In this document: positions 1 to 64,000 of the stretch, one piece after another
Position numbering within the stretch: the first letter of the stretch is position 1
Layout: each line of letters opens with the position of its first letter
Assembly: GCA_018402545.1 (NCBI GenBank)
Contig: JAGYIL010000001.1
Span: forward strand, 2,046,001 to 2,110,000
Source: Saccharospirillum sp.
GTDB lineage: Bacteria; Pseudomonadota; Gammaproteobacteria; Pseudomonadales; Natronospirillaceae
Direction of reading: 5' to 3'
Length of the DNA: 64,000 bases
Notes under the pieces: generated by a model
Databases searched by the model: none
Told to the model about the DNA's origin: nothing
What the model saw: the letters and a program-made list of their open reading frames with translations, nothing else
Made by a program: the position numbers and the translations under genes

Positions 1-106
1 CGCTTCCAAGCGCGTAACCTATGACTTCGAACGTCTGATGGACGGTGCGACCTTGGTGAAAGCCTCCGAGTTTGGGCAGGAAATCATCAAACAGATGGAT
101 AACTGA
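1..106 (+). CDS. icd: NADP-dependent isocitrate dehydrogenase, C-terminal fragment
   Basis: This is the last 34 codons of a gene that begins before the window. The visible tail contains [12 protein letters not shown] followed by SEFGQEII and ends QMDN, which matches the C-terminus of bacterial NADP isocitrate dehydrogenase (TCA cycle, isocitrate to 2-oxoglutarate). An icd gene facing cspD-clpS-clpA is a known gammaproteobacterial arrangement. A bidirectional hairpin terminator follows. Confidence 0.85.
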
Positions 107-151
107 GCGCAGTACGATGGTTAGGGGTCTTTAAGGAGACCTCCCACACCC

Positions 152-182
152 AAAAAAGCCTGGCAATAGCCAGGCTTTTTTT
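152..182. terminator. Bidirectional rho-independent terminator between icd and cspD
   Basis: GCCTGGC (158-164) pairs with GCCAGGC (169-175) around a 4-base loop. An A-run lies before the stem and a T-run after it, so the hairpin can end icd on the plus strand and cspD on the minus strand. Confidence 0.85.
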
Positions 183-224
183 ATCCTTCAACGGAAGTTG
201 GCTGTCTGTTCCAGCCGGATCGGT

Positions 225-521
225 TTAGTCAGGGTAATCGCTGGTTGCGCGCTCCTTGGCAGGCTGGGCTGTTTCAGTAGACTGGGCAGGGGAGGCGGCT
301 GTTTGCGCACCAGGCTCAGGTAATGCCCGGATGTTAACAGCATGAATGCCGCGATCGGCCTTGACGGTGTCGAATTCCACCGGTTGTCCGGCCTTGAGTG
401 TCTTGTAGCCTTCCATCTGAATGGAGGAGAAATGGGCAAACAGGTCTTCTTCATGTTCGTCACAAACGACGAAGCCGAAACCCTTTGCATTGTTGAACCA
501 CTTTACTTTCCCTACGGGCAT
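225..521 (-). CDS. cspD: Cold-shock domain protein, CspD-like
   Basis: A 98-residue protein with one cold-shock OB-fold domain in residues 1-67. The RNA-binding motifs are KGFGFV (residues 13-18) and DLFAHFSSI (about residues 26-34). A low-complexity tail rich in Ala, Gln, Thr and Pro follows. The family binds single-stranded DNA or RNA; E. coli CspD inhibits replication in stationary phase. Placement beside clpS-clpA is the typical cspD context and supports this name over cspA. A good Shine-Dalgarno (AAGGAG) lies 6 bases before the ATG. The tail is longer than in most Csp proteins; its role is unknown. Confidence 0.85.
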   Translation of the reverse strand: MPVGKVKWFNNAKGFGFVVCDEHEEDLFAHFSSIQMEGYKTLKAGQPVEFDTVKADRGIHAVNIRALPEPGAQTAASPAQSTETAQPAKERATSDYPD

Positions 522-1219
522 AACGGACTCCTTACGACCACGTTAAATTACAACTTGAAATCGACCACGCCTCTTGCTTGACCGGGTCGACCCCTGTTCA
601 CAATGACACCTAGGTAGAGATGGACAGCCACTTATTGGCAGGGTGTTGCTCAGTCTCCGGCCAGCCTCTTCCCTGAGTCTCGTGAGAGACCTGTTGGTTT
701 GAACCGTTCCACTCAGCGAGTTGCATTTCGAGGTAACGATATGCAATGCTCTGTGAGGTTCTCACCCAACCCGTCCACAGCCAGACGTTACACGCCTTGC
801 AGGGGAAATACCGACGACTCGTTGGCATACCCAAAGGTTATTCACTAACCTTACCTGCGTTCTGTGAGCGGTTGTATTCAACAGCCACGATACATCGACT
901 ACTAGGCCTCATCGACCACCGAGTCGAGCTGTACAGTATTCATACAGATCTAACGGTTAGGCTATGGTTGGTTGTTGAACCATTGAAGTCAAGCACCATC
1001 TCGCTGAGTTATGAAGCAGCGCACGTTGTGTTCACCTGATGTTACTGAAAATACGCCTGGTTCAGCACTTCTGCGTTAGCTTTAACACAGTTCGGTTGCT
1101 TGAGCCCGGCGCTGTGACGCGCATAATTAAGCCTTCAGGAAAACATCCTGTTGTTGAGTCATTGGAAAACCACCGGGTCAGCCCCACCGTATAATCTGAA
1201 TGAGTTTGAACATCGACCT
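522..1219. other. Gene-poor gap between cspD and clpS
   Basis: About 700 bases separate the divergent cspD and clpS genes, which is long for this locus. The cspD Shine-Dalgarno lies at its left edge and the clpS promoter should lie at its right. Open frames inside (746-1039 plus, 610-834 minus) overlap each other on opposite strands, lack convincing ribosome binding sites and resemble no family I know. No repeat copy, tRNA or transposase remnant was recognised. It may hold a small RNA, a long cold-shock leader or decayed foreign DNA. Confidence 0.5.
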
Positions 1220-1627
1220 ATGACCATTACTACTACTGGAAAGCCAGATCTGTACGACGCCGGAATGAATGGTATTCACGCTGGCACCCCACGGCTGGGG
1301 CCTGACGAGCCCGAGCAGGGAGACGACTATGGTGTCGCCACCCGGACTCAGGATCCGGAGCTTAAGCAACCCCCTCTTTACCGGGTGATTTTGCTGAACG
1401 ACGACTACACCCCGATGGAGTTCGTGGTACACATTCTCGAGAACTTTTTTTACATGTCCCGGGAAAAGGCGACGCAAGTCATGTTAGCAGTGCACACTCA
1501 AGGCAAAGGCGTGTGCGGCGTCTATACTAGGGATATAGCGGAAACCAAGGCGGCCATGGTGAACCAGTATTCCAGGGACAATGAACATCCCCTGGTGTGT
1601 GAGGTAGAAAAGGCAGATGACCAGTGA
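1220..1627 (+). CDS. clpS: ATP-dependent Clp protease adaptor ClpS
   Basis: ClpS recognises N-terminal Leu, Phe, Tyr or Trp on proteins and delivers them to ClpAP. The core holds the family hallmarks [13 protein letters not shown] and [20 protein letters not shown]. The frame is open from 1151, but the ATG at 1220 gives 135 residues, close to the usual 105-125; an internal ATG at 1265 (120 residues) is also possible, and neither has a strong Shine-Dalgarno. The stop is 21 bases before clpA, so the two are one operon. The N-terminal extension is variable in this family and is probably the flexible segment that engages ClpA. Confidence 0.9.
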
Positions 1628-1648
1628 TCAGCAAGAGGGTTATATACC

Positions 1649-3919
1649 ATGCTAAGTAAAGATCTCGAATTGACGCTGAATAATGCGTTCAAAGATGCGC
1701 GGGGCAAGCGGCATGAGTTCATGACCGTGGAGCACCTGTTGCTGGCGTTGCTGGACAATCATGCTGCAGCCGAAGTGCTGACGGCCTGTGCTGCCGACAT
1801 TCCGCAACTGCGTCGCGACCTGACGGAATTCATTGATTCCACGACGCCCCTGATTCCGATTGACGATGAAGACCGTGAAACCCAGCCAACCCTGGGCTTC
1901 CAGCGAGTCTTACAGCGTGCAGTGTTCCACGTTCAGTCGTCTGGCAAGAAAGAGGTAACCGGCGCCAACGTGCTGGTGGCCATTTTCTCCGAGCAGGAGA
2001 GCCAGGCGGTGTTCTTCCTCAAACAGCAGAGCATCTCACGCATCGACGTGGTCAATTTTATTGCCCACGGCATCTCCAAGGTGCAAAGCGAAAATGCCCA
2101 GCCGAATGAAGACTTCAACGCCGATCAGCAGGAAGAGGGCGGTGGCGACGGTGTTCAGGGCAGTGCCCTGGAGAGTTTTGCCTCAAACCTGAACGAGCTG
2201 GCCCGCAAGGGGCAGATCGATCCGCTGGTTGGACGCGAGCACGAAGTTGAGCGCGTTATCCAGATCCTTTCGCGCCGGCGCAAGAACAATCCGCTGCTGG
2301 TCGGAGAAACCGGGGTGGGTAAAACCGCCATTGCCGAAGGCCTGGCCAAACGCATCATCGACAACGATGTGCCTGAAATTATGGAAGGGGCTCAGGTCTT
2401 TTCCCTCGATCTTGGCGCCTTGCTCGCTGGTACCAAGTACAGGGGTGATTTCGAGAAACGCCTGAAAACGTTGTTGGCCGAATTGAAGAAAAAGGAAAAG
2501 TCGATTCTGTTTATCGATGAAATCCACACCATCATTGGTGCCGGAGCAGCGTCTGGCGGCGTTATGGATGCCTCCAATCTGCTCAAGCCAATGCTCAGTT
2601 CCGGTGAACTCAGATGCATGGGCTCTACGACATTCCAGGAATTTCGTGGCATTTTCGAGAAAGACAGCGCGCTTACCCGACGGTTTCAGAAGATTGATGT
2701 CAATGAGCCGTCGGTCGATGAAACCTATCGCATTCTGAAAGGGCTGAAGTCGCGGTTTGAAGAGCATCACCACCTCAAGTACACCGATAAATCGCTGAAA
2801 GCGGCTGCAGAGCTGTCGGCCCGGTACATCACCGACCGCCACCTGCCGGACAAAGCCATTGACGTCATCGACGAAGCGGGTGCGGCTCAACGGCTGTTGC
2901 CAGCCAGTAAGCGTAAGAAGTCGATCAACGTCAGTGATGTCGAGAAGGTCATCGCCTCCATTGCCCGCATTCCGGAAAAAAGCGTCAGCCGTAACGACAA
3001 GGAAGTGCTGGAACATCTGGAGCGTAACCTGAAGATGACTGTCTTCGGGCAAGAGCAGGCCATTGAGCAATTGGCCTCGTCGATCAAGCTGGCCCGTGCC
3101 GGTCTGAAATCGGTCGACAAGCCAATCGGGTCCTTCCTGTTTGCCGGCCCGACTGGGGTGGGTAAAACAGAGGTGTCCAAGCAACTGGCCGATTCTCTGG
3201 GTATTGAGCTGTTGCGGTTTGATATGTCGGAGTACATGGAGCGCCACACCGCTTCGCGTCTGATTGGGGCTCCTCCGGGCTACGTCGGGTTCGATCAGGG
3301 TGGTTTGCTGACCGATGGGGTATCCAAGCATCCGCATTGTGTGCTGCTGCTAGATGAAATCGAAAAAGCGCACCCGGATGTCTTCAACCTGCTGTTGCAG
3401 GTTATGGACCACGGCACCCTGACCGACAACAACGGGCGCAAGGCAGACTTCCGCAATGTCATTCTGATCATGACCAGCAATGCCGGCGCACAGGAAATCA
3501 ACCGCCGGTCCATGGGCTTCCTGGAACAGGACAACAGCACCGACGGCATGGAAATGATCCGCAAGCAGTTTACGCCGGAGTTCCGCAACCGTCTGGATGC
3601 CATCGTTCAGTTCAAGTCGCTTCCGATTGCTGTGGTTACCAGCATTGTCGACAAGTTCCTGACCGAGCTGCAGGCTCAGCTGGATGACAAGCGCGTCATG
3701 ATGGAAGTGGACGATGAGGTTCGCGCCTGGCTCGCCGAGAAAGGTTATGATGAACACATGGGCGCCCGGCCAATGAGCCGCCTGATTCAGGAGAAGGTGA
3801 AGCGCCCACTGGCCGACATGATTCTCTTCGGCCCCCTGTCCCGTGGCGGCACCGTCTATGTGCACATCCGTAACGATGAGCTGACGCTGGAAGTCGAGGA
3901 AGAAGCAGAAACGGTCTGA
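1649..3919 (+). CDS. clpA: ATP-dependent Clp protease ATP-binding subunit ClpA
   Basis: An AAA+ unfoldase of 756 residues, the normal length for ClpA. Order: Clp N-domain (about 1-145, ClpS docking), acidic linker (150-170), first AAA+ module with Walker A GETGVGKT (219-226), second module with Walker A GPTGVGKT near residue 500, and a C-terminal D2 small domain. It unfolds substrates, including N-degron proteins brought by ClpS, into ClpP; clpP is not in the window. It is cotranscribed with clpS and followed by a strong terminator. Confidence 0.97.
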
Positions 3920-3941
3920 CGTTTAAAGCGTTCAGACACTT

Positions 3942-3968
3942 AAAAAGGCACCTTAGCGTGCCTTTTTT
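3942..3968 (+). terminator. Rho-independent terminator of clpSA
   Basis: AAAAAGGCAC (3942-3951) and its complement (from 3958) form the stem, followed by six T residues. It starts 23 bases after the clpA stop. Confidence 0.85.
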
Positions 3969-3997
3969 ATTTGTCCGGTTTTTTCAGAGCGCCCAGA

Positions 3998-4020
3998 CAA
4001 AAAAACACCCGGAGGGTGTT
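3998..4020 (-). terminator. Rho-independent terminator of infA
   Basis: On the minus strand AACACCC and GGGTGTT (plus positions 4004-4010 and 4014-4020) form a 7-bp stem with a 3-base loop, followed by a T-run (the A-run at 3999-4005). It lies about 55 bases beyond the infA stop. Confidence 0.8.
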
Positions 4021-4072
4021 CTTTTATTGGGCCTGGCGGTTGTTTCAGGTCGCGTGACCCTGCAGACGTGCG

Positions 4073-4291
4073 TTAGCGGGCGCGGTACACAATGCGGCCT
4101 TTGGTCAGGTCGTAGGGCGTCAGTTCGACCTTGACCTTGTCGCCCGTCAGGATGCGAATGTAGTTTTTGCGCATTTTCCCTGAAATATGGGCAGTAATGA
4201 CATGGCCATTTTCGAGTTTGACCCGGAACATGGTGTTGGGAAGGGTGTCGAGAATCTCGCCTTCCATTTCAATAACGTCTTCTTTTGCCAT
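4073..4291 (-). CDS. infA: Translation initiation factor IF-1
   Basis: A 72-residue S1/OB-fold protein with the family core [21 protein letters not shown] and [12 protein letters not shown], full length for IF-1. It binds the ribosomal A site with IF-2 and IF-3 during initiation. It lies downstream of aat-bpt on the same strand, as is common in gammaproteobacteria. The 180 bases between bpt and infA hold overlapping alternative hairpins. Confidence 0.97.
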
Positions 4292-4380
4292 ATATGCTTG
4301 TACACACCTTTGATTAAGACCGCTGAGGCTGACTACTGGGTGTCAACCTCATGTAAGTATGGGAACCGGCGGGCATTCTG

Positions 4381-4436
4381 CCTGAATTTCCGGCATTTAT
4401 CAAAAAACTGGGCAAATTCAGGTATTTGGCCGGAAA
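4381..4436 (-). promoter_or_regulatory. Mutually exclusive hairpins upstream of infA
   Basis: On the minus strand one 14-base segment (plus 4381-4394) can pair either with 4414-4422 (9 bp) or with 4429-4436 (8 bp). The two pairings share the bases at 4387-4389 and so compete. No T-run follows, so it is not an ordinary terminator. It may be an infA leader switch or a bpt 3' structure; the assignment is tentative. Confidence 0.35.
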
Positions 4437-4470
4437 ATAAGTACCGCGGACGTCAGAGGTGCGCTATCAA

Positions 4471-5223
4471 TCACTCAATGCCAATGGCGTCGATCAGGTG
4501 ATCATCGAGCAACCGCCAGTGCCGGTTGATCAGCACCTCCAGCGGCCGGTAATCGGCCTTATAGGTCATTTGCGCCGACCCCGGCACCCAGTAGCCCAGA
4601 TACAGGAACGGCAGGTTAAGCGTCGCGCACAGCTGTATCTGGGTCAGAATGCTGAACACTCCCAGCCCACGCTGGCTTTGAACGGGGTCAAAAAAAGTGT
4701 AAGTCGCTGACAATCCGGTTTCCATACGGTCGGTAAAGGCAACCGCCACGATCTGATCGTTCTGTTTGAATTCAAGAATGAACGCAAGATCGGGCCGGCT
4801 GACCAGAAATTCACGATAACTGTCTTCCGATGGCGGGTACATGTCGCCCTGGTAATGCCGGTGACTGATGTACGCCTCGTACAGGCGATAATGCTCGGCT
4901 TTGTACTGACAGGGCAGTCGGCGCACACTAAGGTCCTGGTTTTTAGTCAGAATACGCCGGAAACGACGCTTCCAGTGAAACTGAGCGACCCGCACCCGCG
5001 ATGGCATACAGGCCCCGCAGGCTTCGCAATCCGGCCGGTAGAGGTGGTGACCACTGCGCCGGAAACCCAGGTGCATCATCTGTTCATAGAGGGGCAGGGA
5101 GAAGTGCAGATCCGGATCGAGAAACAGGGTCCGTGCTTGCTGCCCGTCCAGATAGCTGCAGTTGTGCTCACCGGTTCGGTACAGCTTGATGGTGTCTTCC
5201 TGTTGCTCGGACTCAGGTTTCAT
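4471..5223 (-). CDS. bpt: Aspartate/glutamate leucyltransferase (N-end rule)
   Basis: A 250-residue aminoacyl-tRNA protein transferase of the Ate1/Bpt type. It carries the Cys cluster YRPDCEACGACMPSRV (about residues 61-76) and the C-terminal GNAT-like fold. In bacteria this family adds Leu from Leu-tRNA to N-terminal Asp or Glu, making a destabilising N-degron for ClpS. A GTG nine bases upstream (5232) is in frame, but the ATG at 5223 sits better behind a G-rich Shine-Dalgarno. It overlaps the end of aat by 11 bases, so the two are translationally coupled. Confidence 0.9.
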   Translation of the reverse strand: MKPESEQQEDTIKLYRTGEHNCSYLDGQQARTLFLDPDLHFSLPLYEQMMHLGFRRSGHHLYRPDCEACGACMPSRVRVAQFHWKRRFRRILTKNQDLSVRRLPCQYKAEHYRLYEAYISHRHYQGDMYPPSEDSYREFLVSRPDLAFILEFKQNDQIVAVAFTDRMETGLSATYTFFDPVQSQRGLGVFSILTQIQLCATLNLPFLYLGYWVPGSAQMTYKADYRPLEVLINRHWRLLDDHLIDAIGIE

Positions 5224-5989
5224 CGGCAACACCCCGGACAGAAGTGGTTGGTGGTGCAGCCGGACTGCCCTGGTTGATGCGACCTGAGACTGCCTGGTTC
5301 AGCGCTGCCGCATCGGGAAAAGACAATGTGCGACGTTGTTTGGGCAATTGTTGCTCGAACCATGGTCGTTCAACCTCCCGGGCACCGAGACTGGCCAGGT
5401 GATCATTATAGACCTGGCAATCGATCAGGCGCAGTGATTGCAGCAGCGCGGCTTCCTGCAGCGCCAGCAAGGCCAGTTTAGAGCCGTTGGTACGCCGCGA
5501 GAACATACTTTCGCCGAAAAAGACGCCGTCGATGCCCACACCGTACAGGCCACCTATCAGGTCGTCATCACACCACACCTCGACCGAGTGAGCCCAGCCT
5601 AGCTGATGCAGTTCGGTATAGGCGTCGCGCATCGGCGCGCTGATCCAGGTGCCGGGTTGATGGGCCCTTGGGGCCTGACACGCCTCGATGACCCGGGAAA
5701 AGGCGCTGTTGACGGTGATTGTCGGCGGTGTCTGGCGGTAAGCTTTGCGAAGACTGCGTGACAGGTGCATTTCGCCCGGTAACAGCACCATGCGCGGCTC
5801 GGGAGACCACCACAGAATGGGCTCTCCGTCGCTGTACCAGGGGAATATGCCCCGCTCGTAAGCGGTCAGCAGCCACTCGGGTGTCAGCGCGCCGCCTGCC
5901 GCCAGCAAGCCTGGCGGATTGGCCAGAGCCTCCGTGGTCGGTGGAAAGCAGGCGCTCTGTTCAGCTTCCAGCCAGCTTAGTTGTGGCAT
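5213..5989 (-). CDS. aat: Leucyl/phenylalanyl-tRNA--protein transferase
   Basis: A 258-residue protein with Aat family segments FPPTTEALANPPGLLAAGG at the N-terminus, GIFPWYSDGEPILWWSPEPR, and GGLYGVGIDGVFFGESMFSR in the catalytic core. It attaches Leu or Phe to N-terminal Arg or Lys, creating primary N-degrons in the cytoplasm. It is first in the aat-bpt(-infA) operon. With clpS-clpA 1.3 kb away, writer and reader of the pathway are encoded side by side. Confidence 0.95.
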   Translation of the reverse strand: MPQLSWLEAEQSACFPPTTEALANPPGLLAAGGALTPEWLLTAYERGIFPWYSDGEPILWWSPEPRMVLLPGEMHLSRSLRKAYRQTPPTITVNSAFSRVIEACQAPRAHQPGTWISAPMRDAYTELHQLGWAHSVEVWCDDDLIGGLYGVGIDGVFFGESMFSRRTNGSKLALLALQEAALLQSLRLIDCQVYNDHLASLGAREVERPWFEQQLPKQRRTLSFPDAAALNQAVSGRINQGSPAAPPTTSVRGVADET

Positions 5990-6214
5990 AAAAATGCTCG
6001 GTGTATCAATAAGTTGGGCTTCATATTGTGGTATCTTAGTGCTCTTTCGTGTGGACTGCCACGCCCGGACGGATCAGCGTATCCCCGGGCTGAGTTGAAC
6101 GGCCGTCGGGGTGCTTTCTGTGCCCGGGCTGCTTCAGCTAGAATGCGAGCCTGCAACGATGGGCAGGGACCTTACCGCCAAACATGACCGACACACTAGA
6201 CAGGTAACTTCGAT

Positions 6215-8557
6215 TTGACGCAAAAGAACGCTTCGGCACGCAAGGAACTCTCACGAGCGCGTGACGACCACAGAGTTCTGGATGTAAAGCAGCGCTTGCT
6301 GCACGAGGGCAGTTTACTGCTGTCTCTGGCGGTGGGCGTCTATCTGCTGATTGCTCTTGCCTCTCACCATCCGTCCGACCCGGGCTGGGCCTACTCGGGT
6401 GCGGGCGAGGGCGTCCGCAACATGGCGGGCACGGCCGGGGCCTACCTGTCGTCATTGCTGTTCAGTCTGGTCGGTGGTCTGGCTTATGGTTTGCCGGCTA
6501 TTTTCCTCTTTCGGGCCTGGGCAACGTTTCGCGACCGTAAGGCCGGCCTGCACTGGAACCCACTGCTGATCGCCATCCGAACACTGGGCTGGGCGCTATT
6601 TGTGTGTGTCAGCAGCGCCCTGGCAACCGTGCATATTGCCAGCAATCAAACCGCAAGCGCCGGCGGCTGGCTGGGCATTGAGCTTTCGGAGTGGATATTC
6701 CCGATTCTGGGCATGACCGGTACGACTCTGTTGCTGGTCGTGCTGTGGTTCATCTCGCTGACACTGGCCATGAACGTCTCCTGGTTGAGGTTGATGGAGC
6801 GCATCGGCCGGCTGCTGTTTTCCGGTGTCACCGCGATGCGTGACAGCCTGCAGTCGCGCCGCCGCCGTCAGGCGGAAAAAGCCCAGGTCAAACAGGTGGT
6901 TGAAACCCGCAAGGCCAATCTCGACATTCAGATCGAGAAACAGTCGAAGCGCAAACCGCCTCAGATCAAACCATTGCAGCCCAAAACCACCGAGCCCAGC
7001 GAACGCGTGCAAAAAGAAAAGCAGCAACCGCTGTTCACCGGGGGCGACTCAAACACTCCGTTGCCGGCTCTGAGCCTGCTGACTTCTGGCGAGCACGACA
7101 CCAATAATGGTTACAGCCAGGAAGCGCTGGAAGCCATGTCGCGCATGCTGGAAATCAAACTCAAAGACTTCAATGTTGATGCTGAAGTGACCGAGGTAGC
7201 CCCCGGACCGGTGATTACCCGGTTTGAGATCCAGCCGGCCGCCGGTATTAAAGTATCGAAAATATCCAACCTGGCGAAGGATCTCGCGCGGTCGATGGCG
7301 CTGGTCAGTGTCCGGGTGGTGGAGATCATTCCCGGCAAAACCACCGTGGGCATCGAGATTCCCAACGAAAAACGCGACATCGTGCGGCTCAGCGATGTGC
7401 TTCAGTCGAGCGCCTACGACAAGGCTAAATCAGCGCTGACGCTGGCGCTGGGTCATGATATTGGCGGAGCTCCCGTGGTCGCGGATCTGGGCAAAATGCC
7501 TCATCTTCTGGTCGCCGGTACTACTGGCTCAGGTAAGTCTGTCGGCGTGAATTCGATGCTGTGCAGCCTGTTGTTCAAGGCCACCCCGGAAGAGGTCCGC
7601 CTGATTCTGGTCGACCCAAAAATGCTGGAACTGTCTGTGTATGAAGGCATTCCACACCTGCTGACACCGGTCATCACCGATATGAAAGATGCCGCCAATG
7701 GGCTGCGCTGGTGTGTCGCCGAGATGGAGCGTCGCTACAAGCTGATGTCGAAGGTAGGGGTGCGTAATATCGCCGGTTTCAACAAGAAGGTCGAAGATGC
7801 CCGGCGTGAGGGCGAGCCATTGCTCGACCCGCTTTATGAGCCCTTTGATACGCTTGATCCGCACGCACCAACACCAGAGCTGGAACCCCTGCCGTTTATT
7901 GTGGTGGTGGTCGACGAATTCGCCGACATGATGATGATTGTTGGCAAAAAGGTGGAAGAACTGATCGCCCGGCTGGCACAAAAAGCCCGGGCGGCAGGCA
8001 TTCACCTGATTCTCGCCACCCAGCGTCCCTCGGTGGATGTGATCACCGGTCTGATCAAGGCCAACATCCCAACCCGCATAGCGTTCCAGGTGTCCTCAAA
8101 GATCGACTCCCGGACCATTCTGGACCAGGGCGGTGCCGAGCAGCTACTGGGCCACGGCGACATGTTGTATCTGCCGCCGGGCACCGGTTTACCGGTTCGG
8201 GTGCACGGTGCCTTTGTCGATGACGATGAAGTTCACCGCGTGGTGGCCGAGTGGAAAAAACGCGGTCAGCCCGACTACATAGAGGAAATTCTGGCTGGCG
8301 GCGAAGCCGACCTGCCGGGCGTTCCCTCACTGGACGATGGCGAAGACAACCCCGAAAGCGACCCGCTGTTTGATGAGGCAGTGGCCTTTGTTACCCAGAG
8401 CCGCAAAGCCTCGATTTCTTCAGTACAGCGTAAATTACGCATTGGCTACAACCGGGCCGCTCGCCTGGTTGATACGATGGAGGCCGCCGGGATTGTCAGC
8501 TCGGCTGGCCACAACGGCAGCCGGGAAGTACTGGCACCACCCCCGCCGGCGGGGTAA
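6215..8557 (+). CDS. ftsK: DNA translocase FtsK
   Basis: FtsK couples division with chromosome dimer resolution by pumping DNA toward dif. The protein (780 residues) has four predicted membrane segments in about the first 190 residues, a short basic linker (200-285), and a motor with P-loop AGTTGSGKS near residue 435. A C-terminal winged-helix gamma domain ([23 protein letters not shown]) reads KOPS sites. The linker is much shorter than in E. coli (1329 residues), as in Pseudomonas. The only start before the first membrane segment is a TTG at 6215, with a weak AGGT upstream; no ATG is available there. Confidence 0.95.
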
Positions 8558-8610
8558 CTGGCTCATTTTTTAAAGGCCTGTACAAAGCTAATGGCTCAGG
8601 AGAGCGATTC

Positions 8611-9249
8611 ATGTTGAATTTATTTGCCCGGTCCGGGGTTGCGGTGCTGCTCAGTTGGGCCGCCATTGCACCTCAGGTACACGCTGATGACGCTGCCCGA
8701 CAGCGCCTGATCGACCTGCTGCAGTCGACGGAAACCCTGCAGGCAGAGTTTCGTCAGGAAACCTACGCCGATGGCGAGCTGCGTGGCGACCAGGCTGAGG
8801 GCATTATGAAGATTGCGCGCCCGCTCAAGTTTGTCTGGGAGGTCTCCTCGCCTTATGAACAGTCGGTCATTTCCGATGGCGAAACACTCTGGGTTCATGA
8901 CCCGGACCTGCTGCAGGCGACATACCAGCCCGCTACCAATCAGTTGCAGGAATCCCCGGCGATGATCCTCAGTCAGCCCGAATCCACGCTGAGAACCTCC
9001 TATGAGGTCACTGAGGCGGCGAACGAGAGCCTGACGGCCTATCGCCTTTACCCACTGGATGAAGACGCCGTCTTCGAAGACATGACACTGCTGTTTGAAA
9101 ACGGCCGCATCAGCGAACTTCGGCTCAGTGACAACCTGGGGCAGGACACCCGAATCACCTTCAGCAACGTCGAAACCAACCTGACGCTGGATGCGGCTGA
9201 TTTCGAGTTCACCCCGCCCGAAGGCACCGACGTCTTCGAACAGATGTAA
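8611..9249 (+). CDS. lolA: Outer-membrane lipoprotein carrier protein LolA
   Basis: A 212-residue periplasmic chaperone that takes lipoproteins from LolCDE to LolB. It has a Sec signal peptide (hydrophobic residues 8-22, cleavage probably after HA at 25-26) and LolA features such as LQAEFRQETY, GIMKIARPLKFVWEV and the DGETLWVHDPDL strand. It lies 54 bases after ftsK and 5 bases before rarA, in the ftsK-lolA-rarA order common in gammaproteobacteria. A GGAG motif precedes the ATG. Confidence 0.95.
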   Translation: MLNLFARSGVAVLLSWAAIAPQVHADDAARQRLIDLLQSTETLQAEFRQETYADGELRGDQAEGIMKIARPLKFVWEVSSPYEQSVISDGETLWVHDPDLLQATYQPATNQLQESPAMILSQPESTLRTSYEVTEAANESLTAYRLYPLDEDAVFEDMTLLFENGRISELRLSDNLGQDTRITFSNVETNLTLDAADFEFTPPEGTDVFEQM

Positions 9250-9254
9250 CCCTC

Positions 9255-10568
9255 ATGGCCGACCTGTTCAGCGCAACCGAGTCCAACCCCTTCGCGCCTC
9301 TGGCCGAACGGATGCGACCCAAAACCCTGGCTGGCTACATCGGCCAGTCGCATATTCTGGGGCAGGGGCAACCCCTGCGTCGGGCCATTGAGCAGGATCA
9401 ACTGCATTCGATGATCTTCTGGGGCCCGCCCGGTGTTGGTAAAACAACTCTGGCGCGGTTGCTTGCGCATTCAACGTCGTCTCGCTTCGAAGCATTATCG
9501 GCGGTTCAGTCTGGCGTTAAAGACATCAAAGCCGCTGCTGAGCGGGCGTTGCAAGCTAAGGCCGAAGGTCGGCGCACTCTGCTGTTTGTCGACGAAGTTC
9601 ACCGCTTCAACAAAGCCCAGCAGGATGCCTTTTTGCCTTACGTCGAAGATGGCACCTTTATTTTTGTGGGGGCAACCACCGAAAACCCCAGCTTTGAACT
9701 CAATGCCGCGCTGCTGTCTCGCGCCCGGGTTTACCCACTTAAGCCCGTTTCTCTGGAGGACATGGCCGCCTTGCTCGACCAGGCACGAGAGCAAGACAGC
9801 GCGGTCGCAAAGCTGGCTATTGATGACGACGTTAAGCAACGGCTATTTGCCCTGGCTGATGGAGATGCCCGCCGTTTCTATAATTTGCTCGAGTTGTCGG
9901 CGGATCTCTATGCTGATGAGCCGGACGGCCTGACTCTTGAGCGACTGTCGCAGTTAACCCAGGGCCAGACTCGCCGGTTCGACAAGGGCGGTGATGCGTT
10001 TTACGATCAGATCTCGGCCATGCACAAGAGTGTTCGCGGCTCCTCGCCGGATGGCGCGCTGTACTGGCTGTGCCGAATGCTCGACGGCGGCTGTGATCCA
10101 CTGTATATCGCGCGCAGACTGGTACGCATGGCCAGTGAGGACATCGGCAATGCGGACCCGCGTGCCCTGACCCTGGCCATGGATGCCTGGCAGGTTCAGG
10201 AGCGCCTGGGCAGCCCGGAAGGGGAGCTGAGTCTGGCACAGGCGGTGGTCTACCTAGCCTGCGCGCCCAAGAGCAACGCCGTCTACAAGGCCTTTAACGA
10301 GGTGATGGCCCGTGTTCAATCCGACCAGAGCCATGAAGTGCCGGTACATTTGCGCAATGCGCCCACAGCACTAATGAAAGAGTTGGGCTACGGCCACGAT
10401 TACCGCTACGCCCACGACGAACCCCATGCCTACGCCGCCGGCGAGCATTATCTGCCCGACGCGCTGGCGGATCAGCGCTTTTATCAGCCAGTAGATCGCG
10501 GGCTGGAGAAGAAAATTGCCGAGAAACTGGCCTTTTTGCGTGATCTGGATGAGCAGCATCGGCAATAA
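9255..10568 (+). CDS. rarA: Replication-associated recombination protein RarA (MgsA)
   Basis: A 437-residue AAA+ ATPase related to clamp loaders and eukaryotic WRNIP1. Walker A GPPGVGKT is at 57-64 and Walker B with DEVHRFNKAQQDAFLP near residue 112; the C-terminal half carries the tetramerisation domain (ALYWLCRMLDGGCDPLYIARRLVR). It acts at stalled replication forks and binds SSB. Length is normal. It starts five bases after lolA and is probably cotranscribed with it. Confidence 0.95.
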   Translation: MADLFSATESNPFAPLAERMRPKTLAGYIGQSHILGQGQPLRRAIEQDQLHSMIFWGPPGVGKTTLARLLAHSTSSRFEALSAVQSGVKDIKAAAERALQAKAEGRRTLLFVDEVHRFNKAQQDAFLPYVEDGTFIFVGATTENPSFELNAALLSRARVYPLKPVSLEDMAALLDQAREQDSAVAKLAIDDDVKQRLFALADGDARRFYNLLELSADLYADEPDGLTLERLSQLTQGQTRRFDKGGDAFYDQISAMHKSVRGSSPDGALYWLCRMLDGGCDPLYIARRLVRMASEDIGNADPRALTLAMDAWQVQERLGSPEGELSLAQAVVYLACAPKSNAVYKAFNEVMARVQSDQSHEVPVHLRNAPTALMKELGYGHDYRYAHDEPHAYAAGEHYLPDALADQRFYQPVDRGLEKKIAEKLAFLRDLDEQHRQ

Positions 10569-10604
10569 TGCGGGTACCGAGAGATCAGCGGGGAGTGTGA
10601 ATAG

Positions 10605-12372
<1,768 letters not shown>

Positions 12373-12432
12373 TCTGATGGTTCTGTGGCACCTTGGAGTT
12401 GAGGTTGCTCTCGGCTCGGTGTCTGAAAGTTC

Positions 12433-12630
12433 GTGCCAGCCACCGGGTAGACCCATCTGGGGTCGGGCGGAATGCCGCCCACTCAACCCATCCATGGGGC
12501 CTAGACCGCAGGATATGAACCCCATCCATGGGATTCACCCTTCGGGCTCGCTTCGCTCATGCTAAAACGCTCCTGGCGTTTTAGTCCATGCTGCGGACTA
12601 CCCCAGAAGGGTCTACCCGGTGGCCAGCAC
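12433..12630 (+). repeat. Dispersed inverted-repeat element, copy R1 (198 bp)
   Basis: The ends 12433-12462 and 12601-12630 are 30-bp terminal inverted repeats matching at about 27 of 30 positions. Inside are CCATCCATGGG-type motifs and a perfect hairpin, CTAAAACGC and GCGTTTTAG (12562-12584). A small extra hairpin (GGCGG/CCGCC, 12466-12480) makes this copy 14 bases longer than R2 and R3. It lies between serS and cysG. The short ORF ending in HPSGSLRSC is only a translation of the repeat. No target-site duplication is evident. Confidence 0.85.
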
Positions 12631-12703
12631 TTGGTTTTGTGCCACCGCTTTACTTAAATCGAATATCATCCGGGGTTTTCCCGGTACTAATTGACTGACC
12701 CAA

Positions 12704-12744
12704 CGGCGGGTCTAACACCGGCATCAAAAAGCCAGTGCCCGCCG
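12704..12744 (+). promoter_or_regulatory. Strong hairpin in the cysG leader
   Basis: CGGCGGG (12704-12710) pairs with CCCGCCG (12738-12744). Inside, CACCGGC (12716-12722) pairs with GCCAGTG (12731-12737) with one mismatch around an A-rich loop. No T-run follows. It is a structured leader or promoter palindrome 52 bases before the cysG start; its function is unknown. Confidence 0.4.
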
Positions 12745-12796
12745 TGTCGGGCCCGGCGAAATCTATCAGTGTCGGGTTCTTATTTTAGGAGTGGTC

Positions 12797-14188
12797 ATGC
12801 AATATTTTCCGTTGTTCCATAAGTTATCCGATAAGACCATTCTGGTGGTTGGTGGTGGGGACATTGCGGCGCGCAAGATTCACTTGCTGCAGCGATCAGG
12901 GTGTCGAATTCAGGTTGTGGCTCCGTCCATCCTGCCGGTTATTGCCAATAACCCCAATTGCCACTGCGAATGGCGGGTTTTTGATCCGACTGACATCGAT
13001 GGAAAGGCGCTGGTCGTCAGTGCCACGGATATCGAGGAAGTGAACCAGCGTGTCTCTGCGGAGTCGCGAGCACGCGGTGTGCTGGTCAACGTGGTCGACT
13101 CCCCTGAATTGTGCGATGTGATTTTCCCTTCTCTGGTCGATCGCGACCCGCTGATCATTGCCATCACGTCCAGTGGCCAGGCACCGGTGCTGGCGCGCTC
13201 GGTGCGGGCGAAGCTGGAGAGTACGATTCCGGCCAGTTATGGCCACCTGGCGCAATTGGCATCTCGCTTTCGCAATGCTGTCAAGAAACGCTTTACCAGT
13301 CTCGATGACCGGCGGTACTTCTGGGAAAAAGTGCTTGGCGGCACGGTGGCCGAGCATGTGTATGCCGGTCGGATGGAGCAGGCGGAGCATCAGCTCAAGG
13401 CGATGATTGAGGCGCCGGGCGATGAGCAGCATGGCGAAGTCTACCTGGTTGGGGCCGGGCCCGGTGATCCGGACTTGCTGACCTTCAAGGCGCTGCGGCT
13501 GATGCAGCAGGCCGATGTAGTGCTCTACGACCGGCTGGTCTCAGACGCCATTATGGATCTGGTGCGGCGCGACGCCGAGCGGTTGTATGTTGGCAAACAG
13601 CGTTCCGAGCATGCTGTGCCGCAACAGGATATCAATCAGCGTTTGCTGGACCTTGCCCGCGAGGGCAAGAAAGTCCTGCGTCTTAAGGGGGGTGACCCCT
13701 TTATCTTTGGGCGGGGTGGTGAAGAGATCGACTTGCTGGCCGAACATGGCATTCCGTTTCAGGTGGTGCCGGGTATTACCGCGGCTTCGGGCTGCTCAAC
13801 CTACACCGGCATTCCGCTCACTCACAGAGACTATGCCCAGTCGGTGCGCTTTGTCACCGGGCACTTAAAGGATGGCAGCCTGAATTTGCCCTGGAGTGAG
13901 CTGGCGAGCCCACAACAGACGGTGGTGTTTTACATGGGGTTGATGGGGCTGGAGAAGATTTGCAACAAGCTGATTCAGCACGGTCGCTCGGCTGATACGC
14001 CGATCGCGCTGGTACAAAAGGGGACAACGCCGGACCAGCGACTCTGGGTCGGTACCCTGGCCACCTTGCCGGAACTGGTGCGTGAAGACCCACCACAGGC
14101 GCCTACACTGATTATTGTGGGCGAGGTGGTGTCGTTGCACGAGCGCCTGAATTGGGTAGGTTCTGCAGTGACCGTCAGCCAGGCGTGA
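12797..14188 (+). CDS. cysG: Siroheme synthase CysG (dehydrogenase/ferrochelatase and SUMT)
   Basis: A fused 463-residue enzyme. The N-terminal half (CysG-B, about 1-200, NAD motif [11 protein letters not shown]) oxidises precorrin-2 and inserts iron. The C-terminal half (CysG-A, about 215-460, [33 protein letters not shown]) methylates uroporphyrinogen III with SAM. The product siroheme serves sulfite and nitrite reductases. AGGAG (12787-12791) sits five bases before the ATG at 12797, favouring it over the upstream GTG at 12791. The serS-cysG order followed by tus genes is also seen in Pseudomonas. Confidence 0.96.
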
Positions 14189-14271
14189 TGGTTGATCAGC
14201 AATGCCCGCCAGATTGACTGGCAGGTATTGCTGTCTCCATACATGATTTCAGGATTCTGGAGCCGATTTGA

Positions 14272-14487
14272 TCAGTGCGACAGGAATACCGCAGCAGAGA
14301 CCGAGGCGATGCCGCTGATCAGCGGGGCCAGGCCGTAGCCGGCAGACGATACTGGTAGCAGACCCAGTATGGCTGCGCCCAGTACGGCAATGGCAGCGGA
14401 CACCAGCGTAATGCCGATGAAGAAAACGGCAGCCATCAGTATTTTCAGTTGGGGGGCGGTCAAATGCAGGGGTAGGGGTTCGGTCAT
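14272..14487 (-). CDS. Small two-helix membrane protein of unknown function
   Basis: A 71-residue protein with two strongly hydrophobic segments (about 14-40 and 45-67) rich in Ala, Gly and Leu, joined by a short Gly-containing turn. The N-terminus is probably cytoplasmic. GGAGG lies eight bases before the ATG on the minus strand, which supports a real gene. No family was recognised. It lies between cysG and the tus-ybiB operon, on the same strand as the latter but beyond its probable terminator. Confidence 0.6.
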   Translation of the reverse strand: MTEPLPLHLTAPQLKILMAAVFFIGITLVSAAIAVLGAAILGLLPVSSAGYGLAPLISGIASVSAAVFLSH

Positions 14488-14574
14488 GGTTACAGCCTCC
14501 GAGCTTCGCTTTGAATCACAGTCTTGGGTTCTGCGCTCACTTTTGGTGCGATATCGGCGGTTTTTTACTGAAAT

Positions 14575-14594
14575 AACCCCCGATACAGGGGGTA
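14575..14594 (-). terminator. Probable terminator of the tus-ybiB operon
   Basis: On the minus strand CCCCC and GGGGG (plus 14577-14581 and 14588-14592) form a short GC stem followed by TTATTT, about 60 bases beyond the ybiB stop. Confidence 0.55.
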
Positions 14595-14652
14595 TCTCAA
14601 GATACGTGCCACTTTAGTCACTCAGATAACGAGTTTAATGCGAATTCGATGG

Positions 14653-15633
14653 TTAGAGTGAAACAGTCCGCTGTTGCCAGAGCTTTTCTGCTTTCTGGCG
14701 GGCTTCCTGGAGTATGATCTCATCGGCAACCATTAACACCAGCGCCATGGTGTCCTGAATGGCGGCCAGGCTGTAATCCGACTCAGTCTCGCCCGCCCAG
14801 GTGGATTGCAGCACCGCCATTGAGGGCTCGTCCGGGCGCACTGCCCGTTGAGGCAGTCTCCTGGGAACCTCGACTTCCTCCGGATGTTGTGGGCACTGAA
14901 CCAGCACGGTCGTATCCGAATCCGGTCTGACTTCAAATTCGCCGCTGTCCCCTTTAAGAACGACGTTATGGCTATCGCCCAATAAACGAGCGGTGTCGTG
15001 GTGCAGGGCTTTGTAGCTGGGGTGAAACATGCCTTGCACCGTTACCCGGGCGCCGGCCGGGTTCAGGTTGCGAACCAGGGTGTTGACCGGTGAACGTAAC
15101 CCCAATTCCCGTTTCATATCGATGATGTGCGACAGGGTGGGTGCAAAGCTGACCAGTGGGCAGTAGACCATAGCGTGATCCCGGCTCAGACTGGCCGCTT
15201 CCTGCCACGAAGCCGCAACGGGAATGCCCAGCGCGTCGCACACCTGGCGGGCATACTGGCGCCCGGCAGTGTGTTCGCCACCGCCGTGCATAAAAACCGG
15301 GTAGCCACCCTGTGCCAGTGCCTTGGCCGCCAATACATACCAGGAGGGTTGGCGGCGTTTCCCGGCGTAGGCGGGCCAGTCGATCTGCATGGGTTGGCCG
15401 GTCCATGGCTCGAGTTCAACGCGTACCGACTGAGCCATGCCGGCCAGCTCTTCTGCCGTTTCCTCCTTGACGCGCATCAGCATCAGCAGGGCACCCAGTT
15501 GCGCCTGGGTTTCGCGCTGATGCCAGATCTCCTGCATGGCAAAGTGGGCTTCTTCACGGCTCAGCGAACGGCTGCCGTTCTTGCCCCGGCCCAGGGCGCG
15601 GATCAGGTCGGCAAACTTCAGGGTATCGGTCAT
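14653..15633 (-). CDS. ybiB: YbiB/TrpD2-like glycosyltransferase-fold DNA-binding protein
   Basis: A 326-residue protein with the fold of anthranilate phosphoribosyltransferase. The N-terminal helical domain (FADLIRALGRGKNGSRSLSREEA) is followed by the alpha/beta domain. E. coli YbiB (TrpD2) lacks the enzyme activity and binds DNA. The phosphoribosyl-pyrophosphate loop appears altered (FMHGGGEHTAGRQYA), in line with TrpD2 rather than TrpD. It is last in the tusDCBE-ybiB operon, 28 bases after tusE. Its link to tRNA thiolation is unknown, but the same neighbourhood is found in Pseudomonas. Confidence 0.85.
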   Translation of the reverse strand: MTDTLKFADLIRALGRGKNGSRSLSREEAHFAMQEIWHQRETQAQLGALLMLMRVKEETAEELAGMAQSVRVELEPWTGQPMQIDWPAYAGKRRQPSWYVLAAKALAQGGYPVFMHGGGEHTAGRQYARQVCDALGIPVAASWQEAASLSRDHAMVYCPLVSFAPTLSHIIDMKRELGLRSPVNTLVRNLNPAGARVTVQGMFHPSYKALHHDTARLLGDSHNVVLKGDSGEFEVRPDSDTTVLVQCPQHPEEVEVPRRLPQRAVRPDEPSMAVLQSTWAGETESDYSLAAIQDTMALVLMVADEIILQEARQKAEKLWQQRTVSL

Positions 15634-15661
15634 GGTTTATCCAGCAGTGGCAATAAATGGG

Positions 15662-15994
15662 TCACAGACAGTTTTTGGGCTTGGGCAAACCGGCCAGCAG
15701 GGCCAGCATGCGGGCCGGGCTTTCGCCGAAGCGCTGCATCAGGAAGATGCTGTTGCCAACGTCGGCGCCAAACCGGGCTTTTAAATGCTTGACCAGAGGG
15801 CGCATGGCGGGCGACAGGTCGTATTCAAAGTAGAATTCACGCAGTGATTCAACAATGGCCATATCCTGGTCGGTCAGCGACAGCCCCTGCTGGCTGGCTA
15901 TGTTGAGGCACCAGTCTGGCGTCCAGCGCGTTGCATCGAGCAGAAAGCCAAGGTGGTCAGTCTCCGGGCTGGCCGTATGTGTTCGTTCATTCAT
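15662..15994 (-). CDS. tusE: Sulfurtransferase TusE (DsrC family)
   Basis: A 110-residue DsrC/TusE protein. The C-terminal arm ends PKPKNCL with the conserved penultimate Cys that accepts persulfide from TusD. The upstream Cys present in true DsrC is replaced (RFGESPARML), which points to TusE, the carrier for tRNA 2-thiouridine synthesis with MnmA, rather than dissimilatory sulfur metabolism. It lies downstream of tusDCB on the same strand. Confidence 0.92.
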   Translation of the reverse strand: MNERTHTASPETDHLGFLLDATRWTPDWCLNIASQQGLSLTDQDMAIVESLREFYFEYDLSPAMRPLVKHLKARFGADVGNSIFLMQRFGESPARMLALLAGLPKPKNCL

Positions 15995-16044
15995 CGCGTT
16001 TACTCAGGTTTTCTGTGGTGTTGAATGGGCTTCAGAGGCTGACA

Positions 16045-16308
16045 TTACCAGGTCAGTTGCGGCTGATGTTCGGCGATCAGATCGGCCCATTCCTGATCGC
16101 TGATGACCGCCCAGTCCGGGTGTCGCTGGCCGCCCAGTGCATCGGCATCGGCCTGGCGAATGCAGCCCCGGGCTGGCGTCGGGTTAGGCTGCCACATCAT
16201 CGGGCGGGCATCTTCGCGCAACAAAATCACATCACCGGCTTGCAGCCAGAGATCAAAGAGTTCTCGTTGTGCCCCGCCCGGTAAGGCCGTCAGCGTCAGC
16301 AGGGCCAT
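16045..16308 (-). CDS. tusB: Sulfurtransferase complex subunit TusB
   Basis: An 87-residue DsrH/TusB protein, third subunit of the TusBCD heterohexamer. It is divergent, as TusB usually is, but the position after tusD-tusC, the size and the LLREDARPMMWQ core support the call. The start shares a base with the tusC stop, so translation is coupled. Confidence 0.82.
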   Translation of the reverse strand: MALLTLTALPGGAQRELFDLWLQAGDVILLREDARPMMWQPNPTPARGCIRQADADALGGQRHPDWAVISDQEWADLIAEHQPQLTW

Positions 16309-16697
16309 CAGAACACCTCCACATAGCGGGCATGCCGCAGCCAGTAAGCCAACTGACCCAGTGAGCAGGCCTGAATGTCATCCCGGTGAATTTCCTGTCC
16401 CAGCACCCGGTGTTGATGACTGGCGCAGTAAAACAGGGCTTCGCTGCCGTACATTGGCAGCGCACTCAGTTGCTTGTTCAGGCTCTTGCTTTCACTGGGC
16501 GCTTGTCCGTCGGCCAGCCAGCCAAGACCCTGATCAAAAAAAACTACCGCATGTTCACGGTCGAACAATGCAAGGCTCATCACCGCTTCCAGTATTTCTT
16601 CACTCTGCCGGCCCTGGTAGGGCGGACGGGTAATCAGCACCAGGGTGTCAAAGTGGTCTGAGCCAGGCTCTATTGTTGAATCGACGGTCGTATTCAT
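16308..16697 (-). CDS. tusC: Sulfurtransferase complex subunit TusC
   Basis: A 129-residue DsrE/F-fold protein (LVLITRPPYQGRQSEEILEAVMSLALFDREHAVVFFDQGL). TusC is the structural partner of TusD in the sulfur relay. Its start overlaps the tusD stop by four bases (ATGA) and its end abuts tusB. Confidence 0.9.
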   Translation of the reverse strand: MNTTVDSTIEPGSDHFDTLVLITRPPYQGRQSEEILEAVMSLALFDREHAVVFFDQGLGWLADGQAPSESKSLNKQLSALPMYGSEALFYCASHQHRVLGQEIHRDDIQACSLGQLAYWLRHARYVEVF

Positions 16698-17083
16698 CGA
16701 AAACTCACTACCTTGTCAGCTTCACCATAACCCAGCGCCCACTGGCCCAAACCGACTAGCTGAAAGGGCTCTGTGACGGTAGAAACAGGGCTTTGATAGC
16801 GTTGGGCTTCGGTGTCATTCAGTAACCCCCGGTTGGCCGAGGCCGCAATGCACAGCAATAATTCACAGCCGGATTCAGCGGCGAAGTCGAGCCAGGCTTG
16901 TTTCAGGTCGACTTCATCAGAGGCCGGAGACTGAGTAATCAACCCGACATAGACGGCATCCATAAAGAAGAACACACGCTCAATCCGGTCTCCCCGGGCA
17001 AGGCAAGCCCGGGCGAAGGCGAGGGCATCCCGGTGGCTCACATGGTGCCAGGGTGCCTGGTAAAGGTTCAGTTGAATGTTCAT
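16694..17083 (-). CDS. tusD: Sulfurtransferase complex subunit TusD
   Basis: A 129-residue DsrE-family protein. The active Cys lies in LLLCIAASANRGL (about residue 78), the position that receives sulfur from TusA. Together with TusC, TusB and TusE it moves sulfur from IscS-TusA to MnmA for s2U34 of tRNA; tusA is not in this window. It is the first gene of the tusDCBE-ybiB operon, just downstream of the yccA terminator. Confidence 0.92.
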   Translation of the reverse strand: MNIQLNLYQAPWHHVSHRDALAFARACLARGDRIERVFFFMDAVYVGLITQSPASDEVDLKQAWLDFAAESGCELLLCIAASANRGLLNDTEAQRYQSPVSTVTEPFQLVGLGQWALGYGEADKVVSFR

Positions 17084-17103
17084 GGGCGCATCATATCACA
17101 CAC

Positions 17104-17130
17104 AAAAAAGGCCGCTTTAAGCGGCCTTTG
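17104..17130 (-). terminator. Terminator of yccA
   Basis: AAAGGCCGC and GCGGCCTTT form a perfect stem around a short TTAA-type loop. On the minus strand a run of six T residues follows. It lies 23 bases beyond the yccA stop. Confidence 0.85.
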
Positions 17131-17152
17131 TCTTCCAATCGGTTCGCCCCGG

Positions 17153-17821
17153 TCAGTCGTCGGACAGAGCGCCGACCAGCACCAGTAGGTGAACAAAGAG
17201 GTTATAGATGTCGAGATACAGTGACACGGTCGCGCGAACGTAGTTGGTTTCACCACCGTTCACAATGCGGCTTGTGTCAAACAGGATCAGCAGCGACATC
17301 AGCAACACCACACCGGCAGAAATGGCCAGGCTCAGTGCAGGAATCGCCAGAAACAGGTTAGCCAGAATCGCGACCAGCGCGACAATCATGCCAACCATGA
17401 CGAAACCGCCCAGGAAGCTGAAGTCTTTCTTCGTGGTTACGGCATAAGCCGACAGACCAAACGTGACCAGTGCCGTGCCACCCAGCGCCTGCGCGACGAT
17501 GGACGGGCCATTGGCTAGCGACAGGTAAGCGGTCAGCATGGGGCCCAGGCTGGCACCCATCAGGCCTGCGAAGGCGAAGGTCCAGACAATGCCCATGCTC
17601 GAGTTGTACGCACGTGGCAGCACAAACCAGACGATGCCGATGGCGGCAAGCATCATGATCAGTGCACCACCCTGAGGCATTCCGACAGCCATGGCGATCA
17701 TTGCCGTAACGGCACTGAACACCAGTGTCATCGACAACAGCAGATAGGTATTTCGTAATACTTTATTGGTCGCCAGCGCCGATTCCGAACGCGACGTGAC
17801 GGTACCTTGATAGTCAGCCAT
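17153..17821 (-). CDS. yccA: Bax inhibitor-1 family membrane protein YccA
   Basis: A 222-residue protein with seven predicted membrane segments from about residue 22 to the end (LLLSMTLVFSAVTAMIAMAVG onward) and the family loop around NGGETNYVRATVSLYLDIYNLFVHLL near the C-terminus. E. coli YccA is a substrate and inhibitor of the FtsH protease. The frame is open to 17902, but ATG at 17821 follows GGAGG at seven bases and starts MADYQG, typical for the family. A yccA next to tusDCB is conserved in Pseudomonas. Confidence 0.93.
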   Translation of the reverse strand: MADYQGTVTSRSESALATNKVLRNTYLLLSMTLVFSAVTAMIAMAVGMPQGGALIMMLAAIGIVWFVLPRAYNSSMGIVWTFAFAGLMGASLGPMLTAYLSLANGPSIVAQALGGTALVTFGLSAYAVTTKKDFSFLGGFVMVGMIVALVAILANLFLAIPALSLAISAGVVLLMSLLILFDTSRIVNGGETNYVRATVSLYLDIYNLFVHLLVLVGALSDD

Positions 17822-18061
17822 GGGCAAACCTCCATAATGTGAACCCGAATCAATAGTATAGGCCGGTTGCCGTTTTTCAAGCGTTATCGATTGCCAGCAC
17901 ACCAGCTATACCTGCCGTTGACAGTACAGGATAAGCCCCGGAGTGTCAGCTTCGATCGGTGTTTTTACACCCCGGGCGCTGCTTTAATAGCAGTGCAGGA
18001 TGTCTTCCTGTCCGACCGGGTGAAAAAGGCCTGCAAACTGGCCATAAGTCATGTATATTCT

Positions 18062-18084
18062 CGTTTTAAACGGGCGTTTTAAAC
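18062..18084. promoter_or_regulatory. Candidate PsrA operator (autoregulation)
   Basis: CGTTTTAAAC occurs twice in direct repeat (18062-18071 and 18075-18084), separated by GGG. The junction reads AAAC-GGGC-GTTT, matching the PsrA consensus form AAAC-N2-4-GTTT known from Pseudomonas. It lies about 95 bases before the psrA start, in a 355-base gap with no other gene. Confidence 0.65.
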
Positions 18085-18176
18085 AATCGCACGAAACCCT
18101 AAGCGCCGACCGTAAATGAGTAACCAGTGACTGGGGTTGTAGTCAGCCTCGCCTTTGCCCTATCCGAGACCGAACC

Positions 18177-18806
18177 ATGAGCCAAGCCGATACCGTCACC
18201 CGCATTCTGGATTCAGCCGAAGAATTATTCGCTGAGAAAGGGTTTGCCGAAACCTCATTAAGGATGATCACCACCCGGGCCAAGGTTAACCTGGCGGCGG
18301 TGAACTACCATTTCGGCTCGAAGAAAGACCTGATTCAGGCTGTTTTTGCGCGCTTTCTGAGCCCCTTCTGCAGCAAACTGGACAAAGAACTGACCGTCAT
18401 GGCCGCAGCGAACCCGGAACCTAGTCTCCACGATGTTCTGGATGTCCTCGCCCGAACCATGCTGACCGGCGTCCACTCCACGGTTGGCACCCGCAAGCTG
18501 TCCGTGTTCATGCGACTGCTTGGCTTGGCCTATACCCAGGCCCAGGGTCACCTGCGACGTTTTCTGAAAGAGAACTACCAACAGACTTACAGCCGCTTCA
18601 TTCTGTATCTGCGCGCGGCCCACCCGGAGCTCTCGCCCCGCGAAATCTTCTGGCGAATTCATTTCGCCATTGGTGCCTGCGTGTTCACCATGTCGAGCAT
18701 TGAAGTGCTGCGAGACATGTCGATGGCCGATACCGGCGAAGACTCAGGCGTCGAGGATGTTATGAATCAGTTGATTCCGTTTTTAGCGGCTGCGCTTGAG
18801 CGCTAG
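18177..18806 (+). CDS. psrA: TetR-family fatty-acid-responsive regulator PsrA
   Basis: A 209-residue TetR repressor. The HTH (about 24-54) reads SLRMITTRAKVNLAAVNYHFGSKK, and the body contains FMRLLGLAYTQAQGHLRRFL and the FWRIHFAIGA helix, closely matching Pseudomonas PsrA. In that genus PsrA is autoregulated, responds to long-chain fatty acids, and controls beta-oxidation, ETF genes and rpoS. Here it sits after yccA and convergent with a crotonase gene, overlapping by four bases, not beside lexA as in Pseudomonas. A double operator-like palindrome lies upstream. Confidence 0.88.
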   Translation: MSQADTVTRILDSAEELFAEKGFAETSLRMITTRAKVNLAAVNYHFGSKKDLIQAVFARFLSPFCSKLDKELTVMAAANPEPSLHDVLDVLARTMLTGVHSTVGTRKLSVFMRLLGLAYTQAQGHLRRFLKENYQQTYSRFILYLRAAHPELSPREIFWRIHFAIGACVFTMSSIEVLRDMSMADTGEDSGVEDVMNQLIPFLAAALER

Positions 18807-19594
18807 TCCTTTTCTGGACTAATGGGGGTTGCGCGATCATTGGTCCGCCGCTTTCGAAGTGTCTCCGACTGGGTCAGTCGAACGTCCGTTGAGCATTCGA
18901 TCATGGTTTCCAGCAGGGCTTCGTCGTAGGGCTCATTGGCCACCAGGTTGAAGGTTGCCTTGGTAACTTGAAGGGCGTTCTGACTGCGAGACAGAATGCC
19001 ACGCGCCAGCACGGTGGCGACTGCTTCCAGTTCATCGCCGGGAACCAGCCTATGCACCAGTCCCAGGCGGGTCGCGATGTAGGCGTCCATGATTTCCCCG
19101 GTCAGCGAATAGTATTTGGCGGCGCGTTCGCCGAGAGCCTTGGTCAGGTAGGGGCTGCTGAGGGCAGGTACCTGGCCGAATAGCGACTCGGTAATGCAGA
19201 ACGAGGTTTTTTCACTGGCCAGCACCATATCGCAACAACTGGCAATGCCGACCGCCACCGCATTCACATCGCCACGCACCGTTAATAGAACCGGTACCGG
19301 GAACTGGTACAGGGTTTCCAGCAGACGCGACATCTGTTCGGCGTCCTGTTGGTGTTCGGCACGGCCTACGCCTTCGCGGCGCTTTAGCCATTGCCGGTCT
19401 GGACCGCTGCAAAAATGCGCCCCCTTGCCGCTGAGCCAAATCAGCTTGAGTGATGCATCGTCGGCCAGATCATCCAGCGCCGTCACCAGGGTGCAAATCA
19501 TTTCATCGTCGTAGGCATTGCCCGTCTCGGGCTTGTTGAGAATCACCCGGGCCAGCCCATCTTCCAGACGCTCGATCAGTACGGTTTCCTTCAT
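18803..19594 (-). CDS. Enoyl-CoA hydratase/isomerase (crotonase) family protein
   Basis: A 263-residue crotonase-fold protein. The oxyanion-hole segments are GAHFCSGPDRQW (about 56-67) and VNAVAVGIASCCDMVLASE (about 110-130); a Glu in the FCITESLFGQVPA segment may act in catalysis. The exact substrate is open: enoyl-CoA or methylglutaconyl-CoA hydratase are possible. It ends inside the psrA stop region. The adjacency to psrA suggests a role in fatty-acid or branched-chain acyl-CoA breakdown, which is inference. Confidence 0.8.
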   Translation of the reverse strand: MKETVLIERLEDGLARVILNKPETGNAYDDEMICTLVTALDDLADDASLKLIWLSGKGAHFCSGPDRQWLKRREGVGRAEHQQDAEQMSRLLETLYQFPVPVLLTVRGDVNAVAVGIASCCDMVLASEKTSFCITESLFGQVPALSSPYLTKALGERAAKYYSLTGEIMDAYIATRLGLVHRLVPGDELEAVATVLARGILSRSQNALQVTKATFNLVANEPYDEALLETMIECSTDVRLTQSETLRKRRTNDRATPISPEKD

Positions 19595-19647
19595 GGATTT
19601 TGTTGTTCTTTTTAGCGAAGGGTCATTTCACACTAAACCAGAAAGCC

Positions 19648-19674
19648 AAAGGCCGCCACTCACTGACGGCCTTT
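19648..19674. terminator. Possible terminator of rapA
   Basis: AAAGGCCG (19648-19655) pairs with CGGCCTTT (19667-19674) around an 11-base loop. The T-tracts on both sides are imperfect (GTTTCTG and GGCTTTC). It lies between rapA and the crotonase gene, both on the minus strand. Confidence 0.5.
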
Positions 19675-19713
19675 GTTTCTGTATGTTTTGTGTATAGGGC
19701 AGAGCCTGCCGGG

Positions 19714-22374
19714 TCAGACGGTACCCGGCGGAGCGCACAGAATCATCCGCACACCGACTGGTTGCAACTCGACATCGTCCCAGGCCTGGCGCTGCATTTC
19801 GGCCTGCATTTCGGCTTTCACCACATCCTGCTCGTTCACCAGCGGGTTGACGCTGGCCAGGTAACGCGTGCGTTCAATCTTAGCGTCACTGGCGGCCTCG
19901 TGTTCGCGCCGGGCATCGGCCACAGCAGCTTCAAATTGCGCCTTGGCATGACCCAGGCCAACGTCGTAGATGGGCGGAATACGCTCCTTGGCCGATTGAA
20001 TCAGCTTGCGCACCATCTTGACTGGCAGCGTCTTGATCTGCGGGGCGAGCGAGGCCTCTGTCAGTGCCGACGACAGATCGGCGGTACCGCCTTCCAGGGT
20101 GAGAGTGCGCAACAGATTGTGGTTCAGGTACGGTTTAAGCGCGTGGGCAAGGCGTGGCGGAATAGCAATTTGCCATTGAACCTCCAATAACACCCGACCG
20201 GCCGGTACCTGTTTGGTCTCGAGCAGGGCAACACTGGCCTGACCGAGCTGCGTGCCGGACAGAATATCCATCAGCCCAACGATCAACGGGTGTTCCCAGG
20301 AGACAAACAACACATCGTCACGCACCAGAGCGCGTTGACGATCAAAGGTTATGACAGCACCGCCTTCCGGAATACCGGGAATAACCGGAATCATCATGTT
20401 ATCTGATGGTATCAGCTCGAAAATGCCGTCATCCAGCGTCTCAAAATGCAAGTTGAGCAGGTTGGCTGCCATTTCTACGACGTTTTCCGCTGTATTCTGT
20501 TCCAGTTCGGCGACCTTAATGGCGAGTTCATCTGCTTCGGGTTGCCGGCAGGAATTCAGTTCCAGCATGACATCGCGCCCAGACTCTAATTCCCGGTTTA
20601 GCTCGTCCAGCGATTGCCGGACTTCCGCGGTCAGGTCGCTGTCATCCGGGTTGGCGAACCAGGTGTCAGCAAAACGCTCGTGAATGGCCCCGGCGGCTGG
20701 CTGCAGAGTTTCAATGCAACCAAGCACGTCGTGATACCAGCGCAGGCGCACCGCATCGGGCCCATCGGGCAAAAAGGGCAGGTGGATGTGAATCGTCTGA
20801 TCCTGTCCGATGCGATCCAGTCGGCCGATGCGCTGTTCGAGAACGTCCGGATGCTGAGGCAGGTCCCAAAGCACCAGATGATGACTGAACTGAAAGTTAC
20901 GGCCTTCACCACCAATTTCTGAGCACACCAGAATCTGGGCACCGTCCTCGTCGCTGGCAAAGTGGGCGGCGGCGCGATCACGCTCGATCAGATTCAGCCC
21001 TTCATGAAAAGCCGTAGATTCAAGGCCGTGGTCATGCCAGAGATGGTGCGACAGTTCCTGGGCAACTTCTGCCGTCTGAGTGATCAACAATACTTTTTCG
21101 GTCCGGTTGGCTTTCAGCCAGTCGACCAGCCACTGCTGACGCTCGGCTTCAGATTCTGCCGGGTGGGTATGCACCTGGCGCGGGAAAAAGCCGGAGACAC
21201 CACGCCGTGTGTTGCGGTAAACCACGCGACCCGGGCCATGCCGGTCCAGCACATCGGCAAGGGCGCGTCGGCTGTCGTCATGCCACTCAATACCCAGCGA
21301 AGCCAGGCGGTCGAGCAGGGCAGCGTCGATGTCGTCGTTGTACAGGGCTGTTGCGACCGAAGACAGCTCAATAAAATGGGACTCGTCGGCCTGGTAATCT
21401 TCAAAGCGGGTAAAGCGGGAGGCATCCAGTAATTGCAGCCGCTGAAAGTGCGCTTCCTGGCCCAATTGCTCCGGTGTGGCTGTCAATAACAGCAAATGGG
21501 GTGTTTTCCGGGCCAATGCCACCCAGCTCTCGGTGTCATCCAGGCCTTCGGCTTCATCAAGCGATAGATGATGCGCCTCATCAACCACCAGAACATCCCA
21601 TTCCTGGGCGGTGATCCAGGGCATTTCTTCGATGTCATTCAATAACCGGTGGGGGATGAGGTGGACCTGACCCATGCCAAAATCGTGATCTTCGGACTGA
21701 AAGAACTCGCAATGCAGGGAAAAACGGCGCACCAGCTCAACCAGCCATTGCGCCTGAAGGGCATCGGGCACGGCAATCAGTACCCGACTGGCCCGACCTT
21801 GCTGCAACAGCCGGTTGATGATCAACCCGGCTTCAATGGTTTTACCCAGCCCCACTTCATCGGACAGCAGGGCACGAACCCGGGTGCGTTCGGTCGCCTG
21901 TTTTGCCACATACAGCTGATGCGGTAGTAAAGCAGAACGAGTCCCGAGCAGGCCATTCAAGTGAGCCGACCAGATGGCCTGATGCCCGGCATTCAGGGCA
22001 GCGCGAAAATTGAACCAGTTGGGGTGGTCGGTCTGGCCAGTCATAAGCCGTGTAAGCGGGCTGTTTCTATCCAGCGTATCGGCCAGCTCAGTTTCGGGTA
22101 CCATCTCGCCATCAAGCGTTTCGTACACATGGAGCCCGTTGAGATCGTGCACCGCTTTAACTTCTGCCTTGCGCTGGTCGCGGCGCTGAATTTCCTCGCC
22201 CCGTTCGAAGCGGATGCGAGTCAGGGGAGGTTGGCGCAACGCATAGCAGCGCTCATCGTCGACGGCAGGGAAATAGAGAGTGACGGTGCGCGCATCGGTA
22301 CCTTGCACCATTCCGAGCCCAAGCTCGGGCTCACCATCGGCCAGCCAGCGCTGGCCCTGAATAAAGTCTGACAT
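19714..22374 (-). CDS. rapA: RNA polymerase-associated ATPase RapA (HepA)
   Basis: A Swi2/Snf2 ATPase of 886 residues that recycles RNA polymerase. Order: N-terminal Tudor-like domains (FIQGQRWLADGEPELGLG), helicase motif I DEVGLGKT (about 172-179), DEAH box (265-268), helicase C domain with EQRIGRLDRIGQ, and the RapA C-terminal domain. It is about 80 residues shorter than E. coli RapA (968), the difference spread over linkers and not a truncation. The divergent neighbour is an M16 protease gene. Confidence 0.94.
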   Translation of the reverse strand: MSDFIQGQRWLADGEPELGLGMVQGTDARTVTLYFPAVDDERCYALRQPPLTRIRFERGEEIQRRDQRKAEVKAVHDLNGLHVYETLDGEMVPETELADTLDRNSPLTRLMTGQTDHPNWFNFRAALNAGHQAIWSAHLNGLLGTRSALLPHQLYVAKQATERTRVRALLSDEVGLGKTIEAGLIINRLLQQGRASRVLIAVPDALQAQWLVELVRRFSLHCEFFQSEDHDFGMGQVHLIPHRLLNDIEEMPWITAQEWDVLVVDEAHHLSLDEAEGLDDTESWVALARKTPHLLLLTATPEQLGQEAHFQRLQLLDASRFTRFEDYQADESHFIELSSVATALYNDDIDAALLDRLASLGIEWHDDSRRALADVLDRHGPGRVVYRNTRRGVSGFFPRQVHTHPAESEAERQQWLVDWLKANRTEKVLLITQTAEVAQELSHHLWHDHGLESTAFHEGLNLIERDRAAAHFASDEDGAQILVCSEIGGEGRNFQFSHHLVLWDLPQHPDVLEQRIGRLDRIGQDQTIHIHLPFLPDGPDAVRLRWYHDVLGCIETLQPAAGAIHERFADTWFANPDDSDLTAEVRQSLDELNRELESGRDVMLELNSCRQPEADELAIKVAELEQNTAENVVEMAANLLNLHFETLDDGIFELIPSDNMMIPVIPGIPEGGAVITFDRQRALVRDDVLFVSWEHPLIVGLMDILSGTQLGQASVALLETKQVPAGRVLLEVQWQIAIPPRLAHALKPYLNHNLLRTLTLEGGTADLSSALTEASLAPQIKTLPVKMVRKLIQSAKERIPPIYDVGLGHAKAQFEAAVADARREHEAASDAKIERTRYLASVNPLVNEQDVVKAEMQAEMQRQAWDDVELQPVGVRMILCAPPGTV

Positions 22375-22617
22375 GGCGTCCTCGTATCCCCAAAAGGGCC
22401 GCTATTCTACGGAATCTGTCGAGTCATGAAAGAGATAACCGCGAATTGGCGTGATTCGATGACTTTCAGTCTAGTAAAACAACGTCTGTTTGCCGGATTC
22501 ATCAAAGCGATAGTCAGGCTCGATGGTCATAAGAGTGCAAAATCATGCATTTGGGGCTTGCCAGTTGGCCCCATTGCCCCATTATTAGGGGTACATTAAT
22601 CAAGGTATTTTCGCTGT

Positions 22618-25533
22618 ATGACTCTTAATGCGCACACCGCTTTCGACGCCATCGAATCCCGCACCATCGACTCACTGAATGTGACACTGGAACATTACCG
22701 GCATCGCAACACCGGAGCCGATCACTTTCACATCAGTTCCGATAACCCCGAGAATGTCTTTATGGTGGCGTTACGCACCATGCCCAAGGATTCCTCGGGT
22801 GTAGCGCACATTCTTGAGCACACGGCGTTGTGTGGCAGCGAGCAGTTCCCGGTGCGCGATCCGTTTTTCATGATGACGCGGCGTTCGCTGAATACCTTTA
22901 TGAACGCCATGACCAGCAGTGACTGGACTGCTTATCCGTTTGCCAGTGAGAACGATCAGGATTATGAAAACCTGCTCAGCGTCTATCTCGATGCAGTGTT
23001 TTTCTCCAACTTGAACGAACTTGATTTCCTGCAGGAAGGGCACCGCCTGGAATTCACCGAACCCGACAACCCGGCCTCACCGCTGACGTTTAAGGGAGTG
23101 GTGTTCAATGAAATGAAGGGCGCCATGAGTTCGCCGGTCAGTCAGTTGTATCAGGCGGCCAAACACTACCTGTTTCCCAACAACACCTACCACTTCAACA
23201 GCGGCGGCGACCCGGAAGCGATTCCGGATCTGACCTATGAAGACCTGAAGGCCTTTTACAAGACCCATTACCACCCCAGCAATGCGACCTTTTTTACCTT
23301 CGGCAACCGCCCGGCTGTAGACGTTCAAAAGCGGGTTCACGAGCAGGCCTTGCACCGTTTTGAAGCCCTGGATCACAAACTATCTGTGCCGTTGGAACGT
23401 CGCTATAACTCGGTCTTGCGGGTTGAGAATGCCTACGCCGCCGAACCCGGTGATCTTAGCGGTAAAACGCACCACGTTTTGGGGTGGCTGCTGGGTGAAT
23501 CGACTGATTTGCTGGGGCAGCTGGAAGCCCACTTGCTGAGCGACGTGTTGCTCGATAACAGCTCTTCGCCGCTGCGCAAGGCGCTTGAGCAGACTGACAT
23601 TGGCAGCAATCCATCGCCCATGTGCGGCCTTGAAGACTCGAACCGGGAAATGATGTTTCTCTGTGGTCTGGAAGGCAGCGAGCCTGAGAAAGCCGCCGAT
23701 TTTGAACGTCTGGTGATCGAAACGCTTGAGCAGGTTGAACAAACCGGTGTGCCCTATGAGGACGTAGAGGCCATGCTGCATCAGTTGGAGCTGTCGCAGC
23801 GCGAGATCACCGGCGACAGCGCGCCCTATGGCCTGCAACTGATCTTCTCGGTCATTGGGGCGGCCACGCATGGCGGGTCGGTCATGGAATCACTCGACAT
23901 TGACCCGACCCTGGCCATTCTGCGCGAGCGCAGCCAGGATCCGGCTTATATTCCCGGTCTGATTCGCAAGCTGTTGCTCGATAACGTACATCGGGTGCGA
24001 CTGACTCTGAGGCCCGATGCAGAACTTCACCAGCGTCAGCTCGATAATGAAGCGGCCCGCCTGGCCCGTATTCAGGCGAGTCTGACCGATGAAGAAAAAC
24101 AGCGCCTGGTCGAGCAGGCCAGCAAACTGAAAGCCCGTCAGGAGCAGGAGGACGATGTCGGCCTGCTGCCCAAGGTAACCCTGGCCGACGTTAAGCCCGA
24201 TGTAAAACGCATCGCCCCGGCTGCGAGCGATGACATCACACGTTATACCGCCGGTACCAATGGCATTGCCTATGAACAATGGTTTGTACCGCTGCCCGCG
24301 TTAACCGCCGACGAACTGGCACTGTTGCCGGTCTATACCGCCTTGCTCACCGAGATTGGTGCCGGCGATAAGGATTACCTGTCCATGCAGCAGTGGCAGG
24401 CCGCCCGTACTGGCAGCGTCAGTTTTTACAGTCAGTTCCGTAACCCGCTGGAAAGCGCCGATGAAGTTGCCGGCTATGTGGTGCTCTCCGGCAGGGCTCT
24501 GGTGCGCCATGTCGATGAACTGACCCAGATACTGACTCAGCATTGGTCGGCGCCGCGTTTCGATGAAAGTGCTCGCGTCTTTGATTTGCTCAAACAATTG
24601 AGTGCGCGGCGTCAGCAAAGCGTGACCGGCCAGGGCCATGTGCTGGCCATGCAGACCAGCAGCGCCTTCCATACCCGTGCCAGTGCGCTGACCTACGATA
24701 TGGGCGGCTTGCCCGCCATTCGTCGGGTGAAAGGCTGGGTCGATGCGTTTTCTGATGACCAGACAGCCCTGAACGAGTGGCTGGCCGGCATTAGCAGCTT
24801 GCACCAGAAAATTCAGCAACAGCGTTCTCATGCGGTGCTGATCGCCGAACCCGGCGAACTGGACTCGCTTACCGAAGTACTGAGAGAGCAGGGGTTGCAA
24901 AACCGGGAATCTAACCTTGAACCAACCACCCAGGCAGCCGACTGGCTGATGCCCAAACAGAACACCGCCTGGAGCGTTAACACTCAGGTGAATTTCTGCT
25001 CAGCGGCCTACAGAACAGTGATGCCGGGTCATGAAGATTCAGCACCGTTGACGGTTCTCGGCGGCGTACTGCGCGATAACTTCCTGCACCGGACGATCCG
25101 CGAGCAGGGCGGAGCCTACGGTGGTGGGGCGTCGCACGACAGCAACACTGGCACCTTCCGCTTTTACTCCTACCGCGACCCGCGCATCGAGGGCACGCTG
25201 GACGATTTCCGCGCCAGTCTCGATTGGGTAACCGGACAGGGCGTTAATCAGGAGCAGGTCGAATCCTCGATTCTGGGTGTCATCAGCTCAATGGACAAGC
25301 CCGGCTCACCGGCCGGTGAAGCCAAGCAAGCCTTTCAGAACCGACTTTTCGGGCGCACCGATGAGTTCAGAAAGGCTTATCGTGAGGCCTTGCTGGGCGT
25401 AACAGCGGCTGATGTGAAACGCGTTGCCGAGACGTACTTTGATGAGGCCAACGCCTCAAAAGCCGTGGTTACCGATCGCAAGCATGCGGATGAACTGGCC
25501 GGAAAGGGCTTTGAGGTAGAGTCGCTGAGTTAG
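22618..25533 (+). CDS. Insulinase-like M16C (presequence protease-type) metalloprotease
   Basis: A 971-residue single-chain M16 protease of the PreP/Cym1 class. The inverted zinc motif HILEH is at residues 64-68 in GVAHILEHTALCGSEQFPVRDPFF. The M16C-associated domain is in the middle, and a C-terminal catalytically inactive repeat includes REQGGAYGGGA. No signal peptide is visible, so it is probably cytoplasmic and degrades small peptides. It is monocistronic, with a terminator 34 bases after the stop. Confidence 0.9.
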   Translation: MTLNAHTAFDAIESRTIDSLNVTLEHYRHRNTGADHFHISSDNPENVFMVALRTMPKDSSGVAHILEHTALCGSEQFPVRDPFFMMTRRSLNTFMNAMTSSDWTAYPFASENDQDYENLLSVYLDAVFFSNLNELDFLQEGHRLEFTEPDNPASPLTFKGVVFNEMKGAMSSPVSQLYQAAKHYLFPNNTYHFNSGGDPEAIPDLTYEDLKAFYKTHYHPSNATFFTFGNRPAVDVQKRVHEQALHRFEALDHKLSVPLERRYNSVLRVENAYAAEPGDLSGKTHHVLGWLLGESTDLLGQLEAHLLSDVLLDNSSSPLRKALEQTDIGSNPSPMCGLEDSNREMMFLCGLEGSEPEKAADFERLVIETLEQVEQTGVPYEDVEAMLHQLELSQREITGDSAPYGLQLIFSVIGAATHGGSVMESLDIDPTLAILRERSQDPAYIPGLIRKLLLDNVHRVRLTLRPDAELHQRQLDNEAARLARIQASLTDEEKQRLVEQASKLKARQEQEDDVGLLPKVTLADVKPDVKRIAPAASDDITRYTAGTNGIAYEQWFVPLPALTADELALLPVYTALLTEIGAGDKDYLSMQQWQAARTGSVSFYSQFRNPLESADEVAGYVVLSGRALVRHVDELTQILTQHWSAPRFDESARVFDLLKQLSARRQQSVTGQGHVLAMQTSSAFHTRASALTYDMGGLPAIRRVKGWVDAFSDDQTALNEWLAGISSLHQKIQQQRSHAVLIAEPGELDSLTEVLREQGLQNRESNLEPTTQAADWLMPKQNTAWSVNTQVNFCSAAYRTVMPGHEDSAPLTVLGGVLRDNFLHRTIREQGGAYGGGASHDSNTGTFRFYSYRDPRIEGTLDDFRASLDWVTGQGVNQEQVESSILGVISSMDKPGSPAGEAKQAFQNRLFGRTDEFRKAYREALLGVTAADVKRVAETYFDEANASKAVVTDRKHADELAGKGFEVESLS

Positions 25534-25566
25534 GCGACGGCAAAACACTTAAGTCTAAGGTAAAAG

Positions 25567-25589
25567 AGCCGCCGTAAAGCGGCTTTTTT
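25567..25589. terminator. Bidirectional terminator between M16 protease and xthA
   Basis: AGCCGC (25567-25572) pairs with GCGGCT (25579-25584), followed by TTTTTTG; on the minus strand CTTTTAC follows the stem, so it can also serve xthA. Confidence 0.8.
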
Positions 25590-25599
25590 GTTTAAACCA

Positions 25600-26439
25600 T
25601 TACAGTGCCAGATGGCCCAGGTTCAAATCCAGATCCAGCCAGACGGGTGCGTGGTCTGAAGGCTTTTCCAGACCCCGGGTCTCGTAATCGATACCGGCAC
25701 CGGTAATCAGCGGTACCAGCGGCTGTGAGACCATTATGTGGTCGATGCGCAGGCCGCGCTTGGGATCGTCCTCGAAGCCGCGTGAGCGGTAATCGAACCA
25801 GCTGAAGCGGTCGTTGGTGTCTGGATACAGATGGCGGTAGCTGTCGGTCAGGCCCCAGGCGCGCAGTTTCTCAAACCACGCTCTTTCCTCCGGCTGGAAA
25901 GCCGATTTGCCTTCGCGCAACCAGCGTTGGGCGTTTTTTTCACCGATGCCGATGTCTTCATCAACCGGTGCGATGTTGAAATCGCCCAGGATGACCAGCA
26001 GGTCATCGGGCTTGGCTTCGGTTTCAAGCCATTGCGTCAGATCTGCATAGAACTTCCGTTTGGCGGGCCATTTGGTCGCGTGGCTGACGTTTTCACCCTG
26101 TGGGAAATAACCGTTGATAACGGTCAGGTGCCGGCCATCGGTAAGCGGATGATGGGTGATGATCAGGCGTTTCTGAACGTCTTCGGAATCGCCTGCAAAC
26201 CCTCGTTGAACCATTTGCGGCGGCTCTGCGGTCAGGGTGGCAACGCCATAGTGACCTTTCTGTCCATGGGTTACCGACCCGAAGCCGGAAGCCGCTTCGA
26301 CCGCCGGGTGCGGGTACATATCGTCGTGTACCTTGATCTCCTGAAGACAGAGGATATCGGGCTTTTGCCGGTCGCGCAGTGCTTCCAGTTGATGAAGTCT
26401 GGCACGTATGCCATTGATATTGAACGATATGATGCGCAT
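25600..26439 (-). CDS. xthA: Exodeoxyribonuclease III
   Basis: A 279-residue exonuclease/endonuclease/phosphatase-fold enzyme for AP-site repair. Active-site segments: FNINGIRAR (N7), LCLQEIKV (catalytic Glu), GDFNIAPVDEDIG, and SDHAPVWLDL with the catalytic Asp-His near the C-terminus. Length is near the E. coli enzyme (268). It is divergent from tdk, with a 125-base shared promoter region. Confidence 0.95.
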   Translation of the reverse strand: MRIISFNINGIRARLHQLEALRDRQKPDILCLQEIKVHDDMYPHPAVEAASGFGSVTHGQKGHYGVATLTAEPPQMVQRGFAGDSEDVQKRLIITHHPLTDGRHLTVINGYFPQGENVSHATKWPAKRKFYADLTQWLETEAKPDDLLVILGDFNIAPVDEDIGIGEKNAQRWLREGKSAFQPEERAWFEKLRAWGLTDSYRHLYPDTNDRFSWFDYRSRGFEDDPKRGLRIDHIMVSQPLVPLITGAGIDYETRGLEKPSDHAPVWLDLDLNLGHLAL

Positions 26440-26564
26440 GGCTGCCCTGTTCCCGATGAGTTCCTGAATTCATGAAATCGCCCGTTTAACCTATAACGGC
26501 GAGCAATCGCACGCTATTATTCCTCCTCAACCGCTGTATTGAAACCCCGGATCAGGATGCCCCC

Positions 26565-27167
26565 ATGGCTCAGCTCTATTTTTACTATTCAGCAATGAAT
26601 GCTGGAAAATCCACCTCCTTGCTGCAATCGGAATACAACTACCGGGAACGCGGCATGACAACGCGTCTGCTGACCGCGCAAATCGATCAACGCTATGGGG
26701 CAGGGCGCATCAGTTCGCGCATCGGCCTGGAAAAGGCCGCCGACACCTTTACCGAAACGACCGATCTGAAGGCCTGGTATGCCGCATTTGAGGGTCATAC
26801 TGATTGCATACTGGTCGATGAGGCCCAGTTTCTGACCACCGAGCAGGTTAACCAGCTCTCCGATTTGGTGGATGAAGCCGGTGTGCCCGTGCTGTGTTAC
26901 GGCATTCGCTCTGATTTTCTGGGCAACCTGTTCCCGGGTTCAGCCCGCTTGCTGGCACTGGCAGATAAACTGAATGAACTGAAAACGGTTTGCCACTGCG
27001 GGCGAAAAGCCATCATGGTGGCCAGGTTGGACGAACAGGGTCAGGCAATCAGCGAGGGAGATCAGGTTGAGATTGGCGGCAACGATCGTTATGTATCGAT
27101 GTGCCGAAAACACTATAAAGAGGCGGTTAAACCAGCCTGGTCAGGCCCTGTTTCATCTACACGGTAG
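26565..27167 (+). CDS. tdk: Thymidine kinase
   Basis: A 200-residue type II thymidine kinase. The P-loop is [11 protein letters not shown] (about 11-21), Walker B is [10 protein letters not shown], the lasso region reads [22 protein letters not shown], and the zinc site includes CHCGRKA and a C-terminal CRKHY. It salvages thymidine to dTMP. The gene ends four bases before the convergent yedK stop, and its stop codon is the TAG of a CTACACGGTAG motif. Confidence 0.95.
27157..27167 (+). repeat. CTACACGGTAG near-palindrome, copy 2
   Basis: Second of four copies; overlaps the last codons and stop of tdk, at the tdk/yedK convergent junction. Confidence 0.5.
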
Positions 27168-27171
27168 TCAA

Positions 27172-27918
27172 TTAAAGCTGTGGCGCCCGCAATATCAGCG
27201 GCTCTTCGGGAATCAAATCAAATTCATTGTCATTAATAGCCTGAACCTCTACGTCGACCCGAACCTCGGTCTGCGCAAACAAAGACCCAAAGTGTTCGTG
27301 TCTGAGCCGGGGGTTCATCCAGTCTGCCAGTTCTTCTTGCCTTAAGACCAGTGGGAACGACTTTGCGTGAACATCCAGGAATGCCGGGTGCGGGGGCAGG
27401 GTGATCACACCCACTGACACCTTGGGGTTCCCTTCAGCGTCCAGCCAGTGCTTGCACAGGGCACCGAGTAGCATCAGTTCCCCGGGCCGATGGATCCAGT
27501 GGCGTTGTTTGGACTGGGGTCTGGGCAAGTGTTGCTGTTCTTCAGCCGACAAGTCGGTATAAAGCCGGCCACCGGAGTAGCTTGGCTGCCACTCATAGAA
27601 TCCATCGGTAATAACTACCGCCCGATAACTTCTGGGCGCCATCTGGTGCAGAGGGGACTTCAGAATCTGGCTCGAGCGGCAGTTGAAGGTGTTCCAGCGC
27701 GTATCTGGCAACAGGGTGACGGGGTCCAGTTTCAACCACCAGGTGGCCGCCATCAGGCGTGGGCCCTGTTTCGTGGGCACCAGGGCCAGCACTTCATCGG
27801 TTGGCCGGCATTCACGCTTGTTAAGAACCGAGCGGATTTCCGCCTCCGAGTAGCCGGCCAGCCCCAGTAACGGGTCGAGCAGCGGGAAGTCGGAGACGTT
27901 ATTGATGGCGCCGCACAT
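27172..27918 (-). CDS. yedK: SOS response-associated peptidase YedK (HMCES family)
   Basis: A 248-residue SRAP-domain protein that crosslinks to abasic sites in single-stranded DNA. The catalytic Cys2 follows the initiator Met (MCGAINN). Other active-site positions are present: WNTFNCRSS (Asn and Arg of the usual NAR motif, with C in place of A), DGFYEWQ (Glu), and FLDVHAKSFP (His). The usual RMP after that His is KSFP here, a moderate divergence. It may be cotranscribed from the side of the uncharacterised gene at 27953, 34 bases upstream. Confidence 0.88.
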   Translation of the reverse strand: MCGAINNVSDFPLLDPLLGLAGYSEAEIRSVLNKRECRPTDEVLALVPTKQGPRLMAATWWLKLDPVTLLPDTRWNTFNCRSSQILKSPLHQMAPRSYRAVVITDGFYEWQPSYSGGRLYTDLSAEEQQHLPRPQSKQRHWIHRPGELMLLGALCKHWLDAEGNPKVSVGVITLPPHPAFLDVHAKSFPLVLRQEELADWMNPRLRHEHFGSLFAQTEVRVDVEVQAINDNEFDLIPEEPLILRAPQL

Positions 27919-27952
27919 CGTTTCACCTCAGTCGTTGCAGGGTTGTCTGGTT

Positions 27953-28573
27953 TTAACGTCCCGGTGTTCGGTTAACCAGCGTTTGCAACACATCATAGCC
28001 TACAACCTCGGGAACATAGCGGTACAGGGTCCCGTGTTCAGTTGGGTTGAGCATCAGCACGGTATCGGCCAGGTTGGGCTTTTTCGGTTTTGGGGGGCGC
28101 ACCCGACCTTTCTGAATGGGGGCTCTTACCGGTGGTTTGACTTCAGACAGGAGCGCAAAGTCGAAGACAGAGCCATCGTTAAGCGTAATCCAGCAGTAGT
28201 AATTGGGGCGAGCGCTTGAATCCGCTGACTGATAGGCTTCGATGATCGCATTGGCCGACACATTGCTTACCAGATGCTTGCCGCGACGCACCAGGTTGCC
28301 CAGGGTGACTTCATGTTCAAATCCCGCTTCGGTCAGAGCGCTACTGGCGGCAAGGCAGATCTCAGGCGCGTTGCGCAACGGGTCTTTTGAGGTAAAGGTC
28401 AGGGCATTTCTGGCCGCAACGCCCAACATCATGCAACGTTTCAGCTCGGCCGTCTGCAGCGATTCTCCGTCGTATGACAACGCCTTATGGGGCAGATTGT
28501 TGTCAGCAGACTTTTGCTCAGCGTTCAGAATCAGCTCGCGGTAATTGATGGACTTGTTCAAGCGGTCGTTCAA
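27953..28573 (-). CDS. Uncharacterised protein
   Basis: A 206-residue soluble protein I do not recognise. The middle (about 55-140) looks like a compact alpha/beta domain, with ITLNDGSVFDFALLSE as two strands. A basic Pro-rich stretch follows (about 145-165, RAPIQKGRVRPPKPKKP), and the end (ADTVLMLNPTEHGTLYRYVPEVVGY) looks structured. It starts at TTG, with AGGAG seven bases upstream. It precedes yedK on the same strand by 34 bases and is divergent from another TTG-start gene. Confidence 0.6.
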   Translation of the reverse strand: MNDRLNKSINYRELILNAEQKSADNNLPHKALSYDGESLQTAELKRCMMLGVAARNALTFTSKDPLRNAPEICLAASSALTEAGFEHEVTLGNLVRRGKHLVSNVSANAIIEAYQSADSSARPNYYCWITLNDGSVFDFALLSEVKPPVRAPIQKGRVRPPKPKKPNLADTVLMLNPTEHGTLYRYVPEVVGYDVLQTLVNRTPGR

Positions 28574-28773
28574 ACAGTAACTCCTGGTTGGTCGGTCATC
28601 CCGGTGCGGGCTGGCGAGTATAACAGTCCGGGCCGGGTTCCCCTAAGCGTGTGTCAAGGCAAGAAAGAGTCGTTTTATGGTAACAGAGCTTCATAGATGG
28701 ACCGCTGGCGGTTGAAATTGATGTATCGACAAGCACATGGGTAGTACCAGCCATACAATATTGGGAGCGTATT

Positions 28774-29232
28774 TTGGACATCAAAACTTTTGAAGATCTG
28801 ATCGACTGGAGTCGTGAGTTGCACCAACACCTGAGCCGTTGCATGAAAGACAGAGCCCGGTCTCAGCCTGACGATAAGGCCAGGGCCTTGCTCGAATACC
28901 TGGCCGATCACGAAAAAGCACTGGAGCAGATGGTGGGTCGTTTTGAGCAGGAAACGGATCAAAAGGCCTTAAAAACCCATGTGTATGATTATCTGGCTAA
29001 CGGACCGGTCAGGTCCCACAGAACCTGTACCGTGCCGTATGCCGAGCTCGACTATGAAGCCATCTGTCGTGAGGTTTTCGATTATCACACCCAACTGATC
29101 AACCTGTACCACAGCCTGATTGGCAAAGCCGAGACGGCCACATCGCGCGAGTTGATGATGTCGCTTCTCGAACTGGAAGAGCATGAAGCCATGAGACTGG
29201 CCAAACAACTTGATGCTGGCCGCGCACTTTAA
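28774..29232 (+). CDS. Uncharacterised all-helical protein, possibly ferritin-like
   Basis: A 152-residue protein predicted as a bundle of about four helices. Acid/His clusters occur on successive helices (LLEYLADHEKALEQM, REVFDYHTQLINLYHSL, LLELEEHEAMRLAKQL), a pattern like rubrerythrin/ferritin-type metal sites, but no complete ExxH pair set can be assigned with certainty. TTG start with GGGAG six bases upstream. No partner gene suggests the function; the divergent neighbour is also uncharacterised. Confidence 0.6.
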   Translation: MDIKTFEDLIDWSRELHQHLSRCMKDRARSQPDDKARALLEYLADHEKALEQMVGRFEQETDQKALKTHVYDYLANGPVRSHRTCTVPYAELDYEAICREVFDYHTQLINLYHSLIGKAETATSRELMMSLLELEEHEAMRLAKQLDAGRAL

Positions 29233-29331
29233 ATTAGCGTTTGCATCGGAGGCCGAGTCGCGTCAGTAAATGGCCCTTTGTGCGCAACATACCCCCAGGC
29301 GTGCACCCATTCATGGGACCGCCCAGTCGGG

Positions 29332-30273
29332 TTAATCAGGCCTATCCCGCCCAGAGCTCAGCTTGCTCGGGCCGTTTGCGAACAAACGCCCCCGAGCCAT
29401 ATTAGTCATGTTGATAACGGCGGGGTGCTTCAGTTTTCGCTCTGGCGTAATCGCAAAGTAGGTTTCCCGGATGTCTGAAATCCGGCCCACCAGGACCGCG
29501 CCATAGGTTTCGCGTACCTCCGGCAAGATGGCAGAAGGAACCGGGAATAGGGCGGTTCCGGCTTCTCCTACCGCTTTCATCAATGCGCTGTCGTCAAATT
29601 CCGCGATCATCCTCGGGTGCAGGTTTCGACGCTCGAACCAGTCGTCGAGGTGCCGGCGGACGGTGCTGTTAACCGTGGGCAGCAAACAGGGTGCATCCTG
29701 CAACGAATTCGGAAAATCGTCCTGATAGCGACGGGCCAGGGCGGGGCTCGCCACCATGCTGATGTCGGATACTCCCAGCCGGTGGCTGAAGGCTTTGACA
29801 TTCAGCCCGGTAGGCACCGCCTGGTCGCTGATGATCACATCCAGTCGATGCACAGCCAGATCGCCCAGCAAGGTATGCAAATCCCCCTGAATACATCGAA
29901 CAACGGGTGCCTGGTCGCCATGCATCGCCGCCGCCAAGGTCCGAAAGGCGATCAGCTTGGGAATCGAACCGAGGATACCGACATTGAGCGTATCGGCGCG
30001 CTGGTGATCGGAAGACTGAATAACATGCGCCAACTCCGCACCTAGCCGGAAAATCTCGTCCGCATATTGTTTGATGTACCGACCGGTCGCCGTCAGTGCA
30101 AGACCCCGGCCGGCGCGTTCAAAAAGAGCACTGCCCACTGTTTGCTCAAGCAGTTTGATCTGTCCGCTGATGGTCTGGGGCGTCAGGTGCAGTACCTCGG
30201 CCGCCCTCGTCACACTGCCTTCCTGGGCGACTGTCCAAAAATACAGTAAATGACTGTAGTTGAGATGCTGCAT
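29332..30273 (-). CDS. nhaR: LysR-family regulator, NhaR-like
   Basis: A 313-residue LysR protein. The HTH domain (residues 3-62: LNYSHLLYFWTVAQEGSVTRAAEVLHLTPQTISGQIKLLE) is very close to NhaR, the Na+-responsive activator of the nhaA antiporter in E. coli; the effector domain follows. The neighbour at 30440 is divergent across 166 bases, the usual LysR arrangement. That target is an oxidoreductase, not nhaA, although an antiporter gene lies 1.7 kb away. The tail after about residue 290 is variable. Confidence 0.75.
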   Translation of the reverse strand: MQHLNYSHLLYFWTVAQEGSVTRAAEVLHLTPQTISGQIKLLEQTVGSALFERAGRGLALTATGRYIKQYADEIFRLGAELAHVIQSSDHQRADTLNVGILGSIPKLIAFRTLAAAMHGDQAPVVRCIQGDLHTLLGDLAVHRLDVIISDQAVPTGLNVKAFSHRLGVSDISMVASPALARRYQDDFPNSLQDAPCLLPTVNSTVRRHLDDWFERRNLHPRMIAEFDDSALMKAVGEAGTALFPVPSAILPEVRETYGAVLVGRISDIRETYFAITPERKLKHPAVINMTNMARGRLFANGPSKLSSGRDRPD

Positions 30274-30439
30274 TTGACTGGGCTCCCAGTTATTAATATT
30301 CGGAAAAATCGTACTATCCGTTAGATATTATCGACTTGTTCGTATCCAGTTTAGTCGTATCGTTGGCTTGTAAGCCAGTAAAGGCAACTGCATCAGGCTT
30401 ACCACGGCTATTCTGCCGCTTTGTTGAAGGAGACAGACT

Positions 30440-31672
30440 ATGAGCAAACATGTCAGTGATGTCCTTGTCATCGGTGCCTCCCCGGCGGGAGCCGCATTGT
30501 TTTATCAGCTTGCAAGGTTCACCAACCTGTCTTCCATCCGCTTGCTGGATGCCGGCGACCTCGGCCGAACCTCCCTGGCCGATGGCTGGTCGAGCCAGGC
30601 ATTGCAGTACGGCTATGTAGATACAACCTGCACGCTGGCCCAGGCTAGAAACTGGCATCGGTCGGCTTCTATGGTGTCCAACTATGCTTTGCGCCACAGC
30701 GATGCCAGCCGCATGCTGGTGAAGTGCCCTAAAATGGCTGTAGCCTTTGGCGAATCGAATACACAGTGGCTGAGAGAGCGATTTGAGGCATTCAAACCAC
30801 ATTTTCCTATGTTGGAATGGTGGGAGAGATCCGACATCGCCGAGTTGGAACCGCACGTGGTCTTGTCGTCCGAAGGAGGGCTGCGCCCTGAACCGATGGC
30901 GGCGATCGGCACGACCAATCAGTTCACTCTGGTCAATACGAAAGCACTGGTGGCCTCCTTATTAGACGATGCCATCAATTCCTACGACAAAACGGTCAGC
31001 CTGCAAGGCAATACCCGTGTTTTGCACATTGAGCCTCACACGGTCGGCTATCGTGTGCGTACGGATAAAGGCGATTTTCTGACCCGGTACCTGGTAGGCA
31101 CGGCTGGCCTAGCCAGTCTTGAACTTGCCCAGGGGCTGGGCCTTGGCGCCGATTTGGCGATCGAACCAATGAACACCGTGGAATTCAGGGCACACGGCAT
31201 GGTGCGCGGCAGGGTGCTGACCGCCTACACACCTGACACACCGGCCTCTATCCTATCTGCGGAACCGGATATGGAAGCCCCTGGCAAAATGCGCATCAGG
31301 ATAACCGAGGCCGCAAAAGACCAGGCTCCGGGCCATCGTGTGGCTTTCGATGAGGATATCCTGAACCAGGCGCAGGGCTTGATACCCTCCCTGTCATTAT
31401 CCCATGTGAGCCGGGTTCAATCTCCGTTTGAGCCTATCTCCTATGTCCTGGATTCACGCACCGGTCAGCAACTGGAGGAGGGCGTTACAGTGAGTGACGA
31501 CGGCGTTCGATTCCACATCCAGTCATCTGTCCATGTGACGTCCTGTCTATCAGGCGCTTATCTGGATCTGTGTGCCATTCAGGAAAAATTGGGGTGCTCC
31601 CTGGACGATGTCCGTCTGAAAGCACAGTTAATGACAGACCCAAGGACCATCTACCGCGGTCGCGCAGCCTGA
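30440..31672 (+). CDS. FAD-dependent oxidoreductase, malate:quinone oxidoreductase-like
   Basis: A 410-residue flavoprotein of the Mqo/DAO superfamily. The N-terminal dinucleotide fold is VLVIGASPAGAALFYQLARF (residues 9-28), with the usual GxGxxG reduced to GASPAG. The following FTNLSSIRLLDAGDLGRTS and the phase of the next helix recall the alternative Mqo of Helicobacter/Campylobacter type. It is shorter than typical Mqo (450-500), and substrate residues cannot be checked here. GGAG precedes the ATG. It is divergent from an nhaR-like gene, which may control it. Confidence 0.6.
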   Translation: MSKHVSDVLVIGASPAGAALFYQLARFTNLSSIRLLDAGDLGRTSLADGWSSQALQYGYVDTTCTLAQARNWHRSASMVSNYALRHSDASRMLVKCPKMAVAFGESNTQWLRERFEAFKPHFPMLEWWERSDIAELEPHVVLSSEGGLRPEPMAAIGTTNQFTLVNTKALVASLLDDAINSYDKTVSLQGNTRVLHIEPHTVGYRVRTDKGDFLTRYLVGTAGLASLELAQGLGLGADLAIEPMNTVEFRAHGMVRGRVLTAYTPDTPASILSAEPDMEAPGKMRIRITEAAKDQAPGHRVAFDEDILNQAQGLIPSLSLSHVSRVQSPFEPISYVLDSRTGQQLEEGVTVSDDGVRFHIQSSVHVTSCLSGAYLDLCAIQEKLGCSLDDVRLKAQLMTDPRTIYRGRAA

Positions 31673-31824
31673 GTAACACGGCGGTCGCTACGTTCAGCCA
31701 CGCAAGTCAGTACCTGGTTGATTGCAGTAGCCGCCAAGACCTGAGCGCTCCATAACAATGATGGTGAATTTGCGTTAATTACTTGGTTGGCTATTAGAGG
31801 GTAACTGGGTAGCGGTATATAAAC

Positions 31825-31862
31825 CCCCTATTTCCTGTAATCTTTATTACAGGAAATAGGGG
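31825..31862. repeat. Perfect 17-bp inverted repeat in a 346-base gene-free gap
   Basis: CCCCTATTTCCTGTAAT (31825-31841) and its exact complement (31846-31862) are separated by CTTT. No T-run follows on the plus strand; on the minus strand GTTTATAT follows. The gap 31673-32018 lies between two convergent genes and holds no other recognisable feature; it is more AT-rich than its surroundings. It may act as a bidirectional transcription barrier or be a mobile-element end. Confidence 0.7.
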
Positions 31863-32018
31863 ATTTACGAGCTTAAAGGGCGTCTTTCGCGAAAACTACA
31901 CAAAATTACCAGATCAACCCACTCACAACTTGGCTCTCACCAGTCACCTGCAAGACTAATCTTCAGTGATCCAGTAAGGCAACTCCGTTTTAACGAGAAA
32001 ACGACGAGCTTATGCTGG

Positions 32019-33752
32019 TTATCCATGTTTTTTGGAACCCAGCTTCAACCCAATGGCCTGAATGGCATCACCGTCCATCTGGCGAATCGTCAAACGCAAG
32101 CCGCCCAGCCGTATCCGGTCGCCCTCAACGGCGTGCTTGCCGAGGCGCTGTTGCAGCAGCTCAGCGACCGTCATCGACTGTTCTGCCGGATCAGCCGGAA
32201 TACCGTAGGATTTTACCAGGTCATCGACCAGTGCTTCTGGCCGGATCACAAATTCCCCATAGAAATTCTGGGCGGTCAGCATGCCTTGTTGTTTCTGGCC
32301 GCTGAACTGAGCAGCTACGTCATCGACGTCTTCGGTGTGCAACAGCATCCAGACCCGGTCACCGGTCTGAAATTTAATCGCTCCGTCAACATCCATTGGC
32401 CGTTTGTCCCGAATCAGTGCAACACACTGGGGATTGGCGCTGTCGTTCTGGTTGGCGTTGAAGAATGGCGATAAAACCGGCGCATTGGGCTGAACGACGA
32501 ACTCATCAACTTCCAGAGACAGGTCAGCCTCGTTCAGCAAGGCGTGACGATTGGCAGGAGCCGGTGGTGGCGGAATGAGTACGTTCAACAGTCGCGCGAC
32601 GATTGGCACTGTGGTTCCCTGGATCAGCAACGACACCAGCACCACGGCAAAGGTGATGTCGAACAGCAATTGTGAGTTCTCCAGACCCGACATCACCGGG
32701 TATACCGCCAGAATAATGGGTACCGCACCGCGCAGCCCCACCCAACTGATGTACCAGCGCTCCTGCCAGCGAAACCGGAACGGTAAAAGACAAATAATGA
32801 CCGCCAGAGGCCGTGCGAACAGTATCAAGAACGCGGCAATAGAAACGGCCGCCAGAGCGTTGTCAAACATATTGGCTGGGCTGACCAGCAGACCCAGTAT
32901 TAGAAACATGCCTGCCTGGGACAACCAGGCAAGCCCATCCATAATCTGTGATACCGATTCCGGCGGCTTGGTCTTGGCATTGCCGACCACCAGACCGAGC
33001 AGGTACACGGCTAGAAAGCCACTGCCGCCAAGTCGGTTAACGCCAGCAAAAACAACCAGTCCAAAAGAAACTATCAGAATTGCGTACAAACCCTCGGCCA
33101 GGTGCAGTCGTTTCAGCAGGCCAACCAACACCCAACCACCGAATACACCAATCAACCCGCCGAGCAGAAATTGCAATAAAACCAGCTGCAGCAAGTCGCC
33201 AGGGGTGAACTGGGCCGAACCGGTCAGCAATTCGATCATGATCACCACGAGCAGAATGGCCATTGGGTCGTTGGCACCCGATTCGATCTCAAGCGTACCC
33301 CCTACCCGTTCATTCAGCCGAATGCCGCTGTTGCGCAACAGATTGAACACGGCCGCCGCATCGGTAGAACCGACAATGGCGCCCAGCAGGAGGCCATACC
33401 GCATATCAACCCCGAGCAACCAGGTGGCGAACAACCCTACCCCCGTGGCGGTCAGGATTACCCCGGCCGTAGCCAGCGTAACCGAGGGCCAGAGTGCCGC
33501 CCTGAAGGTACTGCGCTTGGTGCGCATGCCGCCGTCCAGCAAGATAACTGATAACGCCAGGTTGCCGACTAGAAAGGCCAGATCGAAGTTATCAAAGGGA
33601 ATACCACCCAGGCCGTCTTCACCGGCGAGCATTCCGACACCCAGAAACAACAGCAGAAACGGTAACCCCAGCCGCACCGTCAGTGAGCTGGCAATGATGC
33701 CGATTAACAATAGCAGCCCGGCTATTAATAGAAATGTATTGGTATCGACCAT
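32019..33752 (-). CDS. nhaP2: Potassium/proton antiporter NhaP2 (CvrA)
   Basis: A 577-residue CPA1 antiporter. About twelve membrane segments fill residues 5-390, with the ion-binding region SGANDPMAILLVV and the GSTDAAAVFNLL helix. A cytoplasmic RCK_C-type domain (about 415-490, LSPFFNANQNDSANPQCVALIRD...) and a CorC/HlyC-type domain (500-575) follow. The family expels K+ in exchange for H+. It precedes nothing on its strand but shares the region with a second antiporter gene upstream (33864), 111 bases away. Confidence 0.88.
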   Translation of the reverse strand: MVDTNTFLLIAGLLLLIGIIASSLTVRLGLPFLLLFLGVGMLAGEDGLGGIPFDNFDLAFLVGNLALSVILLDGGMRTKRSTFRAALWPSVTLATAGVILTATGVGLFATWLLGVDMRYGLLLGAIVGSTDAAAVFNLLRNSGIRLNERVGGTLEIESGANDPMAILLVVIMIELLTGSAQFTPGDLLQLVLLQFLLGGLIGVFGGWVLVGLLKRLHLAEGLYAILIVSFGLVVFAGVNRLGGSGFLAVYLLGLVVGNAKTKPPESVSQIMDGLAWLSQAGMFLILGLLVSPANMFDNALAAVSIAAFLILFARPLAVIICLLPFRFRWQERWYISWVGLRGAVPIILAVYPVMSGLENSQLLFDITFAVVLVSLLIQGTTVPIVARLLNVLIPPPPAPANRHALLNEADLSLEVDEFVVQPNAPVLSPFFNANQNDSANPQCVALIRDKRPMDVDGAIKFQTGDRVWMLLHTEDVDDVAAQFSGQKQQGMLTAQNFYGEFVIRPEALVDDLVKSYGIPADPAEQSMTVAELLQQRLGKHAVEGDRIRLGGLRLTIRQMDGDAIQAIGLKLGSKKHG

Positions 33753-33863
33753 CAGAGCCGCAGTTCCTTTGAGTTCAGTGTATGCATTCGGGCAGGGGCG
33801 CCATCAATAGGGTTTTATCGGGACAGACCATCAGGATTATCGTAGTCGGTTACAAAAAAAGCG

Positions 33864-35603
33864 TCAGGAGATAACCTTTTGATCAGACTCCAGCACCAGA
33901 CGTGTCGCCTCGCCTGCCGCATCCCGATAAGGTAAAAACACCAGATTGGCGCCTTTATCCTTCAACGTCTCAATGTCTGAAACCTTGTGGGTAGTCAGTG
34001 CTATTTGGCCTTCAAACCCATGATGATGCAAGGCGCTTATCAGTGCCAGTCGCGGATCTTCAGCTGTAACCCCGTGGTCCTGTCCACGCAGAGTTGAGAT
34101 GACCCAGCGAGTATGGGCGAGCGGCAAATGCTCTACGAAATCCGGGTCACAGGCATCTCCATAGTAGGCTTCTATGCCATTCAGTCGGCATTGTTTAACA
34201 GTTTCCGGGTTAAAATCGACGATAGCAATGCGATACCCCTGCTCTGTCAGTCGACTGGCAATCTCAGATCCGAAACGACCGTAACCATATAAAACGGCAT
34301 CGTACCGTTTGTATTTCAAATGGGCTTCTTCCTCGACCGTTGTGTCGGATATCGCAGCGATCGCTACCTGTGACGGTCGTCTCTCAAATACATCCAGGTA
34401 TGGCTCTAGCCAGCGATACAGGGTATGAGAGTAAGTGATCATATAAACCGACAGCACAATGGTGATCAACCCGATCAGCGTTACCAGCCCAAGGGCACTT
34501 GCCTCCACATGGTTCAAGCTCAGGCCCATGGCCATAAAGATCAGGGAAAATTCACTGATCTGCGCAACGGTGAGGCCTGCCAGAAAGCCGGTGCGTTTGG
34601 TATACCCCATATAGCCCATGATCAGCATGACAATCAGCGGGTTACCCACCAGAACAAAAACCGACAACACCAGAGCCGGCACAACCTGGTCACCCAGCAA
34701 CGCCAGGTCAAGCTGACTGCCGAGGGCGATAAAGAAGAAAAGCAGCAGAAAGTCCCGAAGCGATGACAGACGGGACACAATGGCTTCGCGATACGGCGTT
34801 GAGGCCAGTGCCACCCCTGCTAACAGACCGCCCAACTCCATGCTGAACCCCAGTACGTGCCCCAGGGCTGCCAGCAAGGTCGCCAGCGCTATGGCAAACA
34901 CCAGCAACAGCTCGGATGAACTGGCAACCCGTCGCATTAACGGATCGGCGATGTATTTGATAAACACGGCAACAAGCCCAAGCATGACCATCGCGCCCAG
35001 ACCTATACCGAGGAGCCGGCTCCCGGTCGATTCACCGCCATCACCACCAACGCCTATCGCGGAGAGGCCAATCATGGCCAGCACGACCACAATGTCCTGA
35101 ACGATCAGGAAACCGATGGCGATGCGACCGTGTAACGAGTCGGTTTCGCGTTTGTCTGACAGCAATTTAACGATGATGATGGTGCTTGAAAAGGTCAAAG
35201 CGATCGCGACGTAGATGGACACCAGCGGCCCCAGCCCCAGCAGCAACCCCAGCAAGAAACCGAACAGGGCGGTAAAGATCACCTGCCCCAGCCCGGTAAA
35301 CAAGGCAACAGGACCCAATGTCCGGATCAGCGCCAGGTCGAGCTTGAGCCCAACCAGAAACAGGAGAATTGCGATGCCAAGCTCGGCCAGCAGAGCGATG
35401 TAACCGGCGTCTTCAACCAGTCCCAGCACAGAGGGACCCGACAGAATCCCCACTGCAATAAAAGTTACGATCATCGGCTGGCGTAACCACTGCCCCACCA
35501 AGCCAAGCACGGCGGCAAGGGTCAGCATGGCGGTCAGTTCGTAAAAGGCATTGCCATGGATATGCGTCAACAGGTCGATTTCAATACTCCTTGTTCGAAA
35601 CAA
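33864..35603 (-). CDS. Kef-type cation/proton antiporter with RCK domain
   Basis: A 579-residue CPA2 antiporter with 11-13 membrane segments (about 20-395), then a TrkA-N Rossmann domain (YDAVLYGYGRFGSEIASRLTEQGY). It resembles YbaL/KefB/KefC-type K+ efflux proteins but lacks the glutathione-system partners KefF/KefG here. The start is uncertain: the frame opens at a TTG (35603), while an AAGGAG (35587-35592) lies inside it and points to a start a few codons later. The gene overlaps the end of the upstream MatP-like gene by 23 bases, so the two are coupled. Confidence 0.82.
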   Translation of the reverse strand: MFRTRSIEIDLLTHIHGNAFYELTAMLTLAAVLGLVGQWLRQPMIVTFIAVGILSGPSVLGLVEDAGYIALLAELGIAILLFLVGLKLDLALIRTLGPVALFTGLGQVIFTALFGFLLGLLLGLGPLVSIYVAIALTFSSTIIIVKLLSDKRETDSLHGRIAIGFLIVQDIVVVLAMIGLSAIGVGGDGGESTGSRLLGIGLGAMVMLGLVAVFIKYIADPLMRRVASSSELLLVFAIALATLLAALGHVLGFSMELGGLLAGVALASTPYREAIVSRLSSLRDFLLLFFFIALGSQLDLALLGDQVVPALVLSVFVLVGNPLIVMLIMGYMGYTKRTGFLAGLTVAQISEFSLIFMAMGLSLNHVEASALGLVTLIGLITIVLSVYMITYSHTLYRWLEPYLDVFERRPSQVAIAAISDTTVEEEAHLKYKRYDAVLYGYGRFGSEIASRLTEQGYRIAIVDFNPETVKQCRLNGIEAYYGDACDPDFVEHLPLAHTRWVISTLRGQDHGVTAEDPRLALISALHHHGFEGQIALTTHKVSDIETLKDKGANLVFLPYRDAAGEATRLVLESDQKVIS

Positions 35604-36330
35604 GACTGGTGTCAGATGAAATTTCGATGGCGTTTCGTGTTGTTAAAAAACGCGTTGCTGCTTTGCCCAGATGAACTTCATTCCAAACCAGGTCTTCAAT
35701 AAAACGTTCTTTCAGCATCTGAGCCTTATGCCGGTCCGGATAGCGCTGGTGCCATTGAAAGGCGATCCGACAGGCTGTGGCGAGGCTACGATCGTCGCGA
35801 GCGTTTTCCAGATATTGGTCTACCGCCCTAACTAGATCGAGCTCAGTCCAGGTGGCCAGAGCGCTTTCCAGCTCTGCTTTCAGAATGCCATGGGCCTGAG
35901 ATTCCAATTCGGCAATCAGCGCCGGTAATGATTCGACCAGAGCATCACTCAGTGTAGTGAAGTGCCCTGCCCGCGCCAGTTGCTTAAGCCAATGGTGAGC
36001 CTGGGTCGTGAGTGTCAGGTTGACCGGTGACTGCGCCAGGCGCCGTTCACGCCGGCGCCGGCGCCGGGCTGAGAGGGTTTTACGTAACCGGTCCCAGTCG
36101 GGGCGGTCGAGGTTGTATTCCAGCAGTGTTTGCAAGGCATCGCAGTCTGGATGCGTTGGCGACTGGACGAAGCGGCATTGATGAATACGCTCGGTTAGAT
36201 GGGCCAGCCCCTGCTGGTGTACCGGATGCTCATCGTCCAGCAGCCAGCCAGGTTGCGACAGCTGATACTCAAGCCAGTCGAGCGTATCGAACCAGTCGTC
36301 AGGCGTGATGTGAAAGCGTGGACGGGGCAT
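35581..36330 (-). CDS. Uncharacterised protein with a MatP-like basic/RHH segment
   Basis: A 249-residue protein. The middle holds a basic cluster LSARRRRRRERR (about 86-97), then VNLTLTTQAHHWLKQLARAGHFTTLSDALVESLPALI (about 103-139), which aligns by eye to the ribbon-helix-helix of E. coli MatP (RARRKRH..., [31 protein letters not shown]). A helical C-terminal domain (150-249) has no match. MatP condenses the terminus by binding matS. No Shine-Dalgarno is seen; a CTACACGGTAG palindrome lies five bases before the ATG. It is coupled to the antiporter gene downstream. Confidence 0.5.
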   Translation of the reverse strand: MPRPRFHITPDDWFDTLDWLEYQLSQPGWLLDDEHPVHQQGLAHLTERIHQCRFVQSPTHPDCDALQTLLEYNLDRPDWDRLRKTLSARRRRRRERRLAQSPVNLTLTTQAHHWLKQLARAGHFTTLSDALVESLPALIAELESQAHGILKAELESALATWTELDLVRAVDQYLENARDDRSLATACRIAFQWHQRYPDRHKAQMLKERFIEDLVWNEVHLGKAATRFLTTRNAIEISSDTSLVSNKEY

Positions 36331-36335
36331 ATTGT

Positions 36336-36346
36336 CTACACGGTAG
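36336..36346. promoter_or_regulatory. CTACACGGTAG near-palindrome, copy 3, upstream of the MatP-like gene
   Basis: Third of four copies; ends five bases before the ATG at 36330, in the promoter or 5' leader. This position would suit an autoregulatory operator. Confidence 0.45.
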
Positions 36347-36411
36347 ATTCTATTGCGTCAGTATCGCGACTTTCATCTGAGGGTACAACCCCCTGGCCTG
36401 CCCGCCTTGAT

Positions 36412-37068
36412 TCAGATCAATCCCAGCTCCAGTGCTTTCAATACGGCCCGGGTACGATCCCGGACATTCAATTTGGCGAGAATGTTGGAAACGTGGTTCT
36501 TGATGGTGCCTTCGGATTTGAAGATGGCGCGCGAAATCTCCTTGTTGCTGTAGCCACCGGCCATCAGCCGGACAATTTCGATTTCACGCTGCGTCAGCGG
36601 TTCCTGAACCGGTTCCCGTTCTACCTTGCTTTGAGTTTGCAACTCGGTAAAGCCTTTGAGCACCCGTTCGGTGACAGCAGGCTGAATCAGCGTTTCACCG
36701 CGATGCACGGCATCGATCGCCTCGACCAGGCTTTCCAGTGAGACATCCTTGAGCAAAAACCCGCGAGCCCCGGCCCGAATGGCACTGAGCACCAGTTCAT
36801 GGTCATCGAAGGTGGTGAGGATGATGACCGGTATGGTACTGCCCTGTGAGGTCAGGGTTTTAAGGGTTTCAATGCCGTCCAGACGCGGCATTCGAATATC
36901 CATCAGGATCACATCGGGGGTGAGTGTTTCGAGGGCTTCCAGCGCTTCCACGCCATCGCTGGCCTCGCCCAGAATCTCGATATGACCGGCCAGCTGCAGC
37001 AGTGATTTGATACCTTCACGCACCAGGGTCTGGTCATCAACCAGCATAACGTTGACTGACTCGCTCAT
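36412..37068 (-). CDS. NarL/LuxR-family response regulator
   Basis: A 218-residue regulator. The receiver (about 1-125) has DD at 11-12, phosphoacceptor Asp in DVILMDIRMPRLDG (about residue 56), Thr in ILTTFDD and Lys in FLLKDVS. The LuxR HTH is at 150-212 (LTQREIEIVRLMAGGYSNKEISRAIFKSEGTIKNHVSNILAKL). It overlaps the histidine-kinase gene stop by four bases, so it is the cognate partner. The signal is unknown. Confidence 0.9.
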   Translation of the reverse strand: MSESVNVMLVDDQTLVREGIKSLLQLAGHIEILGEASDGVEALEALETLTPDVILMDIRMPRLDGIETLKTLTSQGSTIPVIILTTFDDHELVLSAIRAGARGFLLKDVSLESLVEAIDAVHRGETLIQPAVTERVLKGFTELQTQSKVEREPVQEPLTQREIEIVRLMAGGYSNKEISRAIFKSEGTIKNHVSNILAKLNVRDRTRAVLKALELGLI

Positions 37069-38222
37069 AGCGACTCCATAACAGGAATGGTGATATTAAG
37101 TTTGAAGCCGGCACCGGAAGCAACATCCAGCTTGCCCTTGAGCGCTTCAATACGCTCGCGCATGCCTCGCAGCCCAGCGCCTTCACGCCAGTCGAGCTGA
37201 CAGCCGCCGTTGTCGGTAATGGTCAGCTCCACGTCAGTCACACCACGGTGCAGTTCAATGTTCATTTCACTGGCATTGCCGTGCTTCAAGGTGTTGGTGA
37301 CCGCCTCCTGGATACAGCGAAACAGCGCTTCCGCCACTTCGATGTCGGCGACACTGATGTTGTCGTCCATGCGCAGGTTGATCTGCAGCCGGGGAATCTG
37401 GGAAATCAGTGCTTCGAGCGCCTCTTTCAGGCGAATGCTGGAATCACCGCGCATTTCGTGAACGGTATTGCGCACATCGGTCAGTAACAGGCGCGATAGC
37501 TGGTGGGTTTCCTCAATGCGGGTGCGGGTTTCCCCTTCGGTGGTATGGGTGAGGTATTGCAGCTTGAGAATCAGGGCGGTCAGATGGTGGCCGAGGCCGT
37601 CGTGCAGATCCCGGGCGATGCGGATGCGCTCGGTCTGTTTGGCCGACTCTTCCAGCAAGGCCTGGGTAGCCAGCAACTCCCGGTTCAGAATGGTGATCTG
37701 ATCGCGTGCTTCCTGCTCCTGAATCACCCGCTGACTCATTAGCAGGGCGAACACGTGGAAGGCAGCACCGAGAGCCGTCCAGATAATGGCGTCGGGCTCG
37801 CCCCAGATAAAGGCCAGATCGATCAGCACCAGTACCAGCACGGTCAGGTAGGAGAAGGTTCTGGACATCAGAAACGGCAGTTGCGCTGCCAGTGAAACGC
37901 TTAGTATGGCGATAACACCGGATTCAGCTACAAAGCGAATGCCCAGCACCGCCAGAAACTGCACGGCAAAGGATAGCTGCCGGATACGGGTATCCATGCG
38001 CTGGTACTGCTGCTCTCGGGTGGTGTAGAAGAAGCCGACGATGAAGAGCAGTAACAGGGCCACAATCACAAACAGCCGAATCTGCCCGGCCTCGGTATTG
38101 GCCGGCGCGTTGCTCAGGGTCAGGTAGCAGACAATCGCCCAGGCGATATAGCCCATAACGCCTTCGAGCGATTGGGTCAGCCGGTGTACCGGTAAGCCAT
38201 GTCGGGATGTGAATCGGTTCAT
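37065..38222 (-). CDS. Sensor histidine kinase, DesK/NarX-like (HisKA_3)
   Basis: A 385-residue kinase with about six membrane helices (20-165), then the HisKA_3 phosphoacceptor helix with His in RIARDLHDGLGHHLTALILKLQ (about 200-222) and a full HATPase domain with N-box ECIQEAVTNTLKHGNA-type residues, DNGGC and GAGLRGMRERIEAL. Membrane-embedded sensing without a large periplasmic loop suggests an envelope or lipid signal. The frame extends to a GTG at 38258; ATG at 38222 (MNRF) was chosen, with modest support. Confidence 0.87.
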   Translation of the reverse strand: MNRFTSRHGLPVHRLTQSLEGVMGYIAWAIVCYLTLSNAPANTEAGQIRLFVIVALLLLFIVGFFYTTREQQYQRMDTRIRQLSFAVQFLAVLGIRFVAESGVIAILSVSLAAQLPFLMSRTFSYLTVLVLVLIDLAFIWGEPDAIIWTALGAAFHVFALLMSQRVIQEQEARDQITILNRELLATQALLEESAKQTERIRIARDLHDGLGHHLTALILKLQYLTHTTEGETRTRIEETHQLSRLLLTDVRNTVHEMRGDSSIRLKEALEALISQIPRLQINLRMDDNISVADIEVAEALFRCIQEAVTNTLKHGNASEMNIELHRGVTDVELTITDNGGCQLDWREGAGLRGMRERIEALKGKLDVASGAGFKLNITIPVMESL

Positions 38223-38359
38223 GGGGCTAGTGTATCCTGTGTTCCGCGAAGCGCCCACATCCGAAGGTCACCTTGTCAGCCACGGTGCGGGACGCGCATA
38301 CTTTGACGATTGAAACCAAATTCTGGTCAGTTAACCTTGATGCCTGAGGAGAACCTCTG

Positions 38360-39619
38360 TTGAACGCCCCCTACCCGGCTCCCACCCCGGTGTTTGATAA
38401 CCTGTCTGAAATGGGCAACCCGTTTCGGGACCGGGTGGAGCCCGGCGATGTTCTCGATAAAGCAGCCCGTATTGAGGCCTCCAAGCTGCAGACCGACTTG
38501 CAGCGATCCACCGAATTTCTATACAGCTATCGTGGTAGCCCGGATACCTTTTCCAGTTATCGCCGGGAAATTGAGCGCTTTGTTCAATGGTGCTGGCTGA
38601 TACAGGGGCTGACGCTGGCCGAAGTGCGGCGTCAGCACATCGAGCAGTTCATCGAGTTTTGCCAGAACCCGCCTCGCCACTGGATCGGTACCAAAAGCGT
38701 CGCCCGGTTTATCAATGCAGGCGGCGAACGCGCCATCAACCCGGAGTGGCGCCCCTTCGTCGCGAAGGTGTCAAAGCGCGATCACAAACTGGGGATCTCC
38801 GCAGACCCCAAAGCCTATGTTCTGAGTCAGGGTGCGCTGCAGGCGATCTTCTCGGTCTTGAGCACCTATTTTAATTATCTGATTCAGGAAGAACACGTTG
38901 AGCTCAACCCTGTCGCCCAGATTCGCCAAAAGGGTAAGTTTCTGCGCAAGCGCCAGGGGGCGCAGGCGATTCGCCGACTGTCGGAAGCCCAGTGGCATGA
39001 GGTGCTCAATGCCATGGATCAGGCCATGCCGGAAGACCCGCCACGCTTCGAACGCGCCCTGTTCATCATGAGCTGCTTGTTTGGCATGTATTTGCGCATA
39101 TCGGAACTGGCCGAATCGGACCGCTGGCAGCCCAGCATGGGCGATTTCCGGCAGGACAGCCAGGGCAACTGGTGGTTTACCACCGTGGGTAAAGGCAACA
39201 AGGAGCGCGATATCTCGGTCTCCGACGCCATGCTGGACGCCTTGCGCCGGTTTCGGGGCTTTCTGGGCATGACGCCGCTGCCATTACCCGGAGAATCGAG
39301 CCCGCTGATCCCGAAAATACGCGGCAAAGGCGGCATCAGCAGCACCCGGCAAATCCGTTTTATTGTACAGGACAGCTTTGATAGGGCTATCGACCGTCTC
39401 AGAGCTCAGGGCGAACCCGAAGAGGCCGATGCCCTGCAGGCGGCCACCGTCCACTGGCTGCGCCACACCGGAATTTCAGAAGACGTAAAAATGCGGCCTC
39501 GTGAGCACGTGCGCGATGACGCAGGCCACGGCTCCAGCGCCATCACCGACCGCTATATCGATGTGGAACGCCAGGCTCGGCACAACTCGGCCCGGGGCAA
39601 GAAAATCAGCCCGGTTTAA
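38360..39619 (+). CDS. Orphan tyrosine recombinase (phage-integrase family)
   Basis: A 419-residue protein with an N-terminal SAM-like DNA-binding domain (about 45-200, DTFSSYRREIERFVQWCW) and a complete catalytic set: Arg246 (YLRISEL), Lys278 (GKGNKERD), His365 and Arg368 (HWLRHTG), His390 (AGHGS) and Tyr399 (DRYID). It is not XerC or XerD by length. No att site, tRNA or cargo genes adjoin it. TTG start with GAGGAGA upstream. It ends four bases inside the convergent gor stop. Its substrate is unknown; it may be a domesticated recombinase. Confidence 0.85.
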   Translation: MNAPYPAPTPVFDNLSEMGNPFRDRVEPGDVLDKAARIEASKLQTDLQRSTEFLYSYRGSPDTFSSYRREIERFVQWCWLIQGLTLAEVRRQHIEQFIEFCQNPPRHWIGTKSVARFINAGGERAINPEWRPFVAKVSKRDHKLGISADPKAYVLSQGALQAIFSVLSTYFNYLIQEEHVELNPVAQIRQKGKFLRKRQGAQAIRRLSEAQWHEVLNAMDQAMPEDPPRFERALFIMSCLFGMYLRISELAESDRWQPSMGDFRQDSQGNWWFTTVGKGNKERDISVSDAMLDALRRFRGFLGMTPLPLPGESSPLIPKIRGKGGISSTRQIRFIVQDSFDRAIDRLRAQGEPEEADALQAATVHWLRHTGISEDVKMRPREHVRDDAGHGSSAITDRYIDVERQARHNSARGKKISPV

Positions 39620-41016
39620 TCGTCTTCACTGTCCCGGCCGATGATTCTGGCCGGAGAGCGCATGGTGACGAATTCTTCTGCCGCCGTTGGGTGAATCCCG
39701 ATGGTGTGGTCGAAATCATCCTTGGTGGCGCCAGCGGTCATCGCTACCGCCAGTCCCTGAATGATCTCGCCGGCACTCTCTCCCACCATGTGGGCACCTA
39801 TCACCTTACGGGAGTCGCAGTCGACCAGCAGCTTCATCAGTGTACGTTCCGGGTTACCGGAGAGGGTGTTTTTCATCGCCTTGAAGTTGGCCTGGTAGAC
39901 TTCGACACGCTCGTAATGCTTTGCTGCCTGAGCTTCTGTCATGCCTACTGTACCAATCGGGGGCTGGCAAAAGACGGCGGTGGGGATGAGATCGTAGTCA
40001 ACGGGCCGGGGATCGGACTCGCCAAACAGATAATCTGCGACGTACATCCCTTCTGCCAGTGCAACCGGCGTCAGTTGGACCCGGCCTATGACGTCACCCA
40101 GCGCGAAAATATGCGGCACGTTGGTCTGGTAATGGTCGTTCACCTCCAGGTGCCCCTTGGGAGCGGCCTCTACTCCAGCCTTGTCGATATCCATACCGTC
40201 TAGCAATGGGCGGCGTCCGATGGCGCTGACGACCAGGTCGGTCTCTCGAGCGCTGCCATCTGACATGGTGACCCTGAACCGGCCTGAATCCAGCGCTTCT
40301 ACCTTGGCGATGTCGCGATTGTAGAGCAACTGAATACCCGCCTGCTCCAGTTCGCTGGAGACGAACTCGCGGATGTCGTCATCGAACCCGCGCAAGACTG
40401 GCTCGCCTCGATACAACAAGTGGGTTTTGGCACCGAGACCATTGAAGATGCCGGCAAACTCGACCGCAATATAGCCCCCGCCGATGACGATCACGTCCTT
40501 GGGAAAAGTCTCCAGATAGAAGACTTCATTGGAACTGATAATGTGTTCGGCACCTTCGACATCCGGCATGACCGGCCAGCTGCCGGTTGCGATCAAAATA
40601 TTGGCAGCACTGATTTCGCGGTCGTCGACCGCTACCCTGTGGTCATCGATGAAACGACCATGACCGTGGATGATGTCTACCCCGGCGCGGCTCAACAAAC
40701 CATCATAAACCCCATTTAACCGTTTGATTTCATTGGTTTTATTGTCTCTCAAGCGAGTCCATTCAAAGTCCGGTTTTTTATCTACCGTGTAGCCGAAACC
40801 AGCCGAATCCTTAAATGCCTGAGAGAATTCAGAGGCATAGACAAAGAGTTTCTTCGGCACACAGCCGACGTTAACGCAGGTTCCACCCAGGTAACGGGAT
40901 TCAATAATGGCGACTCTCGCGCCTTTTGTGGCCGCCATGCGCGCCGCCCGCACACCGCCGGAGCCGGCGCCAATAACAACGAGGTCGTAATCGTAAGATG
41001 GATTGGTCATAGTCAT
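39616..41016 (-). CDS. gorA: Glutathione-disulfide reductase
   Basis: A 466-residue flavoenzyme that keeps glutathione reduced with NADPH. FAD fold VVIGAGSGGVRAARMA (about 13-28), redox disulfide GGTCVNVGCVPKK (about 44-56), NADPH fold VIGGGYIAVEFAGIF (about 178-192), and C-terminal IGIHPTAAEEFVTM with the active-site His-Glu. ATG at 41016; a second ATG two codons later is possible. It contains one CTACACGGTAG copy (40782). The convergent recombinase gene overlaps its end by four bases. Confidence 0.95.
   Translation of the reverse strand: MTMTNPSYDYDLVVIGAGSGGVRAARMAATKGARVAIIESRYLGGTCVNVGCVPKKLFVYASEFSQAFKDSAGFGYTVDKKPDFEWTRLRDNKTNEIKRLNGVYDGLLSRAGVDIIHGHGRFIDDHRVAVDDREISAANILIATGSWPVMPDVEGAEHIISSNEVFYLETFPKDVIVIGGGYIAVEFAGIFNGLGAKTHLLYRGEPVLRGFDDDIREFVSSELEQAGIQLLYNRDIAKVEALDSGRFRVTMSDGSARETDLVVSAIGRRPLLDGMDIDKAGVEAAPKGHLEVNDHYQTNVPHIFALGDVIGRVQLTPVALAEGMYVADYLFGESDPRPVDYDLIPTAVFCQPPIGTVGMTEAQAAKHYERVEVYQANFKAMKNTLSGNPERTLMKLLVDCDSRKVIGAHMVGESAGEIIQGLAVAMTAGATKDDFDHTIGIHPTAAEEFVTMRSPARIIGRDSEDD
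40782..40792 (-). repeat. CTACACGGTAG near-palindrome, copy 4
   Basis: Fourth copy, written CTACCGTGTAG on the plus strand, inside gorA (YTVDKK codons). Confidence 0.5.
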
Positions 41017-41033
41017 TCCCGGTTAAAACGTGA

Positions 41034-41058
41034 AAAACCCCGGCTAAACCGGGGTTTC
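41034..41058 (-). terminator. Terminator downstream of the GNAT gene
   Basis: On the minus strand AAACCCCGG and CCGGGGTTT form a perfect stem around TTTAG, followed by further T residues. It lies about 80 bases past the GNAT stop and 20 bases before the gorA start, insulating the two. Confidence 0.8.
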
Positions 41059-41079
41059 TAGAATAATGAGCGGCAAGCA

Positions 41080-41110
41080 GCGAGCTGCAAGTTCTTAACT
41101 TAAAGCTCGC
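41080..41110. repeat. REP-like hairpin in the GNAT gene 3' region
   Basis: GCGAGCT (41080-41086) pairs with AGCTCGC (41104-41110); inside, AAGTT pairs with AACTT around CTT. The flank to 41135 repeats AGCT-containing units. It resembles a REP-type palindrome and was not seen elsewhere in the window. Confidence 0.5.
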
Positions 41111-41137
41111 AGCTCGAAGCTAACAGCTCTAAAGCCT

Positions 41138-41794
41138 TCAGGCTGCTTGTTCTACGTAATTGGGGTTGGCTCTGAACAGTACAACCTCAGTGAGGTCGTT
41201 GCCCATTTTGATGTCGGCGAAACGCTCGTAGCCGAGGCTTTCATAGAAGGTCAGGTAGCGGTTGTTGCCAGTATCGAGAAATACACCGATAGACTGGGCA
41301 TCGTCACTGACCTGTTGATGCACGGTTTCCATTAGCAGGCGCCCGAGGCCCTGCTTCTGAAATTCGGGGTGGATACCGATAAGGCTGACGGTGCGATGCG
41401 CCTTGTTGGGCAAGCTGCTCTGAACGTCGTTGAAATACTGGATGTACCGGCGGGTTCCTTCAAACCCGGCGGTCAGGGTCATTTTCAGGCGCCAGAGGAA
41501 CTGACGGGATATGTCCATCTTCAGCTCAACGTCACTGACGAAGGCCACGCCAAGAACCCGGCGATCCTGCTTGTGAACAACGCCCAGAACCGATTCGCCC
41601 CGCTCAAAATGGAGGCGAATCAGCTCCCGTATGGTGGCTCTGATTCGTTGCTTGTAACCCGGGCGACTGCTGTCGAGCAGATACTTGAAGGTGGGTTCGT
41701 CTTTGTAGGAATGGTACAACAGCGACCGAGCCTGGCGACTGCAGCGCTCATCCAGTGCCATGACTTCAACGTCGTTTAGATCAATAGTCGCCAT
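41138..41794 (-). CDS. GNAT-family N-acetyltransferase
   Basis: A 218-residue protein with the GNAT fold. Motif A is SLIGIHPEFQKQGLGRLLMETV (about 141-162), the Q/R-x-x-G-x-G/A loop that binds acetyl-CoA. The motif B region is FLDTGNNRYLTFYESLGYE. The N-terminal half (SLLYHSYKDEPTFKYLLD) is typical of acetyltransferases annotated only as GNAT. The substrate is unknown. It has its own terminator and is separate from gspM upstream by 104 bases. Confidence 0.82.
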   Translation of the reverse strand: MATIDLNDVEVMALDERCSRQARSLLYHSYKDEPTFKYLLDSSRPGYKQRIRATIRELIRLHFERGESVLGVVHKQDRRVLGVAFVSDVELKMDISRQFLWRLKMTLTAGFEGTRRYIQYFNDVQSSLPNKAHRTVSLIGIHPEFQKQGLGRLLMETVHQQVSDDAQSIGVFLDTGNNRYLTFYESLGYERFADIKMGNDLTEVVLFRANPNYVEQAA

Positions 41795-41898
41795 ACGGAC
41801 TCCATACCCTCTGAGTTGTTATGCTTTTATTGTTGGCCATTGTAATGGCTACCGTCAGGTATCTTGCCAGCATTTAGTCGACGATGAAATGATCCAGA

Positions 41899-42396
41899 TC
41901 AGCGACTGAAACTGGCCTGTACCGAGACCTGGCCTGCCCGGTCAGTCGCCTCAAGCGTAAGCTGCGGTGCTTCAATGCCCCTGGCTTCCAGGGCGCCTAG
42001 CCAGCGCATCAGGTTGGTAAAGCGCACGCTGTCGACTCGAACCCGGATCTGTTCGCCGTCCGGTTCAAAACTCTGGATAACCACACCGAAGCGGTTCGCC
42101 TGATTGCGCACCTCGGCATTCAGAGACCCCCCTGCCGCCGGCCCCTGAGCACTGCTTCCCGCAGACGCCATGGCCAGCGGTGCCCGATCGACCAGTTGCC
42201 GGAAGGTTTCTTCAGCGGCTCTCAGGTCTGACCGGGTCGACTCGCGCCAGTTCAGGGTTGGGTTGATGATGCCGAACCAGAGCACCAGTAAGGCGCCGGT
42301 AACCAGCAACACAGACAAGGCGCGACGATCACGTGTGGGCAGGCCTTGCCAGCGCATGGCCAGGGGTTCAAATAGGGTTGTTGCCTGAAGCGTCAT
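41899..42396 (-). CDS. gspM: Type II secretion system protein GspM
   Basis: A 165-residue inner-membrane protein with one helix near residues 25-45 (ALSVLLVTGALLVLWFGI) and a periplasmic ferredoxin-like domain. GspM forms the inner-membrane platform with GspL and GspF. Its start overlaps the gspL stop by four bases. It is the last gene of the gsp cluster. Confidence 0.88.
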   Translation of the reverse strand: MTLQATTLFEPLAMRWQGLPTRDRRALSVLLVTGALLVLWFGIINPTLNWRESTRSDLRAAEETFRQLVDRAPLAMASAGSSAQGPAAGGSLNAEVRNQANRFGVVIQSFEPDGEQIRVRVDSVRFTNLMRWLGALEARGIEAPQLTLEATDRAGQVSVQASFSR

Positions 42397-43652
42397 GATT
42401 GTACCTCCCGAGTGGCACGGTAGCGGCCACGTACCGCATCCCGATCCTGACTGGCTGAATATTCTACTTGGTAGCCAGCTTGCTCGAGGCGACGTTTCAA
42501 CTGTTCAAATTCACCAAAGGCATCGGATTCAGCGTCGCTATTACGGATTATAGTAAACAGCATTTCCCGCCGACTGGCCTGATAGCGAAAATCTTCCAGT
42601 AGCAGGCCGGAATCGAGTGTACCGAGGGCATCCATGGCGGCAAGTACCGACCCGCCGCTGGCGTCATCGGGCTGCTGCATGGCTTGAATCCGGTTGTCCA
42701 GCTCACGCACCATCAGCGGCTGCTGGATACGCTTGTTCTGCCCGAAGACTTGTTTGAACACGGTTTCACTGGCTGTCCAGGTCGAAGCGGCTTCGGCTTT
42801 GTCCTGCCAGCCCTGGCTGATGGTCAGGCCGGTCCAGACGGCCAGGGCAAACCCGGCAGCAAGCGCCGTTGGTACCCAGTAGGCACTGTGACTGCTGGAT
42901 TTACGCAGCGCGAACGGTCCGGTCATCAGGTTTCCCTGATAGCGGCTATCGGCAACGGTTTCATCCCATTCCGGCAAGTCGGTTTCTGGCTTAACCTGCC
43001 AGTTGACGTCATCGCCCGCGGCTTCGAGCTCTGTTTTCAGGGTGCGCCCGAGGTCGTCGGCGCTGCGGCTGGTCAGGGTGATTTGCAAGGCGGTCTCATC
43101 CAGCCCCTGGCTGCGCTTCCATAATTCAAACCACTGCGAGAAACCATTGGGGTGGATCTGGTGTAATTCCCAACCGGCGCGGCAAAGTACCCGGCCTGGG
43201 GTAACGTCGATGCTGACATCCTGAGTTTCCGGCTTGCTAACCTGGCAATAGCCGGCATCGAAGGCCTGTACCAGCGTAAAGCCGCCTTCTGCCAGCGTCT
43301 CTTGCAGCTCGCGCAGACGCTGGGTTTCAATCACTACCACGGGCAGGCTGCCCTGGTTGGGTCTGGCCAGCGGAACGATGTGCAAGCTGTCGATATCCTG
43401 AGCCAGCTGCTCTTCGGCGGCGAAGCGCAACACGGCTTCGGGAATTCGCCGCGCGCCACCGGGAACCGATACTTGCAGCGCGGTAAAGCCCTGATGCGGC
43501 AGGTACACCCGGGTAGTGACCGCATCGAGGTTCAGATTCTGACGCTCCAGTTGCACGTCGTCCCAACGGCCTTCATGAACCTCGGTAGAATCAGACCAGC
43601 GCCAGCGCAGGCGGGTGGGGTCTTGCCAGAAAATCGAAATCTGCACGTTCAT
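42393..43652 (-). CDS. gspL: Type II secretion system protein GspL
   Basis: A 419-residue protein with a cytoplasmic actin-like domain (about 1-240), one membrane helix (SAYWVPTALAAGFALAVWTGL) and a periplasmic ferredoxin-like domain. It links the ATPase GspE to the platform. The frame is open to 43763, but MNVQISIFWQ at 43652 follows AGGAG and fits the family start. Confidence 0.88.
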   Translation of the reverse strand: MNVQISIFWQDPTRLRWRWSDSTEVHEGRWDDVQLERQNLNLDAVTTRVYLPHQGFTALQVSVPGGARRIPEAVLRFAAEEQLAQDIDSLHIVPLARPNQGSLPVVVIETQRLRELQETLAEGGFTLVQAFDAGYCQVSKPETQDVSIDVTPGRVLCRAGWELHQIHPNGFSQWFELWKRSQGLDETALQITLTSRSADDLGRTLKTELEAAGDDVNWQVKPETDLPEWDETVADSRYQGNLMTGPFALRKSSSHSAYWVPTALAAGFALAVWTGLTISQGWQDKAEAASTWTASETVFKQVFGQNKRIQQPLMVRELDNRIQAMQQPDDASGGSVLAAMDALGTLDSGLLLEDFRYQASRREMLFTIIRNSDAESDAFGEFEQLKRRLEQAGYQVEYSASQDRDAVRGRYRATREVQS

Positions 43653-43668
43653 GAATACTCCTGCGCAA

Positions 43669-44628
43669 TCATAGGGGGTCGTCCTTGGTGGTATCGCCCG
43701 GTGTCCGGTTGGCTTCAGTGCTGGCCTGGGATCGGAGCACAACATGCGTTGTGTCGTCGTCACGCAATAGCTGACTGCTCTGGGTCAGGGTTCGGCCATC
43801 GAGCGTGACTTCCGCAAATAAAGTAAACCAGTCGGACGCAACGGTCAGCTTGTCGTTTAACAGGGGGACCGGCTGTTCGTCTTCCTCTACCTGAAACACG
43901 GCCTGATTCAACAGATCATCAACCGATTCATAGGGTTCTTCAATTCGTTCCTGAACAAAGGAATCGACATCGCCTTCACTGAGATAAGGGGCAATGGTCA
44001 TCAGTACCTCGGCCGGAGCCGTGTTGATGTTCAGCTCGGTCTGCGGTGGCAAGGCTGCCACAAAAGGCTGCAAAACAGCCAGCACGTCCCGGTCTACCGA
44101 TTTTAGCAACAGCAGCTCACTGGTGTCCGCCATTGGCTGAAAAGAGGGTGTATAGGGCGGCTCCTGGTCGCTGTAGTTGAATTCGGCGCCACTGTCCGAA
44201 TCGAACCAGTCGCTCAGTTCGTCGGCCATGTTTTCGTCGAGCCCCAGGGTTAACAGCAGCCGCTTTAATCCCGTCTGCGCGCCTTCTGGGTTGGGGGCTC
44301 CAGGGTGTAGTGAATTCAGGTTAAACCGGCCCTGCAAATCGTTCATTTCGAGGGAGATCACCCCCTGCTCCACCGGAAACGAGACGGCTGGCCGATTCCA
44401 GAGTTCGCCCAGATGATCGGTTTCATTGTCTTGCCGGTCCAGTGCCAGCCCGACCCGGGCGATGTCTTCCGCACTGTCGATATAAGCCTGAGCCTGGCTC
44501 AGAAACAGTGACTGATAGGCCCGTTCTATCTGAATCTTTTGCTCATACTGCAGGCGAGCAACGATGATCGCCAACATGGCGAACACCAGTAACACTTGAA
44601 TCAGGGCAAAGCCGCGCTCAGTCTGCAT
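43669..44628 (-). CDS. gspK: Type II secretion minor pseudopilin GspK
   Basis: A 319-residue minor pseudopilin, the large one of the tip. Prepilin leader MQTERGFALIQVLLVFAML with cleavage after Gly6; the large alpha domain carries the expected GRFNLNSLHP segment. The start at 44628 puts the leader at the N-terminus; the frame extends to 44805 inside gspJ. It overlaps the gspJ stop by 11 bases. GspK caps the pseudopilus and is processed by a prepilin peptidase encoded elsewhere. Confidence 0.9.
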   Translation of the reverse strand: MQTERGFALIQVLLVFAMLAIIVARLQYEQKIQIERAYQSLFLSQAQAYIDSAEDIARVGLALDRQDNETDHLGELWNRPAVSFPVEQGVISLEMNDLQGRFNLNSLHPGAPNPEGAQTGLKRLLLTLGLDENMADELSDWFDSDSGAEFNYSDQEPPYTPSFQPMADTSELLLLKSVDRDVLAVLQPFVAALPPQTELNINTAPAEVLMTIAPYLSEGDVDSFVQERIEEPYESVDDLLNQAVFQVEEDEQPVPLLNDKLTVASDWFTLFAEVTLDGRTLTQSSQLLRDDDTTHVVLRSQASTEANRTPGDTTKDDPL

Positions 44629-45334
44629 TGGCGGTCTCCGATACCCGGTAACTCTGGGGTACCCTGACCAGTCGACGGATCGCATCGTCCTGCCCGGTCT
44701 GAAGTTCAAATTGCACGGCCAGTAAACGAGGTACGGTATCCGGATCCAGAAGCCCTTCGGGTGGCCAGGTATCCTGCCAGTTTTGCTCCCCGTTGATCTC
44801 AGCAAGAAATTGCCATTGCAACGATTGCACCGGCCGCATCAGCATCTGGTGTTGCCATTCAAGGCGACCGTCGTCATCCAGATGCTGGCGTTGGCTGCGT
44901 ATCAGGCAATAGTGGCGTTCGCGGGTCTGACCTTGCAGAGTGTCATCTGTATTGGGGCACAGTTCACTGCCCTGCTCCGCCAGCTGATAGCTGATGCGCT
45001 GCAGGGTTGACCGTTCCGTTTCCACAAAACGGCTCAGTGCCCAGCCGTTACGGGTTAAGTAGAGTGCATCCAGATCAAGCAGCATGGCATCCTGGTAGTC
45101 GCCAAAAGGATCCCGGACCAGGCGATCCGGCGACCACTGGTGCAAATCTGTCACCAGAGTGCGAACCACGCGGGTCAGTTGTGAATAGTATTCGTTCTGG
45201 ACGACCAGGGTATCCTGTGTCTGACGTGATGCCTGCACAAGATAAAAGGTACCAACGGCCAGAATGGCCGAAATGGCCATGGCGATGATCAGTTCAATCA
45301 GAGTAAAACCGGAATGCTGGACTGGTGCCGTCAC
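44618..45334 (-). CDS. gspJ: Type II secretion minor pseudopilin GspJ
   Basis: A 238-residue minor pseudopilin with the leader HSGFTLIELIIAMAISAILA (cleavage after Gly9) and a soluble beta domain. Works with GspI and GspK at the pseudopilus tip. Start overlaps the gspI stop by four bases. Confidence 0.9.
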   Translation of the reverse strand: MTAPVQHSGFTLIELIIAMAISAILAVGTFYLVQASRQTQDTLVVQNEYYSQLTRVVRTLVTDLHQWSPDRLVRDPFGDYQDAMLLDLDALYLTRNGWALSRFVETERSTLQRISYQLAEQGSELCPNTDDTLQGQTRERHYCLIRSQRQHLDDDGRLEWQHQMLMRPVQSLQWQFLAEINGEQNWQDTWPPEGLLDPDTVPRLLAVQFELQTGQDDAIRRLVRVPQSYRVSETANAD

Positions 45335-45705
45335 GGGGTCGCTCCCAGCACCGCAATCAGGGCATCAACGGATGCATCACTGTCCGGCGGAAAGGCGCGC
45401 AGCTCAACCCGGCGTAAAAAAGGACCCAGTAATTCCATTTCAACGGCCGTCACCGTTACTTCAACGCGCCAGGTCTGGTCATTGAAACTGACTTGTTCGG
45501 TTTGAGTACCCGGGTCGGGCAACCCGCTCATGCGTAATTGGCTGAGCACGGTGTCGTTTACCCAGCGTGCCTGAGTTTGTTCCTGAATCTGCCGGGCGGA
45601 CATCAGGTTCTGGGTATTGGCCAGGGAAACGGCCCCGGCCATCACTGCAAAAATAGCCAGCGCGACCATGACTTCGATCAGCGTAAAACCGCGTTCAGCG
45701 TTCAT
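45331..45705 (-). CDS. gspI: Type II secretion minor pseudopilin GspI
   Basis: A 124-residue minor pseudopilin starting MNAERGFTLIEVMVALAIFA (cleavage after Gly6), the smallest of the set as usual. The longer frame to 45735 is not supported because the leader motif must be near the N-terminus. It overlaps gspH by 11 bases. Confidence 0.9.
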   Translation of the reverse strand: MNAERGFTLIEVMVALAIFAVMAGAVSLANTQNLMSARQIQEQTQARWVNDTVLSQLRMSGLPDPGTQTEQVSFNDQTWRVEVTVTAVEMELLGPFLRRVELRAFPPDSDASVDALIAVLGATP

Positions 45706-46258
45706 CGCGCAGCACCTCGGGCCGGTTAAACCCATCGGCCCTTACCCGAACCTCGTCGTTAATACTGCTGGTCAGGCTCAGCGTCAGATCATAAGCCGGG
45801 GTATAGTCTTCAGAGGGCAGCAGGATAACGTGCGGCTCCAGCGCAAACTGCTCGGTTGGCAGCGCCTGATTCAGTTCAATCCACTGGTTTTCGAGCGTCA
45901 GGCCCAATTGGATATCCTCTGAAACGCCCCACACTTTCTCGTCTTCGTACAACGACCAGACAATCTCCGGTTCTCTGAGCATCTCGTCGCCTTCACGCCA
46001 TTCCAGCTGATAAACACCATCCTGAACAAAGATCAGGCCGCGCTCACGGTTACTCAGCAATACCTGGTCCTGAATACGTTCCATTCGGTAGGCGTATTGA
46101 CCGGCAGCTTGCTCCAGTTCCTGAACCGGGTCGTTGCCGGTTACCGCCAGTCTAACCGCGCCCGCCGCTATGCCGATGATGACAATCACCACCATCAGTT
46201 CGAGCAGCGAGAAACCCCGGGTTCGCTGGCTGCTGTGTGAGCGACGGATGGGTTTCAT
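45695..46258 (-). CDS. gspH: Type II secretion minor pseudopilin GspH
   Basis: A 187-residue minor pseudopilin with leader RTRGFSLLELMVVIVIIG (cleavage after Gly15) and a beta-rich C-terminus. Start overlaps the gspG stop by four bases. Identified mainly by order (G-H-I-J-K) and leader. Confidence 0.88.
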   Translation of the reverse strand: MKPIRRSHSSQRTRGFSLLELMVVIVIIGIAAGAVRLAVTGNDPVQELEQAAGQYAYRMERIQDQVLLSNRERGLIFVQDGVYQLEWREGDEMLREPEIVWSLYEDEKVWGVSEDIQLGLTLENQWIELNQALPTEQFALEPHVILLPSEDYTPAYDLTLSLTSSINDEVRVRADGFNRPEVLRDER

Positions 46259-46710
46259 TCCGTATCGTTGGACGAAATATCCTGGTTCAGATCGTCGCCG
46301 CCTGGCTGCCCGTCTGCCCCGTAGGAAATTACCTCGAAGTTATTGTTGTTGTCGTTGATGTAAGCGTACTCACTGCCCCAGGGATCCGTTGGCGTCTGAC
46401 GCAAATAGGGCCCGCGCCAGTTGCGGGGTTCCGGATTCCCGGATGGCTTGGTGACCAGCGCTTCGAGCCCCTGGTCGGTCGACGGATAGTGCGAATTGTG
46501 CAGACGGTAGGTCTCAAGGGCGTTCTCGATGGTCTTGATGTCCGTTTTGGCACCAGTGACCCGGGCTTCGTCGCCCCGGCCGGTTACATTGGGGACGACA
46601 AGGCCAAACAGGACGCCGAGAATAACCAGCACCACCATCAGTTCGATCAGCGTAAAGCCCTGTTGGTTCACCGGGCCCTGTTTGTGTGTATTCGGTTTGC
46701 GTTTCATCAT
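46255..46710 (-). CDS. gspG: Type II secretion major pseudopilin GspG
   Basis: A 151-residue major pseudopilin. Leader with cleavage after Gly18 (NQQGFTLIELMVVLVILG). The mature domain has YRLHNSHYPSTDQGLEALV, NWRGPYLRQTPTDPWGSEY and the Ca-site loop, all diagnostic of GspG. A 17-residue pre-cleavage leader is longer than usual. It is six bases after gspF. Confidence 0.95.
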   Translation of the reverse strand: MMKRKPNTHKQGPVNQQGFTLIELMVVLVILGVLFGLVVPNVTGRGDEARVTGAKTDIKTIENALETYRLHNSHYPSTDQGLEALVTKPSGNPEPRNWRGPYLRQTPTDPWGSEYAYINDNNNNFEVISYGADGQPGGDDLNQDISSNDTE

Positions 46711-46716
46711 TGTGTC

Positions 46717-47928
46717 CTAACCTACAAAGCTGTTCATTTCCATTATGGGCAGTACGATCGCCAGTACAATGATCAGTACAATGCCCCCCATCAACAACAC
46801 CATCAAGGGTTCGAAGAGCCCCAGAATGGTGGCGATGAGTTCCTTGACCTGCTGGTCCTCGGCATCGGCTGTGCGCTGCAACATGCTGTCCAGTTCACCA
46901 CTGGCTTCGCCACTGGCGATCATGTGCAACATCATTGGCCGAAAGTGTCCGGCGTCGGCCAGGGCTTTGCCCAGACTGCCGCCTTCCGACACCCGTAAAG
47001 CGGCTTCCTTTACGCGTGCCTGAATTTCCAAATTGGTAACGACTTCGGACGAGATACGCATGGCCTCAACCAGTGGCACCCCGGAGCCGGAAAGAATGGC
47101 CACCGTGCTGATAAAGCGGGCGGTATTGAAGCCGCGCGAGACCCGGCCAATCAGCGGCAGGCGCAACAGTACTCTGTGGGTAATCCGGCGCCGGCGCGGT
47201 GCCCGGTTCCAGAGCATCAGCGCGATCACCATCGCCACGATCACCAGGCACGACACTAGCCACCAGCTCTGAATCCAGTCGCTGGCGGCGAGCAAGGCCC
47301 GCGTCGGCCCGGGCAACGCTTCACCGGTCGAGGAGAATACCCCTACGATGTCGGGCACCACTGAATTGAGCAGAAACACCACAATGCCGACGGCGACCAG
47401 CGTCAGAAAGGCCGGGTAAATGGACGACATCTGTACCTGTTTGCGGGTGCGTTGCTGGTCTTCCATATAGTCGGCCAGGCGCAGCATAACCCGGTCGAGG
47501 TGACCACTGTGCTCGCCGGCATCGACCGTTGCCCGGTAAAGCGGCGGAAAGGCTCTCGGAAAATCTTCCAGCGCTTTCGCAAGACTGTACCCTTCCATCA
47601 CCCGGGCGCGAACACCGAGCATCAGACTGCGTACCCGGGCCCGTTCGGATTGCTCCGCGACGGCCCGGATGCACTCCTCCAACGGCATGCCGGAGGCGAC
47701 CAGTGTCGACAATTGCCGGGTCAGCAAGGCCAGGTCGGCGACCGACACCGACGGGCCACCAAAAAGACCGGAAGAGCGGGACTGACGACGCTGAGTCATC
47801 TCGACATCGACCGGGAACCAGCCTTTGTCGCGCAATTGCTGGCGCACCTGACGACTGCTGTCTGCTTCAATCACGCCTTTACGGCGTTTGCCTCTGGCAT
47901 CGAGCGCCGCGTATTCAAAAGCCGCCAT
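46717..47928 (-). CDS. gspF: Type II secretion inner-membrane protein GspF
   Basis: A 403-residue polytopic platform protein with two repeated T2SSF domains and three membrane helices (about 170-190, 218-240, 375-400). Motifs include LTRQLSTLVASGMPLEECI and SGEASGELDSML. Start lies two bases after the gspE stop. Confidence 0.95.
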   Translation of the reverse strand: MAAFEYAALDARGKRRKGVIEADSSRQVRQQLRDKGWFPVDVEMTQRRQSRSSGLFGGPSVSVADLALLTRQLSTLVASGMPLEECIRAVAEQSERARVRSLMLGVRARVMEGYSLAKALEDFPRAFPPLYRATVDAGEHSGHLDRVMLRLADYMEDQQRTRKQVQMSSIYPAFLTLVAVGIVVFLLNSVVPDIVGVFSSTGEALPGPTRALLAASDWIQSWWLVSCLVIVAMVIALMLWNRAPRRRRITHRVLLRLPLIGRVSRGFNTARFISTVAILSGSGVPLVEAMRISSEVVTNLEIQARVKEAALRVSEGGSLGKALADAGHFRPMMLHMIASGEASGELDSMLQRTADAEDQQVKELIATILGLFEPLMVLLMGGIVLIIVLAIVLPIMEMNSFVG

Positions 47929-47930
47929 AC

Positions 47931-49424
47931 TCAGTAGCTCCGGTACACGCGCAGTACTTCCTCAACGGTGGTGAGACCCTTCATTACCTTGTCTTTTCCG
48001 TCTTGCAATATGCTCGGCGACAGCGTCCGGGCGTGGCGCTCCAGATCGATGTCACCGGCCCGGTCATGAACCAGCTGGCGCAGGCCTTCGTCTACCCGAA
48101 TAAACTCATACAGACCCAACCGGCCGCGATAGCCTGTGCTCTTACAGGCCGAACACCCGGCGGCATGATAGATGGTCGGCTTGTCAGTGGTCGAAATGCC
48201 CAAGAATTCGCATTCCGCTTCATCGGGCTGGTAAGGCGTTTTGCAATCCGGACAGAGGGTACGAACCAGCCGCTGGGAGACCAGGCCAATCAAACTGGAG
48301 GCCAGCAAAAAGGGCTCGATGCCCATGTCTTGCAAGCGGGTGACGGCCCCGGTCGCACTGTTAGTGTGCAGCGTCGATAACACCAGGTGACCGGTCAGAC
48401 TGGCCTGGACTGCAATATCAGCCGTTTCATAGTCGCGAATCTCGCCGATCATTACGACATCCGGGTCCTGACGCAAAATGGCGCGCAAGCCTCGGGCAAA
48501 GGTCATATCGACCTTGGTGTTTACCTGTGTTTGGCCAACCCCCGGCAGACTGTATTCAATGGGGTCTTCCACCGTCATGATGTTGCGGCTGTGACTGTTC
48601 AGCGACTGCAAGGCGGCGTAGAGCGTCGTGGTTTTACCGGAACCGGTCGGCCCGGTAACAAGGATAATGCCATGCGGGCGCTGAATCAGATCGGTGATGG
48701 TTTTCAAATCGCGCGGGTTCAAACCAAGCTGGTTTACATCCAGACGACCCGCTTGCTTGTCGAGCAAACGCAACACCACCCGTTCGCCGTGGTTGGAGGG
48801 AATGGTCGAGACCCGCAAGTCCACTTCCCGGCCTGCAACACGCAGCGCAATGCGCCCGTCCTGGGGGACGCGTTTCTCGGCGATGTCGAGCCGCGACATG
48901 ACCTTGATACGGGAGACCAGCAGGGGCGCCAGTGCCCGCTTGGGTTGCACCACTTCACGCAACACACCATCGACCCGAAACCGGATCGACAGGCGTTTTT
49001 CATAGGTTTCGATGTGAATGTCCGACGCCTGTTCGCGAATGGCTTCGGACAGAATAGCGTTGATCAGGCGAATGATGGGGGCGTCGTCTTCCTGCTCCAT
49101 CAGATCTTCGGTTTCCGGTACAGAGTCGGCCAGAGAACTGAGATCCATGGTATCGCCAAGCCCTTCCACCATCTGCATCGCATCATCAGAATCGGTGTGG
49201 TAGGCGCGGTTCAGGTATTCGGAGAACTCCTGTTCGTTAACCTGCATGTGCGGGAAAACGCCTTGCATCAGACGCTGAGCCTCTTGCAAGGCATTCAGAT
49301 TCACATCCGGCCGGTACAACAGGCGTGGGCCATCTGCGTGGTCGTAGTCGATCACCACGCCATGGCGTTTGGCGAATGTGAATGGCAGGCGTCGTTCCGT
49401 AACGCCCTGGGGTACCGCATTCAT
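47931..49424 (-). CDS. gspE: Type II secretion ATPase GspE
   Basis: A 497-residue secretion ATPase. N1E domain (about 1-110), Walker A GPTGSGKTTT (about 256-263), Asp box DPEIEYSLPG-type, Walker B and His box (LSTLHTNSATGAVTRL), and a tetracysteine zinc site CPDC...CSAC typical of GspE. It is first in the transcribed gspE-F-G-H-I-J-K-L-M run; gspC and gspD are not upstream. Confidence 0.95.
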   Translation of the reverse strand: MNAVPQGVTERRLPFTFAKRHGVVIDYDHADGPRLLYRPDVNLNALQEAQRLMQGVFPHMQVNEQEFSEYLNRAYHTDSDDAMQMVEGLGDTMDLSSLADSVPETEDLMEQEDDAPIIRLINAILSEAIREQASDIHIETYEKRLSIRFRVDGVLREVVQPKRALAPLLVSRIKVMSRLDIAEKRVPQDGRIALRVAGREVDLRVSTIPSNHGERVVLRLLDKQAGRLDVNQLGLNPRDLKTITDLIQRPHGIILVTGPTGSGKTTTLYAALQSLNSHSRNIMTVEDPIEYSLPGVGQTQVNTKVDMTFARGLRAILRQDPDVVMIGEIRDYETADIAVQASLTGHLVLSTLHTNSATGAVTRLQDMGIEPFLLASSLIGLVSQRLVRTLCPDCKTPYQPDEAECEFLGISTTDKPTIYHAAGCSACKSTGYRGRLGLYEFIRVDEGLRQLVHDRAGDIDLERHARTLSPSILQDGKDKVMKGLTTVEEVLRVYRSY

Positions 49425-49560
49425 TGCTGTGTCCTGTACTGAAGTCCGTTGTGTGCCGGCATCATCGCTAGCGTCTTGCCTGCCCGATGCGTGAGTCCTG
49501 CCTTAACGACGGACGGTAACCATTTGAATTTGCGGAAGAATATCATTCATTCCGGGGGTA

Positions 49561-51732
49561 TCAACCTACCCATCGCTGAATCAGTGTGATCAGGTTCTCA
49601 TAGGTAACCGGTTTGGTCATAAAATCGTCCATTCCGGCGGCCAGACAAGCCCGTTCCTGTTCCGGCGTGTCTTCCCCGGTCAGTGCGATGATCGGCAAAT
49701 GGGTTCCGGTGCCCATCTCCCGTTGCCGGATAATTCGGGTCGCTTCCAACCCGTCCATGCGCGGCATCAGACAATCCATGATCACCAGGTTGTAGGGTGG
49801 ATCCTGAACGGCCTGTTGCGACGCTTCTAGGCCGTTCACACAGGTGTCGACTGTTGCACCCATACGACCCAGCAACCGCACCACCACTTTCTGGTTAACC
49901 ATGTTGTCTTCCGCCAGCAATACACGGACCTGATCGCACCGGTACTCTGCCGCAGTGTCGACCCGGGTTGCCTCATGGGATTGCCGCAACATTTGCAACA
50001 GCTCATCCCGGGCGGCCGGTTTCTCTATAAACCGGAAACCAAGCTCCAGATCCGCCAGCAAGCCCCGCTGCAACTGGGACGCATAGAGGAATACAGTGGT
50101 CTGTGGTGCTTCGGTTTGCAACCGGCTTTTTAGTAGCTTTACCTGTTCAAGATAACTTTGGGCGCGGGCGTCCTCGACGGGCAGGTTAATCAGGATAAAG
50201 TCGGTCGGCTGTATCGAATCGCCTTCAAGCAGTCGCTCCAGCGTCCAGGTAGATACGGTCATTTCCCAGCTGTAAAACTCGGCACTGAGTGCACGCTCGG
50301 TAACCGGGCTTAGATCGACCAGCGTAATGGACCTGCCGGCCATGTATTTGGCCGGTCTGAAGGAGCTGGCCTGCTGGGAGCTGGCCTGAATGGGCAGCGA
50401 GACCACGATCTTTCTCAGATCCTGTTTCGACGATACGGTAAGCTTGGCATTCATCGACTTGAACTGAGCTGCAGCAACCATCAAGGTCAACTGGTCGGAG
50501 ACGTCTTCGTCTTCGGGCAGGGTGTTCATGTTGCGGTTAATGGCGGCGCGCAAGTCCTCGTCACTGACCTCGGTATTGATGAAATAGAAAGACAGCAGCA
50601 GGTTGTCCTGGCCCTGTTCGGTGTCTCCATCCATGGCAATGCGAACGGTAATCTCACCTTCTTCCGCGCTGTCGAGCGTGAAGTCCAGCAGCCGGCGAAA
50701 GGCATTCGACAGCCACTGTGGGTCGAGCTCTATTCGCTCGGGCACAGAGGGGTGATACAAGTAAGCCAGCTCCAGCCCGTGTTCATGAGCCTTGCTGCCC
50801 ATATCGGACAGAGCGTGCTCCAGCGTCTTGCGCAGGTTGAATACGATTGACTGAGGAACCCGCGACTGATCCCGCTGTTCGATGAAGGCCTCGAGATCAG
50901 TCACCAGGTCCAGAATAGACCGGCCACTGCGACGGGCAATACTGAGCATGCCCTGGTGTTCCGTCGACTGTTCATCATGAGTGAGCATCCCCAACACGCC
51001 CAGTAACCCGCTCAGGGGCGTTTTAACCCGATGCAGCAGCTGATTGACAAAGCGCCGGTTGGTGGTGGCCTGCAATACATTCTCTTCACGGGCTTCTTCG
51101 AGCGCTTTGAGGCGCATCTTGAGCTCGTGGTTATGCGTCAGAAAACTCCAGACCAGTTCCGAGACCCGACCCGCCGTACTTACCAGGTAGAAATACACGG
51201 CGATAAAGGCGATCCCCACCCAGACATGACCCGACGATTCCGCTCGGATCAGGTAATAAAGACCGATAGGCAGCAATAACACCGCGAGATACACACGAAC
51301 CGTGCGGCCATAGAGGGAGTAGACAAAGGTGCCGCCCGCTGCGACAGACAGGGTGTACAGCAGACCCAGCAAGGCAATCGGATGCTCGGGCCCGTCCAGC
51401 CGGTAAACCAGATAGGCCGTCCAGACGGCAGCGTGCAGAAAGCCCGAGAGAATAAAGGTATCGCGCCAACGAGCCGGGCCACGGGCGTACCAGTCAGAGA
51501 ACTGGGCGATCATGATAAAACGCCAGGCGGCCATAATGACCAGCGCCAGGCCAAACACATAGCTGGCATTAGGCGTGGGCCCCACGGCAAGCCATTGCCA
51601 TTCCAGCAACAGAAACACCACAAAATGCAGGACGGCACTGGGCAGTCCCTGTCGACTCAGGGTTTCATCGATTCGCTTGAGAATGGCGCGATCTTTCTGG
51701 GCTTTGTGCTGTGGCGTAAAAAACCAACTCAT
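49561..51732 (-). CDS. Hybrid histidine kinase with degenerate ATP-binding domain and two receivers
   Basis: A 723-residue protein with six to seven membrane helices (about 35-195) and a coiled coil (205-222). A HisKA-like helix keeps His234 (LLHRVKTPLSG). An HATPase-like region (337-450) has lost both N-box Asn (SNAFRRLLDFT), the DxGxG motif (FINTEVSDED) and the GLGL loop. A pseudo-receiver follows (468-585, Asp replaced in ILINLP). The C-terminal receiver is intact: Asp609, phosphoacceptor Asp653, Thr685 and Lys707. It probably cannot phosphorylate itself. The gap to gspE is 136 bases; regulation of secretion is only a guess. Confidence 0.8.
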   Translation of the reverse strand: MSWFFTPQHKAQKDRAILKRIDETLSRQGLPSAVLHFVVFLLLEWQWLAVGPTPNASYVFGLALVIMAAWRFIMIAQFSDWYARGPARWRDTFILSGFLHAAVWTAYLVYRLDGPEHPIALLGLLYTLSVAAGGTFVYSLYGRTVRVYLAVLLLPIGLYYLIRAESSGHVWVGIAFIAVYFYLVSTAGRVSELVWSFLTHNHELKMRLKALEEAREENVLQATTNRRFVNQLLHRVKTPLSGLLGVLGMLTHDEQSTEHQGMLSIARRSGRSILDLVTDLEAFIEQRDQSRVPQSIVFNLRKTLEHALSDMGSKAHEHGLELAYLYHPSVPERIELDPQWLSNAFRRLLDFTLDSAEEGEITVRIAMDGDTEQGQDNLLLSFYFINTEVSDEDLRAAINRNMNTLPEDEDVSDQLTLMVAAAQFKSMNAKLTVSSKQDLRKIVVSLPIQASSQQASSFRPAKYMAGRSITLVDLSPVTERALSAEFYSWEMTVSTWTLERLLEGDSIQPTDFILINLPVEDARAQSYLEQVKLLKSRLQTEAPQTTVFLYASQLQRGLLADLELGFRFIEKPAARDELLQMLRQSHEATRVDTAAEYRCDQVRVLLAEDNMVNQKVVVRLLGRMGATVDTCVNGLEASQQAVQDPPYNLVIMDCLMPRMDGLEATRIIRQREMGTGTHLPIIALTGEDTPEQERACLAAGMDDFMTKPVTYENLITLIQRWVG

Positions 51733-51832
51733 AGATAGTCATCCGACGCCGCTGCGTCCTGCAAAGACCGCCACTATACCCTCTGTTGGCCCGCCGCCCA
51801 ACCGTGAGGAGGCCAATTACTGCCTGGAGTCC

Positions 51833-52016
51833 GTGTCAGGCACCGGGCATACCTATCTGGGGTCGGCATGAACCCATCCATGGGGCCTAGACTTCGGGAT
51901 ATGAATCCCCTCCATGGGTTTCACCCTTCGGGCTCGCTGCGCTCATGCTAAAACGCTCCTGGCGTTTTAGTCCATGCCTCAGACTTCTCCAGACAGGTAC
52001 ACCCGGCACCTGACAC
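51833..52016 (+). repeat. Dispersed inverted-repeat element, copy R2 (184 bp)
   Basis: Terminal inverted repeats at 51833-51862 and 51987-52016 (30 bp each, about 24 of 30 matching). The interior is nearly identical to R3 and R1, including the CTAAAACGC/GCGTTTTAG hairpin (51948-51970). Similarity to R3 continues to about 52042 (AACTCTGAAACTT). It fills most of the 362-base gap 51733-52094 between the hybrid kinase and etfA. No ORF of its own. Confidence 0.88.
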
Positions 52017-52048
52017 TCAGTTGGTTGCCAACTCTGAAACTTGAAATA

Positions 52049-52071
52049 AAAAACCCGGCAGCGCCGGGTTT
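52049..52071 (-). terminator. Terminator of etfBA
   Basis: AACCCGGC (52052-52059) pairs with GCCGGGTT (52063-52070) around AGC. On the minus strand six T residues follow. It lies about 25 bases beyond the etfA stop. Confidence 0.85.
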
Positions 52072-52094
52072 ATGGATCACATTCAAACGATGCC

Positions 52095-53021
52095 TCAGAG
52101 CGCTTTTTCAAACTCGGGCAAGGCGTCGAACAGATCTGCTACCAGGCCATAGTCGGCTACCTGGAAGATGGGCGCGTCTTCATCTTTGTTGATGGCGACA
52201 ATCACCTTGCTGTCTTTCATGCCGGCCAGATGCTGAATCTGACCGGATATGCCGACGGCGATGTAGAGTTCCGGCGCTACGATCTTGCCGGTCTGGCCAA
52301 CCTGCATGTCGTTCGGTACGAAACCGGCATCCACCGCGGCGCGCGAGGCACCGACGGCTGCGTCGAGTTTATCGGCCAGGGTGTACAGCAGTTTGAAGTT
52401 GTCGCCATTCTGCATGCCACGACCACCGGAGACCACGATGCGGGCAGCGGTCAGTTCAGGGCGATCCGACTTGGCCAAATCTTCACCGACGAAGGCACTG
52501 ATGCCCTTGTCATGGCCGCCAGTTACCGTTTCAACGGATGCAGAGCCATTCAGTTCGCAGGCATCGAAGGCGGTGCCGCGCACGGTGATCACCTTGATGC
52601 TGTCGCTCGATTGCACGGTGGCAATGGCGTTACCCGCGTAGATGGGGCGCTTGAAGGTATCGGCCGATTCCACACTGAGAATGTCTGAAATCTGTTCAAC
52701 GTCGAGCAGTGCGGCCAGACGCGGCATCATGTTTTTGCCGTTAGTGGTTGCCGGGGCCAGAATGTGGCTGTAGGACTTGCCCAGTTCGGCCACCAGGTCG
52801 GCCAGGTTTTCGGCCAACTGATGGCCATATGCCGCATCGTCGGCTAACAAAACTTTGCTGACACCGGACAGTTTGGCGGCTTCATCAGCCACGGACTGGG
52901 CGCCGGAGCCGGCGACCAGAACATCGATGTCGCCACCGATTTTAGCGGCAGCCGTAATCACGTGGGACGTTACCGGAGCCAGCGATGCGTTATCGTGTTC
53001 AGCTATGATCAGAATACTCAT
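52095..53021 (-). CDS. etfA: Electron transfer flavoprotein alpha subunit
   Basis: A 308-residue ETF alpha subunit. The C-terminal FAD-binding domain carries [19 protein letters not shown] and [29 protein letters not shown]. With EtfB it carries electrons from acyl-CoA dehydrogenases to ETF:ubiquinone oxidoreductase. Its start overlaps the etfB stop by four bases. Repeat R2 lies beyond its terminator. Confidence 0.96.
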
Positions 53022-53770
53022 GACAGCACCTTCGCTTCGTTTTTCAGTTTATCGACCAACTCGGCAACCGAGCCAACGGTAATGCCCCCTTTGCGCTCGG
53101 CAGGTGGCTCTACACTGAGCACTTTAACGCTGTTGCTGAGCGTTACGCCGTAATCCGCTGCGGTTTTCTTGTCGAGCGGTTTGCGCTTGGCTTTCATGAT
53201 GTCCGGCAGCTTGGCATAGCGAGGCTCGTTCAGGCGCAAGTCGGTGGTGATGATGGCTGGTAAATTCAGAGACAGGGTCTGCAGCCCCCCGTCGATTTCA
53301 CGGGTTACCTGAGCCTTGTCGCCGTCTATCAATAGTTGGCTGGCAAAGGTGCCCTGGGCCATGCCGGTCAGTGCGGCGAGCATCTGGCCTGTCTGGTTGT
53401 TGTCGCTGTCGATGGACTGCTTGCCCAGCAACACCAGGCCTGGTTGCTCTTCATCGACTATCGCCTTGAGCAGCTTGGCCACGCCCAGTGAACTGGGGGC
53501 TTCGTCGGTGGTGATCAGGATGCCGCGGTCGGCGCCCAATGCCATGGCCTTGCGGATTTGCTCTTCGGCCTTGGCTTCACCGATTGACACGACCACGATC
53601 TCGGTGGCGGTGCCCTGCTCTTTCAGTCGCACGGCTTCTTCGACGGCAATTTCGCAGAACGGATTCATATCCATTTTCACGTTGGCCAGATCCACATCGC
53701 TGTTGTCTGGCTTGACGCGGACTTTGACGTTGTAGTCCACAACACGCTTTACCGGAACCAGAATTTTCAT
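53018..53770 (-). CDS. etfB: Electron transfer flavoprotein beta subunit
   Basis: A 250-residue ETF beta subunit, starting [19 protein letters not shown], with the AMP-binding region and the [22 protein letters not shown] family signature. First gene of etfBA. It is divergent from etfD across 370 bases holding PsrA-like sites. Confidence 0.96.
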
Positions 53771-53884
53771 AGTGGTCTCGTGTCCTCATGGTCAGATGAC
53801 CGTCGAATTGGCGGTCGAAGTTTGGGGTTGGCGGCTCACCGTCAGGGCACTGCCCTGGCAACCACGCACGGCGGACATTTAATC

Positions 53885-53916
53885 CGTTTTAAACGAAAAT
53901 TTCAAACAGTTGTTTT
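53885..53916. promoter_or_regulatory. Candidate PsrA operator in the etfBA/etfD divergent promoter
   Basis: CGTTTTAAAC (53885-53894) is identical to the units of the psrA promoter. CAAAC-AGTT-GTTTT (53903-53916) fits the PsrA form AAAC-N2-4-GTTT. The site lies about 115 bases before etfB and 225 before etfD. Nothing else was recognised in the 370-base gap (53771-54140) apart from the etfD Shine-Dalgarno. Confidence 0.6.
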
Positions 53917-54140
53917 AATTTTTCCGGTTGAGCAGGTAAACTCGGTGCCAAATCGAGGTGGCGCCGCGGTTCTGTCATTACCCAGACGGTGACGTTATAT
54001 GCTCTCTATGGCGCCAAACCCGGTCATTACAATCGTATGCGAGTCACAGGAGTCGACACCGGGTACCGGTCTCGCCATCCCGTCACCGTAAAGCCCAGTT
54101 ACCGGGCCGTTCGCCCCGGTAATTCGTTCAGGAGGTCCCT

Positions 54141-55796
54141 ATGGAACGCGAATCCATGGAATTTGACGTAGTTGTTGTCGGCGCAGGTCCGGCCGGTCTG
54201 TCTGCAGCCATCCGGCTGATGCAAGGTGCGGCCGAGACTGGTCAGGAATTATCCGTCTGTGTCGTGGAAAAGGGATCCGAAGTGGGAGCCCATATTCTTT
54301 CCGGTGCCGTGTTCGAACCGCGCGCCCTGAGTGAACTGATTCCCGACTGGAAAGACAAGGGTGCCCCGCTAAACACCGCCGTGACCGGCGATGACATCTA
54401 TATGCTGCGTAACGAGAAAGCGGGCATAAAGGTCCCCAACCTCTTTGTGCCTGCGACCATGCACAACGAGGGCAACTACATCATCAGCCTGGGCAACCTT
54501 TGCCGCTGGCTTGCCGAACAGGCCGAAGGCCTGGGCGTTGAGATTTTCCCCGGCTTTGCCGCGGCTGACGTTTTGTACGGTGAAGACGGTTCCGTCCAGG
54601 GCATCATTACCGGTGACATGGGTGTGGCCGCAGACGGTTCGGAAAAAGACGGCTACATGCCGGGTATGGAATTGCGCGCCAAAACCACCCTGTTTGCCGA
54701 AGGCGCACGCGGCCATCTGGGCAAAAATCTGATCCGCACCTTCAAACTGGATGCCGGTAAAGACCCGCAGCATTATGGGCTGGGCATCAAGGAACTGTGG
54801 GATGTCGACCCTTCGGTTCACCAGCCGGGCAAGGTGGTCCACACCGCCGGCTGGCCGCTTGCAGAGCACGGCTCTCACGGTGGTTCCTTCATGTACCACA
54901 TCGAGAACAACCAGGTAGTGCTGGGTCTGATCACCGATCTCGGCTACCAGAACCCCTACCTCAGCCCGTTCGATGAATTCCAGCGCATGAAGCACCATCC
55001 GTTGTTTGCCAATACCCTGAAAAACGGCAAGCGCGTCTCCTACGGTGCCCGGGCCATTGCCAAGGGCGGCTTACAAAGTCTGCCGAAAATGCATTTCCCG
55101 GGTGGTTTGCTGATCGGTTGCGATGCCGGCACCCTGAACTTTGCCAAGATCAAGGGCAGCCACACCGCCATGAAATCTGGCATGGTGGCCGCTGAGGTCA
55201 TTCTGGAACGAGCTAAAGGCGACTGGCAGGCGGGTCAGGATCTGGCTGAATACGCCGCGGCGTTTGAGCAATCCTGGGCTTATCAGGAACTGCACCAGCA
55301 ACGTAACTTTGGCCCGGCGCAGCACAAGTTCGGGAATGTGCTCGGCTCAGCCTATGCCTTTATCGATATCAACCTGTTCCGCGGCAAGCTGCCGTGGACG
55401 ATGCAGGACACGACGCCGGATTATGCGCAGACGAAACTGGCCAGTGACTGCCCGCAACTAAGCTACCCCAAGCCGGATGGCGTATTGAGCTTCGACAAGC
55501 TGAGCTCGGTGTTTTTGTCGAACACCAATCACGAGGAAGACCAGCCGGTGCACCTGAAACTGGCCGATCCGTCTATCCCGATCGCCAGCAACCTGCCGAA
55601 ATACGCAGAACCCGCCCAGCGATACTGTCCGGCCGGTGTATACGAAGTGATTGAGGATGAAGCAGGCGAAAAACGGTTTCAGATCAATGCGCAGAATTGC
55701 GTGCATTGCAAAACCTGTGACATCAAAGACCCGGCCCAAAACATCAACTGGGTAACGCCAGAAGGTGCGGGTGGACCAACCTACCCGAATATGTAA
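54141..55796 (+). CDS. etfD: Electron transfer flavoprotein-ubiquinone oxidoreductase
   Basis: A 551-residue ETF-QO that passes electrons from ETF into the quinone pool. N-terminal FAD fold VVVGAGPAGLSAAIRL (about 12-27), GAHILSGAVFEPRAL, and a C-terminal 4Fe-4S ferredoxin-like domain with CPAGVYEV and NCVHCKTCDIKDP cysteines. AGGAGG six bases before the ATG decides the start. It is divergent from etfBA, and both are bracketed by inverted copies of the dispersed repeat. Confidence 0.95.
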   Translation: MERESMEFDVVVVGAGPAGLSAAIRLMQGAAETGQELSVCVVEKGSEVGAHILSGAVFEPRALSELIPDWKDKGAPLNTAVTGDDIYMLRNEKAGIKVPNLFVPATMHNEGNYIISLGNLCRWLAEQAEGLGVEIFPGFAAADVLYGEDGSVQGIITGDMGVAADGSEKDGYMPGMELRAKTTLFAEGARGHLGKNLIRTFKLDAGKDPQHYGLGIKELWDVDPSVHQPGKVVHTAGWPLAEHGSHGGSFMYHIENNQVVLGLITDLGYQNPYLSPFDEFQRMKHHPLFANTLKNGKRVSYGARAIAKGGLQSLPKMHFPGGLLIGCDAGTLNFAKIKGSHTAMKSGMVAAEVILERAKGDWQAGQDLAEYAAAFEQSWAYQELHQQRNFGPAQHKFGNVLGSAYAFIDINLFRGKLPWTMQDTTPDYAQTKLASDCPQLSYPKPDGVLSFDKLSSVFLSNTNHEEDQPVHLKLADPSIPIASNLPKYAEPAQRYCPAGVYEVIEDEAGEKRFQINAQNCVHCKTCDIKDPAQNINWVTPEGAGGPTYPNM

Positions 55797-55884
55797 GGTA
55801 GGCTCAGCCCGGGCACTGACCGACAGTTCAGAGGCTCGGGTTATTGTTCTTCCAACTCAAGTTTCGGAGTTAGCATCCATCTTA

Positions 55885-56068
55885 GTGCCAGGTTCCAGGT
55901 ATACTTATCTGGGGAAGTCTGAGGCATGGACTAAAACGCCAGGAGCGTTTTAGCATGAGCGCAGCGAGCCCGAAGGGTGAAACCCATGGAGGGGATTCAT
56001 ATCCCGAAGTCTAGGCCCCATGGACGGGTTCACGCCGGCCCCAGATAGGTATACCTGGTGCCTGGCAC
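55885..56068 (-). repeat. Dispersed inverted-repeat element, copy R3 (184 bp)
   Basis: Same length as R2, in the opposite orientation. TIRs at 55885-55914 and 56039-56068 match at about 27 of 30 positions. Outside them a perfect 13-bp inverted repeat, AAGTTTCGGAGTT (55859-55871) and its complement (56094-56106), makes a 248-bp nested structure. The hairpin CTAAAACGC/GCGTTTTAG is at 55931-55953. It fills the 315-base gap 55797-56112 after etfD. Confidence 0.88.
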
Positions 56069-56112
56069 GGACTCCTGGCACAAAGTACAACTGAACTCCG
56101 AAACTTAACCTC

Positions 56113-56640
56113 CTAGCCTTCCAATTCGGCCAGTAAGAATCGTGTCCCGCCACTGCTCAGCCAAAGCTTACCCTGATTGTCGGGCGCCGCTGTTTCCAGA
56201 GCGCTGGTCTGCCACTGATACATCACGTTCTGATGAATGCGTGCGGGCAGGTTTCGCCGCCACTGCATGACCGGCTCACCGGATGGGTCATTTATATCCA
56301 GAGGGTGCGCTGCGTCGAGAGGCTGCTGCTCCCCCAGATTGTTGGTCACGATCCAGGTATCATCAACGCGCTCGGCCGACACCGCGACGAAGGGCGTGGC
56401 CTCGACCCGTATGCCAACCTTCTCGACCGGCGTCACCAGAAAGTAGTCGTCCCCTTCCCGTTTTATGATGGATGCAAATAGTTTGACCATGGCCGGCCGG
56501 CCAATCGGTGAGCCCTGGTACGACCACTGTCCGGTCCGGTGAATCACCATATCCAGATCGCCGCAGAAGTCCGGGTTCCACTGTTCTACCGGTGGGAAGC
56601 GTTGGTCGCCGATCTGTTGCAGCAGGTCATCCAGTCTCAT
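56113..56640 (-). CDS. DUF1285 domain-containing protein
   Basis: A 175-residue protein matching the DUF1285 pattern: PPVEQWNPDFCGDLDMVIHRTGQWSYQGSPIGRPAMVKLFASIIKREGDDYFLVTPVEK. The family has two small barrel-like domains and no known biochemical role. A DUF1285 gene followed upstream by a TetR gene and the pilZ-holB-tmk run matches Pseudomonas order. Its start shares one base with the TetR stop, so the two are coupled. Confidence 0.85.
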   Translation of the reverse strand: MRLDDLLQQIGDQRFPPVEQWNPDFCGDLDMVIHRTGQWSYQGSPIGRPAMVKLFASIIKREGDDYFLVTPVEKVGIRVEATPFVAVSAERVDDTWIVTNNLGEQQPLDAAHPLDINDPSGEPVMQWRRNLPARIHQNVMYQWQTSALETAAPDNQGKLWLSSGGTRFLLAELEG

Positions 56641-57266
56641 CAGGGCTCTCCTCGGGTTCCGGCCTGTTCGGCCAGGCGGGTCAAAAAGCGTTTGAAACCA
56701 CGCCGGTCCTGAACCAGTTCAAGGTACATGGGGTTGTTTCTCAGTGACACCATGCCATCGGCCAGCAACCAGACCAGGGTGTAGAGATAGCGCAGGTCAT
56801 CGTCGTCCTGATGGGATTCCACACGCCATTGCTGGCGCGCCAGTTCGGTAAATTGCTCAACATGGTTGCGACGCAGGCGTTGCCATTGCTGGAACCGTTC
56901 CAGGCAGGAGTCACTGGCGTTTAAATGACTTTCGAGACGAAGAAAAAGTCCATAATTATCAATGGATTGCAGTCGATAATTAAGAAACTCTCTCATCAAA
57001 TGCGCGATGCCCAGTTCCGGCGATTCACGGCACTGTTTGAACAAGGGGCTCAGCCCCAGCTCATCATTCAACAGCAATGCGGCGTAGACATCGTCTTTGC
57101 CACTGAAATAGTGGTAAAAGACAGAGCGACTGATGGCGGCGGTTTGGATAAGACGAGTGACGGATACCTGCTCCTCACCGACCAGCATAAAAAGGTTCAG
57201 TGCAGAGCTTAGTATGGCCACTTCGGTGGGGTGCTGGTCGGATACGCTGGCTATCGGCCTGAACAT
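56640..57266 (-). CDS. TetR/AcrR-family transcriptional regulator
   Basis: A 208-residue TetR protein. The HTH (about 33-62) reads VSVTRLIQTAAISRSVFYHYFSGKDDVYAALL; the C-terminal ligand domain is not recognisable by family. It is coupled to the DUF1285 gene. Targets and ligand are unknown; the conserved position next to etf and fatty-acid synthesis genes is noted, but proves no role in them. Confidence 0.85.
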   Translation of the reverse strand: MFRPIASVSDQHPTEVAILSSALNLFMLVGEEQVSVTRLIQTAAISRSVFYHYFSGKDDVYAALLLNDELGLSPLFKQCRESPELGIAHLMREFLNYRLQSIDNYGLFLRLESHLNASDSCLERFQQWQRLRRNHVEQFTELARQQWRVESHQDDDDLRYLYTLVWLLADGMVSLRNNPMYLELVQDRRGFKRFLTRLAEQAGTRGEP

Positions 57267-57298
57267 GGTCTAGCTCGTCAGTCGCGGAAAAGCAGGCC

Positions 57299-57329
57299 GC
57301 GCTGTTGCCGGTTTAGAGGTCAACAGCGC
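57299..57329. terminator. Hairpin after pilZ
   Basis: GCGCTGTTG (57299-57307) pairs perfectly with CAACAGCGC (57321-57329) around 13 bases. No T-run follows, so it may be a weak or rho-assisted end of the fabD-to-pilZ run. Confidence 0.45.
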
Positions 57330-57336
57330 TGTCACC

Positions 57337-57690
57337 TTACATGGTATGAGTGGGTTTCTCGGAATTAAGCGCGCCGGCCAGATAGGTTTCGATCTTGTCT
57401 TTGGCCAGCTCGTTCTTCTTGCTGAACTGAACCCCAATGCCGGTCGCCCGGTTGCCCTGGGCCCCCCGGGGTGTGACCCAGATAACCTTACCGGCTACCG
57501 GTATCTTTTCCGGCTCTTCCATTAGATTCAGCAACAGAAAGACATCGTCACCCAGGTTGAACTTCTTGTTGGTGGCGATGAACAGACCACCGTTTTTTAC
57601 AAAAGGCATATAGGCCGCGTACAGCACCGCCTTGTCTTTCATGGTTAGCGACAAGATGCCATTGCGTGGGCCACCGAGTTTTGGATTCAT
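57337..57690 (-). CDS. pilZ: Type IV pilus PilZ-domain protein
   Basis: A 117-residue PilZ protein: GILSLTMKDKAVLYAAYMPFVKNGGLFIATNKKFNLGDDVFLLLNLMEEPEKIPVAGKVIWVTP. It lacks the RxxxR c-di-GMP motif, like Pseudomonas PilZ, which is needed for type IV pilus assembly. ATG at 57690 overlaps the holB stop (ATGA). The longer frame to 57738 is rejected on length. Confidence 0.9.
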   Translation of the reverse strand: MNPKLGGPRNGILSLTMKDKAVLYAAYMPFVKNGGLFIATNKKFNLGDDVFLLLNLMEEPEKIPVAGKVIWVTPRGAQGNRATGIGVQFSKKNELAKDKIETYLAGALNSEKPTHTM

Positions 57691-58643
57691 GCGTTTCCTG
57701 TCATTTCCAGCCAGCGAGCGGACAATTGCTCGCTCCACATCTGTTGATTCAGGTTCGCCTGCTGCTGCAGGCCCTGCTTTAACTGCACAATATAGTCTCT
57801 AAACTGAAAAAGCGACACCGTTGGCAGCCCCTGCAGCGCCTGGACGAGATCTTCATCACGCTCCGGTACCGGCGCGGACTGCTGGTTAAGCCGGCGAATG
57901 GCCGTATCGACCCACAATAAGGTCTGATTCAGCAATATCTCCGGGTCCTGTTGCTGAACAAACGCTGCCAGTGACGTGAAGTTGCGCTCCTGCAGAAAGC
58001 AACTGACCTGTCGGTCCCATTGGTCAATGGCCTCATCGGTTACCCGGGCGGCGGCCAGGGGGGCGTCGTCGGTCATGGCCAGGCGTTGTTCGGGGCGTTC
58101 TATGCCTTTATCCGTCAGCCACTGCCGGGCGTCCGAAGAACCCGGTTGCTCCAGCTTGTACAGCCGGCAACGGGATCTGACGGTTGGCAACATACGCGAT
58201 AGCGAGGTGCTTTCCAGAATCAGATAGGTATTGGGCGTCGGTTCTTCGAGCATTTTCAGCACGGCGTTGGCTGCTGCGGTATTCATTTTCTCACTGTGCG
58301 TCAGCCGAATGACCTTGTTGCCGCCCTGCTGGGGGGTTTCATGCATGAAATCGGCGATACCCCGGATCTGGTCCACCTTGATGGTGAGGCTTTTGCCTTC
58401 GGGCTCCAGAACCCGGCTGTCCGGGTGAGCCCCGGCCTGAACCAGCAGGCAGGACTTGCACTGGCCACAGGGTTCTATGCCGGGCTGTTTGCAAAGCAAG
58501 CCCCGGCGTAGGTAGTCGCCCAGCAACGACAGACCATCCCCTACCCGACCGACCAGCATCAGCGCATGCGGTAATCGCTGCCCGGCAAAACTCGCGTTAA
58601 CCTGGCTGGCAATGTCCCGTGTCCAGACGGGCAAATCATTCAT
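57687..58643 (-). CDS. holB: DNA polymerase III subunit delta'
   Basis: A 318-residue clamp-loader subunit. It has an AAA+ domain with a degenerate P-loop (LMLVGRVGDG), the zinc motif CGQCKSC (about 59-65 with an earlier Cys) and the EEPTPNTYLILES segment. The frame is open to 58742, but MNDLPVWT at 58643, overlapping the tmk stop (ATGA), is the right start. Confidence 0.92.
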   Translation of the reverse strand: MNDLPVWTRDIASQVNASFAGQRLPHALMLVGRVGDGLSLLGDYLRRGLLCKQPGIEPCGQCKSCLLVQAGAHPDSRVLEPEGKSLTIKVDQIRGIADFMHETPQQGGNKVIRLTHSEKMNTAAANAVLKMLEEPTPNTYLILESTSLSRMLPTVRSRCRLYKLEQPGSSDARQWLTDKGIERPEQRLAMTDDAPLAAARVTDEAIDQWDRQVSCFLQERNFTSLAAFVQQQDPEILLNQTLLWVDTAIRRLNQQSAPVPERDEDLVQALQGLPTVSLFQFRDYIVQLKQGLQQQANLNQQMWSEQLSARWLEMTGNA

Positions 58644-59260
58644 GGGTATCGGGCCTCCAGGGCCTGAATCAGTGCAGCGCTGACCGATTCGATGGAACCG
58701 GTGGCATCGAGCCTGACAAAGCGTTGAGGGTCTTCCTGCCAACGGCGTTCATAGCCTGCCCGGCACCGCTCAAAAAAAGCGATATCTTCGGTTTCAATTC
58801 GATCGAGTTCACCGCGTTGCCGCGCACGCGCCAGCCCCACCTCGGCCGGGCAATCGAGCCACAGCGTCAGGTCGGGCCGGAACCCTTCGAGCACCCGGTG
58901 CTCAAGCTCTACGATATGATCCCAAGGGATGCCACGTCCACCCCCCTGATAGGCATAACTGGCGTCGGTAAAGCGGTCGCTGACCACCCACTGGCCCCGG
59001 GCCAGAGCGGGCCGAATGGCGGCACTAAGGTGCTGTCTCCGGGCGGCAAATACCAGCAGCAGCTCGGTCCAGACATCGACGGGCTCGTCGTGGTGCGCCA
59101 GCAAGACCTCCCGAATCTGCTCGGCCATCACGGTACCGCCCGGCTCACGCGTGATCATCGCCTGGCCAAATCGTTCAGCAACCCAGCTGGCCAGTACATC
59201 GCGCTGGGTAGACTTCCCGGCGCCTTCCAGACCTTCGATTGAAATGAACTGAGACTTCAC
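58640..59260 (-). CDS. tmk: Thymidylate kinase
   Basis: A 206-residue kinase. P-loop FISIEGLEGAGKST (about 5-18), DR motif DRFTDASYAYQGGGRG, and LID region CPAEVGLARARQRGELDRIE. It makes dTDP from dTMP, downstream of salvage by tdk (26565). Overlaps mltG and holB by four bases each. Confidence 0.95.
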   Translation of the reverse strand: MKSQFISIEGLEGAGKSTQRDVLASWVAERFGQAMITREPGGTVMAEQIREVLLAHHDEPVDVWTELLLVFAARRQHLSAAIRPALARGQWVVSDRFTDASYAYQGGGRGIPWDHIVELEHRVLEGFRPDLTLWLDCPAEVGLARARQRGELDRIETEDIAFFERCRAGYERRWQEDPQRFVRLDATGSIESVSAALIQALEARYP

Positions 59261-60303
59261 GACCCGCCTCCCTGATCTACAGGTGGTGGCGAAGAGCGGT
59301 AGTCTTCCCGCCGTTGAAAACGCTGATACTGACGCACCGCCTGGTTATGTTCTTCGTAGGTGTCGGAGAACTGGTGGGTGCCATCGCCCCGGGCGACAAA
59401 GAACAGTGTTGTGCCTTCGGCCGGGTCAACGGCTGCTTCAAGCGACCCGCGTCCGGGGTTGGCAATTGGCGTTGGCGGCAGGCCGCTGCGGGTGTAGGTA
59501 TTGTAGGGCGTATCCTGACGCAGGTGACTGCGGGTCAGGTTGCCGCTGAAGTCCTCACCCAGGCCATAAATCACGGTTGGGTCGGTTTGCAGCCGCATGT
59601 TCTGGGCCAGTCGCCGGGAGAAGACACCGGCTATCTCTGGCCGTTCAAAGGCGGCTCCGGTTTCTCGCTCAATAATTGACGCCAGAATCAGCGCCTCATA
59701 GGGGGTGTCTACCTGGGTGGATTCGGCGCGGTTCTCCCAGGCCCGACTAAGCTCCTGCTGCATACGCTGGTGCGCCTGCCTGAGAATGTCTACATCGGCC
59801 GTGCCCCGCTCAAACAGGTACGTATCCGGAAAAAACCAGCCTTCGGGATGCTGCTGACCAATGTTCAGCGCTTCAAGCACCGACACAGTATCGGTGTTTG
59901 TGAGGGTATGATTCACGGCCTCGTTGGCGGACAGTGCAGCCAGGAACTGCCGGAAGGTCCACCCTTCGATAAACTGCACGCTGTACTGGATTTTACGGCC
60001 TTCGATCATCCTGTTTATCGCATCACTGCTGCTATCGTCGGGACTCACCCGGTACTCGCCACGTTGAATCGCGGTTTTCTCCTGATACCTCAGCCAAAGC
60101 TCGTGCGCCCGGGCATACTGAATCCAGCCTTTGGCTTCGAAATCACTCAGCACACGTCTGAGCGAGGCACCTGAAGGCACCGTATAGGTTTGCTCGGAGG
60201 TAAGCGCCATGGGGGAATCGATACGATCCTTGAGGTAAAACGCGGCGCCAAAACCCGCACCAAACATCAAAAGTACCGCGATAACTATCAGTCGTTTAAT
60301 CAA
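59257..60303 (-). CDS. mltG: Endolytic murein transglycosylase MltG
   Basis: A 348-residue inner-membrane lytic transglycosylase. One N-terminal membrane helix (4-22), a LysM-like domain, and the YceG catalytic domain with Glu in LASIIERETG (about 217-226), NMRLQTDPTVIYGLG and GLPPTPIANPG. It cuts nascent glycan strands. Overlaps pabC and tmk. Confidence 0.94.
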   Translation of the reverse strand: MIKRLIVIAVLLMFGAGFGAAFYLKDRIDSPMALTSEQTYTVPSGASLRRVLSDFEAKGWIQYARAHELWLRYQEKTAIQRGEYRVSPDDSSSDAINRMIEGRKIQYSVQFIEGWTFRQFLAALSANEAVNHTLTNTDTVSVLEALNIGQQHPEGWFFPDTYLFERGTADVDILRQAHQRMQQELSRAWENRAESTQVDTPYEALILASIIERETGAAFERPEIAGVFSRRLAQNMRLQTDPTVIYGLGEDFSGNLTRSHLRQDTPYNTYTRSGLPPTPIANPGRGSLEAAVDPAEGTTLFFVARGDGTHQFSDTYEEHNQAVRQYQRFQRREDYRSSPPPVDQGGGS

Positions 60304-61132
60304 GATTCAATCCAATCCGGTGTTTTAGGGAGGCCAGCTCAGTCGGGTCTGCCAGGGGTAGTGGAACGTCATTGAAATGGGTAACACGAACCAGCCCCAT
60401 CAGTGAGTTGCCAATCAACAGCGCTTCACAACTAGCCAGGTCATCTGGCCTGATGTCTGCGATACCCAACGCATTGTTACTACTGCCTAGCCAACGTCTG
60501 CGAATAATGCCATTCACACCTGCTCGTTTCAGCCCTGGCGTTAACCATTGTCCGTCGTGGCGATAAAAAAGATTGCTCATGCTGCCTTCAACCACCCAGC
60601 CCTGATCGTCGCATAGCAGTGCTTCATCTGCCTGACGGCTTCTTGCTGTTTGTCGGGCCAGCACAGAATCCAGACGGTTCAGGTGCTTGATGCCTGCCAG
60701 AGCGGCGTTGACCGATGCCGGAATGGGCGAGGTCACTAACCGGGCTCCTGATTCATACCAGGGGGCCGGACGATACTCGAACACTTGCAATAGCCGGTCG
60801 GTTTGCTGGGTTGCCGGTTCGTAATCGTAGCCTCGCCCCGCCGCGTGCCTGCCCAGCGTGATTTTCAGCACCGCTGGCGCTTCAACCGTCTTTAACAGGG
60901 TATCAATGTCTGACTGAAGGGTTCGCTGATCCTGCCCGGTCCAGACAAGATCCAAACGAGCTGCGCCTTCCTGCAAGCGTTGCAGATGATCGCTTGCAAA
61001 CCGAAGCCCCTGCCGGGTTATCAGGCAGGTTTCAAACAGGCCATCACCAAACGCCAGCATCCGGCTGGGCAATGGGAGTTGGTTGGTCGGTTGGCTGTTT
61101 AACAGGCAGGCTAGCATGGGATTCAGGCGCAT
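60296..61132 (-). CDS. pabC: Aminodeoxychorismate lyase
   Basis: A 278-residue class IV PLP enzyme for p-aminobenzoate synthesis (folate). FGDGLFETCL at the N-terminus, the PLP Lys in GIKHLNRLDSVLARQ (about 149-163), and DDQGWVVEGSMSNLFYRHDG. It overlaps mltG by eight bases and follows fabF by 122 bases, with a hairpin between. Confidence 0.93.
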   Translation of the reverse strand: MRLNPMLACLLNSQPTNQLPLPSRMLAFGDGLFETCLITRQGLRFASDHLQRLQEGAARLDLVWTGQDQRTLQSDIDTLLKTVEAPAVLKITLGRHAAGRGYDYEPATQQTDRLLQVFEYRPAPWYESGARLVTSPIPASVNAALAGIKHLNRLDSVLARQTARSRQADEALLCDDQGWVVEGSMSNLFYRHDGQWLTPGLKRAGVNGIIRRRWLGSSNNALGIADIRPDDLASCEALLIGNSLMGLVRVTHFNDVPLPLADPTELASLKHRIGLNLD

Positions 61133-61197
61133 TGAATGAGCCCGTCAGTGTACCCGATCCCGGACGAGGCGCCCAGTTCGACTAGGGACAAACAAGC

Positions 61198-61245
61198 AGC
61201 GGAACAAGGTGTGCTGACCGTCCGGCCAACGCACACTGTTCCGCT
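61198..61245 (-). terminator. Long hairpin after fabF
   Basis: AGCGGAACA (61198-61206) and TGTTCCGCT (61237-61245) pair, with a further GTGTGC/GCACAC arm inside. On the minus strand GCTTGTTTG follows, a weak T-tract. It may end or attenuate fabF transcription before pabC. Confidence 0.55.
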
Positions 61246-61254
61246 TTTGAACCC

Positions 61255-62493
61255 TTACACCTTGCTGAAGATCAGGGTGCCATTGGTACCGCCAAAGCCA
61301 AACGAATTCGACAAGGCGTGGTTTATCGCCATCTCACGGGCGGTGTTTGGCACGTAGTCCAAATCACAACCTTCACTCGGCGTCTCCAGGTTGATGGTCG
61401 GCGGTGCCACCTGGTCGCGAATGGCCAGTACAGAGAAGATCGCCTCAACCGCACCGGCGGCACCCAGGAGGTGACCGATCATCGACTTGGTTGAACTCAT
61501 GACAATCTTGTCGGCATCGGCGCCATAAAGAGTTTTGGCGGCCTGACTTTCGGCTTTGTCGCCGGCTGGCGTCGAGGTGCCATGAGCATTGATGTAATTC
61601 ACATCAACGGGATTCAACTTTGCATCCTGCACCGCATTGCGCATGGAGGCGCAGGCCCCGGCACCAGTCTCTGGTGGTGACGTCATGTGATAGGCATCAC
61701 CGCTCATGCCAAACCCAGTGAGTTCAGCATAAATGGTCGCGCCCCGGGCCTTGGCGTGCTCATACTCTTCAAGCACCATCACACCTGCACCGTCGCCCAG
61801 CACAAAGCCATCGCGGTCTTTATCCCAGGGGCGACTCGCCCGGGTAGGATCGTCGTTTCGGGTCGACAGCGCGCGGGCCGCACCAAAACCGGCAATGCCC
61901 AGAGGCGTAGAGGCCATTTCGGCACCGCCGGCTACCATCACATCGGCATCGCCATAGGCAATGGTTCGCCCTGCATAACCGATGTTGTGCGTACCGGTGG
62001 TGCAGGCCGTGGTGATTGCAATGTTAGGCCCTTTGAAGCCGTAATCGATCGACAGATAACCGGCGATCATGTTGATGATGGCCGAGGGCACAAAGAACGG
62101 AGAAACCCGGCGTGGCCCGGATTTATTCAACGCATCGTGATTGCGTTCAATGGTATCAAGACCGCCGATCCCGGCGCCGATGGCCAGGCCAATGCGATGG
62201 GCATTGCTTTCGGTGGCTTCAATGCCCGAATCACGAATGGCTTCGATGGCGGCCGCATAGCCGTACTGAATGAAGCCATCCATTTTCTTGGTGTCTTTGG
62301 GGTTGATGTAGGCAGCCGGATCAAACCCCTTCACCATGCAGGCAAAATTCGTAGTGAACTTCTCGGTATCGAACTTTTCGATTTTGGAAGCCCCGCTCTT
62401 ACCCGCCAGAATTCCGGTCCAGGTAGAGGCAACATCGTTCCCCAGTGGGCTGAGGCAACCCAGACCGGTCACAACGACTCTTCGACGTGACAT
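61255..62493 (-). CDS. fabF: Beta-ketoacyl-ACP synthase II
   Basis: A 412-residue condensing enzyme. Catalytic triad segments: Cys in [17 protein letters not shown] (about 163), His in [11 protein letters not shown] (about 303) and His in [14 protein letters not shown] (about 340). It elongates acyl-ACP with malonyl-ACP and converts palmitoleate to vaccenate in the family. [10 protein letters not shown] at 62493 is the start, behind GGAGA; the frame beyond it runs into the acpP terminator region. Confidence 0.96.
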
Positions 62494-62504
62494 AGTGTTC
62501 TCCA

Positions 62505-62542
62505 AATAAAAAGCCGTACTGTCTGACGACAATACGGCTTGA
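62505..62542 (-). terminator. Terminator/attenuator between acpP and fabF
   Basis: On the minus strand AAGCCGTA and TACGGCTT pair across 14 bases and are followed by TTTATTT. It ends 12 bases before the fabF start, so it lies inside the fabF leader. Confidence 0.75.
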
Positions 62543-62575
62543 ATCCAGAGCGGTATAGCCGGATGGCTACCGCAC

Positions 62576-62809
62576 TTAGCCCAGGTGGGCGTTGATGTAG
62601 TCGATCGCGTCCTGAACAGTACCCAGTTTCTCAGACTCTTCGTCCGGAATCTCGGTTTCAAACTCTTCTTCCAGAGCCATAACCAGGTTTACGGTGTCCA
62701 GAGAGTCAGCACCCAGGTCGTCTACGAAAGACGCCTGTGCAGTTACGTCTTCTTCTTTCGCGCCCAGCTGTTCACAGACGATTTTCTTTACACGATCTTC
62801 AATGTTGCT
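62576..62809 (-). CDS. acpP: Acyl carrier protein
   Basis: A 77-residue ACP. The phosphopantetheine Ser lies in [13 protein letters not shown] (about residue 37). It carries growing acyl chains for FabD, FabG and FabF, all encoded here. [10 protein letters not shown] at 62809 is the usual start; an in-frame ATG four codons earlier is not used in the family. Confidence 0.97.
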
Positions 62810-62877
62810 CATTACGAACACTCCCTACTTGGAATTGCACTTCAAGGTGCGATTTAGTGTATTAAACGTTATTCGTT

Positions 62878-62902
62878 ACCGGCAAGTCAAAACTGGCCGG
62901 TC
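62878..62902 (-). terminator. Hairpin between fabG and acpP
   Basis: ACCGGC (62878-62883) pairs with GCCGGT (62895-62900), overlapping the fabG stop. No T-run; possibly an mRNA processing or stability element that separates the abundant acpP message. Confidence 0.35.
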
Positions 62903-63641
62903 AACCCATGTACATGCCACCGTTCACGTGCAGTGTTTCACCCGTGATGTACGACGCCTGGTCACTGACCAGAAACGCTACGGCAGCGGCAATTTCGTTC
63001 GGATCACCCATACGACCCAGCGGGATTTGCTTGAGCAGTGTTTCCCGTGTGGCCTCTGGCAGCTCGTGAGTCATATCGGTCTGAATAAAACCCGGTGCCA
63101 CCGAATTCACGGTGATATTACGCGAACCGACCTCCCGCGCCAATGATCGGGTCAACCCTTCGAGCCCGGCCTTGGCCGCGCAATAGTTTGCCTGACCCGC
63201 GTTGCCCATGGAAGCGACCACCGACGAAACATTCACAATACGGCCAAAACGGGCTCGCGTCATCGATTTGATCACTGCCTTGCTCATACGATAGGCCGAA
63301 GACAGGTTGGTGTCGATCACCGAATCCCACTCTGCTTCTTTCATGCGCAGGAAGAGGTTATCTTTGGTGATGCCCGCGTTGTTGATGAGCACTTCAGGCG
63401 TGGCGTCAGCTGCTTTCAGGTCCGCCATCAGCTGGTCGATAGACTCCGGACTGGTCACATCAAGCGTATAGCCTCGTCCTTCGATACCAGCAGCTTGCAG
63501 ACGCTCGGAGATGGCCTGCGCACCCGATTCAGAGGTTGCGGTTCCGGCAATGCGATAGCCCTGACGGCCAAGTGTATCGGCAATGGCGGCACCAATGCCG
63601 CGGCTGGCGCCGGTAATCAAGACCCACTTGTTATCACTCAT
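62901..63641 (-). CDS. fabG: 3-oxoacyl-ACP reductase FabG
   Basis: A 246-residue short-chain dehydrogenase. NADPH motif TGASRGIGAAIA (about 9-20), NNAG (about 88-91), Ser in NVSSVVASMGNAGQ and YxxxK in NYCAAKAG. It reduces beta-ketoacyl-ACP. Overlaps the fabD stop by four bases. Confidence 0.97.
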   Translation of the reverse strand: MSDNKWVLITGASRGIGAAIADTLGRQGYRIAGTATSESGAQAISERLQAAGIEGRGYTLDVTSPESIDQLMADLKAADATPEVLINNAGITKDNLFLRMKEAEWDSVIDTNLSSAYRMSKAVIKSMTRARFGRIVNVSSVVASMGNAGQANYCAAKAGLEGLTRSLAREVGSRNITVNSVAPGFIQTDMTHELPEATRETLLKQIPLGRMGDPNEIAAAVAFLVSDQASYITGETLHVNGGMYMG

Positions 63642-64000
63642 GCGTTACTCCCTATGCGTTCCTGAAACGCTGCCAGCGACCCAAGGGCCGACAGTGCCAA
63701 CGTTTTCTCAATGCGCTTGTTCAAGCCGGATAATACCTTGCCGGGGCCGCACTCAACGGTCTCACCGACGCCAAGGCGAACCAGTTCAGTGACCGATTGC
63801 GACCACAATACCGGACGATACAGTTGTTCGACGAGGTTCTGTTTAATAGCAGCAGCGTCGTCTTCAGCCGATGCAGAGACATTCTGAATGATCGGCAATT
63901 CAGCATTCTGCCAGCTGAGTGTATCAAGATGGCTGGAAAGTTCCGTCGCGGCGCCTTTCATCAGCGAGCAATGCGAGGGTACGGAGACCGGCAGCGGCAT
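63638..64000 (-). CDS. fabD: Malonyl-CoA-ACP transacylase, C-terminal part
   Basis: The last 120 residues of FabD; the gene continues beyond the right edge. The catalytic His lies in VSVPSHCSLM, and TVECGPGKVLSGLNKRI is the conserved C-terminal segment. It loads malonyl groups on AcpP. First of the visible fabD-fabG-acpP-fabF order. Confidence 0.95.
   Translation of the reverse strand: MPLPVSVPSHCSLMKGAATELSSHLDTLSWQNAELPIIQNVSASAEDDAAAIKQNLVEQLYRPVLWSQSVTELVRLGVGETVECGPGKVLSGLNKRIEKTLALSALGSLAAFQERIGSNA

Follow-up and report, generated by a model that had tools for sequence, protein, structure and literature searches.

The three repeats R1, R2 and R3 in our window (the whole stretch of 64,000 nucleotides of Saccharospirillum DNA that was analysed) belong to the long type of an IS4-family MITE that is non-autonomous and amounts to well over a hundred copies in this Saccharospirillum genome. 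Judging from sequence, we consider it probable, at roughly 60%, that the MITE carries an RNA module predicted to bind CsrA/RsmA, and a mobile DNA family may here be scattering decoys for this global regulator.

All three repeats lie where the original prediction had placed them, and R2 and R3 are indeed equal in length, at 184 bp each as it had delimited them, but the 30-bp inverted repeats that it took for termini are actually the arms of an internal stem, with the transposon ends 29-41 bp further out. In the family these outer ends read CTCAAGTTTCGGAGTTCG...CGAACTCCGAAACTTGAG, and their 15-mer is found at 80 genomic places with at most one mismatch, against 0 for the control. R1 extends over about 12392..12659 (GGA-loop strand minus; its two outer ends are decayed and its limits were extrapolated from homology), R2 over about 51792..52045 (GGA strand minus; low-coordinate end unrecognisable, limits again extrapolated from homology) and R3 over 55856..56109 (GGA strand plus), where both outer terminal repeats can be recognised, as CTCAAGTTTCGGAGTTAG at 55856..55873 on the plus strand and, at the opposite end, on the minus strand at 56092..56109, which reads TGAACTCCGAAACTTAAC on the plus strand. 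R2 and R3 are inverted copies with 92% complementarity across 224 nt, and R1, which aligns at 82% to R2 over 165 nt and at 85% to R3 over 147 nt, has an additional hairpin insert relative to both. Copies found by their ends measure 86-283 bp overall; short copies are 182-199 bp and long copies, the type of R1-R3, 252-283 bp. The repeats lack coding capacity, as had been proposed: none of the 127 ORFs of at least 100 aa overlaps R1-R3, and a coding element was rejected on this ground. A tRNA-related origin was also rejected, the window being without tRNA.

We assign the repeats to an IS4-type MITE because of a 6-7 bp target duplication, an insertion sequence (IS) with nearly the same ends, and empty sites of R2 and R3. 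The duplication was sought in 48 two-ended copies from this genome and sister species (at most 4/18 mismatches per end), where direct agreement of the flanks exceeded that of shuffles at 6 bp (2.58 versus 2.02 matches; 0/1000 shuffles) and at 7 bp (3.06 versus 2.36; 0/1000), with no such excess in these same copies at 4, 5 or 8-12 bp; it is a statistical excess, individual repeats being mostly eroded. The autonomous transposase with the same ends that had been envisaged does exist in a sister species, with nearly the same ends, though none was found in this genome. There, an IS of 1658 bp has ends that each differ by 1 mismatch from those of the family. It is flanked on both sides by GTACTAA, a 7-bp repeat without mismatch, and has a transposase of 514 aa that scores 268.4 bits against an NCBIfam IS4 cut-off of 250. 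IS4-family MITEs and this IS resemble the family in near-identical ends, 7-bp duplication and non-coding derivative, and the difference is that the covarying RNA-like module of the MITE was not seen in the IS ends and ORFs inspected. The helper transposase has 0 matches in this genome and was found in 2 of the 10 genomes examined; that it was not found here, nor in eight of the ten, counts against present mobility. A helper in the same genome is no requirement for MITE membership by descent.

The family combines the features that mark a MITE, namely ends in common with an autonomous IS, target duplication, shortness without a transposase, and empty sites; together with the copy number, these bear out the dispersed, MITE-like nature first suggested for the repeats. 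The guess that three copies in one window imply many in the genome proved sound: at E<=0.001 the 4.25-Mb genome yields 44 long-type matches, of which the final four are fragments, and it has at least 150 short-type core candidates, of which 150/150 scored match the core model. Copy number also varies widely within the genus, with at least 150, 142, at least 150, 128, 15 and 6 core matches across six Saccharospirillum genomes, and in the comparison, made for R2 and R3, both were missing at the orthologous places in 5/5 sister species.

The loops of the family were unexpected. Almost all short copies bear, on one strand, two hairpins with the loop CANGGANG, and the consensus of CsrA/RsmA sites is (A/U)CANGGANG(U/A) according to the available text of PMC6692469; sites of this type occur in pairs in hairpin loops, the outer A/U positions being left out of our counts. 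Among 78 ungapped short-type cores (those of 86 core matches that are 99 nt long, and, as top-scoring model matches, biased towards the consensus), CANGGANG fits in loop 1 of 78/78 and loop 2 of 77/78, with the N positions varying. Of 32 short copies located through their ends, some at loci from the model search, 31 keep loop 1 intact and 30 loop 2. For the long type, 40 copies were chosen by BLAST (L041 left out), and the TCC/GGA columns of their three loops deviate in 7/360 cells, compared with 382/4478 for other core columns. The loops are also the same at 29 sampled loci of other families. In the window, eight CANGGANG sites can be closed by at least two further pairs, and six of them fall within R1-R3, two apiece by sequence.

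Folding is strong throughout, with z-scores of -7.4 for R1, -5.2 for R2 and -6.5 for R3 and, for each, 0/200 shuffles as stable. In minimum-energy folds of the 78 short cores the GGA stands in a C-G-closed hairpin loop at loop 1 in 75 and at loop 2 in 68; for the long type, the CANGGANG hairpins are formed at 2/2 sites of R1 and at 0/4 of R2 and R3. In R1, on the minus strand, CATGGATG lies within C-G-closed loops at both 12523..12530 and 12489..12496, and the third GGA hairpin loop of the long type is CCAGGAGC at 12569..12576. The sites of R2, likewise on the minus strand, are CATGGAGG at 51909..51916 and CATGGATG at 51875..51882, each CANGGANG by sequence with its GGA paired in the fold. R3, on the plus strand, has CATGGAGG at 55985..55992, unpaired and outside any hairpin loop, CATGGACG at 56019..56026, with its GGA paired, and CCAGGAGC at 55939..55946 in a hairpin loop. 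Across 29 cross-genus sequences, in an alignment that had been fitted to the structure, 35/37 pairs changed on both sides, 96.9% of cells are paired, and the covariation score is 1.008, compared with 0.214 for shuffled and at most 0.175 for slid versions; a gap-free alignment of 12 sequences has 98.2% of cells paired. The cross-genus model itself was built from a chosen set of 23 loci, with reverse-strand, duplicate and odd matches left out.

As to the strand, G.T pairs outnumber A.C pairs on the GGA strand by 91 to 13 in 39 of the 41 long copies chosen by BLAST (the gapped L009 and the duplicate L041 were dropped), by 48 to 13 without two GT-rich pairs, and by 24 to 10 in the inner 20 pairs, a pattern in favour of the GGA strand as one that may be transcribed. 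Orientation relative to genes is nevertheless unbiased: in the GGA frame, 86 copies divide into 27 ++, 24 --, 22 +-, 10 -+ and 3 unknown, by a crude ORF calling in which 12/86 copies overlap a called ORF. For many copies, among them R1, transcription from neighbouring genes would hence yield only the opposite strand.

The family had at first not been recognised, but it has described relatives: its core resembles TwoAYGGAY, Ysr224 and YPAL/RU-2, and the CsrA/RsmA consensus agrees with its loops. At gathering scores Rfam gives no match anywhere in the window, R1-R3 included. TwoAYGGAY (RF01731) exceeds its gathering score at one of five listed genomic places (49.6 versus 43 bits), falls below it at MITE copies (for example 38.6 versus 43 at C5:223437-223563), and exceeds it in 4 of 18 genomes searched. 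Rfam places it in one clan with CsrB, CL00106; in the parts available, PMC4333381 gives it as predicted to bind CsrA, and PMC2864571 lists it among candidate RNAs, with human gut, gammaproteobacteria and Clostridiales as its sources. It has two ANGGAN-loop hairpins beneath a closing stem, as in the short-type core, and the long type shares its two CANGGANG sites by sequence, which the minimum-energy fold forms in R1 alone; unlike our family, it is not described as a dispersed mobile element in the portions of the literature searched. Ysr224 (RF02770) matches the core region (for example 33.2 bits, E 0.00054), but always below its gathering score of 70 and on the strand opposite to the GGA loops. 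A permissive-E Rfam search of six loci (L045, L049, L077, L078, L082 and L003) gave, besides tRNAs, one weak Ysr224 match, at L077; most matches of the search that gave the 33.2-bit match are chance microRNA models.

YPAL/RU-2 has the same core, CAAGGATG plus ACATGGATGT loops plus TTTACGGCG, as compared by eye with the RU-2 sequence in the accessible part of PMC2759123, and differs in outer sequence, ends and length, and in duplications of 3-26 bp there against 6-7 bp here. The text available of PMC2229807 describes YPAL as intergenic and in many copies, with target duplications of 3-26 bp and insertion at dyad symmetry, and as reportedly co-transcribed with upstream genes and perhaps affecting RNA stability. 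A search for papers joining 'CsrA' and 'Yersinia palindromic' found none, and a CsrA link to mobile repeats is not described in the available portions of PMC8144298, PMC5864184, PMC2699552 and PMC4383904. The sponge RNAs CsrB/CsrC and RsmX/Y/Z also have numerous GGA-loop hairpins, but these are single dedicated sRNA genes, unlike dispersed transposon copies. GTAG/CGTC REP repeats are palindromic, intergenic and often near an oppositely oriented partner, and CGTC REPs have 8-9 bp stems and 4-5 nt loops without a transposase (both from the part of PMC3733652 available); REP identity was rejected, the modules here being larger, with two hairpins, 6-nt loops and IS4-type ends.

Further afield, the core model finds matches in 73 genomes of a gammaproteobacterial sample of 369. 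The carriers of the core vary: MITEs with IS4-type ends in Saccharospirillum and with different ends in the genome G342, palindromes in the genome G401, and Yersinia YPAL. The MITE copies of G342 carry the ends CAGCAATTCCCA..., with target repeats that measure about 9-10 bp by eye. At six places within 400 kb of G401, arms of 16-35 bp, unrelated and almost perfect, enclose a near-identical core of about 60 bp, and two coreless palindromes with arms of at least 16 were counted there, under mismatch and loop rules that differ from those of the core count. A looser core pattern hit 39 places in G401, most of them judged chance on inspection. With BLAST, the Yersinia core has no match in phages, and matches in 5 of 5,426 E. 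coli genomes and 15 plasmid records.

Might the hairpins act as DNA instead, their GGA strand being extruded or single-stranded and recognised by an enzyme of transposition or recombination, as in REP or attC, with the loops kept for that enzyme? The core does occur across genera within MITEs of differing ends and target duplications, as in G342, and in the unrelated arms of G401; single-stranded DNA also tolerates G.T wobbles, and an unbiased orientation is equally in keeping. We nonetheless consider this unlikely, since each loop position, the free N positions too, agrees with the CsrA/RsmA consensus, the related TwoAYGGAY is placed with CsrB by Rfam, and the IS that was found bears the outer ends but not the core.

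Still less likely, to our minds, is a plain selfish MITE, in which template-switch correction of imperfect palindromes maintains the pairing of the arms and the recency of the copies makes the loops look conserved. A non-autonomous element with target duplication, empty sites and unbiased orientation is what this would lead one to find, and the flanks beyond the ends agree inversely up to 12 bp above shuffles (0/1000 at 10-12 bp), as such correction would give. The copies are not recent, however, the nearest neighbour of each of the 78 cores differing at a median of about 8/99 positions; 12 fixed loop positions deviate in 1/936 cells, against 16% for other unpaired positions (in top-scoring and thus biased matches); and neither the shared loops at the 29 loci of other families nor the excess of G.T over A.C on one strand, which correction leaves unexplained, sits well with it. 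The least probable reading, and a very improbable one, is a 3'-end element, in which, as has been suggested for REPs and YPAL, a stable stem terminates or shields transcripts and the GGA loops are incidental: the very stable folds, the excess of convergent (22) over divergent (10) gene pairs and the reported co-transcription and possible RNA-stability effect of YPAL (available text of PMC2229807) would suit it, but a terminator or stabiliser needs no invariant CANGGANG loops on freely varying stems.

On the preferred reading, that of a CsrA/RsmA-binding cargo, the short type would carry a structured module in which a long closing stem is topped by two CANGGANG hairpins, and the long type a variant with two CANGGANG loops and a third GGA loop. 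Copies would be transcribed on the GGA strand mostly through read-through from neighbouring genes, and the paired hairpins in that RNA would bind a CsrA/RsmA dimer, so that bound copies could serve as decoys or local CsrA docking sites. On the current view, a few dedicated sponge RNAs set CsrA/RsmA activity. If well over 100 transposon copies per genome bear such sites, bursts of transposition would alter how heavily a global regulator is loaded, and this load would vary among species of one genus; TwoAYGGAY, Ysr224 and the YPAL repeats would then also be brought together. A wider idea, which we consider rather unlikely, is that the double hairpin is a travelling module of gammaproteobacteria, carried by varied MITEs, palindromes and YPAL, whose copies jointly titrate or redirect CsrA/RsmA; mobile DNA would then tune a global regulator.

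The distribution of csrA itself bears on these ideas. In the class sample, a csrA match occurs in 68/73 core-bearing versus 245/296 other genomes (Fisher p 0.016, with kinship ignored and the overlap counted by eye from genome lists). Five of the 73 core-bearing genomes are without a csrA match, and one genome that is 98% complete (G289) has no csrA match, yet its loops are intact. Among the 10 genomes examined more closely, this one included, csrA (PF02599) is present in all 10.

The three repeats of the window, R1 (about 12392-12659), R2 (about 51792-52045) and R3 (55856-56109), prove on sequence comparison to be copies of one dispersed repeat, just as the original prediction had it. The many further copies that it foresaw are also there: R2 as a query found 44 matches at E ≤ 0.001 in the 4.25 Mb assembly, the last four of them fragments, and a covariance model of the short-type core, built from 12 sequences, found at least 150 (150 of 150 scored candidates). 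The 30-bp inverted ends that had been proposed are, however, the arms of an internal stem, and alignment of copies with their flanks places the element's ends further out, at a terminal repeat CTCAAGTTTCGGAGTTCG...CGAACTCCGAAACTTGAG whose 15-mer ACTCCGAAACTTGAG occurs at 80 places in the genome with at most one mismatch (reversed control, 0). When ends were paired in the examined loci of this genome and sister species, the 48 resulting copies comprised 32 of 182-199 bp (short type) and 14 of 252-283 bp (long type, the one to which R1-R3 belong); the remaining two, 86 and 107 bp long, are deletion forms. The long type carries a longer hairpin module in place of the short type's top hairpin, and this module is also found in other genera without the family's ends.

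We conclude that the R1-R3 family is an IS4-type MITE, in which the ends are ordinary and the cargo is unusual. In one sister species the same ends, each differing by a single base, surround 1658 bp (locus L113) encoding a 514-aa transposase, which scores 268.4 bits against the NCBIfam IS4 family transposase cut-off of 250 and also passes Pfam DDE cut-offs; an exact 7-bp repeat, GTACTAA, flanks this insertion sequence on the outside. A second IS of this kind, in genome G018, has its transposase split over two ORFs. An autonomous transposase with matching ends, as sought, exists in a sister species; it was found in 2 of the 10 genomes examined and not in the window's own assembly. Over the 48 copies, direct flank agreement stands out at 6 and 7 bp (0 of 1000 shuffles as high) and does not exceed shuffles at 4, 5 or 8-12 bp. 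The suggested search for empty sites was also rewarding, since in 5 of 5 sister species the flanking genes of R2 and R3 align with no local element match between them. IS4-type ends would account for past movement of the MITE. A second csrA-like gene (L270, G018 C23:44853-45011) lies on the contig that also bears this interrupted G018 IS with the family's ends.

On the strand whose loops read GGA, which is the minus strand for R1 and R2 and the plus strand for R3, the core consists of a long closing stem that carries two hairpins. Its 12-sequence alignment has 98.2% of cells paired, with changes on both sides in 22 of 37 pairs; the corresponding values are 96.9% and 35 of 37 for 29 sequences that were drawn from several genera and aligned by fitting to the model. 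Covariation in this second alignment is 1.008, against 0.214 after shuffling and no more than 0.175 when partners are slid. Copies in other genera have paired outer arms of unrelated sequence. Loop 1 is CANGGA(T/C)G in 78/78 ungapped short-type cores of the genome and loop 2 is CANGGANG in 77/78, the N positions of both varying, in a set of high-scoring model hits whose selection favours the consensus. Short copies chosen by their ends, some from loci that originally came from the model search, have loop 1 intact in 31 of 32 and loop 2 in 30, and in BLAST-chosen long copies deviations affect 7 of 360 cells in the GGA columns of the three loops, vs 382 of 4478 in other core columns. Of the 78 cores, 75 have the GGA of loop 1, and 68 that of loop 2, inside a hairpin loop closed by C-G in the minimum-energy fold. 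The window's own copies give a mixed picture: both CANGGANG sites of R1 lie in such loops, but neither does in R2 or in R3, where a third site, CCAGGAGC, does.

These loops fit the RsmE/CsrA binding consensus, (A/U)CANGGANG(U/A), with AnGGA usually in a hairpin, as set out in passages of PMC6692469, and six of the eight CANGGANG sites in the window that two further pairs could close are within R1-R3. From sequence, the loops suggest a reason for keeping the RNA form, and we infer CsrA/RsmA binding by the core: read-through transcripts on the GGA strand would present paired sites to the CsrA/RsmA dimer.

The short-type model matches 17 of 22 genomes of the bacterial family. Of 369 genomes sampled from the class, 73 had matches to a cross-genus model, for which filters were strict and scoring covered 11 candidates in each genome. 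Other genomes contributed 29 loci with 30 matches, of which 29 fit at loop 1, the remaining one having a gap, and all 30 fit at loop 2. A csrA gene is found in 68/73 core-bearing vs 245/296 other genomes (p 0.016) and, at 90% completeness or more, in 59/60 vs 221/254 (p 0.005), both values ignoring kinship; nearly complete G289 has the core and no csrA match. The core also occurs on 15 records of enterobacterial plasmids (E. coli and others, H2-H20), 14 of them typed conjugative and several from waste water, in a copy with 82% identity to the Yersinia core, and at a single site in an E. coli chromosome.

The main rival is that the hairpins act at the DNA level, and it draws support from the same core lying within other MITE ends in one genome (G342) and within unrelated palindromic arms in another (G401). 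A G.T pair holds in RNA of one strand and reads A.C on the other. Counted on the GGA strand, 39 long copies have 91 G.T against 13 A.C pairs; leaving out two GT-rich pairs gives 48 against 13 (binomial p 7.7e-6, kinship ignored), and the inner 20 pairs alone give 24 against 10 (p 0.024, kinship ignored). The counts are 25 vs 1 in model-chosen cores without two outer pairs and 17 vs 3 in end-chosen short copies. Single-stranded DNA could give an excess of the same sign. The strongest objection to a CsrA decoy is orientation: gene contexts of 86 copies in the GGA frame are ++ 27, -- 24, +- 22 and -+ 10 (3 unknown). Where copies lie between co-directional genes, transcription would therefore yield the opposite strand in roughly half of them, R1 included, a pattern that fits a mobile element better than host-selected decoys.

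In G342 (L300-L308) the other ends are CAGCAATTCCCA...TGGGAATTGCTG, and inspection by eye suggests that target repeats of about 9-10 bp border them. In G401 (L326-L333, L340-L359) near-identical cores sit at different loci between almost perfectly complementary 16-35 bp arms of unrelated sequence, and few core-less palindromes with such arms occur in the 400 kb that were examined. Short-type cores paired within 700 bp, in the loci searched in the window's assembly, run minus then plus, GGA strands diverging, in 13 of 13 cases (L184, L227, L249, L183, L233, L257, L247, L245, L243, L220, L240, L253 and L166).

As to known relatives, Rfam gave no match within the window at gathering scores. TwoAYGGAY (RF01731), proposed as CsrA-binding in PMC4333381 and a member of clan CL00106 together with CsrB of E. 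coli K-12, exceeds its gathering score at one place in the assembly and in 4 of the 18 genomes covered by the search; its matches to MITE copies fall under that score, so we do not claim membership for R1-R3. Ysr224 gives a sub-threshold match to the core's opposite strand. The sequence printed for Yersinia RU-2/YPAL in an excerpt of PMC2759123 contains the same core, and excerpts of PMC2229807 describe YPAL as mobile and inserted at dyad symmetry. The family resembles both TwoAYGGAY and YPAL. Our literature search found no paper naming both CsrA and 'Yersinia palindromic', and none tying CsrA to mobile repeats was recognised among the titles, abstracts and passages it returned.

R2 starts directly after a terminator-like inverted repeat and T run (52047-52075, minus strand), and insertion beside terminators may be a habit of the element. 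In several sister species, different inverted repeats occur in the intergenic spaces orthologous to those of R2 and R3 (L361-L368), for example GTAGGGTGGGC...GCCCACCCTAC in G004. A 46-nt family of five copies, four inside 1.4 kb, at 24013-46660 of the window probably represents similar gene starts.
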